Source of the DNA: Clostridia bacterium
GTDB lineage: Bacteria > Bacillota > Clostridia > Oscillospirales > CAG-272
DNA: 38,301 nucleotides
Assembly (NCBI GenBank): GCA_017508425.1
Contig: JAFVYZ010000038.1
Coordinates: 1 to 38,301 of the forward strand
Reading direction: 5' to 3'
Shown: piece after piece, positions 1 to 38,301 of the stretch
How positions within the stretch are numbered: position 1 is the first letter of the stretch
Layout of the letters: each line of letters begins with the position of its first letter
Notes under the pieces: model-generated
What the model was told of the DNA's origin: nothing
What the model saw: the letters and a program-made list of their open reading frames with translations, nothing else
Database searches by the model: none
Position numbers and translations under genes: made by a program

Positions 1-8
1 TGATGTTA

Positions 9-35
9 AAAAACCCGCCCTCGTGGCGGGTTTTT
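9..35. terminator. Intrinsic terminator, GGCGGG stem
   Basis: An 11-bp inverted repeat (9-19 and 25-35) with a 5-nt loop ctcgt, flanked by A and T runs so it could act in both directions. Any gene it terminates on the plus strand lies left of the window. The same AAAAACCCGCC/GGCGGGTTTTT stem recurs at 1848-1873 and 5046-5074 with different loops. Confidence 0.85.
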
Positions 36-43
36 GTTTTGGC

Positions 44-140
44 TTCTCGCCCTGCACAGGGCGAGAACCTGAAAGATCCAAACAACAGTGTAGCATTTGA
101 AGTTCTATGGTGGATCTTTCCACAAAGGCGCAGCCTTTGT
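44..140. repeat. Three consecutive inverted repeats
   Basis: Three palindromes follow each other without a gene between them. TTCTCGCCCT/AGGGCGAGAA is at 44-53 and 58-67. GAAAGATCC/GGATCTTTC is at 71-79 and 112-120. ACAAAGGC/GCCTTTGT is at 122-129 and 133-140. They form the left part of a palindrome-dense locus that continues to about 387. No protein-like reading frame is convincing here, and the function is unknown. Confidence 0.7.
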
Positions 141-164
141 AAACAAGCACCAGCAGGGGGAGCC

Positions 165-200
165 AAAAATAAAGCACTTCGAAAGAAGTGCTTTATTTTT
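165..200. terminator. Long bidirectional terminator-like hairpin
   Basis: A perfect 16-bp inverted repeat (165-180 and 185-200) closes a GAAA tetraloop. The outer A5/T5 ends give a U-tract in both directions. No gene within the window obviously ends here, so it is an orphan terminator-like stem. It directly precedes the alternating hairpin array at 203-387, an arrangement repeated at 22038-22301. Confidence 0.75.
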
Positions 201-202
201 AT

Positions 203-387
203 CCAAGCCGCAGGCTTGGCATATCATTGACGCACGAGGTGCGGCGTATATCATCAAGGGCGGGCTTGCCCGCCCTTGTATCTCATCACGCGCCAGCGTG
301 TATTTCCTGCGGCTTGATGATATACAACACTTCGTGTTGATGATATGCAATTCCTTCGGAATTGATGATATCCACGGCTTTGCCGTG
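203..387. repeat. Hairpin array with ATATCAT/ATGATAT linker units
   Basis: Seven short hairpins with unrelated stems lie in series: 203-219, 231-243, 255-278, 287-300, 325-339, 348-364 and 373-387. Stems are 5-11 bp and loops 2-4 nt, usually gca, ttc or ttt. A constant linker separates them. It reads ATATCAT at 221-227 and 248-254 (with a variant at 280-286) in the left half, and its reverse complement ATGATAT at 317-323, 340-346 and 365-371 in the right half. The unit therefore changes orientation part way through. No coding signal is visible. Confidence 0.8.
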
Positions 388-470
388 ATTTTATAGCGTG
401 CATTTTGTCCCTACATTGGACTTAAACCAGTGATATCTAAGAGCAAACCACACGGCTTGCTATGTACGTT

Positions 471-497
471 AATAGCGCCAACGGCGCGTCATGATGT
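471..497. repeat. 27-nt direct repeat, copy 1, with GCGCC/GGCGC hairpin
   Basis: This 27-nt segment is identical to 665-691. It contains a hairpin GCGCC-aac-GGCGC (475-487) followed by ATGATGT, which resembles the ATGATAT linker of the array at 203-387. A related GATATCTAAG precedes it at 432-441. The rest of 388-724 is gene-free: a CT-rich stretch (about 530-600, with CCCCGAGGGG at 590-599) and nothing else that can be assigned. Confidence 0.75.
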
Positions 498-664
498 TGC
501 GCTGTGCTGCGATTTTAGACAAGGCCCGTCAGAGGAACCTCCCCACCTCCCGCCCACACCCCAGCGCTCCGCGCCACCCCTCGCCGTCCCCCGAGGGGAT
601 ATTCTTTTTCACCATTGCATCTTTTCCCCGACCTTACGGGCTCGAGCCGGCGATATCCAAGTAT

Positions 665-691
665 AATAGCGCCAACGGCGCGTCATGATGT
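665..691. repeat. 27-nt direct repeat, copy 2
   Basis: Exact copy of 471-497, with the same hairpin at 669-681. It is preceded by GATATCCAAG (651-660), which matches GATATCTAAG near copy 1 except for one base. The distance from that motif to the repeat differs between copies, so the two units are diverged versions of a larger element. Confidence 0.75.
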
Positions 692-724
692 CGCACATCG
701 CTCTTGCGGCGTGTTTCTATTACA

Positions 725-760
725 GATAAAAAAGGGACGCGAGCGCGTCCCTTTTTTATC
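725..760. terminator. Bidirectional intrinsic terminator
   Basis: A perfect 17-bp inverted repeat (725-741 and 744-760) with a 2-nt centre, a GC-rich core GGGACGCG and A6/T6 flanks. It lies about 32 nt beyond the stop codon of the minus-strand HAD phosphatase gene and is the likely terminator for it. Confidence 0.9.
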
Positions 761-792
761 TTTTTGGTATGCTTTTAGCCCTATAAAGCTAT

Positions 793-1581
793 TTATATTT
801 TCCCTTCCAGGATCAATTTTTCAAGCGTTTCTATGACCTCGGCGGCGGCAGATTCCCAAACCGCTGCTTTTGTGACGTAGGTGGCGATGTTTTTTAAGCG
901 GTCCGTTGCATTTGCAACGGCAAAGGAAAGGTCGCATTTTTCAAACAAGGGGATATCGTTTTCATAGTCCCCCATGCCCACAAGCACGCGCGCCCCGAGC
1001 TTTTCCTTGAGAATGTTTGCCGAAACGCCTTTGGTATATTCGGTTTGCATGATCTCAAGGTACGTCGCAAAGCTCCGCGCAAACGTGTATTGCGGATAAT
1101 CAAGGGTTTCGCAAAATGCCTTCAGCCGATCTCCGTCGGCGGCGCTCGGGCAATTCAGAGTGACCTTGTATTTTTCGGTGGCGAGAGCTTCTTTTTTTCC
1201 AAATTCGGCGTATTCATCGAGGGTATATTGCTTGATTCCGTTGATACCAAACACGTTTATTTTCACCACGTTTAGGCCCGAAGCCAAAATTTCATCGACG
1301 GCCTCAAAGACGCCGCCATCAAGAGATCCCTTGCGCAGGATCTCGCCGCTGCCGACGTCGCAAATGAGGGCACCGCCAAAACAAATGCAGTAGGTGTTGG
1401 GTTTGACAAGATGCTGATTTTCGAGAAGATAATCGGGGGCTCTTCCGCTTGTGATCGAAAAGCGTCCGCCCTCGGCCATAAAATAATTTATTGCCGCCCT
1501 CGTCTTTTCGGGCATCGTTTTTTTGTAAAACAGCGTGCCGTCCCAATCCGAAGCGATCAAAACTCCATCAAATATTCCCAT
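793..1581 (-). CDS. HAD-superfamily phosphatase (Cof/YidA type)
   Basis: A 262-residue protein, the usual length for Cof-type HAD phosphatases, which hydrolyse small cytosolic phosphate esters such as sugar phosphates. The HAD signature is complete: motif I SDWDGT (nucleophile D12, acid/base D14), motif II ITSGR (43-47), motif III lysine K184 in TKGVSA, and motif IV GDYEND (204-209). Residues between about 80 and 180 would form the C2-type cap that sets substrate choice. There is no signal peptide. The ATG is preceded by AAGGAG at a suitable distance and by a good promoter (1615-1643). The gene is monocistronic, with terminator 725-760 downstream. The family is certain; the substrate cannot be read from sequence. 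Confidence 0.9.
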   Translation of the reverse strand: MGIFDGVLIASDWDGTLFYKKTMPEKTRAAINYFMAEGGRFSITSGRAPDYLLENQHLVKPNTYCICFGGALICDVGSGEILRKGSLDGGVFEAVDEILASGLNVVKINVFGINGIKQYTLDEYAEFGKKEALATEKYKVTLNCPSAADGDRLKAFCETLDYPQYTFARSFATYLEIMQTEYTKGVSANILKEKLGARVLVGMGDYENDIPLFEKCDLSFAVANATDRLKNIATYVTKAAVWESAAAEVIETLEKLILEGKI

Positions 1582-1614
1582 GCCATATTCTCCTTTTCGT
1601 TATCGCCATTTCTT

Positions 1615-1643
1615 ATTATACCATTTTGGGGAAGGCTTTTCAA
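1615..1643 (-). promoter_or_regulatory. Promoter of the HAD phosphatase gene
   Basis: Read on the minus strand: TTGAAA (1638-1643), 17-nt spacer, TATAAT (1615-1620). It lies about 34 nt upstream of the start codon. Confidence 0.8.
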
Positions 1644-1749
1644 TGATCTCGACGAATTTTACGTGTCGTATTTTGAGCATATCGCGAAGTCTCCGCTTTT
1701 GAAAATTGAACGTTACGAGCTGTTCAAGAAAATGTGTCGCTTTTCATGA
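1639..1749 (+). other. Possible short gene remnant (protein-like frame)
   Basis: An open frame of 36 codons ending in TGA at 1747-1749 reads like protein (FNDLDEFYVSYFEH..., ending KKMCRFS), without a start codon or ribosome binding site. It overlaps the -35 of the HAD gene promoter. It could be the decayed 3' end of a lost gene or chance. The remainder of the gap 1644-1911 holds only small inverted repeats around 1800-1840 and the terminator at 1848. Confidence 0.2.
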
Positions 1750-1847
1750 AGGGACTTTGATGTAGTGGATATTGCGTGGGGGGCTTTTGCGAGACGCTTC
1801 GCACGATCGGTGCGATCGTCCCCGCGGCATCGCCGCTTATATAAAAG

Positions 1848-1873
1848 AAAAACCCGCCATATGGCGGGTTTTT
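1848..1873. terminator. Bidirectional intrinsic terminator, GGCGGG stem
   Basis: A perfect 26-nt palindrome, AAAAACCCGCCAT and its reverse complement. It lies 38 nt past the stop of the minus-strand lyase gene. It shares its stem with the terminators at 9-35 and 5046-5074. Confidence 0.9.
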
Positions 1874-1911
1874 GTTTCAGTGCAATTGTAAAGAGCAACA
1901 CTCACAGCGCA

Positions 1912-3915
1912 TCAAATATTGACCTTAAGGCTTCGCGTCCTGCCGCTGTGCTCGGTAACGGTAACACATACCGTGCCGTTCTCTACCGTTGCCTCGACCG
2001 ACGAAATCACACCGCCCGCCTTGTGTGCTTCGATCACATTGACGTACACGGGGCATTTTTCGTTGGTGCGCTCAAGCAAATACGAAACGCGTTTATCCGC
2101 AGGATTGTCGGGTGCTTGCGCGTAGATCATATCGCAGTTACGGGTCAGCGTATATACGTCAAGGGAAAGCTCGCCTTTTTTAAACTCGCTTTTCAAAACT
2201 CCGCCCGTTGGCTTTAAAATATATGCGTGATCTACGTAGCTTTGCGCACCCTTATCGGAGAGTTTTCCGATATATTCGGCATCGCTTGGCAGCTGTGCCT
2301 TAGCGGCAACGTGGAGCGTCCATTCCTTTTTCAGCTCGTTTTCCGATTTTACCGAAAAAACGTCTATAAAATACGTATCGTGCCAGGATATGATGCGTCG
2401 CATACGCACACCCCGGTACGCCTCGTCACTCCATTGCTTTATCGTGAAGGTGTCGGGCATGGTATATGCCTCGGGCGGCAGTGTTTCGGCATCAAGATAA
2501 ATATCGTCGGGGGCATTTACCCTGTATTCGTTGACCACCGTTTCGCAGGGCGCCATATTTTCGCCGTCTATGACCACGGTATTATGGCTTGCGGTGTTTT
2601 TGTAATAGCCGTAATGAAGGGGAGAACCGTAGCCCGACGACGTGCCGAAATCGACACATAGCCCCGCGTCAAAGGCGTCAAACGAGATGGAAAGGCGATC
2701 GTAGTGGTCATGCTCGCCGCCGTAGGGCAACGCCTTGAAGATCAGATATCTATCGTCTGTTCCGTGCAGCTTGGCAAGATTTGAGCCGCGGCTTGATATG
2801 TAATTTTTCTTTTCAAGCGGGGGGAGCTTTTCGGGGAGCGAATCGACACCGTATAGCAGTGCCTCAAGTGAGCTCTCGCGCGCAGCGTCCCCATAAGTGG
2901 CGGCAAGCAGTGGCAGGAGCTCTTCGCTCAGAAGTGCCGCATAGGCGTATTCGCAGATGCCCGACATGCCCAAAAGGGGGTTACCACCGTCGTTAAAGGC
3001 TGCTATTTTATGATTTCCCACGTAAAGATTTTTCAAAAACAGCAGTGCGCTCTCAAGCTTTTTTCGGTAATGCGGATCTTTGAATAAGCTGTATTTCGTG
3101 TTTTTTGCCATTTGCTCAAACAGCATAAACCAAGAAAGCGAATAGCGGTGATACCACCCTGACCCCTCAAACCAAAAGCCGTCCTCGAGGTAAGCGTGGT
3201 CGATCTGATATTTTAAGCCGTATTTGGAATTGCAGGCGAATTCCACAAGCCGCTCGTCATTTATGGCGAGTCCGATCGCTGCGATCGAGGTGCAGATCGC
3301 GACCTCGTGATTATGAAGCTGAGGCGTGAGATATTTGATTTGATGCTCGGCTGCGGGGCGTAGAAGATCCGCTTCAATATGCTCGATCTCATCTGCCGTC
3401 AGCTCGTTTTTTATCAGCGCATACGCACGGGAAAGGCTGCATATCGGGTCGCAGTCGCTCAGCACCTGCGAAAGAAAGCGCCCGGGGTTGTTATAGGGGA
3501 TCCCGCCGTGCACCTCGTAATTTTTATAGTTGTCCGCATAGCCGAGCAGAATCTGCCTTGCGGTTTCAAAATAGGCTTTTTGTTCGGAGCCGACATAGGC
3601 GAGTGCGAGCTGATATGCGGCATTGGTCGTCATAACGAGCACCTTGCACCACCAAGCGCCGAGATAGGGCTCACCTGTATGAACACTGCCGCAATTTGAG
3701 CAGACAAAGCGCTCGTTGCAGTCATAATCAAATAGGAGCGCTGCGCCGCACTGCGGGCAGGAGAAATAGTGGTTCCAGGTGCCAAGACCCGTTTTTTGTA
3801 TATATAGCTTCCTTCTTACGTTGGCGGTCTTGGCATCGATCGCCTCAAGGAAAGCCGGGGCTTTGCGCACCCTTTCCTTGATACGTTTTATATCGCTTTG
3901 AGAATAGATCTCCAT
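1912..3915 (-). CDS. Heparinase II/III-type polysaccharide/oligosaccharide lyase
   Basis: A 667-residue protein. It has an N-terminal zinc ribbon (C53, C56, C72, C75), a central helical toroid and a C-terminal heparinase II/III-like beta domain starting around residue 380. Catalytic candidates fit heparinase II: NHE at 202-204 (His and Glu), a tyrosine in GWYHRY (Y255 or Y258), and H402/H404 in GGEHDHYD. The later HNT (444-446) is typical of the beta domain. The family cleaves uronic-acid-containing chains by beta-elimination. There is no signal peptide, so it probably acts on imported oligosaccharides in the cytosol. The start is the ATG at 3915, 7 nt after AAGGAGA; an in-frame ATG further upstream overlaps the promoter and is rejected. 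It is divergent from the isomerase gene at 4183. The exact substrate is unknown. Confidence 0.85.
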   Translation of the reverse strand: MEIYSQSDIKRIKERVRKAPAFLEAIDAKTANVRRKLYIQKTGLGTWNHYFSCPQCGAALLFDYDCNERFVCSNCGSVHTGEPYLGAWWCKVLVMTTNAAYQLALAYVGSEQKAYFETARQILLGYADNYKNYEVHGGIPYNNPGRFLSQVLSDCDPICSLSRAYALIKNELTADEIEHIEADLLRPAAEHQIKYLTPQLHNHEVAICTSIAAIGLAINDERLVEFACNSKYGLKYQIDHAYLEDGFWFEGSGWYHRYSLSWFMLFEQMAKNTKYSLFKDPHYRKKLESALLFLKNLYVGNHKIAAFNDGGNPLLGMSGICEYAYAALLSEELLPLLAATYGDAARESSLEALLYGVDSLPEKLPPLEKKNYISSRGSNLAKLHGTDDRYLIFKALPYGGEHDHYDRLSISFDAFDAGLCVDFGTSSGYGSPLHYGYYKNTASHNTVVIDGENMAPCETVVNEYRVNAPDDIYLDAETLPPEAYTMPDTFTIKQWSDEAYRGVRMRRIISWHDTYFIDVFSVKSENELKKEWTLHVAAKAQLPSDAEYIGKLSDKGAQSYVDHAYILKPTGGVLKSEFKKGELSLDVYTLTRNCDMIYAQAPDNPADKRVSYLLERTNEKCPVYVNVIEAHKAGGVISSVEATVENGTVCVTVTEHSGRTRSLKVNI

Positions 3916-3957
3916 AACGTCTCCTTTTAGTTGTGCGGTGAGGCTTGTTTTCAGCTG

Positions 3958-3991
3958 ATTATAATGTAACATAGCGCCGTGTCAATGTCAA
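3958..3991 (-). promoter_or_regulatory. Promoter of the lyase gene
   Basis: On the minus strand TTGACA (3980-3985), 16-nt spacer, TATAAT (3958-3963). A second TTGACA (3986-3991) stands 17 nt from TACATT (3963-3968), so two overlapping start sites are possible. Confidence 0.7.
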
Positions 3992-4111
3992 GACTTGGAT
4001 CAATAAGATTTTAGCAAGCGGCAGGTATTTTTTGGGGGGCTTTTGCGATCGCTCATTGGATAAAAGGGAAAAGGTGTTATTGTTTTTTACAACTTTTTTA
4101 TCTTTTCTTCC

Positions 4112-4140
4112 TTGTCATTTGGGGCGGGGATTGCTATAAT
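4112..4140 (+). promoter_or_regulatory. Promoter of the TIM-barrel isomerase gene
   Basis: TTGTCA (4112-4117), 17-nt spacer, TATAAT (4135-4140). The start codon follows 42 nt later, with AAGGAG at 4171-4176. The gap 3992-4111 between the divergent promoters shows no other recognisable feature. Confidence 0.8.
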
Positions 4141-4182
4141 TTTTATAGATCAGAGCAAATTCTCACAAAAAAGGAGTACGCG

Positions 4183-5040
4183 ATGTTACTTTCCACCAAT
4201 ATGATCAGGGTTCACGACGCATTTGGCATCAAGGGCATGTTTGACGTGCTGGCGAATGCGGGGTTTGAGGGCATTGATTTTAACCACGACGTGGCTGAAT
4301 ACTGCAGCGCGGAGCACGACAAGGCGTTTTACGAGGATCTTGCCGCTTACGCAAGAGAAAAGGGGATTGCGATTTGTCAGGCGCACGCGGCCTTCCCCCC
4401 GAGCTTTTTAAACGATGAGGAAAAGACCGAGCGGCGCTTCCTTGAGATCGTGCAAGGCATCAAAAATGCGGCGTATATGGGCGCGCCGATGACCGTGGTG
4501 CATCCTTGCACGCATCTTGATTGCTACGAGGGTGATAATTTTGAGAAAATGTTTCAATACAATCTCGATTTTTACAGGCGCCTGATTCCTGTTGCCAAGG
4601 AGCACGGCATCAAGCTGGCGATCGAAAATCTCGGCCGTAAGGCGATCACCAACAAGCCCGAGGGGCTTTGTCGGTTGTATGACGCGCTTGACAACCCCGT
4701 GTTTACTGTTTGCTTTGATATGGGGCATTGTTTGCTGCACGGCGTCGATCCCGCCGAGGCGATCCGCACGCTCGGACACCGTTTGGTGGACGGGTGCATC
4801 CACGTTCACGATAATATGGGTGACGCGGACTCTCACACCCTGCCTTATTACGGAAAAATCGACTGGGAGAGCGTGATGCAGGCGCTCGCGGACATCGGTT
4901 ACAAGGGCGATCTCAACTATGAGGCATCGGGCTTTATCAAGGATATCCCCGTGGCGCTTCGCCCCGACGGACTTTCCTATATGGCAAAGGTCGGCCATCA
5001 TTTGATAAGCCGCTTTGAGTATTACAAAAATAATGGATAA
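4183..5040 (+). CDS. Xylose isomerase-like TIM-barrel sugar (phosphate) isomerase/epimerase
   Basis: A 285-residue protein of the AP endonuclease 2/xylose isomerase-like fold (the IolE/IolI/ketose epimerase group). Metal ligand candidates lie at the expected strand ends: E148 in AIENLG, D179 and H182 in CFDMGH, H209 in IHVHDN and E247 in NYEASG. Such enzymes bind a divalent metal and isomerise or epimerise sugars or sugar derivatives in the cytosol. Start: ATG with AAGGAG 6 nt upstream. It has its own promoter (4112-4140) and its own terminator (5046-5074), so it is monocistronic. It lies back to back with the lyase gene, which suggests a shared sugar-catabolic role; that link is an inference. 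The substrate is unknown. Confidence 0.85.
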   Translation: MLLSTNMIRVHDAFGIKGMFDVLANAGFEGIDFNHDVAEYCSAEHDKAFYEDLAAYAREKGIAICQAHAAFPPSFLNDEEKTERRFLEIVQGIKNAAYMGAPMTVVHPCTHLDCYEGDNFEKMFQYNLDFYRRLIPVAKEHGIKLAIENLGRKAITNKPEGLCRLYDALDNPVFTVCFDMGHCLLHGVDPAEAIRTLGHRLVDGCIHVHDNMGDADSHTLPYYGKIDWESVMQALADIGYKGDLNYEASGFIKDIPVALRPDGLSYMAKVGHHLISRFEYYKNNG

Positions 5041-5045
5041 ATCTC

Positions 5046-5074
5046 AAAAACCCGCCCCGTTGGGCGGGTTTTTT
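5046..5074. terminator. Intrinsic terminator, GGCGGG stem
   Basis: AAAAACCCGCCC (5046-5057), loop cgtt, then its complement and a T6 run ending at 5074. It begins 5 nt after the stop codon of the isomerase gene. Confidence 0.92.
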
Positions 5075-5082
5075 GGTGTTAC

Positions 5083-5111
5083 TTGACACGTAGGGTAGGA
5101 TATGCTACAAT
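5083..5111 (+). promoter_or_regulatory. Strong promoter of the ECF S-component gene
   Basis: Consensus TTGACA (5083-5088), 17-nt spacer ending in an extended -10 TGC, TACAAT (5106-5111). The leader to the start codon is only about 45 nt and holds a small CCCC/GGGG hairpin (about 5129-5142). That is too short for a typical substrate riboswitch. Confidence 0.88.
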
Positions 5112-5162
5112 GTATTTACATAAAATCCCCTCGAACGGGGCTTGATTTTGGGAGAAACAGAG

Positions 5163-5696
5163 ATGCGGAGCTTAACGAAAAAACGGGTAACGGCGCTGGT
5201 GACGGCGGCCATGCTTTTGGCGCTGGGGCTTGTGTTGCCGTCCCTTGTGGGGAATATCAAGGAGATTGGCGACTCTCTTTTGCCGATGCATTTGGCGGTG
5301 ATGCTGTGTGGCATCCTTTGCGGAGGATGGTACGGGCTTGGCACGGGGCTTATGATGCCGTTTTTGCGCGCCGTATTCTTCGGGATGCCGCCCCTTTATC
5401 CGAACGCTGTATGGATGGCGTTGGAGCTTGCGACCTACGGTCTTGTGATCGGACTTTTGTACGCGCGCGGCAAGGCTTATCGAAGAGGATATTTGTTTTT
5501 TTGCCTTGTCAGCTCCATGCTTTTGGGGCGCGTGGTGTGGGGGATCGCCAAGGCGGTGCTGCTCGGTATCGGCGGCAAGCCCTTTGGGTGGCAGGCCTTT
5601 TTTGTGGGCGGATTTATCGATGCCGTACCGGGGCTTTTGCTTCAATTGGTACTCATCCCTCTGACCGTCGAATTGCTTGAAAAAAGAAAAAAATAA
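5163..5696 (+). CDS. ECF transporter S component (substrate-binding membrane subunit)
   Basis: A 177-residue, very hydrophobic protein with about six membrane segments (roughly residues 10-30, 40-60, 65-85, 85-105, 110-135, 145-170) and the size of S components of energy-coupling factor vitamin/micronutrient importers. The GGWYGLGTG and GMPPLYPNA segments resemble unclassified ECF S proteins; the ligand cannot be told. Start: the ATG at 5163 follows GGGAGA. An in-frame TTG at 5142 lies before the ribosome binding site and is rejected. The shared A, A' and T components are not in this window. The gene is transcribed alone from a strong promoter and stops at the bidirectional terminator 5709-5745. 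Confidence 0.75.
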   Translation: MRSLTKKRVTALVTAAMLLALGLVLPSLVGNIKEIGDSLLPMHLAVMLCGILCGGWYGLGTGLMMPFLRAVFFGMPPLYPNAVWMALELATYGLVIGLLYARGKAYRRGYLFFCLVSSMLLGRVVWGIAKAVLLGIGGKPFGWQAFFVGGFIDAVPGLLLQLVLIPLTVELLEKRKK

Positions 5697-5708
5697 GCTC
5701 TTGCTTGC

Positions 5709-5745
5709 AAAAAAGCCGAGAACGTGACACGTTCTCGGCTTTTTT
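5709..5745. terminator. Shared bidirectional terminator between convergent genes
   Basis: An 18-bp perfect inverted repeat (5709-5726 and 5728-5745) with A6/T6 ends, placed 12 nt after the ECF S-component stop and 25 nt after the convergent aminotransferase stop. Confidence 0.93.
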
Positions 5746-5770
5746 CGCCCCTTTGAGGGGCAGTTTGCAT

Positions 5771-7078
5771 TTATTTGCCGGCCTGCATTTCGGCAACGGA
5801 TTCAAGAATGGCATCTGCCATATACTCAAGCTGCTCATCGGACAGGCCATACAGCGGCAGGTGTGTAAATCTCTTGTAGAATACCTCCTCGCAAACGGGG
5901 CAGGTCTTGGCGATCTCGTCGGTGTCATAGCCCATGTCGCTCACCACCTTGAAGCGGTAAAGCGGACCGAAGTGGGGAATGTTGGTTACACCCTTCTCCT
6001 CGAGCTTTTTCTTCAAGAGCTGTACGTCGCCGCCTGCCTTGGCAGGGTCGATTTGAAGAAGATAGAGGTGGAAGGTGGGCTTGATCTCGTCGTTTCCGAG
6101 ATCCTGCGGGATAATGGCGTCATTTTCGGCAAGACGGCTGTTGAGGTATGCGGCGGCGCGACGGCGGGTCTCGATGATCTCCTCGTTGCGGGCGATCTGG
6201 AGCTTCAGGCCAAGACCCTGAATTTCGGTGGTGGAGTAGTTTGCCGCCACAAAGGGCTTTTCTTTACCCATAATGGGGGTAATGTTGTAAAGCCAGTTCT
6301 TGATGGGTGCGGAGAAGTCAAGACCGAGGAAGCGTGCGCGCTTCATTTCAGCCCCAAAATCGGGGATGTTGGTGGTGGCAATGCCGCCCTCACCAAAGGA
6401 GGTGATGTTCTTGACCTCGTGGAAGCTGAAGGCGGCGAAATCGCCGATCGTACCGATCTTGCGACCCTTGTACATCGCGCCAAAGGCGTGTGCGGCGTCC
6501 TCAAGGACGAGAATATCGTGCTTCTTGGCAAGCTCCATGATGGGATCAAGGTCCACGGGATAGCCGCCGATATGTACGGGCACGATCATCTTGGTCTTGT
6601 CGGTGATCTTGCGTGCCACGTCCGCGGGATCCATATTGATGGTGCGGGGATCGACATCGGCAAATACCAGCTTGCAGCCGATCGCCAAGGGGTAGGCCAT
6701 GGTGGCAACAAAGGTAATGGCGGGCACGATCACCTCATCGCCGGGCTTCAGGTTTGCGTACTTGTATGCGATCTCAAAGCCCGAGGTCGCGTTGGTGACA
6801 AAGGTGCTGGTGGTGGTGCCAAGGTACTCGTTGCACGCCTCCTCAGCTGCCTCCACCTGCGAGGCAAGGGAAAGCTTGCCGGGAGGGGTTGCGATCTCAT
6901 CGAGCTTTTTGACCTGCTCAAAGACGGCGGCGATGGCGTTGTCATAGGCCTCACCCTCGCCCTGCATCAGAAACCGGATGATCTCCATTAAGTCCGCGAC
7001 GTTGTAGTTTTCACCCACTGCCGCCCACGGCACGCGTGTGGCACCTGTATTGTAACGAAAGTCGGTTGCTTTTTTCAT
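5771..7078 (-). CDS. DegT/DnrJ/EryC1/StrS-family PLP aminotransferase
   Basis: A 435-residue fold-type I aminotransferase of the sugar aminotransferase family, which transfers an amino group (usually from glutamate) to keto-sugars. Visible motifs are GDEVIVPAITFVAT (113-126), EDAAHAFGA (193-201, with D194 binding the PLP ring nitrogen) and SFHEVKNITSFGEGG (218-232), whose K223 is the Schiff-base lysine. The C-terminal substrate region follows from about 330. Start: of two adjacent ATGs (7081 and 7078), the second sits 5 nt from GGAGG and is preferred. No nucleotide-sugar genes adjoin it, so the product (a cell-surface or antibiotic-type amino sugar, or an inositol derivative) is open. It lies divergent to the amidohydrolase gene at 7296. 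Confidence 0.9.
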   Translation of the reverse strand: MKKATDFRYNTGATRVPWAAVGENYNVADLMEIIRFLMQGEGEAYDNAIAAVFEQVKKLDEIATPPGKLSLASQVEAAEEACNEYLGTTTSTFVTNATSGFEIAYKYANLKPGDEVIVPAITFVATMAYPLAIGCKLVFADVDPRTINMDPADVARKITDKTKMIVPVHIGGYPVDLDPIMELAKKHDILVLEDAAHAFGAMYKGRKIGTIGDFAAFSFHEVKNITSFGEGGIATTNIPDFGAEMKRARFLGLDFSAPIKNWLYNITPIMGKEKPFVAANYSTTEIQGLGLKLQIARNEEIIETRRRAAAYLNSRLAENDAIIPQDLGNDEIKPTFHLYLLQIDPAKAGGDVQLLKKKLEEKGVTNIPHFGPLYRFKVVSDMGYDTDEIAKTCPVCEEVFYKRFTHLPLYGLSDEQLEYMADAILESVAEMQAGK

Positions 7079-7141
7079 CATATCCTCCCAAAATAGAAAA
7101 TTTTTGTTTGGCTCAGGGGCAAAAGCACCCCTTATAAAAAA

Positions 7142-7150
7142 ATTATAACA
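7142..7150 (-). promoter_or_regulatory. Extended -10 promoter of the aminotransferase gene
   Basis: On the minus strand TGT TATAAT (TATAAT at 7142-7147) forms an extended -10. The -35 region is poor. The leader to the start is about 60 nt and contains a small AGGGG/CCCCT hairpin (7115-7132). An ATTGT/ACAAT inverted repeat at 7189-7203 lies between the two divergent promoters. Confidence 0.6.
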
Positions 7151-7246
7151 AACAACGCGCCCCTTTGGTAGGAAGAATGCATAAGAAAATTGTAAAAAAC
7201 AATTAATTTTGCGGGAGAAAGACGGATGGGAAAATCCGATTTTGGA

Positions 7247-7275
7247 TTGACAAGCATGCAAAAAAATGCGATAAT
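7247..7275 (+). promoter_or_regulatory. Promoter of the amidohydrolase-sugar kinase operon
   Basis: TTGACA (7247-7252), 17-nt spacer, GATAAT (7270-7275). The start codon is only about 20 nt downstream of the -10, so the leader is very short. Confidence 0.8.
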
Positions 7276-7295
7276 AAAGCCAAGAGGTGATTATT

Positions 7296-8174
7296 TTGAA
7301 TAAAATCTTAAAAATAGATATACACGCGCACGCAAGACCCGTGGAGGCTGTGCCTACGGACAGCATGCTTGAATACACGAGGGTGCTTGAAATATACGAC
7401 AAATTGGGGGTTGAACGGGGCGGAATTTTGCCGTTTATCCGCGAGAACAAGCCAAATGGTGTTCTTAGCTGGCAAAACGCAAAAATGCTCACCGAGCAAA
7501 ACCCCGACCGCTTTTTCTGGTACACCACAGTGGATCTTGAAAAGGATACCCACGACGGCAAGCCCCTTTTTGAGTTCTTGGCCGAGCAAAAGGCGCTGGG
7601 TGCCAAGGGCGTGGGGGAGGTGACCACTAAGCTTTATTTTGACGATCCGCGCGTCGGGGCGCTGTTTGATGCCGCCGCGGCGCTCGAGCTCCCCGTGCTC
7701 TTTCACACCGCCCCCGATTTCTCCGCGCGCTACGGCGTGGTGGATGATCTCGGGCTCCCGCGCCTTGAAAGGATGCTTGCCGCATACCCCACCGTCAAAT
7801 ACATCGGGCACGCCAAGGCGTTTTGGAGCGAAATTTCGGAGCTTGGGGACGAGAATGCGCGCGAAAAGACCTCAAAAGAGCCCGTGGTGGAGGGTCGCTT
7901 GCCGCATTTGATGCGTAAGTATAAAAATCTTTACTGCGACCTTTCCGCCGCGAGCGGCTCCAACGCCATGATGCGCGATCGTGCGTATGCCGCGCGCTTC
8001 CTTACCGAATTTTCCGATCGTGTGCTTTACGGGTGCGACATTTGCAACGAAAAGAGCACGTATCAGTACGAATTTGCCGAATTTTTAGACGGGCTCGCCG
8101 CTGACGGCAGTATCAGCGAGGCGACCTACCGCAAGGTCTTGCGCGAGAACGCCATGACGCTATTTCAGCTTTGA
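7296..8174 (+). CDS. Amidohydrolase family protein (amidohydrolase 2)
   Basis: A 292-residue TIM-barrel metallohydrolase/decarboxylase of the amidohydrolase 2 group (ACMSD/isoorotate decarboxylase/lactonase-like). Metal ligand candidates are HAH (H10, H12) near the N-terminus, the His in VLFHTAP, the His in IGHAKAF, and the Asp in LYGCDICN near the C-terminus. Start: TTG at 7296, 6 nt after GAGGTG. An in-frame GTG at 7287 lies inside that ribosome binding site and is less likely. It is followed 13 nt later by a sugar kinase, so the two are co-transcribed and perhaps act in one sugar-acid or lactone pathway (inference). The substrate is not determinable. Confidence 0.8.
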   Translation: MNKILKIDIHAHARPVEAVPTDSMLEYTRVLEIYDKLGVERGGILPFIRENKPNGVLSWQNAKMLTEQNPDRFFWYTTVDLEKDTHDGKPLFEFLAEQKALGAKGVGEVTTKLYFDDPRVGALFDAAAALELPVLFHTAPDFSARYGVVDDLGLPRLERMLAAYPTVKYIGHAKAFWSEISELGDENAREKTSKEPVVEGRLPHLMRKYKNLYCDLSAASGSNAMMRDRAYAARFLTEFSDRVLYGCDICNEKSTYQYEFAEFLDGLAADGSISEATYRKVLRENAMTLFQL

Positions 8175-8187
8175 AAGGATACAAGAG

Positions 8188-9216
8188 ATGGAATTTATCA
8201 AAAAGCAAGCAGAATTTGATCTGATCGGTCTTGGCGAGGTGATGCTTCGCCTCTCGCCCCCCGACAAGGAAAAGATCTCGCAAAGTGAGATCTTCGAGAA
8301 AAATTGCGGCGGGTCGGAGTTCAACGTCACGTCGGGTGCCGCCAACCTCGGCGTGCGCGCCGCCGTCATTACCAAGCTCCCCAAAAATAAGCTGGGCCAT
8401 TACGTGGCGCGACGCATCCGATACGGCAACGTGTCGGATGATTATGTGGTCTGGGATTACAGCGAGGAGCGCCGCCTTGGTATTTACTATTATGAAAGCG
8501 GCGTGTACCCCCGTAAGTCTGCCGTCGTTTACGACCGCGCCGATTCTTCGGTGTGCTCGCTGGATATTTCCGAGATCCCCTCGGATATTTACGAAAAGAC
8601 GCGCGTGTTCCATTTCAGCTCCATTTCTCTGGCGCTGGGTGAACGCCTTCGCGCCACCACGCTTGCCGTGATGCGCCAAATGAAGGAGCGGGGTGTGGCG
8701 ATCAGCTTTGACGTCAACTACCGCGCCACGCTCTGGAGTGAGGAGGAGGCGCGCGAGGTGATCAAGGGCGTGCTCCCTTTTGTGGATATCCTCTTTGTTT
8801 CGGAGGAAACATCGCGCCGTATGATGGGGAAGACGGGCACGCTTGACGAGATCATGAAGAGCTATGCCGACGAGTTTGGTTGTAAGATTGTTGCGACTAC
8901 GCGCCGCGAGGTGGTGAGCCCCACCAAGCACAATTTTGGGTCGCGCATTTACTACAATGGCGAATTTTTCGAGGAGCCGCATTATATGGGCATCGAGGTG
9001 ATCGATCGTGTGGGTAGCGGTGACGCGTACGTCGCGGGCGTGCTTTACGGGCTCCTGACGGGCAATGACGTTGCACGTGCGATGTCCTACGGCAATGCGC
9101 TGAGCGCCATTAAGAATACCGTATCGGGTGATATGTCGATCAGCTCGATGGATGAGGTTGAAGGGATCATCGCCTCGCACCGAAAGACGGGTGTGCAGGA
9201 CGAAATGGTGCGATAA
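8188..9216 (+). CDS. PfkB-family carbohydrate kinase (2-keto-3-deoxygluconate kinase-like)
   Basis: A 342-residue ribokinase-fold sugar kinase. It has the N-terminal sugar-binding GGSEFNV (41-47), FDVNYR (174-179, a KdgK-like segment) and the catalytic loop DRVGSGDAYVAG (273-284) with base D279. The anion-hole motif is GSGD rather than the common GAGD, a conservative change. Family members phosphorylate sugars or sugar acids with ATP in the cytosol. KDG kinase would fit a uronate pathway fed by a heparinase-type lyase, but this is an inference from similarity and context. Start: ATG with AAAGGA 9 nt upstream. It is the second gene of the operon starting at 7296. No clear terminator was seen, though AAATGCGCGCATTT (9249-9262) is a perfect palindrome. 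Confidence 0.85.
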   Translation: MEFIKKQAEFDLIGLGEVMLRLSPPDKEKISQSEIFEKNCGGSEFNVTSGAANLGVRAAVITKLPKNKLGHYVARRIRYGNVSDDYVVWDYSEERRLGIYYYESGVYPRKSAVVYDRADSSVCSLDISEIPSDIYEKTRVFHFSSISLALGERLRATTLAVMRQMKERGVAISFDVNYRATLWSEEEAREVIKGVLPFVDILFVSEETSRRMMGKTGTLDEIMKSYADEFGCKIVATTRREVVSPTKHNFGSRIYYNGEFFEEPHYMGIEVIDRVGSGDAYVAGVLYGLLTGNDVARAMSYGNALSAIKNTVSGDMSISSMDEVEGIIASHRKTGVQDEMVR

Positions 9217-9294
9217 GGCGGTTGTTGCAGATAGCACTTTTTTTGGAAAAATGCGCGCATTTCAGCATTATCCTCGCGCGTGCGCGTGCGATGC

Positions 9295-9324
9295 TTGACG
9301 GAAATCTTTTATAAATGAGATAAT
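9295..9324 (+). promoter_or_regulatory. Promoter of the GH20-CocE-MBL operon
   Basis: TTGACG (9295-9300), 18-nt spacer, GATAAT (9319-9324). The leader is about 120 nt, long for this window, and contains a hairpin GCTATTT/AAATAGC (9358-9377) followed by TTTT, plus a CGTG/CACG stem (about 9420-9434). That leaves room for post-initiation control, but no known riboswitch is recognised. Confidence 0.65.
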
Positions 9325-9450
9325 AATATGGGCCTGTAGCGTTTTTGGCAGATAAGAGCTATTTTTTGTGAAATAGCCTTTTGGCTTGACGGGGCAGGAT
9401 CTAATATGGGAGAATACCGCGTGGCATCGTCACGAAAGGGAGGAAAAGCA

Positions 9451-11856
9451 ATGAATTTTACCGCTTTGTTTGATGAAAAAAAGGGAACGACATACCGCTA
9501 TACCAAGCGCGGCACGACCGAGGCATACCTGCCTGATAAGGTGTGTGAGGAGAGCGCATTACCGCAGTATGATGGCTCGAACGGCAATTTGTTTGCCCGT
9601 CGCCCCGTGATATTCGGCGGCAGTAAGCTGCTGGATGGGGGTGTGGATCTTTCAGTATCGATGGGAGAGTGCCGCTTTGTGGACCGCGTGGCGCTGACGC
9701 TCACCGAAAAAAGCCGGCTTTTGAAGATCGAGATCCTCATGCCCGAGGGCGGTGTGCTGAAGCCGGTTGCCGTCAAGGAAAATCCTGCGGCCGGTGAGCT
9801 TTTGGTATTGCCTGTTGGTGTTTTTGGTGCCGACCTCACGGTGCGTTTGTCGGGCGATTATGCCGACGCAGGTCTGGCGTTTGTTGAGATATTTGTTGCC
9901 AATGGCGTGGAAAACGCCGTGTATCCGCAGCCCCTTGAGATGGCTGTGCGAGAGGGCGCGTTGCCGCTTGACGGTATTTTGACCTTTACGGTATTCGACG
10001 AGATCGCGCGCGGCGGTGCTGCCTATCTTTCGGAGCGCTTTGCTGAGCGCTTTGACAAGGCCCTTGCCGAGGGGAAGGGAGAGGGCAATATCACATTTTC
10101 CTTTGCTGATATGGAAAAGGATGCTTATGAGCTGACGGTCAATGCCGATGGCGTTTCGGTAAAATCGGGCGGCGTGCGCGGATTTTTCTATGCCGTTGAT
10201 ACGCTGTTGCAGCTTGTGCGTGACGGGGAGATCCCATATTTACATATTGTTGACAAGCCCCTGCTTGACATGCGCGGTGTGCATATCCTTTTGCCCGCGC
10301 GCTGTGATATTCCGTTTTTAAAGCGCTTGGTGCGAGAAATTCTGGTGCCGATGCGCTACAACGTGGTGTTTTTACAGCTTTCGGGCGCGATGCGCTATGA
10401 AAAATATCCCGAGATCAATGAAAAATGGCTCGAGGCCTGCCGGCGCTATGCGGCCGGCGAGTGGCCGAAGCCCGCGCATTACGGGTCGCTTGGACACGAC
10501 GTGCTTGAGAAGCACGAGATCGCTGATATTTGTGCGTATATCCGCAGCTTTGGTATCGAGATCGTACCCGAGGTGCAGTCCCTTAGCCATGTGCAGTATA
10601 TCACAACGGCTTATCCCGAGCTTGCCGAGCGGCAAGAAAAGGAGAAGGCGGAGATCGACGCCTACGTGGCGGACGATCGCCCCGAGGAGTTTTACGCGCA
10701 CGATATGTGCCCACAGCATCCGCGCTATTACGAGGTGATCTTCGGTATCATCGACGAGGTGGTCGAGCTCATTCGCCCCGAGCGCTTTATTCACGTGGGG
10801 CATGATGAGGCCTATGGCCTTGCCAAGTGCCCTGTTTGCAGTAAGATCGGTGGGGCCAAGGTCTATGCCGATGAGGTCACGCGTCTGAATGAATACGTGA
10901 AATCCAAGGGCCTTACCATGATGATGTGGGCGGATATGCTGCAAAACAAGCGCTATTCGGTGCCGGAGGCCCTGTCGCTTGTGCCGCGCGATGTCGTGCT
11001 CCTCGACTTTACCTGGTATTTTGACCTTGATAAGGATATTGAGGATAAGCTGCTTGCCAAGGGCCACCGCGTACTTATGGGCAATATGTACTCGAGCCAT
11101 TACCCGAGATACGAGAGCCGCATCCGCAAAAAGGGCATGCTTGGTGCTGAGGTATCCACGTGGATACACTGCAACGAGCACCATTACGCCTTTGAGGGCA
11201 AGCTTTACGATTTGGTGTACTCCGCCAATATGATGTGGAGTGATGCCTACGACAGCGCATACCGTCGCACCTATAATGCCATCGTTATGCCCCGCCTTTG
11301 GGAGATCAGAGAGCGCATCGGTGCTTTGCCCAAGGGCAAAACGCACGCACTGCCGCTTGACGGGTCCGTAAAAAACGTACCGAGCGATCTTTTGTGGCAG
11401 ATGCCGTATGAGCGAGCCGTCAAGCTGACAAGCGCGCAAGCCGAGGTTGAAATACCCGTGGGGACGTGTGCAAGAATGCTCACCTTCACGCACACAACCG
11501 ATCTTGCCGCCTCGCGCGTGATGTGGCAGGGCGCCCAAAAAATCGGCGAGTACGTGCTTCAATACGAGGACGGTACCGAATACGCGTATCCCTTGCTTTA
11601 TGCCGACAATATTATGAAATATACCTACACCTACGGCGCGCCCTATGAAACGGTCCTGTTCCGTCACGAGGGGTATGGCGCGACCTATACGGCAAAGCCC
11701 TTTGCGGGTAAGGATAAGAATGGGAAGGATTTTACGTTGCTGACCTGTCCTGTGAAAAATCCCCACCCCGAAAAGCGCATTGTGAAGATTATAGCAAGAC
11801 ATATGAAAAATACCGATGCCGCTATTTTGTTGTTTGAGGTAGCGCGCGTCGATTGA
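9451..11856 (+). CDS. GH20 beta-N-acetylhexosaminidase-like glycosidase
   Basis: An 801-residue protein. Residues 1-160 form a poorly recognised N-terminal beta-rich region, about 160-265 a GH20b-like alpha/beta domain, and about 270-620 the GH20 TIM barrel. The catalytic pair is D452-E453 in HVGHDEA, and MMMWADM further on is typical of GH20. The enzyme releases terminal GlcNAc/GalNAc from oligosaccharides by substrate-assisted catalysis. There is no signal peptide, which implies a cytosolic enzyme acting on imported glycans. Start: ATG after GGGAGGAAAAGCA; an in-frame ATG at 9406 has no adequate ribosome binding site. First gene of a four-gene operon, with the next gene 19 nt downstream. 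The C-terminal about 180 residues lack a recognised domain. Confidence 0.88.
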   Translation: MNFTALFDEKKGTTYRYTKRGTTEAYLPDKVCEESALPQYDGSNGNLFARRPVIFGGSKLLDGGVDLSVSMGECRFVDRVALTLTEKSRLLKIEILMPEGGVLKPVAVKENPAAGELLVLPVGVFGADLTVRLSGDYADAGLAFVEIFVANGVENAVYPQPLEMAVREGALPLDGILTFTVFDEIARGGAAYLSERFAERFDKALAEGKGEGNITFSFADMEKDAYELTVNADGVSVKSGGVRGFFYAVDTLLQLVRDGEIPYLHIVDKPLLDMRGVHILLPARCDIPFLKRLVREILVPMRYNVVFLQLSGAMRYEKYPEINEKWLEACRRYAAGEWPKPAHYGSLGHDVLEKHEIADICAYIRSFGIEIVPEVQSLSHVQYITTAYPELAERQEKEKAEIDAYVADDRPEEFYAHDMCPQHPRYYEVIFGIIDEVVELIRPERFIHVGHDEAYGLAKCPVCSKIGGAKVYADEVTRLNEYVKSKGLTMMMWADMLQNKRYSVPEALSLVPRDVVLLDFTWYFDLDKDIEDKLLAKGHRVLMGNMYSSHYPRYESRIRKKGMLGAEVSTWIHCNEHHYAFEGKLYDLVYSANMMWSDAYDSAYRRTYNAIVMPRLWEIRERIGALPKGKTHALPLDGSVKNVPSDLLWQMPYERAVKLTSAQAEVEIPVGTCARMLTFTHTTDLAASRVMWQGAQKIGEYVLQYEDGTEYAYPLLYADNIMKYTYTYGAPYETVLFRHEGYGATYTAKPFAGKDKNGKDFTLLTCPVKNPHPEKRIVKIIARHMKNTDAAILLFEVARVD

Positions 11857-11875
11857 TTTGAAAAAGGAGTTATTG

Positions 11876-13435
11876 ATGTCACGCGTTTCTTATTACGAGT
11901 ACATAAAAGTAGATGGCGCGGAGCTGTTTACCGTCGTTTGCCTGCCCGATGAGGTGGGCACCTTCCCGACCGTTTTGTTCCGCAAGCCCTATCAGGATAC
12001 CGAGGTCAACATGACCGAGCAGGAGGTTGCGGACCTTTATCTTGAAAAAAAGGAAAAGTGGCTCGATCGCGGTTACGCCTTTGTGCATCAGCACTGCCGC
12101 GGCAGGGGCAAGAGCACGGGTGACTACGTGCCCTATATCTACGAGCGAGAGGACGGTCTCGCGCTTCAGGAGTGGGTGCGTAAGCAGTCCTTTTATAACG
12201 GCGAGCTTTTCTTGCTTGGCGGGAGCTATTGCAGCTCGGTGCATTACGTAACAGCACCCTTTGCGCCCGATATCAAGGGCGCGGTGCTCGGCGTACAGGA
12301 TAGCGAGCGCTACAATATCATGTACCGTAACGGCTTTTTCAATATCGGGCTTCACGGCAGATGGTACGCCTCAAACTATAAGAAAAACACCATGCCCGAA
12401 AAGCCCTATGTGCAAGAGAGCTACCTGACACTACCGTTGAAGGACTTTTCAAAGGTGGTGTTTGGGGAAGAGATCCCGAGCTTTGACGAGCCCTTGAAGC
12501 ACCCCGACAAGAACGACCCGTTCTGGGAAACGCGCTTTGGCGGTGGGGAGGCGAGAGGGGCGACCGACCACGCAAACATTCCCATTCTCTTTACCACGGG
12601 CTATTACGATCTTTACACGCGCGGCACGTTTGATATGTGGCGCGCCCTGGATGAGAAAACGAAGCCGCAGTGTGCATTGCTGGTAAATCCTTACGACCAT
12701 TCCGGCTTGCCGACACACGCGCCGTGCGTATTTGAAAACGCAACGATTGCCGAGCAGTTTGGAGATTACGAGCGCGACTGGTTTGATTATATCCGCGGCA
12801 AGTGCGCAGCACCTTGCCCCGTCGGCCGGGTGAGCTACTACAAGATGTTTGGCGACACGTGGTGCACCGACGATTTCCTTCAGCCCGAAAAATCGGTGAC
12901 GTTTACCCTCGGTGAGGGCGAGAAAACCTACCGTTATAACCCTTATGCCCCCGCAACCTTTAAGGGCGGGCTTTCGGGTGTGTTCCACAATACCGCCTTT
13001 CAGGATAAGCCGAACAGCCGCTACGACATTATAAGCTTTTACACGCCCGAATTTGAGGAGGATACCTTTATCAAGGGGCGTATGTCGGCAAAGCTCGCGG
13101 TGCGCTCCACTTGTGAGGATACCTGCTTTTACGTGCGCGTTTCTCTTGCCAAGGAGGAGGGCGACCTTGGCATGCGCGACGACATCAACCAGATCTCGAA
13201 CTTTAACCCCGCGTACGTGCCGGGCGAGGAGCAGGAGATGACCTTCGAGTTTGACGACCACGCTTTTGTGGTGAAGAAGGGTGAGCGCCTTCGTGTGGAT
13301 ATCTCCTCCTCGGCGCACCCCTATTACGTGCGCCACACCAACAACCGCGGTCTTTTCTCGGAGCAGACCACGGCGAAGATCGCCGATAACACCGTGATAC
13401 TCGACAAATCCACCTTGACGATATATATTGAATGA
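11876..13435 (+). CDS. CocE/NonD-family alpha/beta hydrolase
   Basis: A 519-residue serine hydrolase of the X-Pro dipeptidyl-peptidase (S15)/cocaine esterase family. Its triad is readable: nucleophile S117 in GGSYCSS (usually GxSYGG), D245 in TGYYDLYTRG and H275 in NPYDHSG. HCRGRGKSTG (73-82) matches the conserved RGxGxSxG region. The C-terminal jelly-roll domain spans about 340-519. The family cleaves esters or peptide bonds; here a deacylase role on glycans or cell-wall fragments is possible but unproven. No signal peptide. Start: ATG with AAGGAG 7 nt upstream. Second gene of the GH20 operon, with an MBL-fold gene 10 nt downstream. Confidence 0.85.
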   Translation: MSRVSYYEYIKVDGAELFTVVCLPDEVGTFPTVLFRKPYQDTEVNMTEQEVADLYLEKKEKWLDRGYAFVHQHCRGRGKSTGDYVPYIYEREDGLALQEWVRKQSFYNGELFLLGGSYCSSVHYVTAPFAPDIKGAVLGVQDSERYNIMYRNGFFNIGLHGRWYASNYKKNTMPEKPYVQESYLTLPLKDFSKVVFGEEIPSFDEPLKHPDKNDPFWETRFGGGEARGATDHANIPILFTTGYYDLYTRGTFDMWRALDEKTKPQCALLVNPYDHSGLPTHAPCVFENATIAEQFGDYERDWFDYIRGKCAAPCPVGRVSYYKMFGDTWCTDDFLQPEKSVTFTLGEGEKTYRYNPYAPATFKGGLSGVFHNTAFQDKPNSRYDIISFYTPEFEEDTFIKGRMSAKLAVRSTCEDTCFYVRVSLAKEEGDLGMRDDINQISNFNPAYVPGEEQEMTFEFDDHAFVVKKGERLRVDISSSAHPYYVRHTNNRGLFSEQTTAKIADNTVILDKSTLTIYIE

Positions 13436-13445
13436 GGAGAAGCAT

Positions 13446-14222
13446 ATGAAACTTTTATTTTTAGGAACGGGCACAGCGGGCTCTAAAAGAAAATACGAAC
13501 ATGAAATAGAGGCCCACCGCCGTCGGTGCTCCTCGCTTTTGCTCGATGAGAACGTATTGGTGGACACGCCGAAGCAGTCCTTTGACTATGCCACAAAGCT
13601 GGGTGTGGATACTTCTCTTATCACCGACGTGTTTCTCTCGCACCTGCACAGCGACCATTACAACAAGGAGGCATTTTTAAATTGGGTGAATGCCGCCAAG
13701 GGGAAAATAAACCTTTGGTGCGGTAAAAGAATCGCGCAAGGCCTTGAGCTCTCCGAGGAGGAGCTGGAAAAGGTAAATTTATGCCCCATTGAGGAGATGG
13801 ATGAGTTTGACGTGGCGGGTATGCACGTGGTGGCACTGCCTGCCAATCATGCAGGTGTGCATGCGCTTCACTACGTTTTTGAAAAGGATGGAAAGCGCCT
13901 GTATTACGGCCTTGACGGTGCGTGGTTTACGCCCCTTGAATGGCGATATATACACGGCAGCGGTCTTGCGTTTGATGCGATGATCATCGATTCCACGAAC
14001 CTGTCGCATGATCCGATCAAATACGGCAATTACGGTGAGCACAACAATTATCTCCTGCTGCCTGTCGTGGTGCAAACGCTGCAGGGATCCGGCGTGGCAG
14101 GAGAAAACACCAAGCTGATTGCCGGTCACATCGGCCCTCATATGAATGATGTCGAGGCGATCGAGTACATAAAGAGTCTTGGCATGATCCCCGCCTATGA
14201 TGGGCTTGTGCTTGAAATTTAA
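13446..14222 (+). CDS. MBL-fold metallohydrolase, PhnP-like, paralogue 1
   Basis: A 258-residue metallo-beta-lactamase-fold protein starting MKLLFLGTGTAGS. The metal motif HLHSDH (H66, H68, D70, H71), H135 in PANHAG, D157 in YGLDG and a C-terminal His in AGHIGPH give a complete dinuclear site. The LGTG opening and general layout resemble PhnP/RNase Z-type phosphodiesterases. The PhnP cysteine cluster is not present. Start: ATG with GAGGAG upstream; the gene begins 10 nt after CocE. The neighbour at 14243 is a tandem paralogue of nearly equal length. A cytosolic phosphodiesterase or lactonase role in the operon is likely; the substrate is unknown. Confidence 0.85.
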   Translation: MKLLFLGTGTAGSKRKYEHEIEAHRRRCSSLLLDENVLVDTPKQSFDYATKLGVDTSLITDVFLSHLHSDHYNKEAFLNWVNAAKGKINLWCGKRIAQGLELSEEELEKVNLCPIEEMDEFDVAGMHVVALPANHAGVHALHYVFEKDGKRLYYGLDGAWFTPLEWRYIHGSGLAFDAMIIDSTNLSHDPIKYGNYGEHNNYLLLPVVVQTLQGSGVAGENTKLIAGHIGPHMNDVEAIEYIKSLGMIPAYDGLVLEI

Positions 14223-14242
14223 TTTTGGGGAGGGCATATCTT

Positions 14243-15025
14243 ATGAAGCTCTTATTTCTTGGCACGGGCGGCTCAGAGGTCAAGCTGGTGCCCGAGTGCG
14301 AGGTCACGGGGGAATACCGCCGTGCGACCTCGATGCTCATCGATGAAAACGTGGTGGTGGACCTCGGGATCCAATCCTTTGATTTTGCCACAAAGCTGGG
14401 GGCAAAAACCGATGGCATCACCGACATTTTTCTCTCGCACACGCACCGCGACCACTATATGAAACAGGCGCTCCTTGGATACTTGTCCGTGGCAAAATGC
14501 AAGATCGACCTGTGGTGCCCCGAGGTATCGGCACAGGCGATCGCACAGAGCCTTTCGGAAGAGGAGCTCGAAAAGGTGACCGTTCACCCCGTAAAGCCGC
14601 TGGACAGATGGGAGGCGGGCGGCCTTTCCATCTTGGCGCTCCCCGCCAACCACACCGATCCCAATACGGTGCATTACGTTTTTGAAAAGGACGGCAAGCG
14701 CCTTTACTACGGGCTTGACGGTATGTGGTTTGCCCCGCTTGAGTGGCGTTGGCTTTTCCGCGGTGCGCCGCTGGATGCCGCGATCATTGACGCGACCTTC
14801 GTTTGTGAGAACCCTCGCCGCTTTGGCAAGCTTGACGGGCACAACAATATCATCACCCTGCCCGCGATCCGCGATTTTATGCGCGCAACGGGCGTGGCAC
14901 GCCCCGACACCGTGCTGCTCGCCTCTCACGTAGCGCCGCAGCCCGATGAGGCCGAGGAGTGGTTTAGGCGTCTTGAGGAAATGGGATATTTGCCCACCTA
15001 CGACGGCTTTGTCTTTGAGGTGTAA
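14243..15025 (+). CDS. MBL-fold metallohydrolase, PhnP-like, paralogue 2
   Basis: A 260-residue protein related to the preceding gene along its whole length, sharing MKLLFLGTG, QSFD.ATKLG, LSEEELEKV, VFEKDGKRLYYGLDG and YDG..., with the same ligand set (HTHRDH 66-71, H137 in PANHTD, D159). It differs most in the loop after LGTG and in the C-terminal lid (SHVAPQ instead of GHIGPH), regions that would shape the pocket. Start: ATG, with GGGGAGGG ending 8 nt upstream, 20 nt after the previous stop. Last gene of the operon; its TAA overlaps the terminator at 15024-15057. The pair suggests duplication followed by change of substrate. Confidence 0.85.
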   Translation: MKLLFLGTGGSEVKLVPECEVTGEYRRATSMLIDENVVVDLGIQSFDFATKLGAKTDGITDIFLSHTHRDHYMKQALLGYLSVAKCKIDLWCPEVSAQAIAQSLSEEELEKVTVHPVKPLDRWEAGGLSILALPANHTDPNTVHYVFEKDGKRLYYGLDGMWFAPLEWRWLFRGAPLDAAIIDATFVCENPRRFGKLDGHNNIITLPAIRDFMRATGVARPDTVLLASHVAPQPDEAEEWFRRLEEMGYLPTYDGFVFEV

Positions 15026-15057
15026 ACAAAAAAGGAGCGTACGCTCCTTTTTTGTTT
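15024..15057. terminator. Terminator of the GH20-CocE-MBL operon
   Basis: A perfect 34-nt palindrome (15024-15040 and 15041-15057) with stem core GGAGCGT and A/T-rich arms. It overlaps the stop codon of the second MBL gene. Confidence 0.93.
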
Positions 15058-15083
15058 TGACAGGGCTTTGCGGAAAATAACGA

Positions 15084-15112
15084 TTGAAATCGCCGTCACC
15101 GTATGCTATAAT
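15084..15112 (+). promoter_or_regulatory. Promoter of the three-domain phosphoesterase gene
   Basis: TTGAAA (15084-15089), 17-nt spacer ending in an extended TGC, TATAAT (15107-15112). The start codon lies 46 nt downstream with AAAGGA at about 15147-15152. Confidence 0.87.
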
Positions 15113-15157
15113 GGTGGCATACGACAAAAAACGGCCGTGTGCCGTGAAAGGAACCCC

Positions 15158-17296
15158 ATGAAGATTTGTTTTTTGTGCGATCTGCACCTGCCCTTTGACA
15201 CGACCGCGCTCCAGTACCGCGTGCTTGATTGGGCGGTGGATGACATTGCCAAAAAAGCCCCCGACTGCATTGCGTTTGCAGGCGACGTGACCTGCGACGG
15301 CGGAGCCGAGGCGTATCATTATTTTTTGTCTCATATTGATGCGCTGGAGATCCCGTTTGCGTATATCCCCGGCAACTCGGACCTGCGCTGCAAGGATACG
15401 GCCGAGGGCCTCAAGGCCTCGGCCTCGCGCAAGGTGACCGAGGTGGAGGGCAAGCGTATTTTCGCCGTCAATGACTGTGATAAAACGCTTGGAGAGAAAA
15501 TGCTTTCGGTGCTTGAAGGCGCGCGTGACGGCGATATTGTCTTTATGCATCATCCCATAAGCTCGCTTCGCGGTGAGAGCCGTGAAAAAATGCTCGCCTG
15601 GCGTGAGGCACATCCCGGCACGCTCCTTTTTTACGGACACGAGCATACAAGCAAGCGAGAGGGCAACGATATTTGCTTGCAGGCCATGGACCCCGATAAG
15701 GCGATCGGCGAGAGCGCGTGCATTACCTATTACGATACCGACACCGACACCCTCACGCCCTCGTATTTCTTTTGCCCCGTGCCCGTGGATATGCACGGAT
15801 ACCTTGGCATTTCCTGCTACCGTCCCGAGGGGGATATTGAATTGGCCACCAAACGGGGCTTAAAATACCTTGAGCTGCGCAAAAATGCCCTCGACCGTGA
15901 CTTCGAAGCCCTCGCGGCTCTTTTGGCGGAGTGGCGCGCGGCAGGGGGCGTGGGACTTTCGCTTCACCTGCCCGACGTTGCATATCAAGAGGGAAGCGTG
16001 CTTTTGGATCCGCGCTTTGATGAGTATCTTGCGCTCATCCCAAGACTTGGTGTTGACCGCGTGACCCAGCATGTGCCGAAGGTGCCCGTAGGGGCTGCTA
16101 CCCCCGACGTGCTCGATGCGATCGCTACGGTGCTCGCCGAAGGGCTAAACGCCCTGCCGTATGATATCGTGGTGGGCATTGAAAATATGCATATGACGGA
16201 AAACGAGCGCCCCGATGCGAACCGCCGCTTTGGTTACACGCCCGAGGAGTGTCTGTTGTTTATGCGAGCCCTTCAGGCGAAATGCCGTCACCGTGTGGGC
16301 ATTAATTTTGACATCGGGCACGCGCGAAACAACGCGCCGTACAGTCAGCGCTATCAAATCAGCACGTGGCTCTCGATGCTGGGTGAGCATATCGTAGGCT
16401 ATCACGTGCACCAGATCGACACCACCGGTGAAAAGTGGCGCAACCATATGCCCATTACCCATATTTACGGCAAGCTCATCAGCTACGGGTCATTGTTTCG
16501 CAGCTGGGCCGAGGGGGCGATCCGACGGGCGCCCGTGATCTTTGAAATGCGCCCCGAGGGCGCGTACGAAACGACCCTTGACGTCTTTGAGGCCGAGAAA
16601 AATAAAGCGGTTTTTGACCTGCACGCGCACGGGCGCTTCAGCCGTTGCAGTAAGGACGATACCCGTAAGGTCGTGGAGGCCGCGATCGCCAACGGCATCA
16701 CCCTTTTTGGCATCACCGACCATAGCCACGGTATCAAGGAAAATATCGATGAGTACGTCGGTGAGGTCCGCGCTCTTGCCGAGGAATACCGCGATCGTAT
16801 CCGATTGCTTTGCGGCATTGAGGTGGCGACGCTCCCGTATAAATTTGAGCCCGAGGTTCATTTGAAGGTTCAAAAATGCGATTACTGCCTTATTGAGCAT
16901 ATCACCGACCCCGAGAGCGCGGTGGGCAAACATATTTTTGAGTTTTGCGAAAAAATGGGTCGCCGTTGCGGCATTGCTCACACCGACCTTTTCGCCTTTT
17001 GCGATATGTACGGGCTTGATTATGAGTCCTTTTTCACCGAGATGGCCGAGCGCGGTATTTTTTGGGAAATGAACATCAACCTCGACAGCACCCACAAGTA
17101 CCGCGAGCACGAATACGTGCGCGAGTTTCTCGGAAATCCCGAGCGTGTGGCGCTGGTAAAGCGTGCAGGCACCGCCATCAGCATCGGGTTTGACAGCCAC
17201 AGACACGAGGAGTACAACGGCGAGCGCGTGCATCGCGCCAACGCGCTCTTAAAGGAGCTGGGCCTCAAAACAGCGGATGGATATTTCAAGATCTAA
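15158..17296 (+). CDS. Three-domain fusion: metallophosphoesterase, TIM barrel (xylose isomerase-like), PHP phosphoesterase
   Basis: A 712-residue protein with three metal-dependent domains in one uninterrupted frame. Residues 1-210: calcineurin-like phosphoesterase with D8/H10 (CDLH), D43 (AGDVTCD), N73 (GNSD), H131 (MHHP) and H161/H163 (GHEH). Residues about 212-470: xylose isomerase/AP endonuclease 2-like barrel with E342 (GIEN), D385/H388 (FDIGH), H416/H418 (YHVH) and E463 (FEM). Residues about 485-712: PHP domain with HAH (489, 491), D521/H522 (TDHSH), E555 (GIEV), H581 (EHI), H608 (AHTD) and D679/H681 (DSHRH). All three metal sites look complete. There is no signal peptide. Start: ATG after AAAGGA; an in-frame start at 15068 overlaps the promoter and is rejected. 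Monocistronic. PHP proteins of the histidinol-phosphatase type and MPEs both cleave phosphoesters, so a multistep dephosphorylation/isomerisation is imaginable but unproven. Confidence 0.88.
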   Translation: MKICFLCDLHLPFDTTALQYRVLDWAVDDIAKKAPDCIAFAGDVTCDGGAEAYHYFLSHIDALEIPFAYIPGNSDLRCKDTAEGLKASASRKVTEVEGKRIFAVNDCDKTLGEKMLSVLEGARDGDIVFMHHPISSLRGESREKMLAWREAHPGTLLFYGHEHTSKREGNDICLQAMDPDKAIGESACITYYDTDTDTLTPSYFFCPVPVDMHGYLGISCYRPEGDIELATKRGLKYLELRKNALDRDFEALAALLAEWRAAGGVGLSLHLPDVAYQEGSVLLDPRFDEYLALIPRLGVDRVTQHVPKVPVGAATPDVLDAIATVLAEGLNALPYDIVVGIENMHMTENERPDANRRFGYTPEECLLFMRALQAKCRHRVGINFDIGHARNNAPYSQRYQISTWLSMLGEHIVGYHVHQIDTTGEKWRNHMPITHIYGKLISYGSLFRSWAEGAIRRAPVIFEMRPEGAYETTLDVFEAEKNKAVFDLHAHGRFSRCSKDDTRKVVEAAIANGITLFGITDHSHGIKENIDEYVGEVRALAEEYRDRIRLLCGIEVATLPYKFEPEVHLKVQKCDYCLIEHITDPESAVGKHIFEFCEKMGRRCGIAHTDLFAFCDMYGLDYESFFTEMAERGIFWEMNINLDSTHKYREHEYVREFLGNPERVALVKRAGTAISIGFDSHRHEEYNGERVHRANALLKELGLKTADGYFKI

Positions 17297-17324
17297 AAAA
17301 AGCTCCCCCGTGGGGGAGCTTTTT
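17297..17324. terminator. Bidirectional terminator between convergent genes
   Basis: A 13-bp inverted repeat AAAAAGCTCCCCC (17297-17309) and complement (17312-17324), immediately after the fusion gene stop and directly before the convergent acyltransferase stop at 17326. Confidence 0.92.
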
Positions 17325-17325
17325 G

Positions 17326-18630
17326 TTATTTTTTGGAGGCCAGCGCCTGTCGGTGCGCCGCGTGACGGTGCTCGCGTGCGAGCTTATAAAGTTCTTCGGT
17401 CGCAAGCCGTGCCTTGGCGGCAAAGTCGCCCGCGTTTTTGGGGAAGCAGTAGTAAAGGGCGCGGTTGGTGCCGATCGAAATGACGTCCCCGATCTCGTAC
17501 CAGTTAAAGTCGGAGTTGAGGGTGTAGGAAAGGATGGGGTCCTGCGCGTAGTCGAGCTTGCCCTCGCACCCCGTCAGGTGAAAGCCTGCGATCGAGTGCG
17601 TCAGGTGCCCCTCGCCCACGCGGTAAAGGCACTTGCTGTCGGCAAGCATATAAATATCCACGTCGAGCTCCATCAGATACGTGCGGCTGTCGATCTCGCG
17701 CTTCACGCACTCGCGCTCCCAGCGGAACCAGTCGGGCACGTGCGAAAAGTAGCCATCGCCCTCGGTGGCAACAAGATACCCGTACTCGTCAAGCTCCCAG
17801 CGCTTGCCGCACGCATGGCAGGTGAGCGCGGTGCCCTTGCCCTCCATTTTGCCCTCGGTCTTGCAATGGGGACACTTGTAAAGCACGCGGTTGAGGCAAT
17901 CGGCGCGGAAGGGCTCACAGATCTTTATGTTGTTTTCCTGCTGCCAGCGGAAATTGTCAAACGAGAATTTCTCTTGGATGCGATGGGTGATCTCCTCGGC
18001 CGAAAGCGCCTTTATGTCCTCGGCGGATAAGAGATATTCCATCGTGGCCGAGGTATGTACCTTTCGCAGCTGCAAATTGTTATAAAGGGGATCGCGCGCA
18101 AACGCGCCCTTGGTTTCGATCATCACCACGGGCACACCCAGGAGCTTGACGCATTTGCCAAGGTGATCGGGCAACACGGTTGCGGTGCCGTCAAACGAGT
18201 ATCCCGCCTCGGGGAACATCAAAACCGAGCTTTTCAGCTTCTTCGTGGCATAGACCATATCGCGCACAAGGTTTAAGTCCGACACAAATTTGTTCGTCGG
18301 GATGCAGCCAAGGCGGCGCATCAGCCATTTTTTGCCGACGAAGCCGTCGGTGGTGCAAACGATGTTATAGGGGCGCGAATGGAGCATTTCCGAGGCCATT
18401 TTGAGGTCGATGAAGCTCGAGTGATTCATCAAAAAGAGTGCGGGCTCCCGTTTGCCGAGACGCTCCATGCCGATCCTCTCATATTTAAAATGCGTGGCCA
18501 TAAGGTCGGGAGCGGATACGATGCGAAGAAGTGTGCGCCAAAAGATATTTTGCTTTAAGGGCTTTTTGTGGTGGTGGGCGGGGAGCGCCAGCACCTCCTC
18601 ATAGCTTTTGTTTTTGATCTTGATCTTCAC
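17326..18630 (-). CDS. PlsC-type acyltransferase with C-terminal zinc ribbon
   Basis: A 434-residue protein. Residues about 30-215 match the 1-acylglycerol-3-phosphate acyltransferase family: NHSSFID (69-75, catalytic H70 and D75) and MFPEAGYS (138-145), in place of the usual FPEG motif. Residues about 250-275 form a zinc ribbon (C253, C256, C271, C274), followed by an extra region of about 160 residues of unknown role, so the protein is much longer than a plain PlsC (about 200-250). Start: GTG at 18630 with AGGAAGGA upstream; an in-frame ATG at 18666 overlaps the -10 area. It has its own promoter (18672-18700). It probably acylates a lipid or glycolipid at the inner membrane face; acceptor unknown. 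Confidence 0.85.
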   Translation of the reverse strand: MKIKIKNKSYEEVLALPAHHHKKPLKQNIFWRTLLRIVSAPDLMATHFKYERIGMERLGKREPALFLMNHSSFIDLKMASEMLHSRPYNIVCTTDGFVGKKWLMRRLGCIPTNKFVSDLNLVRDMVYATKKLKSSVLMFPEAGYSFDGTATVLPDHLGKCVKLLGVPVVMIETKGAFARDPLYNNLQLRKVHTSATMEYLLSAEDIKALSAEEITHRIQEKFSFDNFRWQQENNIKICEPFRADCLNRVLYKCPHCKTEGKMEGKGTALTCHACGKRWELDEYGYLVATEGDGYFSHVPDWFRWERECVKREIDSRTYLMELDVDIYMLADSKCLYRVGEGHLTHSIAGFHLTGCEGKLDYAQDPILSYTLNSDFNWYEIGDVISIGTNRALYYCFPKNAGDFAAKARLATEELYKLAREHRHAAHRQALASKK

Positions 18631-18671
18631 GGTGTGGTCCTTCCTTGTTGAAATATGGGATACCAAGGGCT

Positions 18672-18700
18672 ATTTTATCACAATTCAGTGCTTTTTGCAA
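18672..18700 (-). promoter_or_regulatory. Promoter of the acyltransferase gene
   Basis: On the minus strand TTGCAA (18695-18700), 17-nt spacer ending TGA (extended -10), TAAAAT (18672-18677). Confidence 0.78.
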
Positions 18701-18724
18701 GCATACAAAAGCGGTGTATTTGTA

Positions 18725-19897
18725 TCAGCGATCGACCACGTCGCGCGAGATCGCACCGAGCAGCCCCGACGCGGTGAAAACGGTGTACTCGCCCACGCGC
18801 TCTCCTGTGTCAATGAGGCGGAAGAAGCTCGTATCGCCTGCAAAGATCTCCTTGGGCACGGGATTGACGATCAGGAGCTTTCGCCCCTCACCCTCGAAGG
18901 AAAAATCAAACTGCGTGGTGTAGCGGAAGTATTCCACGCGTCGGAAGCGAAAGCTATGTAGGCATTGCACGATCCCTTTTTCCGAGAAATACAGGGGGGA
19001 GTTGCGCTTTAAGGACCCAAAAAGCTTACACGTGTAGGTTTTTTCGCCGTGATGAATGATAAAATTCACCTCGTCGCGAAGCCGCACGAGCGATCGGAAC
19101 GGGCGCTTTGGTCTTGATACGGTGGCGCCGATCTTGGAGCAAAGGGCAAAAAGATCGCGCAAAAAGCGGCGGCGTATGCGCCAAGCGCGTGCCAAGCGTA
19201 TCAGGTAGAGCGAAAGGATCGGCAGGATGATGAGGGCCGCGGGCAGCCACCAGCGCAGTGCCACAAGGGCCTCGGAAATGTAATAGATCGACAAGAACAC
19301 GGGGATAAAGAATATGCCGGCCAGCGACCCGATGAGATACAGGGCCGCAATGCCGAGAAATTTGAGCACAAGAGACCCCAAATAGCGATCCCCCTTGTCA
19401 AAGCCCTCCTCATAGGCCCAAAACAAAAAGGCAAAGTAGCGCGCTAGGAGCCAGCCGCCGAGGAACAGGGGGAGCATCAGGAGCAGGGCGGCGGCCTTTT
19501 TGACAAATCTCGGCAAAGCCGAAGCGCCAAAGAGAAGCTTCACGGGGGACCCGAGTCCCACCTCAAAGGGGAGGATCACGGGCAACAAAAGGAGCACGAG
19601 GAGCTCGATGCGAAGCGAGGGGCTTTGCAAGAGCAGAGCCACGATCGCTTTGGGGGAACGGTGGTGAATGTCGTGCTCTGCACGGTAGGCGAGGGCCAGG
19701 TCTCTTAAATTGCGGTCGGTCTCACCGAAGATGCGCGCCGTGCTGTGAAAAAGGAGGGGAAGCAGCACCGTGCAGGGCAGGGGCGAGAAGCGGAAGCACA
19801 GCGAGCAAAGGCCGACAAGCACCAAAAAGCAAAGGTAAAGTGAAAGGGTACGGCATATGCGTAAATAAAGGGGAATATATTTTTTCAGATCATCCAC
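18725..19897 (-). CDS. Unrecognised multi-pass membrane protein
   Basis: A 390-residue protein that matches no family I can name. The N-terminal about 260 residues hold roughly five to six hydrophobic segments (about 14-32, 38-52, 95-115, 135-160, 180-210, 215-235), separated by basic loops. The C-terminal about 120 residues are soluble and beta-rich (for example EVNFIIHHGEKTYTCKLFGSL and a run ending GEYTVFTASG), possibly a cytosolic sensor or enzyme-like domain. Start: GTG at 19897, placed 7 nt after AAGGAGGTGCC. It has its own promoter between it and the upstream GT-C-like gene. The neighbours (a PlsC-type acyltransferase and a GT-C-like protein) suggest an envelope role, an inference only. 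Confidence 0.75.
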   Translation of the reverse strand: MDDLKKYIPLYLRICRTLSLYLCFLVLVGLCSLCFRFSPLPCTVLLPLLFHSTARIFGETDRNLRDLALAYRAEHDIHHRSPKAIVALLLQSPSLRIELLVLLLLPVILPFEVGLGSPVKLLFGASALPRFVKKAAALLLMLPLFLGGWLLARYFAFLFWAYEEGFDKGDRYLGSLVLKFLGIAALYLIGSLAGIFFIPVFLSIYYISEALVALRWWLPAALIILPILSLYLIRLARAWRIRRRFLRDLFALCSKIGATVSRPKRPFRSLVRLRDEVNFIIHHGEKTYTCKLFGSLKRNSPLYFSEKGIVQCLHSFRFRRVEYFRYTTQFDFSFEGEGRKLLIVNPVPKEIFAGDTSFFRLIDTGERVGEYTVFTASGLLGAISRDVVDR

Positions 19898-19925
19898 GGC
19901 GGCACCTCCTTTCTCAATCGTTTAC

Positions 19926-19954
19926 AGTATAGCACAGTTTTTGTCGATTGTAAA
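19926..19954 (-). promoter_or_regulatory. Promoter with overlapping inverted repeats
   Basis: On the minus strand TTTACA (19949-19954), 17-nt spacer ending in TGC, TATACT (19926-19931). The -35 and the bases beyond the -10 form a GTTTACA/TGTAAAC inverted repeat. CAATCG/CGATTG is also mirrored, in 19915-19926 and 19944-19954. It could be an operator for a repressor. Confidence 0.72.
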
Positions 19955-19957
19955 CCT

Positions 19958-21829
19958 CTACGTGGCGAGCCACAAGGAGAGGGTGTTGTCCATGGTTTTA
20001 TAGGTTTGGTGTAGGCGGTAGCCCTCTTTGGCCACAAAGGCGGTGAGAAAATCGCGCATTTGCCGTGTGCCCGAGACCCCGCCGCCCCGAAACGCCTGCT
20101 CGTGAGAGGTGTAGGCGTACTCGCTCGTGTGGTAGATGAGAATGGCCCTCGGTGGGTTTTTTAAAAGGACCTCTATATCGGCCCGTATTGCTTCGTCGCT
20201 GGCCACATCAAACCATTGTACCTTGGTAAAGATCCCGGGGTCGGGGCGATCGGTCAGCACGTAAAAGATGGGAATTTGCGGGAAGCAAAAGATCGGCTCG
20301 CCGGGGGGCACGTGGCGTGTCACGGTATTGACAATGTCGCGGTACACCGCGGCGGTCGCGGGGGAGACTGCGATCCCCTCGGCCCGAGGCAGGCCGATCG
20401 GCTCGGTGCATTCCCAAAAGCTGCTTTCATTCATTCCCCACCAGTTGTAGGGGAAAACCAGCTTTTTATCGGCACTGTGAAGGGCGAGCAGGAGCGCGAG
20501 CAGTAACACGCCGCCGCGCACGGTAACGGTACAGGCGTCAGCGGCTTTCTGTGCCCCAAAAAAGACGCGCTCGGCAAGGGTGGTTGCGGAAAGTATGAGA
20601 AACAAAATGCCAAAGGGGGCTTGACCCTCCGCGAGCCCCCCTGAATTTCCGCACGCAAAGGAAAGGGCCACGTAGGCCCCCGATACAACGAAAAAGGGCA
20701 GGTACGGGGCGAGCTTTTGCGTGTTTTTTGCCATATCGACAATGCCGAGGACGCCAAGGACCGCAAAGAGGGGAGTGACCGTCAAAAAGACGGTGTAGGT
20801 GGAAAGGTAATACCGAGGGGCGAGGGCCTTTCCTGCCGTGTCGGAGCAAAGTGCTATGATCAAGAGCAAAAGCAGGGGCAGGAAAAAGAGGATCCCCGCA
20901 AGGAGCCCCTGCTCGTTTTTGGGCGGCGAGGGGCTTTTGGGGAGCCAATATCCCCCAATAAGCAGGAACAAAAAGAGCAGTGCCGCCGGCAGGGCCGAGA
21001 GAAAGGCACCGCCGTTGTTGATGAGCCACCCGAATAAAATGGCAAAAAGACCGCCTTTGGCCCCCGCGGCCGCGCCGCCCGTCATCATAAAATAGCCCGT
21101 CAGCGACCCGGTGGCGGCCAGTGCCGCGATCACCGAAAGACAAAAGCCGACAAGGGGGACAAGGAGCCATAAAAGGTCAAAAAGCAGAACCGTTTTGGGT
21201 TTTTTTGCCCAAATGCACAGGTAAATGAGCAGGATCAGGGCAAACGCCGTGAAAATAAGACCGGTGTTTTGCTTGATATTGAGGAGGACACCGAGAAGCA
21301 CTCCACACGTAAGAAGATCACGTCGGCACGGCCTGCCCTTGACCAGGGCCTTGGCGGCCTTTAGTAGGAAATAAAGTGAAAAGATCGAGAAAATATCCAT
21401 AAACCGTACGTAATCGTAAAAGGTTTGCACCACCTCGGATTGCAGATAAAACGCGCCGCACACCGCGGCGACCGCCGCCACGGCGCACCGCCGCTTGCCA
21501 ACCACCTCAACGCCGACAAGATAGAGCCCGACGGTGATGAGTAAGAAAAAAAGAACACCGAGGCGGCGCAAAACGATCAGCTCATAGCCGAACACGCGCG
21601 TGAAAAACGCCACCGTGTAAATATAAACGGGTGGGTAGAGATATTCAAAATTGCGGTAGGGGAGCGCACCTTCGTTGATGCAACGCGCATAGTAGGTGTA
21701 CCAGCCCTCGGCAAATGGCAGGGTACGTGTGTGCAGAGCCCCTGCCAGCAGCAGGGCGGCGCCCAGCGCGAGGAGTAAACATAAATAAAATTTAAGATCT
21801 TCGCATCGTTTTTCTTCGGTTACCCTCAT
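19958..21829 (-). CDS. GT-C-like integral membrane glycosyltransferase (GT39/PMT-like)
   Basis: A 623-residue protein with about 11-12 membrane segments, then a soluble C-terminal part (about 500-623) after the last hydrophobic run. The segment after the first helix, PFAEGWYTYYARCINEGALPYRNFEYLYPPVYIY (given by position 38-71), has the layout of the first extracytoplasmic loop of polyprenyl-phosphate-sugar-dependent GT-C enzymes, with E41 in the place of the usual catalytic acidic residue. These enzymes move sugars from lipid carriers to proteins, lipids or cell-wall polymers outside the membrane. Start: ATG at 21829 after GGGAGAG; longer in-frame starts run into palindromic DNA. A -10-like TATAAA lies about 30 nt upstream, with a weak -35. 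Acceptor and donor are unknown. Confidence 0.7.
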   Translation of the reverse strand: MRVTEEKRCEDLKFYLCLLLALGAALLLAGALHTRTLPFAEGWYTYYARCINEGALPYRNFEYLYPPVYIYTVAFFTRVFGYELIVLRRLGVLFFLLITVGLYLVGVEVVGKRRCAVAAVAAVCGAFYLQSEVVQTFYDYVRFMDIFSIFSLYFLLKAAKALVKGRPCRRDLLTCGVLLGVLLNIKQNTGLIFTAFALILLIYLCIWAKKPKTVLLFDLLWLLVPLVGFCLSVIAALAATGSLTGYFMMTGGAAAGAKGGLFAILFGWLINNGGAFLSALPAALLFLFLLIGGYWLPKSPSPPKNEQGLLAGILFFLPLLLLLIIALCSDTAGKALAPRYYLSTYTVFLTVTPLFAVLGVLGIVDMAKNTQKLAPYLPFFVVSGAYVALSFACGNSGGLAEGQAPFGILFLILSATTLAERVFFGAQKAADACTVTVRGGVLLLALLLALHSADKKLVFPYNWWGMNESSFWECTEPIGLPRAEGIAVSPATAAVYRDIVNTVTRHVPPGEPIFCFPQIPIFYVLTDRPDPGIFTKVQWFDVASDEAIRADIEVLLKNPPRAILIYHTSEYAYTSHEQAFRGGGVSGTRQMRDFLTAFVAKEGYRLHQTYKTMDNTLSLWLAT

Positions 21830-21902
21830 ATTTTCTCTCCCGTTTTCGTTTTTTCTATTTATAGTATGGTGATTTTTTGCGAAAAAACAACGGGGAGGAT
21901 TC

Positions 21903-22017
21903 TTTTTCGATGAAAAAGCGCCGCGAGCAATGGGTGATGTTCTTAGCGGAGAATTTGAAATCTCCACTAAGTGCGAGCATCGCATTTGACCGGTCAAATG
22001 CAAATGGGCTAAGCCCA
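21903..22017. repeat. Cluster of four palindromes
   Basis: Four palindromes follow one another: TTTTTC/GAAAAA (21903-21917), TTAGCGGAGA/TCTCCACTAA with one mismatch (21943-21970), the perfect 20-mer GCATTTGACCGGTCAAATGC (21982-22001) and TGGGCT/AGCCCA (22005-22017). They lie upstream of the GT-C-like gene and form the left part of a gene-free locus of about 640 nt (21830-22471). No coding signal is seen. Confidence 0.7.
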
Positions 22018-22037
22018 ACCCTATATTACAAGCAGAA

Positions 22038-22085
22038 AGAGCAAGAGTAAAAGGAGAAAAATCCTTCTATTCTTGCTCTTGTTTT
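22038..22085 (+). terminator. Terminator-like long stem without an obvious gene
   Basis: AGAGCAAGA (22038-22046) pairs with TCTTGCTCT (22071-22079). An inner AGGA/TCCT stem extends it, and TTGTTTTT follows. No plus-strand gene precedes it. The placement directly before a hairpin array repeats what is seen at 165-387. Confidence 0.6.
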
Positions 22086-22092
22086 TCTTCTG

Positions 22093-22301
22093 TCGATATG
22101 TCAACTTCGTTGACTCGATATGCTTTCGCTATGCTCAAGCTCGATATATTGTCGCTATGCGCCAATTCGATATGAGATAAGTCCCTCGTTTGCGTAGCAA
22201 ACATATCGAGTGCGTCAGCACATATCGAACGCCGCAGGCGTATATCGAAAATCCTGCAAGGGATTTATCTCGATGCGTGTTCTCCGTTAAGGATAACACG
22301 C
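22093..22301. repeat. Hairpin array with TCGATAT/ATATCGA linker units
   Basis: A constant 7-mer TCGATAT stands at 22093-22099, 22115-22121, 22141-22147 and 22167-22173. Its reverse complement ATATCGA stands at 22203-22209, 22222-22228 and 22242-22248. Between the units lie unrelated short hairpins: GTCAAC/GTTGAC (22100-22114), GCTT/AAGC (22122-22140), ATTG/CAAT (22148-22166), GTTTGC/GCAAAC (22188-22202), GTGC/GCAC (22210-22221), ACGCC/GGCGT (22229-22241) and AAATCC/GGATTT (22249-22266). Outer arms at 22174-22186 and 22259-22271 pair with one mismatch around the last hairpins. GCGTGTT/AACACGC (22275-22301) closes the locus. 22302-22436 shows nothing assignable. Confidence 0.8.
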
Positions 22302-22436
22302 TAACCGCGGCGCGGGGTGCATATCACGAATTTGGCAATGAAAGGTGCGACCTCTCATAGCAAAATAGCTGGCGCGATCAAGGAAAAGGATAAATAGGGC
22401 AAGACTTGATTATTTTTAAAAAACCGCAAATTTCTC

Positions 22437-22465
22437 TTGCAAACTCTCTTGGTTTTTGGTATAAT
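22437..22465 (+). promoter_or_regulatory. Promoter of the SRP RNA gene
   Basis: TTGCAA (22437-22442), 17-nt spacer, TATAAT (22460-22465). The start of the RNA falls about 7 nt downstream. Confidence 0.88.
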
Positions 22466-22471
22466 ACTATA

Positions 22472-22777
22472 AGTAAGCCGTGAAATAAGGCCATACCAGC
22501 CGGGGGAGTAGCGGGGCCCTGTACCTGAAATCCGCTATATGCAGGGGTAGATCCCTTTTTTGAGGACCGAGGCGATGCGGTCCGGCGCGTATCTTCTTGT
22601 GTTGACGGGTGGGTCTTGCGCAATCGGTGGCTGTGAACCATGTCAGGTGGGGAACCAAGCAGCATTAAGCAGTTTTCCCGATGTGCCGCGAGGGTGCCTG
22701 CTCCGAGCAAGGAGTGCGAGTGCCGCGCAAAGGTGACGTTCGATCTTGAGGTGTATGGTCTTATTTTGCGGCTTATA
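22472..22777 (+). ncRNA. ffs: Signal recognition particle RNA, large Bacillus-type
   Basis: The conserved SRP core is plain: GAACCATGTCAGGTGGGGAA, then AGCAGCATTAAGCAG and GATGTGCCGCGAGGGTGCCT between about 22635 and 22700. The 5' end (TAAGCCG, 22474-22480) pairs with the 3' end (CGGCTTA, 22769-22775), and the adjacent AAATAA..GCCATAC pairs with GTATGG.CTTATTT. A closed molecule of about 300 nt results, with extra 5' sequence that would form the Alu domain. This is the long form of Bacillus and Clostridia, not the 4.5S form. The RNA binds Ffh and targets membrane proteins co-translationally. Its place just upstream of dnaX is the classical Bacillota arrangement. Ends are good to a few nucleotides. 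Confidence 0.93.
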
Positions 22778-22812
22778 TTTTTATGATTTGTGAAAAGAGA
22801 GGAGTGGCTTGT

Positions 22813-24423
22813 ATGCATCAGGCATTGTACCGTAAATGGCGCCCGAAAACCTTTGATGACGTTTGTGGGCAGGAGCACGTGACGTCGGTTTTGCGTTATG
22901 AGATCAAAAACGGCGCCCCCAGCCACGCCTATTTGTTTTGCGGCTCGCGCGGTACGGGTAAAACGACCTGCGCCAAGATCTTAGCCAAGGCCGTCAACTG
23001 TGAGGCTCCCGTCAACGGCAGCCCTTGCTGTCAGTGTCCCTCTTGCCGTTCGATCGAGGCGGGGAGCGCCACCGACGTGCTGGAGATGGACGCGGCCTCC
23101 AACAACGGTGTTGAAAACATCCGCGACATTCGCGACGAGGTCGTTTATACCCCTTCAGCGCTCCGTTATCGCGTGTACATCGTCGATGAGGTCCATATGC
23201 TTTCGACCAGTGCCTTCAACGCCCTGTTAAAGACGCTGGAGGAGCCGCCGGCACACGTGATCTTTATCCTTGCCACTACCGAGCTTCATAAGCTTCCCGC
23301 GACGATCGTGTCGCGCTGTCAGCGCTTCGATTTCCGCCGCATTGCCTCCACGGTCCTTGCCGACCGCATTTCCTACATTGCAAGGGAAGAGGGGATCACC
23401 ATTGATCCCGAGGCGAGTGCGCGCATTGCACGTATGGCACAGGGCGGTATGCGTGATGCCATCAGCCTTTTGGAGCTTTGTGCAGGCGGCGGTGCCGCCA
23501 TTGATACCAAGACCGTGGATGAAATGATGGGCTCGGTCGGCCGCGATCGTGTGCTTTCCTTGATGCGTGCGGTGGCGAATGCCGATTACGATGCGATCTT
23601 TGCCTCGGTGGCCGAGGCGGTAGCCGCCTCCCGTGACCTCGAGGTCTTTTGGCAGGATCTTTTATCGGTCTATCGCGATATGCTGGTGATCAAGACCACC
23701 GAGAATGCCGCACGCTATCTTGACCTTGCGGATGCCGAGGCCGAGGAGTTGACCTCGATCACCGAGGGCTTTAGCAAGAGCACCCTTCTTTCGCATTGCC
23801 GCTTGGTCGAAAATGCACTGTTTGCGATGCAAAAATCAAACGCCGCTAAGCGAATGATCGCGGAGCTGACCTTGGTCCAGCTTTGTGACCCGCGCCTTGA
23901 CACCTCGCCCGAGAGCCTGGTGGCGCGCATTGAGCGTCTTGAGGATGCGGCCGTGACGGGGGCATTGACAAGAGCCGAGGCTCCCCGTGAGCCCGCGCCG
24001 CAAAAGGCAGCGGTGAAGGAGCCCAAAAAGGCGCCCCCCGTGGCTTCGGATCCTCCCGTCGCGCCCAAGCCTGCGGCCGCTGCGGCCCCCAAGGCCGGCG
24101 GCAGAGTTTTAACACGGCTACGCGGCTTTATCAATTGCATTGAGCGCATCCGTCGCGACAACTCGATGCTTGCCTCGTTTATCGGCGAGGCGCGTGCGTA
24201 TCTTGACGAGCAAAAGCGCGTGGTGGTGATACTCCCCAGTGCCTTTGCCGAAATGATGCTGGAGCAAAACGGTGGGCGTGACGTGCTGCGTCGTGCACTT
24301 TCCGTAGAGCTGTCAAGAGAGGTGCGTGACGGAGAATTGATCGTGGAGGTGCAAGGGGCACCGAGCGCGAAAAACGACACCGTGATCGATGATATTTTAT
24401 CTGCCGCCGAGGGCGGGCAGTAA
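22813..24423 (+). CDS. dnaX: DNA polymerase III subunit gamma/tau
   Basis: A 536-residue clamp-loader ATPase. The N-terminal AAA+ module has Walker A GSRGTGKT (44-51), the four-cysteine zinc site (C63, C72, C75, C78), Walker B/DEVH (125-128) and sensor/arginine-finger region SRCQRF. Domain III runs to about 365. A Pro/Ala/Lys-rich linker (about 385-435) leads to a C-terminal domain contacting the polymerase. It loads the beta clamp and holds the replisome together. Start: ATG at 22813 with GAGGAG upstream; an in-frame ATG at 22783 lies before the ribosome binding site. It begins only about 35 nt after the SRP RNA, so it may be read through from the SRP promoter. No convincing frameshift signal was found for a short gamma form. 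Confidence 0.95.
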   Translation: MHQALYRKWRPKTFDDVCGQEHVTSVLRYEIKNGAPSHAYLFCGSRGTGKTTCAKILAKAVNCEAPVNGSPCCQCPSCRSIEAGSATDVLEMDAASNNGVENIRDIRDEVVYTPSALRYRVYIVDEVHMLSTSAFNALLKTLEEPPAHVIFILATTELHKLPATIVSRCQRFDFRRIASTVLADRISYIAREEGITIDPEASARIARMAQGGMRDAISLLELCAGGGAAIDTKTVDEMMGSVGRDRVLSLMRAVANADYDAIFASVAEAVAASRDLEVFWQDLLSVYRDMLVIKTTENAARYLDLADAEAEELTSITEGFSKSTLLSHCRLVENALFAMQKSNAAKRMIAELTLVQLCDPRLDTSPESLVARIERLEDAAVTGALTRAEAPREPAPQKAAVKEPKKAPPVASDPPVAPKPAAAAAPKAGGRVLTRLRGFINCIERIRRDNSMLASFIGEARAYLDEQKRVVVILPSAFAEMMLEQNGGRDVLRRALSVELSREVRDGELIVEVQGAPSAKNDTVIDDILSAAEGGQ

Positions 24424-24444
24424 GACTGCAAAGGAGTAGAAAAA

Positions 24445-24798
24445 ATGAGAGCAAATTATCAAAGAGGTGGCATGGGCGGCGGAAATATGAACGCCATGCT
24501 TCAGCAAGCACAAAAAATGCAAGAGGAGATGCAAAGCCTGCAAGAGGATCTCGACGCGCGTGAATATGACGTGTCGGCCGGCGGCGGTGCCGTGAGCATT
24601 AAGATCAACGGCAAAAAGCAGATCCTGGCCCTTGATATCGATCCCGAGATCGTGGATCCTGACGATATCGAAACGCTTTCCGATATTTTGATCGCTGCCG
24701 TGAACGAGGCCATTAAGCGCGTGGATGACACGAGTGCCGCTGAAATGCAAAAGATCACGGGCGCATTCGGCATGCCCGGTATGCCGGGGCTGTTTTGA
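24445..24798 (+). CDS. ybaB: YbaB/EbfC-family nucleoid-associated protein
   Basis: A 117-residue protein with the family layout: a flexible Gly/Met-rich N-terminus (RGGMGGGNMNAM), a first helix rich in Gln/Glu/Met (about 17-35), a beta segment including GGGAVSIKINGKKQIL, and a helix ending with a GMPGMPG-type tail. It forms a dimer that binds DNA without strong sequence preference. Start: ATG with AAAGGAG upstream, 21 nt after dnaX. Its TGA overlaps the ATG of recR by one base (TGATG), so translation is probably coupled. The dnaX-ybaB-recR order is widely conserved. Confidence 0.95.
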   Translation: MRANYQRGGMGGGNMNAMLQQAQKMQEEMQSLQEDLDAREYDVSAGGGAVSIKINGKKQILALDIDPEIVDPDDIETLSDILIAAVNEAIKRVDDTSAAEMQKITGAFGMPGMPGLF

Positions 24799-25397
24799 TG
24801 AATACGGGTATTGAGGCGCTTGACGTCTTGGCCGAGCAGTTTGCGCGGTTCCCGGGCGTTGGGCGTAAATCGGCACAGCGCATGGCCTTAGCGCTTCTCG
24901 ATTATACCGAGGAGGATATTGCCGCTTTTACTGCGGCCGTTGAGGATGCCAAGGCCAAGATCCATCGCTGTCCCGTATGCGAAAATCTCACCGACCGTGA
25001 CCTTTGCCCCGTGTGTGCCAATCCCGCACGCGATAAAAGCGTCATTTGCGTGGTGGAGGATGCAAGGTCCGTGATGGCCTTTGAGCGTGTGCGCTCCTTC
25101 AACGGCGTCTATCACGTGCTCCACGGGCTTATTTCCCCGATGAGCGGCATCACCCCCGACACCCTGACCCTGCGCGAGCTGCTGCTTCGCTTGCAGGATG
25201 AGACGGTGAAGGAGGTGATCGTGGCGACGGGTGCCACGACCGAGGGCGAGGCCACGGCGATGTACATTTCAAGGCTTCTTTCACCCTTGGGCATCAAGGT
25301 CACGCGCCTGGCGCACGGCATTCCCTACGGTGGCGATTTGGAATACGCCGATGAGATCACGCTGTCACGCGCCCTTGAGGGCAGAAGAGATTTTTAA
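24798..25397 (+). CDS. recR: Recombination mediator RecR
   Basis: A 199-residue protein of standard length. It has the N-terminal helix-hairpin-helix region FPGVGRKSAQRMA, the C4 zinc finger CPVCENLTDRDLCPVC (about residues 56-71), the Toprim domain starting VICVVED, and the C-terminal Walker-B-like part. RecR works with RecO and RecF to load RecA on gapped DNA. Start: ATG overlapping the ybaB stop by one base. It ends the cluster before the strong terminator at 25405-25444. Confidence 0.96.
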   Translation: MNTGIEALDVLAEQFARFPGVGRKSAQRMALALLDYTEEDIAAFTAAVEDAKAKIHRCPVCENLTDRDLCPVCANPARDKSVICVVEDARSVMAFERVRSFNGVYHVLHGLISPMSGITPDTLTLRELLLRLQDETVKEVIVATGATTEGEATAMYISRLLSPLGIKVTRLAHGIPYGGDLEYADEITLSRALEGRRDF

Positions 25398-25404
25398 AAT
25401 TATT

Positions 25405-25444
25405 AAAAAAGCAGTCCCCTGCACGGCAGGGGACTGCTTTTTTT
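25405..25444. terminator. Terminator of the dnaX-ybaB-recR cluster
   Basis: GCAGTCCCCTGC (25411-25422), loop acg, then its complement (25426-25437), with A6 before and T7 after. It starts 8 nt past the recR stop. Confidence 0.95.
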
Positions 25445-25457
25445 GCATCGCTCGGGT

Positions 25458-25511
25458 GTAGGGGCGCTTCACGAAGCGCCCGTTTTAGCGGGTCGCGGAT
25501 GCGGACCCTAC
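25458..25511. repeat. REP-like element bounded by GTAGGG/CCCTAC
   Basis: GTAGGG (25458-25463) and CCCTAC (25506-25511) bound a perfect hairpin GGGCGCTTC-ac-GAAGCGCCC (25462-25481) and a GGGTC/GACCC stem (25490-25508). It sits between two terminating convergent genes, as intergenic repeat units often do. The alkaline phosphatase gene ends 31 nt further on. Confidence 0.6.
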
Positions 25512-25542
25512 AAAGCCCGTTGCGATCGATCCGGCGGATGCT

Positions 25543-27354
25543 TTAACCGCCGAAATTGTTATCACCGTAGATCTTGGCAATGAACTTGGCAATTTCGGTG
25601 TTGTCGATTGCGGTCTTGCCGGCAATGAGCTCGGCAATGCCGTCGCCAATGCCGAAGAAGGGAACGTTGGCGTTCGAGTGGTTGTCGGAATCGAAGCGAG
25701 CAGCGCCCGTTGCTTCGTTAAAGTCAAGCTTGCCGCACTCGTGGTCGGCAGTGACGATCAGGGCCGTGGAGGGGTGCAGCATCGTAAAGCCGATGGCGTA
25801 GGCAATGACCTCGTTGTAGCACTTGACGGAGTTTTGCACGTCTGCCAAGGATCTTGCACCGCTTTGCACCTTGTGGGAGTTCTTGTCAACGTGAGCCTCC
25901 TCGATCATGCCGAAGAATTTGTGGTTGTTTTCGGAAAGAGTCGAGAGCATCTCGCGCGCGTTGGCGATCAGGAGCTCCTCCTTGACCTTTGTTAAGTCGT
26001 TGGTGTCGCCTACGGCATAGTTTACGCCGCCCGAGGTGAGCAGGGCATTGATGTCGGTGCCGATGCTCTTGTCGTTGCGGTCCATCGCGTGGGCAAGGAA
26101 GGCGGCGGGGGTCGCATCCTCGATCTTCGCGGTGGTAAGAATACCGGTTTTAGCACCCTTGCTGTGCGCAAGCTCGCGCACGTTTTGCACGTTACTGCCG
26201 TCGGGGGTCTTGCCGACGTAATAGTTGGTGGTCTTGTAGCCGGTGGCCAGGGCCGTTGCGGCGGCCGCACTGTCGGTGTACTCGGCCTCACCGTTCAGCA
26301 CCGATTGCGATGCCGTGATGACCGAGGTCTTATAGGGCAGGCGTTCGGCCACAAATTCAGTGATAAGGCCTGAGCCCGCAACGCCGATGCCGGCTTGGAT
26401 GTGCTCAAAGCCCATACCGTCGCCAATGAGGAGCAGGGCCGAGGTGGCCTTTTCGAAGGCGAATTTTGCGGGAGTCGCAGCGGTGGGGAGCGTGATGTCC
26501 ACGGGGACATTGGCACCCTTGCTGACAAAATATTTGTTGACCAGTGCCGAGGCGGCACCGCCGACCATATAGGAATTGCCCATCATCACGATCTTCGAGC
26601 CGCTTTGGAACAACAAATATTCGTCGTCGGCCAGCGTGGTGTTCGCCACCGCACGGGACTCGGTGCGGTTGGTCTTACCGATGAGGATCTCGTTTGCGGT
26701 GGGGGCGGTGTTGTCGGAGGCCAGCTTTAATGCGATGCCGGCGTTATTCAAAATGTAGTCGTAGAGGTTGACGGCGATGTAGTAGGTGATCTTGTCGTTG
26801 TTTTCGGCCCCGGAGGGATACACGATGGTATATTCCGAAAGGGATTTGCCCGACACCGACAGGTCGCCGAGCATATAATCAAAGCGCTCGATGTAATCCT
26901 TGCCGTCGTACACCGTGACCTTGGCCTTCTCTTTGTTGATGTAGTTGGCAATAAAGTAATCCACAGCGCGCATCGTGGCGGCCGAGGAGCCGCCCGTAAC
27001 GATCACGCGCCCCTCACTGTAGGTGATGATAAAGTCCTTTTGGCGCACCAGCGTCAGGGCGTTTTGCGTGGCCTCGCGCTTGGTGGTGCCGACCAGGATC
27101 TGCATGGGATCATCGGGGGACCAGTCGGTGTCCATCTCAAGGCGCACGCCCGTGGCGTCCTTAATGGCGTTGCGCAGCTTGGTGGCGGCGGCTTTTTCAA
27201 TTGCGGCGTTTTTGTCATCCGAGTAAATGACAACGTAATCGCTCTGGCCGTCCTTGACGATATCCACGGGCTTGCCGTCCTTCTTGCACGCGGCAAAAAG
27301 CGGCAGGAGCATAAGAATGGTCAAAAGAAGGCAAAGTAGTCTTTTGCTTTTCAT
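25543..27354 (-). CDS. Alkaline phosphatase-family lipoprotein with tandem N-terminal domains
   Basis: A 603-residue exported protein. The signal peptide ends in lipobox LFAAC (lipidated C23). Residues about 38-150 and 175-290 look like two related domains (ILVGT...FIITYSEGRVIVTGGS and ILIGK...YLLFQSGSKIVMMGNS). Residues about 303-603 form the PhoA-type phosphatase: D312 (IGDGMG), nucleophile S362 (TDSAAAATA), TTAKIEDATPAAF (407-419), ADHECG and a C-terminal metal His in DNHSNANVPFFG. It would release phosphate from esters at the cell surface. Start: ATG at 27354 with AAGGAG upstream. Only 33 nt separate it from the V-ATPase D gene, so it may be the last gene of that operon. Substrate and partner unknown. 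Confidence 0.9.
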   Translation of the reverse strand: MKSKRLLCLLLTILMLLPLFAACKKDGKPVDIVKDGQSDYVVIYSDDKNAAIEKAAATKLRNAIKDATGVRLEMDTDWSPDDPMQILVGTTKREATQNALTLVRQKDFIITYSEGRVIVTGGSSAATMRAVDYFIANYINKEKAKVTVYDGKDYIERFDYMLGDLSVSGKSLSEYTIVYPSGAENNDKITYYIAVNLYDYILNNAGIALKLASDNTAPTANEILIGKTNRTESRAVANTTLADDEYLLFQSGSKIVMMGNSYMVGGAASALVNKYFVSKGANVPVDITLPTAATPAKFAFEKATSALLLIGDGMGFEHIQAGIGVAGSGLITEFVAERLPYKTSVITASQSVLNGEAEYTDSAAAATALATGYKTTNYYVGKTPDGSNVQNVRELAHSKGAKTGILTTAKIEDATPAAFLAHAMDRNDKSIGTDINALLTSGGVNYAVGDTNDLTKVKEELLIANAREMLSTLSENNHKFFGMIEEAHVDKNSHKVQSGARSLADVQNSVKCYNEVIAYAIGFTMLHPSTALIVTADHECGKLDFNEATGAARFDSDNHSNANVPFFGIGDGIAELIAGKTAIDNTEIAKFIAKIYGDNNFGG

Positions 27355-27387
27355 GGTGGGGACTCCTTTGATTTTGAAATTTCAGCC

Positions 27388-28056
27388 TCATTCCTCGTCG
27401 GGGAAGTAGCTGTATTTTTGAGAGAGGTTGGCCTTGAGGATCATATCCTTGACCTTCATCAGGCGCGTGATATTGCCGCGCTCATTTTCATCGAGCTTCA
27501 TTTTGATCGATTTGATCGCGGTGAGGTATTGGGGCATCATAATATGCTCAAGCGCATTGACGCGGCGCCTTGTGCGCTCGATCTCCTGTGCGAGGAGCAT
27601 GGCCTCCTTTTCGCGCTCGGCAAGACGGAGCATCAAGGGCATCGTTTGGCCGAAGGTGGCCGTGGCGGCGTCCAGCTCGCCCGAGGTAAATGCAAGGCCG
27701 TAATTGGCGGTATCGGTGGCACCGAGTCGGTCGCACTCAAAAACGGGGACTGTGACGCTCATACGGTTCTTGTAAGAAACGGCGATCTCGGTCTTGGCCT
27801 TGGGCAAGAGCAGGGCCGCCTCAAGCATTTTTGGGTGTGTGGTCGCGGCCGCCAGGGTGAAGCTTCCGTGTGCCGCGGCCAATGCCGTCTGTACCTCCTC
27901 GCGCAGGGACTTGCATTCGGACACCACCTCAAGAAACAGGCGCATCAGCTCGTCGCGCTTGTCCTTTAAAAGCTTGTGTCCGCGCCTTGCGGTCTCGTAG
28001 CGCACACGGAGCTTTTTGAGCTCCATTCGCGTGGGGTTTACACGGATCTCAGCCAT
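27388..28056 (-). CDS. ntpD: V-type ATP synthase subunit D (central stalk)
   Basis: A 222-residue subunit with the typical N-terminus VNPTRMELKKLR and two long helices (about 10-75 and 130-210) that form the coiled-coil rotor shaft inside the A3B3 head. Start: ATG at 28056, 4 nt after the B stop; AAAGG precedes it very closely and GGGG lies further upstream. Last V-ATPase gene in the operon. Confidence 0.95.
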   Translation of the reverse strand: MAEIRVNPTRMELKKLRVRYETARRGHKLLKDKRDELMRLFLEVVSECKSLREEVQTALAAAHGSFTLAAATTHPKMLEAALLLPKAKTEIAVSYKNRMSVTVPVFECDRLGATDTANYGLAFTSGELDAATATFGQTMPLMLRLAEREKEAMLLAQEIERTRRRVNALEHIMMPQYLTAIKSIKMKLDENERGNITRLMKVKDMILKANLSQKYSYFPDEE

Positions 28057-28060
28057 ACCT

Positions 28061-29434
28061 TTATTCCCCTTTGTAGTACTTATCCACCAGCTCAGGCTTG
28101 ATGCGCTTGAGCTCGGTGCGCGGCAGGATCGAGAGGAGCTTCCAGCCAAGGTCGAGGGTTTCCTCGATCGTGCGTCGCTCGGTGAAGCCTTGGTTTACGT
28201 ATTCGGCCTCAAACGCATCGGCAAATTTCGCGTAGAGTCGGTCGATCGGCGACAGGGCCGCTTCGCCGAGCACGACCATAAGCTCCTTGGCCTCTTTCCC
28301 GCGCGCGTAGCCGGCAAAGAGCTGGTTCATCGTGCCTGCGTGGTCCTCACGCGTTTTTCCTACGCCAATCCCCTTGTCCTTCAAACGGGAAAGGGAGGGG
28401 AGCAAATCTACGGGCGGCAAAAATCCCTTGCGGTAGAGCTCGCGCGAGAGAATGATCTGTCCCTCGGTGATGTAGCCCGTAAGGTCTGGGATGGGGTGCG
28501 TTTTGTCGTCCTCGGGCATCGAGAGGATCGGGATCATCGTGATCGAGCCGTTGCTGCCCGCCTTTCGGCCGGCACGCTCGTACATGGTGGCAAGGTCGGT
28601 GTAAAGGTAACCGGGATAGCCGCGGCGGCCGGGTACCTCCTTGCGTGCGGCGGAAACCTCACGCAACGCCTCGGCATAGTTGGTGATGTCGGTCATAATG
28701 ACCAGCACGTGCATATCGCAGTCAAACGCGAGATGCTCGGCGGCGGTCAGGGCCATACGGGGCGTGGTGATACGCTCAATAGCGGGGTCGGAGGCGAGGT
28801 TGATAAACAGAACCGTGCGGTCAATGGCCCCCGTTTTCTTAAAGTCGGAGATGAAGAAGTCGGCCTCCTCAAAGGTGATGCCGACGGCGGCAAAGACTAC
28901 GGCGAATTTTTCGTCGGTGCCGCGCACCTTGGCCTGCCTTGCGATTTGGGCGGCCAGCTGTGCATGGGGCAGGCCCGAGCCCGAGAAGATCGGGAGCTTT
29001 TGCCCGCGTACAAGGGTGTTCAGACCGTCAATGGTCGAGACGCCCGTTTCAATGAATTCGGAGGGGTAGTGGCGTGCGGCGGGGTTCATGGGCGTGCCGT
29101 TGATGTCGCGGCAGCAGTCCCTGGGCAGGGGTGCACCGCCGTCAATGGGCTCGCCAAGGCCGTTCATAACGCGCCCGAGCATATGCTCGCTCACGGGCAG
29201 CTCTACGCCGTGTCCCATAAAGCGCACGCGGCTTTGGGCAAGATTCAGGCCCGCCGCACTGTCAAAAAGCTGTACCAGCACGTTTCGGCCGTTCACCTCA
29301 AGCACGCGGCAACGGCGGATCTCACCGCTCGGTAGCTCGATCTCACCCAGCTCGTCGTACTTGACGCCGTCCACCTGTTTGATGAGCATCAGGGGGCCGG
29401 CAACCTCTTCTATGGTCTTGTATTCACGAATCAT
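28061..29434 (-). CDS. ntpB: V-type ATP synthase subunit B (non-catalytic head subunit)
   Basis: A 457-residue protein starting [16 protein letters not shown]. It has the B-type nucleotide site remnant [20 protein letters not shown] in place of a full P-loop, followed by AVVFAAVGI and, further on, [18 protein letters not shown]. It alternates with subunit A in the hexameric head. Start: ATG with AAGGAGG upstream. The ATG overlaps the stop of subunit A by four bases (ATGA), so translation is coupled. Confidence 0.97.
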
Positions 29435-31200
29435 ACCGTACCTCCTTTCGGCAGTGCGGCGAGGGCCGCATCCACCTCGTTTTCGATCTCGGCAAAGACC
29501 GTTTGGTATGTCGCCTCGGGCACGGCCTTGGCGCGTCCGATGCGTTCACGCACGGGCAGGGCCGCGATGTCCGATACGTCGGCACCGAGGGCAAGGGCCG
29601 CACGGGCCTTTTTATCAAAGCTGAAGATGAGGTTCATCAACGCGTACATTTTGGCAAGCGACGTGTAGCTGTCGTCGCCGTCAAAGGCGTTTTGCTGCAA
29701 AAAGTCCTCGCGGATCGATTGAGCCGTTTCGAGCGTCATACGATCGTCGGGGGAAAGGGCATCGGCACCGACGAGCTTGACGATCTCCTGTAGGTCGCTT
29801 TCCTGCCCCAGGATCCGTGCGATCTCGCCGGTCTTGGCGATCCAGTCGGTCGCGATGTTCTCACCAAACCAGTCGGTCAGGCGATCGCGGTAGAGCGAGT
29901 AGGAATTCAGCCAGTTGATGGCAGGGAAGTGGCGACGGTAGGCCAAGGACGAATCCAGGCCCCAAAAGACCTTGACAATACGCAGCGTTGCTTGCGTGAC
30001 GGGCTCGGAGATGTCACCGCCCTGGGGCGATACCGCGCCGATGGCGGAAAGGGTACCGATACGGCGATCGGCACCAAGGCACACGGTTTTGCCCGCGCGC
30101 TCGTAAAATTGCGCCAGTCGCGAGGTGAGGTATGCGGGGTAGCCCTCCTCACCGGGCATTTCTTCAAGGCGGCCCGACATTTCGCGCAGGGCCTCGGCCC
30201 AACGTGAGGTGGAGTCGGCAATGACCGCCACCGAAAGACCCATATCGCGGTAATATTCGGCAATCGTGATGCCCGTATAAACCGAGGCCTCACGTGCCGC
30301 CACGGGCATATCCGAGGTATTGGCGATAAGGACCGTGCGTGCCATCAGCGACTTGCCCGTACGGGGGTCGGTCAATTCGGGGAATTCACGCAATACGTCG
30401 GTCATTTCGTTGCCGCGCTCGCCGCAGCCGATGTAAACGACAAGATCCACGTCGCTCCACTTGGCAAGCTGGTGCTGTACCACCGTTTTGCCCGAGCCGA
30501 AGGGACCCGGCACACACGCGGTACCGCCCTTGGCCAAGGGGAAAAGCGCGTCGATGACACGCTGTCCCGAAATGAGGGGCTCTACCGGCGGGAGCTTTTC
30601 GGCGATCGGGCGAGCACGGCGCACGGGCCATTTTTGCATCAGGGTGATGGGCTCGACGGTGCCATCCTTCCGCTTCAGCTTGCCGACCGTATCGGTGACG
30701 GTAAAGGTGCCCGCGTGGATCTCAGCGACCGTGCCGGATTTCCCCGGGGGTACCATGATCTTGTGACGGATGACGGGAGTTTCTTCCACAAAGCCGAGCA
30801 CGTCACCGGCCTGTACCTCGTCACCGTAAGAGGCGGTGGGGGTGAAAAACCATTTTTTGTCGCGGTTCAGTGCCGGCTCGTCAATGCCGCGCCGGATGTT
30901 GGCGCCGTATTTCTCGGCCATGGTCTCCAGCGGGCGCTGAATGCCGTCGTAGATCGAGGAGATCAAGCCGGGGCCGAGCTCGACCGAGAGGGGCGCGCCC
31001 GTGGAGATCACGACGTCGCCGCGGCCAAGGCCTGCGGTCTCCTCATAAACCTGTATCGAGGCGCGGTCGCCGTGCATTTCGATGATCTCACCAATGAGCT
31101 TTGCATCGCCCACGCGCACCACGTCAAACATATTGGCCTCGCGCATGCCCTCGGCGATCACCAAGGGGCCCGAAACCTTTAGAATTCTTCCTTCAATCAT
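29431..31200 (-). CDS. ntpA: V-type ATP synthase subunit A (catalytic)
   Basis: A 589-residue catalytic subunit with P-loop GPFGSGKT (232-239), the following GCGERGNEM and a complete beta-barrel and bulge region before it. It hydrolyses or makes ATP at the A/B interface. Start: ATG at 31200 ([11 protein letters not shown]). AAGGAG lies 13 nt upstream, inside the end of the F gene, a rather long spacing. A longer in-frame start upstream lacks support. Confidence 0.97.
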
Positions 31201-31210
31201 GCTTTGAATA

Positions 31211-31531
31211 TTACTCCTTAAACAAAATATCCGTGCCAACGGCGCGCTCGGTGGCGCGCGAGAGGGCCGTCATGCCGTAGCCTGTCGCACCGTTTTTGCC
31301 GGGGATGGCGGTAATGGCGGGCAGGGGCAGGTCCTTGTAACGGGTGATCTCGTCGCCAAGGGCGGCAAGAAGCTCCTCCGTGACAAAAACGACGGCGTAT
31401 TTTTGGGATCGTACGAGGTCCGCGAGCACCCTTGCCGCCGTCTCCCTGTCGTTTGCCTCAAAGGTGGCAACGCCAAGGGCTACGAAGGCGCCGATGCTGA
31501 AGCGATCCCCGATCATAGCAATATTATACAT
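31211..31531 (-). CDS. ntpG: V-type ATP synthase subunit F (NtpG-type)
   Basis: A 106-residue Rossmann-like subunit starting [20 protein letters not shown], with the family's VVFVTEEL segment. It binds subunit D in the central stalk. Its start overlaps the end of subunit C by 8 nt. It ends 10 nt before subunit A. Confidence 0.92.
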
Positions 31532-32522
31532 AGCTTTCCCTCACTCTCGATAAGAGTGTGTCGCCCGCAAGGCCCGCCGCACGGCCGAGGAGCACGATGC
31601 GCAGATTTTTCAAAAGTCCCTCGAGCAAGAGCAGATAGCAAAGAGGGATCTCGGGACCAAAGGGCTGTTTTTTGGCCTCGGCAAGGCAGTGCGTGACGTA
31701 ATCGTCCGCACGCTTTTCCAGTGCCGAGAGGGTAGAGGCCTCAGCGTTTTCCACCACCTTGCCATAGGGCGTTTTTGCGGCAATCGCCGCCGCGATCGAT
31801 GCCTCATCCTCGTCAAAGAGGGGGGTAAAGAAGGCTTCATCCAGCGTGCCGCCCGGCAGGAAGGATTTGGAGAACAAGGCCTCGGCGGTATCCTTATTTC
31901 CTCGCTTAAGGCGCAGGAAAATGAGGATGTTTGAAAGGTCGGTCTTTGCCGCAAAAAGGTGGGCGGCAAAGGGGAAGTCCGCGGCCTCGGCCGCGAGGTC
32001 CCTGTAAAGCGCACGGTCGATCAAAAAATCGATCTCGCGCGGATCGGCCGTCTTGGCATAGGCCTCCTTGGCCTCGTGAAGGGCGCGGCCCGTATGGGGA
32101 GCCAAGCGCGACACGTCCCCTTGCCTTAACGCCTCGAAAAGAGGGGCGGCGGGCAGGGTCCCGAGGTCTATGGCGAGGGGGAGAGGGTCTTGTCCTGTGG
32201 CCTCGCATTTCAAATAGACCTTGACGTTGTGTGCGTCGTAGGGCAGTGCCACAAGACGGGTGATCCCCGGGTCGGGCACCGAGGCACAAACGACCTTCAT
32301 TGCCCCTTCAAGGATGGCAGTCATCGCCTCCTCGGTATCGGTGTACTTGGCCGCTTGTGCAGGGGCTACGCCGGCCGCCTCGAAGAGCGCGGCCACAAGA
32401 TCGGCGGGGTTGCCGCCGCCAAGCACGGCTCCAAGCTGCTCCTTGGCAGGCAATTTGGCCTCAAGCGCACGCACGCGCGCCGAGGCGTATAAATAATCGG
32501 AGGGAGAATAACCCTTTTGCAT
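31524..32522 (-). CDS. ntpC: V-type ATP synthase subunit C (rotor-ring socket)
   Basis: A 332-residue helical subunit of the AtpC/NtpC family, starting MQKGYSPSDYLYASARVRALE. It links the central stalk to the c ring. The conserved pattern of an early YASARVRALE helix and RALHEAKEAY...DPREIDFLIDRALY is visible. Start: ATG at 32522 with AAGGAG upstream; the gap to the E stop is 10 nt. Confidence 0.9.
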   Translation of the reverse strand: MQKGYSPSDYLYASARVRALEAKLPAKEQLGAVLGGGNPADLVAALFEAAGVAPAQAAKYTDTEEAMTAILEGAMKVVCASVPDPGITRLVALPYDAHNVKVYLKCEATGQDPLPLAIDLGTLPAAPLFEALRQGDVSRLAPHTGRALHEAKEAYAKTADPREIDFLIDRALYRDLAAEAADFPFAAHLFAAKTDLSNILIFLRLKRGNKDTAEALFSKSFLPGGTLDEAFFTPLFDEDEASIAAAIAAKTPYGKVVENAEASTLSALEKRADDYVTHCLAEAKKQPFGPEIPLCYLLLLEGLLKNLRIVLLGRAAGLAGDTLLSRVRESYV

Positions 32523-32532
32523 AGTACTCTCC

Positions 32533-33219
32533 TTATTCGTCGGTTTGAGGTTCTTCGGGGGCAAACAAAATGGCCGAGATCTTGCTTTCAAGTGCGCGGC
32601 GCATCTCTTGGATCAGCATCGAGAGCGAGCAATTGATCTCCACGTCACCGGCACGAAGGATGAGACCTCCGTCAATGTCGGCGGTCTCCTCCGACAAGCA
32701 GACCTTGTTGGCGCGCGCGTGCCCGATGATGCCGCGCGTGGCGCGCTTGGCACCTTCCACGACGGCCTCGCCGTATGTCGCGCGGTCCTTTTCGTTGAAA
32801 AGCACCTCAAAGAGGTCAAATTCCGCCACCTCGTCACCGAAGGCTGCCGCCCTGTCGGCGTTTTTGGCTTCGTTAACCAAAGCACCGGCCAAAAGAGCGA
32901 TCAGCAGCTCGCGGTATTTGCCGAAATCGGTATCGAGCACCTCGGTGCGTGCCAGCTCGAACGCCTCATCAATGAGGGCGGCTCTTGTGGTGGCCAAAAG
33001 GGAGCGGCGCTCCATGGCCGAGGCAGACCTTGCGCGTGACACAATGGCCTCGCCGCGACGCTCGGCGTCCTCGGTGATCTTGGCGCGAATATCCTCGGCG
33101 CGTGCGGCGTATTCCTCGGCCATAGCGCGGCACTCCGTCCCCGCACGCTCGAGCATATCGCGCGCCTTCTCCTTGGCATCTCCGAGGATACGGTCGATGA
33201 TCTTATCCAGTCCTGTCAT
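32533..33219 (-). CDS. ntpE: V-type ATP synthase subunit E (peripheral stalk)
   Basis: A 228-residue subunit. The first about 90 residues are a charged, Ala-rich helix that would pair with the H/F subunit to form the peripheral stalk; the C-terminal about 110 residues form the globular head-binding domain. Start: ATG at 33219, with AAGGAC upstream and an 11-nt gap to the K stop. Confidence 0.9.
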   Translation of the reverse strand: MTGLDKIIDRILGDAKEKARDMLERAGTECRAMAEEYAARAEDIRAKITEDAERRGEAIVSRARSASAMERRSLLATTRAALIDEAFELARTEVLDTDFGKYRELLIALLAGALVNEAKNADRAAAFGDEVAEFDLFEVLFNEKDRATYGEAVVEGAKRATRGIIGHARANKVCLSEETADIDGGLILRAGDVEINCSLSMLIQEMRRALESKISAILFAPEEPQTDE

Positions 33220-33230
33220 AAAAGCAGTCC

Positions 33231-33767
<537 letters not shown>

Positions 33768-35759
33768 TCAAGCGGTGGGGACTTCGGCGTCCTCATCCTC
33801 GGTGGGGATCTCGGTTGAGTATTTTTCCGAAACCGTCATCGGGCGAAACGGGGTGCCGCCCTCCTCGTAAAATCGGCCGAAAAACTCAATGTATTGCAGG
33901 CGTGCGGTGTGCACGAACGTGCCGAGCACGTTAATAACGAGATTTAAGAGGTGGCCAATGATGAAGACCACGATCATAACCAGGAAGCCGATGAACGAGG
34001 CTCCCTTCATCGTGGCAAGCAAATTGACGACCTGTGCGATGACGCCGGCGGCAAGGCCAAGGGCGAGGATGCGCGAATAAGAGAGCAGGTCGGATACGTA
34101 GTTGATCAGGGCGTAGATTCCGCCAAAGCCTCCGATCATTTTACCGAGCACGCCCTTTTTGGCGCGTCCTTGCGTGGCCAGGATCATCACCACACCGGTG
34201 ATGATAAGTCCAAGACCGACGCTCTTTTTGAAAAAGACGGTGGCAATGCCCCCGAACAGGAGCCAATAGGAGCCGACGTCGAACAGTGCATCAAGCACCT
34301 TTTTCTCACGGCACAGCGTATAGGCCTTGACGGCCATACCGCCGAGCAGGTGCAGGGCACCGATGCCGAGCGATACGAGAAGGAATCCCATGGGATTTTG
34401 GATCGGATCGAATAAAATGGCAAGGTTGGCCTCGGCGGAGGGCAGGAGTGCCAGGTTCGGCATTTTTTCGGGCGGCAGCTTTAAAAAGTTTTTCATAAAG
34501 GCAAGCGGAAAGTCGCCGAAATACGCGCCGAACAAAACGCCGAAGATAAGGCAAGAAATGCCGCAGCAGCCGAACATCAGCAAAAACCGCTTCATGCTTT
34601 CGCGGGGGCGGAGCCATTTGACGGCACCAAAGCAAATGATCGACATGAAAAGTCCGTATCCGGCATCGGCAAACATCAAGCCGAAGATGAGGAAGTAGAA
34701 AATACTCATCACAAGCGTCGGGTCAAATTTGCCGTATTTGGGATAAGAGTACATCCCGAGCACCCATTCAAAGTTGCGTGCATAGGCGTTATTGCGAAGT
34801 AGGACCGGTACGTCGTCGCCCTCCTCAGGGGGGGTGAATTCGTAGGCCGCACCGCATTTTTCAAGTGCGCGTGTGACGCGCGCCTCCTCGCGCGCGGGAA
34901 CCCAGCCCGTGAGGATCGCACAGCTTTTTGTGGCAAAGAGCGACTCCTTGTTTTTCTCGGTGATCTCGCGCGTTGCGGCCATATCGTAAAGGATCTCGAC
35001 CTCGGTGAGATTTTCGGCCAGTACGTCAAGCCCTGCGTCAAGGCGTGCGATCTCACGCTCGAGCTCGTGCTCACGCTTTTGCGATGCATCAAAAATGTCG
35101 GTGGCAAGCCCCTCGTCCTCGGCGTGCGCGGCACGCACGAATCCCAGGGAGGCCAAGGCCTTTTGGGTGTCGCCCTCGGCATCGCGATGCGTTACGATCG
35201 ACAAATAGACGCCACGGTTGTCCGAGGAAAGAACCTCGGCCACAAAGCCGACCTCGTCGGCAACGGCACGGAGCTTGTCTGTCTTGATGCCGGCCGGCAA
35301 GCTGCCGAGCCACACCGCCGCCGTTTGGGTGCCTGGATCGTTGAGGGGACGCTTGTGATCGAGGTAGGGAAGCAGGGATTGCATCAGAGCCCGCTCGGCG
35401 GCAAGCTTGCTTTTCAATTCCTCGATGCGTGCGAGAACGTGCTCGGCCTCGGTCACCGTCTTTTGAGCTCGCTCCTCCTGCCCGGACCGCTTAAATTCCT
35501 GTGGGTCATAGGGCACGGCCTGAGAAAATAAGGGCTTTTTCCGCTTGGACCGCTTGGCCAGGACCGGCAGGATCGAAGCGATCCGCGCGGCCTCGGCGGC
35601 AGCCTCGGGTGCGTGGCCTTGGAGCCGCGCTTTGGCAGCGTCGGGTAGGGCATCGCGCGTGATCGACACTGCACCCAGCCGCATCAAGCGGCCAAGGAGC
35701 GCGTCGGCGTCGCTTGCCGGCACCACCGCGGTCAGCTTTTCCATTTTGCTTACTGACAT
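33768..35759 (-). CDS. ntpI: V-type ATP synthase subunit I (a subunit, stator)
   Basis: A 663-residue subunit: a cytosolic N-terminal half with long coiled coils (about 90-130 and 230-270) and a membrane half with about eight helices from about residue 345. The last membrane helices contain the arginine in LLSYSRILALGLAAG expected to face the c ring. Start: ATG at 35759 (MSVSKMEKL), overlapping the end of the H/F gene by 10 nt; GGGGG about 12 nt upstream may serve as ribosome binding site. Confidence 0.93.
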   Translation of the reverse strand: MSVSKMEKLTAVVPASDADALLGRLMRLGAVSITRDALPDAAKARLQGHAPEAAAEAARIASILPVLAKRSKRKKPLFSQAVPYDPQEFKRSGQEERAQKTVTEAEHVLARIEELKSKLAAERALMQSLLPYLDHKRPLNDPGTQTAAVWLGSLPAGIKTDKLRAVADEVGFVAEVLSSDNRGVYLSIVTHRDAEGDTQKALASLGFVRAAHAEDEGLATDIFDASQKREHELEREIARLDAGLDVLAENLTEVEILYDMAATREITEKNKESLFATKSCAILTGWVPAREEARVTRALEKCGAAYEFTPPEEGDDVPVLLRNNAYARNFEWVLGMYSYPKYGKFDPTLVMSIFYFLIFGLMFADAGYGLFMSIICFGAVKWLRPRESMKRFLLMFGCCGISCLIFGVLFGAYFGDFPLAFMKNFLKLPPEKMPNLALLPSAEANLAILFDPIQNPMGFLLVSLGIGALHLLGGMAVKAYTLCREKKVLDALFDVGSYWLLFGGIATVFFKKSVGLGLIITGVVMILATQGRAKKGVLGKMIGGFGGIYALINYVSDLLSYSRILALGLAAGVIAQVVNLLATMKGASFIGFLVMIVVFIIGHLLNLVINVLGTFVHTARLQYIEFFGRFYEEGGTPFRPMTVSEKYSTEIPTEDEDAEVPTA

Positions 35760-36070
35760 TTTTCGATGATCCCCCAAACGATGGTTTTGACGGCTTCGTC
35801 CATGCGCTCACGCGCCAGCGCCGTCAAGGCCTCGGCCTCACGGCGAGCCTCCTCACGCTTGCGCTCGGTCGTGCGCTCCACACGGGCGTTGATCGCAGCG
35901 ATCTCCCCCTCGTACTCGGCCTCAGTCTCGGCTTTGACGCGCGCGCAGTGCGCCTCGCCCTCTTGTTTGATCTTATTTTTCATTTCGGCGGCACGTTCCC
36001 CGGCCACGCGATAAAGCACCTCTGCCTGTGTTTCCGCCTCGGTAATGGCGGCAAGAGCTTTTTGCGTCAT
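35750..36070 (-). CDS. ntpF: V-type ATP synthase small coiled-coil subunit (G/H; NtpF-type)
   Basis: A 106-residue, Glu/Arg/Ala-rich all-helical protein starting MTQKALAAITEAETQAE, the peripheral-stalk partner of subunit E. It is the first gene of the operon, as ntpF is in Enterococcus. Start: ATG at 36070 after GGAGG. An in-frame upstream ATG lies before the ribosome binding site. Promoter at 36119-36147. Confidence 0.85.
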   Translation of the reverse strand: MTQKALAAITEAETQAEVLYRVAGERAAEMKNKIKQEGEAHCARVKAETEAEYEGEIAAINARVERTTERKREEARREAEALTALARERMDEAVKTIVWGIIEKCQ

Positions 36071-36118
36071 ACGGTTACGCCTCCTTTTTAAATTCAAGTT
36101 TCCTTTAGGGTAATTTAT

Positions 36119-36147
36119 ATTTTATCATACTTTTTCCTTGCGCGCAA
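36119..36147 (-). promoter_or_regulatory. Promoter of the V-ATPase operon
   Basis: On the minus strand TTGCGC (36142-36147), 17-nt spacer ending TGA (extended -10), TAAAAT (36119-36124). An AT-only inverted repeat (36149-36166) sits just upstream, between this promoter and the stop of the preceding gene. Confidence 0.78.
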
Positions 36148-36170
36148 GTATTATTTTTAAATAATATGCT

Positions 36171-36578
36171 TTACCTGTGTGGACGCGCGTATAATCGGGC
36201 GCGATGCTGAATGCGTTCGGCTTTGTCCCATCGGGTCGAAAGCGTGCGATGAAAGACTGTGGTCCCGCCGACCGAAAGATGGGCGGTAAGCGTGATGCAA
36301 ACGTGCTTATTTTCTTCGGTTTTGGTGACTGAAATTTGATACGTATGGCGCGTAAAATCAAAAAGCCGCCCTGAGCGAAGTGCGTTTTTCAGTGCCACCT
36401 CCGCGCGGTTGGCTGCTTCATTGCGCGCATGTGCGGCAAGGCAGGCTATCAGCTGTGCCGTGTGCTCGGCGGCGGCCGTGTTGCCCGAGACGACCGGGTA
36501 GGAGAGCCCCAGCACGCCGCATCCGTTTCGCAACACAAGCTCCCCTCTTTTGTTTGGTAAAATGTGCAATTTTTCCAA
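36171..36578 (-). CDS. Unrecognised small protein
   Basis: A 135-residue protein with no family I can name. It begins EKLHILPNKRGELVLRNGCGVLGLSYPVVSG, is Ala/Arg/His-rich in the middle (a probable helix), and ends in a beta-rich half (TYQISVTKTEENKHVCITLTAHLSVGG, given as residues about 78-104). The layout is faintly like DUF3298-type domains, but this is weak. Start: probably TTG at 36578, with AGGGGG 7 nt upstream; a longer frame reaches 36671 but crosses the tepA terminator. It has a strong -10 (36610-36615) and lies just before the V-ATPase operon. No signal peptide. Confidence 0.6.
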   Translation of the reverse strand: MEKLHILPNKRGELVLRNGCGVLGLSYPVVSGNTAAAEHTAQLIACLAAHARNEAANRAEVALKNALRSGRLFDFTRHTYQISVTKTEENKHVCITLTAHLSVGGTTVFHRTLSTRWDKAERIQHRARLYARPHR

Positions 36579-36609
36579 CCCGTTTGCCCCCTTTTTTTGC
36601 AGTTGATAT

Positions 36610-36615
36610 ATTATA
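36610..36615 (-). promoter_or_regulatory. Putative -10 of the small unknown gene
   Basis: TATAAT on the minus strand, about 32 nt upstream of the TTG start. The -35 region has only partial matches, so the promoter is weakly supported. Confidence 0.45.
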
Positions 36616-36648
36616 CGCGCCGTCAACGCCCAAATTGACGGAAAGCGC

Positions 36649-36690
36649 AAAAAAAGCGGAAACGGCGGCATTTTTTCGCCCCATTTCCGC
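36649..36690 (-). terminator. Terminator of tepA
   Basis: On the minus strand GCGGAAA (36684-36690) pairs with TTTCCGC (36656-36662) around a 21-nt loop that can form an inner GGC/GCC stem, followed by seven T (36649-36655). It starts 6 nt after the tepA stop. Confidence 0.8.
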
Positions 36691-36695
36691 AGTTT

Positions 36696-37373
36696 TTATT
36701 TTTTCTCGCTGCGCATCTCGTAAAGCGCGGCAAGGGCCGCGTCAAGCCCGCCCACCTCGTCAATGAGTCCGAGGGCCACCGCCTCGCGCCCGTCCACGAT
36801 GCTGCCGATGTCGGTGGAAAGCTCGTCGGGGCGCATCATCAAGAAGGAGAGCTTTTCCTTTTCGACCTTCGAATTTCGGCAAATAAAATCAACGATGCGC
36901 TCCTGCATATCCCTGAAATAGCGGTAGGTTTGCGGCGCGCCGATCACCACGCCGCTGATCCTGACGGGGTGCAGGGTCATGGTGGCACTCGGTACGATGA
37001 ACGAGCGCTTGGCCGCGACCGCGAGGGGTACACCGATCGAGTGTCCCCCGCCGAGCACGAGCGAAACGGTGGGCTTGGTCATGGAGGCGATCATCTCGGC
37101 CAAGGCGAGCCCCGCCTCCACGTCGCCGCCCATCGTGTTTAGGATAATGAGCACACCCTCCACACTTTCGTTTTGCTCCATGGCGACCAGCATCGGGATC
37201 AGGTGCTCGTACTTGGTGGCCTTTTGGTTTTCGCCCAAAATATAGTGCCCCTCGATCTGCCCGATCACCGTCAGGCACTGTATGGCATTGTCCCCCGTCA
37301 CGCTCCCTGTTTTCAGCAGCTCCTCGGGCACGTCCCCTTTGTTTTTCTCGCTTTTGTTTTCTTCTTCGTACAT
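36696..37373 (-). CDS. tepA: TepA/ClpP-family serine protease
   Basis: A 225-residue protein of the ClpP/crotonase fold, close to translocation-enhancing protein TepA. It has TMGGDVEAGLALAEMI (oxyanion region), the nucleophile Ser in LGGGHSIGVPLA, the catalytic His in TLHPVRISG, and the DIGSIVDGREAVALGLIDEV end shared with ClpP (ARDxEAxxYGLID). Unlike ClpP it has a charged N-terminal extension of about 30 residues. The family is linked to signal-peptide or membrane-protein degradation in Bacillota. Start: ATG at 37373 after AAGGAG. Divergent from pduL. Confidence 0.88.
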   Translation of the reverse strand: MYEEENKSEKNKGDVPEELLKTGSVTGDNAIQCLTVIGQIEGHYILGENQKATKYEHLIPMLVAMEQNESVEGVLIILNTMGGDVEAGLALAEMIASMTKPTVSLVLGGGHSIGVPLAVAAKRSFIVPSATMTLHPVRISGVVIGAPQTYRYFRDMQERIVDFICRNSKVEKEKLSFLMMRPDELSTDIGSIVDGREAVALGLIDEVGGLDAALAALYEMRSEKK

Positions 37374-37456
37374 AACAACGGCTCCTTTTCTTTTTGTCAT
37401 TAGTATGTGCCAAAATTTTTTCCCTATGATTTTTCTATTTTTCTTCGTTTTTTGCA

Positions 37457-37485
37457 TTTACAACTCAATAAAAATATGCTATAAT
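37457..37485 (+). promoter_or_regulatory. Promoter of the pduL gene
   Basis: TTTACA (37457-37462), 17-nt spacer ending TGC (extended -10), TATAAT (37480-37485). The leader contains a perfect palindrome GGCGCATGCGCC (37510-37521), ending 20 nt before the start codon. Confidence 0.85.
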
Positions 37486-37541
37486 ATTTTTGTTTGTAAA
37501 ATATTAAAAGGCGCATGCGCCTAAAACATGTGAGGTACATC

Positions 37542-38114
37542 ATGGAAAACAAGTTTATCGTTGAAACCTCGGCCCGCCACATTCACGTGACCGCCGAAAC
37601 GCTGGCGACCCTTTTCGGTGCGGGTGCCACGCTCCACAACAAGAAGGATCTTTCCCAGCCCGGTCAGTTCGCCTGTGAAGAGAAGGTGACCCTCGTTGGC
37701 CCCAAGGGTCAGCTTGTCGTCAGCATTCTTGGCCCCACCCGTCCTGCCGATCAGGTCGAGCTCTCCTTTACCGATGCGCGTGCGCTGGGCCTTTCCGGTG
37801 TGCCGATCCGTGAGAGCGGCGATGTAGTAGGTACCCCGGGTCTGAAGCTGGTTGGCCCCTGCGGTGAGGTGGATATGGCGGAGGGCACGATCGTTGCCAA
37901 GCGCCACATTCATATGACCCCTGCCGATGCCGAGGCTCTTGGTGTTTCGGATAAGGAGGTCGTCAAGGTGAAGATCGACACGGCTCGCCCCTTGATCTTC
38001 GACGATGTTGTGGTTCGCGTGTCGGATAAATTCGCGCTCGCCATGCACATTGACACCGACGAGTGCAACGCCGCCGGCGCTTTTGGCAAGGTTCTCGGCG
38101 AGATCGTCAAATAA
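37542..38114 (+). CDS. pduL: PduL-type phosphate acyltransferase (phosphotransacylase)
   Basis: A 190-residue protein with the two PduL metal motifs: SARHIHV (about residues 10-16) and AKRHIHM (about 117-123). The latter is followed by the conserved ADAEALGVSD. The enzyme swaps CoA and phosphate on acetyl or propionyl groups, giving acyl-phosphate for ATP formation by a kinase. There is no extra N-terminal microcompartment-targeting helix, so it is probably cytosolic, replacing Pta. Start: ATG at 37542 after GAGGT; an in-frame start at 37515 lies at the palindrome. The next gene begins 32 nt later. Confidence 0.93.
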   Translation: MENKFIVETSARHIHVTAETLATLFGAGATLHNKKDLSQPGQFACEEKVTLVGPKGQLVVSILGPTRPADQVELSFTDARALGLSGVPIRESGDVVGTPGLKLVGPCGEVDMAEGTIVAKRHIHMTPADAEALGVSDKEVVKVKIDTARPLIFDDVVVRVSDKFALAMHIDTDECNAAGAFGKVLGEIVK

Positions 38115-38146
38115 TTTAAGTTAATCTAAAATAAGGAGATAAAACT

Positions 38147-38301
38147 ATGAGCAACGTAAGTGAAATGCCTTACGCACAGAGCCTTGAGGTTCAGCACATG
38201 TGCGTCGTGAAAAAAGGCTGCGATCACGGTCCTGCCCCCATTCCCGAAGAGGGCAAGTGGATCCAGGCAAAACAAATTACCGATATTTCGGCATACACCC
38301 A
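38147..38301 (+). CDS. Probable NifU/IscU-like Fe-S scaffold protein, 5' part only
   Basis: The frame starts at ATG 38147, with AAGGAG 8 nt upstream, and runs off the window edge after about 51 codons (MSNVSEMPYAQSLEVQ..., then CVVKKGCDHGPAPIPEEGKW). The KKGC.HGP.PIPEEGKW segment resembles the N-terminal region of a family of Clostridia iron-sulphur cluster assembly scaffold proteins. The identification rests on memory of that family and cannot be confirmed with the C-terminal part missing. It may be co-transcribed with pduL. Confidence 0.5.
   Translation, partial: MSNVSEMPYAQSLEVQHMCVVKKGCDHGPAPIPEEGKWIQAKQITDISAYT

Follow-up and report, generated by a model that had tools for sequence, protein, structure and literature searches.

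Hairpin-linker arrays at tRNA ends and in terminator loops of gut Clostridia, and their association with PF05635 four-helix proteins

Described systems and the two loci of the window

Among described systems, MITEs such as BOX, RUP and SPRITE (PMC10969869; see also PMC3049150) are short, multicopy and intergenic, with inverted repeats and stable folds, and resemble in this the element at locus B, one of the two loci analyzed here; B differs from them in lying within the loop of a host terminator, in carrying an array with subtype-specific linkers and in that no parent transposase was identified. The other locus, A, resembles tRNA-anchored islands, tycheposons and elements at tRNA, rumA/rlmD and guaA ends (PMC10872708, PMC4701971) in its 3'-end sites, gene-end direct repeats and cargo, but the inserts between the repeats of such loci here span 158-3656 bp, with an array on the entry side and no recombinase recognized by eye in the stretches read. 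In the intervening sequences of 23S rRNA with their IVP genes (PMC11270868), a PF05635 protein is likewise encoded with a structured insert, whereas here the proteins form another PF05635 clade and the insert bears a hairpin-linker array that, wherever inspected, lay outside rRNA, at tRNA, tmRNA, rlmD or guaA ends or at terminators. PF05635 is termed functionally uncharacterised, occurs in rRNA inserts (PMC11270868) and near CRISPR genes (PMC3936711), and resembles Avd of the diversity-generating retroelements, whose homing target requires a DNA hairpin or cruciform (PMC10053308, PMC3240598). A last related system is that of REP/BIME sequences with RAYT (PMC2817692). Intergenic palindromes in inverted order are common to it and to the arrays.

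The window, that is, the whole 38,301-nt stretch analyzed (contig JAFVYZ010000038.1 of GCA_017508425.1, Clostridia bacterium, Oscillospirales CAG-272), holds one copy each of two families dispersed in uncultured gut Clostridia; of the 59 genomes searched, including the window's own, 23 contain A and 28 contain B. The original prediction had described a common order of palindromes, long stem and hairpin array at both loci; its coordinates hold, and in each array the linker is inverted halfway. Its suggestion of a modular, probably non-autonomous mobile family fits the data well, except that the two loci are not the same element: A and B are two platforms with a common array module, B lying in a terminator loop and bounded by inverted repeats, A being a cassette located at the 3' end of a tRNA. 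The features are as follows.

150-392: locus A, in the order tRNA-Asn tail, terminator, array
150..165, + strand: 16-nt copy of a tRNA-Asn gene 3' end, an att-like half site; the tail is common to the genome's tRNA-Asn
165..200, + strand: perfect stem resembling a terminator, separating tRNA tail from array; same order at other copies
201..392, + strand: hairpin-linker array A, linker ATATCATC, then GATGATAT
21918..21925, + strand: left arm (GCGCCGCG) of the terminator that B interrupts, following an A run
21933-22301: element B, ~370 bp, bounded by inverted repeats and lying in an intrinsic terminator loop
21933..21953, + strand: left terminal inverted repeat of B
21982..22001, no strand: palindrome GCATTTGACCGGTCAAATGC, recurring in varied form in B copies
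22006..22016, no strand: palindrome GGGCTAAGCCC, recurring in varied form in B copies
22037..22083, no strand: internal terminator-like long stem of B, boundaries approximate
22093..22274, + strand: hairpin-linker array B, linker TCGATAT, then ATATCGA
22275..22301, + strand: right terminal inverted repeat of B, forming a hairpin on its own
22306..22313, + strand: right arm (CGCGGCGC) of the terminator that B interrupts; the T run is lost here

Genomic sites of the A and B platforms

The stem of locus A had been read as having no gene to terminate; the tRNA is there, reduced to its 16-nt 3' tail, the last A of which (165) is the first A of the stem. The genome's tRNA-Asn gene lies on a separate contig (L495:650-725), and a 13-mer of the tail has a sole other exact match in the window genome (C10:713-725). 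This genome has 20 matches to the A linker pattern and 0 to the same pattern read backwards. Among the 38 A copies having upstream sequence (L372 and L336, with none, were left out), 21 follow a tRNA or tmRNA 3' tail of at least 12 nt within 95 nt, against 19 of 2000 background windows; 11 of these tails belong to whole genes and 10 are fragments, and the remaining 17 copies show no 12-nt tRNA/tmRNA tail. Arrays related to A also follow tRNA, tmRNA, rlmD and guaA ends, the rlmD site being confirmed in 4/4 tested cases and the guaA site likewise confirmed, with arrays of other linker types at both. Direct repeats of 13-20 nt, shared by an intact tRNA or tmRNA and a second copy 158-3656 bp further on, were found in 7/8 loci that had been selected because a match was likely. 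A therefore displays both the 3'-end start and the gene-end direct repeats of tRNA-anchored elements, and no integrase was recognized by eye among the ORFs of ten long regions.

For B, the palindromes span 21933-22020. The flanks of 39 B copies form inverted repeats as expected of a split terminator, with 22/39 scoring above 99% of mismatched pairs and 0/10000 permutations reaching the observed value. Nine hits for which no right end was found had been removed before these counts; two copies with poor right ends (L082, L126) were excluded, and a third (L131) was kept in the flank test and omitted from the array test below. B is thus a short, multicopy, non-coding element with terminal inverted repeats, as MITEs are, and by eye its copies have no clear or constant target duplication. 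Longer elements with B-like ends occupy the same terminator position and carry cargo genes, among which, as scanned, no intact transposase was recognized; two further candidates for such elements, a 3969-bp pair in L236 and a 1193-bp pair in L104, were dropped for their weak arms. The cargo-bearing element is absent at orthologous sites; no exact empty site was found, and the orthologous sites bear other terminators.

No intact transposase (among the cargo genes scanned) or integrase (by eye) was identified with an array. The sole transposase-like gene in these elements, located in the window genome, is a broken RAYT-like piece that falls below the family cut-off, and, with a single fragment in a single element, a RAYT was not adopted as the enzyme mobilizing B; Y1_Tnp matches occur in 10/21 genomes of the genus, and GTAG...CTAC palindromes in genomes that hold arrays. 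A viral carrier was also discarded, the inverted-repeat pattern having 0 matches in viral contigs, where the A-type four-helix protein had no confirmed relative either.

The array module and its association with PF05635

Both loci fold well beyond what shuffled sequence gives, with z-scores of about -10. B folds as RNA at -154.1 kcal/mol (z -10.2; 0/100 shuffles equal it), A reaches z -10.4 as DNA and -10.7 as RNA (0/200 shuffles each), and an array detector requiring at least five linkers and one inversion recovers 30/38 B copies versus 0/380 Markov resamples. Linkers are constant within arrays and hairpins variable, with hairpins covarying in 20/65 pairs and exchange of whole hairpin units between array copies. 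The first half of array A uses the linker ATATCAT(C), and from 316 onward the linker is GATGATAT; by eye, the hairpin at 203-219 recurs as a half copy at 306-316. Both A and B show a single inversion near the middle and a half copy of the end hairpin. Linker words vary between subtypes and match on both halves (1.68 within a copy vs 0.20 between copies), and the GATAT/ATATC that had been noted in both window linkers appears incidental, because other subtypes use other words. What A and B have in common is a module at the nucleic-acid level: small hairpins in a chain, in which the linkers of the first half are able to pair with those of the second. The arrays have no Rfam match: the window returned only SRP RNA and five other loci only tRNAs.

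A protein accompanying the arrays had been proposed as a check, and PF05635 does accompany the module in related genomes, where an array lies directly upstream of 31/67 PF05635 ORFs and downstream of 3/69 (omitting 11 loci chosen for an A hit), the other 36/67 having no detected array. These counts derive from 81 of 106 PF05635 matches read for arrays, with ORFs of less than 350 nt of flank dropped. The array-linked proteins form one clade of the four-helix-bundle (23S-rRNA IVP) proteins, and the linker type follows the protein subfamily: the same linker is found in 46/46 protein pairs at ≥80% identity, and among 19 clusters the agreement was equaled in 3/10000 permutations, with one probably false array (L434) retained in the counts. 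This agreement could be a product of shared descent. The two PF05635 genes of the window genome have GTTATG and ATATCAT linkers; no TCGATAT-type gene was found in its 83%-complete draft, and no matching gene stands beside either window array, the gene next to array A being a hydrolase. The association is not universal, with arrays at only 7/28 class-wide loci (one of them, L480, having just 141 nt upstream), at 0/14 classical IVP loci as classed by eye and at 0/8 plasmid PF05635 loci of other phyla. PF05635 gains a candidate cognate nucleic acid, and a direct binding test becomes possible because the readable word changes with the protein. A full-text literature search gave no description of the array with PF05635 and, in agreement with the original prediction, no published family of this layout.

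Proposed cognate cassettes and alternative explanations

These data make it probable, in our judgment, that array and PF05635 protein belong together as cognates in small cassettes that recombinases move in trans. Each four-helix protein would bind its own array, and recombinases supplied in trans would integrate A cassettes at gene 3' ends and B cassettes at terminator hairpins. If linkers pair across the midpoint, single-stranded DNA or RNA of the array would fold into a comb of junctions, which could help fold, protect or pair the element during integration; B copies carry an array but no protein gene of their own. This would amount to a layer of small cassettes, apparently without a name so far, that find safe havens in tRNA ends and terminator loops. 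More tentatively, array and protein may form a self-recognizing unit in which each PF05635 subfamily reads its own linker, the folded array being the site recognized by a new cassette-capture system, which would string cassettes behind tRNA, tmRNA, rlmD and guaA ends and parasitize terminators, with the window holding two cut-down members; we consider this possible rather than likely.

Alternatively, the array could act as structured RNA, serving the four-helix gene as a leader or processing signal, with mobility of secondary importance. At rlmD-like or guaA sites, 7/8 loci have 13-30 nt between the end of the detected array and the start codon; because this leaves little room for a promoter, these arrays are probably transcribed. 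Hairpin covariation and the very stable RNA folds also favor this explanation. Many tRNA-type loci, however, have a terminator before the array and a TATAAT-like box between array and gene (18/42 loci with at most one mismatch, a raw count without control comparison), the four-helix gene is absent beside B copies and many A copies, and the DNA fold is equally extreme, which leaves this explanation doubtful.

Improbable, in turn, is that arrays are passive, REP/BIME-like leftovers of repeated palindrome insertions homogenized by recombination. The swapping of whole hairpin units, the RAYT-like piece and the GTAG...CTAC palindromes in the same genomes would agree with it, but the REP layout keeps its hairpins constant, and the arrays do not repeat one conserved palindrome, because it is their linkers that are constant and their hairpins that vary; the recurring inversion and half end hairpin, and the close link to PF05635 genes, also argue against it. 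Least credible, despite the position of arrays at 3' ends and beside terminators, is that the host keeps them at gene ends as insulators of transcription or as terminators, given the tRNA-end direct repeats, the cargo genes, the absence of the cargo element at orthologous sites, and A-type four-helix proteins that are 81-96% identical to that of locus L359 in genomes of four families.

Two structured loci with a common array module

The window corresponds to contig C23 in a draft genome of 1.77 Mb (83% complete). Two structured loci had been described in it, and both were confirmed, with folding far beyond that of shuffled sequence:

150-392, locus A: copy of a tRNA-Asn tail, terminator-like stem, hairpin-linker array
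21933-22301, locus B: inverted-repeat element of about 370 bp

Scanning of the window returned no Rfam match at either locus. The original prediction that the two loci follow one plan held for the array module, a chain of small variable hairpins joined by a constant linker word that is inverted halfway, which is common to both; locus A, however, is the beginning of a different kind of element from locus B. The analysis shows two platforms sharing one module, a tie of that module to a protein clade, and a site preference. No account of such arrays beside PF05635 genes, or of elements of this kind in terminator loops, was found among the papers listed by searches, several of them broad, of the open-access literature.

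Locus B is a single copy of a dispersed element; 28 of the 59 genomes searched, including that of the window, and 12 of 39 genera have a match to its left part. Oriented copies begin with a left inverted repeat followed by palindromes; next come an internal stem resembling a terminator, of which a few sequence types occur, and the array, and the right inverted repeat, itself a hairpin, closes the element. Beyond the inverted repeats, most copies have one arm of a terminator stem on each side, the left arm accompanied by an A run and the right arm by a T run; the arm sequence varies between copies. Arm likeness exceeded that of 99% of mismatched pairs in 22 of 39 copies, the remainder having weaker or absent arms, and the mean over all 39 was matched by none of 10000 permutations. 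With arms of 8 bp and no T run left, the window copy looks decayed. The element end pattern, GTGATGTYCTTARCGGAGAA, was found in at least 116 stretches of the named genome collection searched. Among the matches listed (80 titles), carriers come from metagenome assemblies of Clostridia, Clostridiales and Oscillospiraceae, with a single Ruminococcus and a single Fimenecus; the gut of roe deer, water deer, sheep or goat is named in 55 of these titles (counted by hand). In one copy (L131) the array is split by roughly 250 bp of other sequence, and in two genomes B elements lie beside similar neighbours in apparently opposite orientation and with different terminator arms (L080, L104).

Longer elements sharing the B-like ends and position carry genes (loci L134, L135, L136, L290, L175, L218, L255 and L261).

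Table. Longer elements with B-like ends (locus, length, content)
L134, 1504 bp, cargo DUF559
L135, 892 bp, cargo DMP19 (gene at L135:865-1266), array present
L136, 1952 bp, three genes scanned, no Pfam match
L290 (window's own genome, contig C5), 1416 bp, AAA-like gene below Pfam cut-offs and broken RAYT-like gene

The broken REP-associated tyrosine transposase-like (RAYT-like) gene lies at L290:1068-1601, its larger piece scoring 57.7 against NF047646 (cut-off 80). A CobW-like gene, present in 20 of 21 genomes of the genus, adjoins L290. Fifteen of these 20 loci were readable (five gave no readout), with 330 nt viewed at each, or less at contig ends; the element is present in the window genome and absent from the stretch viewed at the other 14, several of which have an uninterrupted terminator there (e.g. 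L317 in G009, L318 in G006, L319 in G001, L321 in G018). The search for empty sites at this position thus yielded locus-level absence in 14 relatives, but no exact empty site. GTAG...CTAC-like palindromes occur inside and adjoining the L290 element, and a gene of another genome (L175:1891-2314) closely resembles, by eye only, the DMP19 cargo of L135.

Element A at tRNA and tmRNA ends

Locus A has matches in 23 of the 59 genomes, again including that of the window, and the order in relatives is often a tRNA or tmRNA gene, a terminator directly after CCA, the array and then genes. Tails of 12 nt or more from a tRNA/tmRNA 3' end lie within 95 nt of 21 of the 38 copies with enough upstream sequence (11 whole genes, 10 fragments), against 19 of 2000 random windows (9 of these fragments). 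In eight loci selected because a tail match was likely, the last 13-20 nt of the intact tRNA/tmRNA were directly repeated 158-3656 bp downstream in seven, and present once only in the eighth (L489). The 3656-bp unit, at L487, comprises a terminator, an array, a four-helix (PF05635) gene and two further genes, one weakly GDSL-like and one of MBOAT type; beyond the repeat that follows it stand another terminator, another array with its four-helix gene, and an EutH gene. At another locus (L485:1-1700, in G058:C14), three arrays stand in a row (two by detector, one by eye), with genes after the first two, like tandem cassettes.

In the window, positions 150-165 are 16 nt copied from the end of the genome's own tRNA-Asn. 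The intact tRNA-Asn is on contig C10 and is followed by repeats of the type that opens the window; the window contig therefore most likely broke inside the tRNA-Asn island. Two copies of AATAGCGCCAACGGCGCGTCATGATGT lie at 461-515 and 664-705, and this unit, with the terminator AACCCGCCCTCGTGGCGGGTT, was seen again behind the tRNA-Asn on C10 (L495). The first gene after the window array encodes a HAD-type hydrolase, and an A copy in genome G015 has a very similar neighbour.

A candidate four-helix partner protein and the linker word

Many A arrays adjoin a PF05635 gene (23S_rRNA_IVP, TIGR02436). Ten of the adjoining proteins, from four families of the order, share 81-100% identity with that of L359 (itself among the ten), and an eleventh (L349) only 40%. 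PF05635 is present in 40 of the 59 genomes but was seen in none of 14 control genomes; 81 of 106 matching loci were read. Within 420 nt, 39 of 76 PF05635 ORFs have an array upstream, and 3 of 75 have one downstream. After removal of the eleven loci that had entered through an A match, the counts were 31/67 upstream versus 3/69 downstream. In a detector control on other genes (36 loci of 3-4 kb), 6 had a match anywhere, at scattered positions. A class-wide PF05635 sample had arrays at 7 of 28 loci, all of one protein type by eye; none were found at 14 classical IVP loci or at 8 plasmid loci of other phyla. On two cyanobacterial plasmids (L450, L451), cas2 and cas1 flank the PF05635 gene. CRISPR loci with IVP genes nearby have been reported (PMC3936711 and PMC10910872).

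Both members had the same linker word in every one of the 46 protein pairs with 80% identity or more, in 21 of 50 pairs at 60-80% and in 53 of 607 under 60%. For 19 cluster representatives, word-sharing pairs were more alike (0.58 versus 0.50; 3 of 10000 permutations). This agreement supports joint inheritance of word and protein, and does not by itself prove binding. The B arrays use about eight words in our grouping (TCGATAT, ATGAATT, GCGATAT, GTGATAT, GTTATGA, TGATGTT, GTGAAGT and TGAAATC), which equal or resemble words found ahead of four-helix genes. The window genome's two PF05635 genes have the linkers GTTATG and ATATCAT; none with the window B word TCGATAT was seen in this 83%-complete draft, the nearest word being CGATATA in a different genome (L445). 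The two halves of a copy agree: exact reverse complements numbered 1.68 in its own second half versus 0.20 in those of other copies. Across 20 aligned A copies, hairpin exchanges altered both sides in a compensating way in 20 of 65 pairs; linkers are nearly invariant and, in the consensus fold, those of one half pair with those of the other, hence no linker covariation within the A subtype. By eye, the centre of both A and B holds a half copy of the terminal hairpin.

Possible array function and insertion sites

The four-helix protein may bind the array. At 18 of 42 array-plus-protein loci the stretch from array to gene contains a TATAAT-like box (a count without a control set), and others leave little space for one, so that the array may act at the DNA level, the RNA level or both. 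The DNA hairpin or cruciform required next to the target in DGR homing (PMC3240598) offers a possible lead to array function, not a test of it.

A complete tRNA/tmRNA lies within 200 nt upstream of the array at 17 of the 42 loci, and at 11 of 32 without the A-selected loci; some of the 42 are at contig ends with little upstream sequence. Seven further loci have tRNA tails by eye, six matching a tRNA/tmRNA end over at least 17 nt and L419 over 7 nt only. An rlmD-like end was seen by eye at seven loci, and all four tested were rlmD. Among the eight upstream genes tested, L414 gave a sub-threshold match only and L424 and L392 none; the upstream gene of L404 is guaA. The cassettes would be moved by recombinases acting in trans. 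In streptococci, tyrosine integrases are described at tRNA and guaA ends and serine integrases at rumA (PMC4701971), and part of the array-plus-protein loci lie at gene ends of these types.
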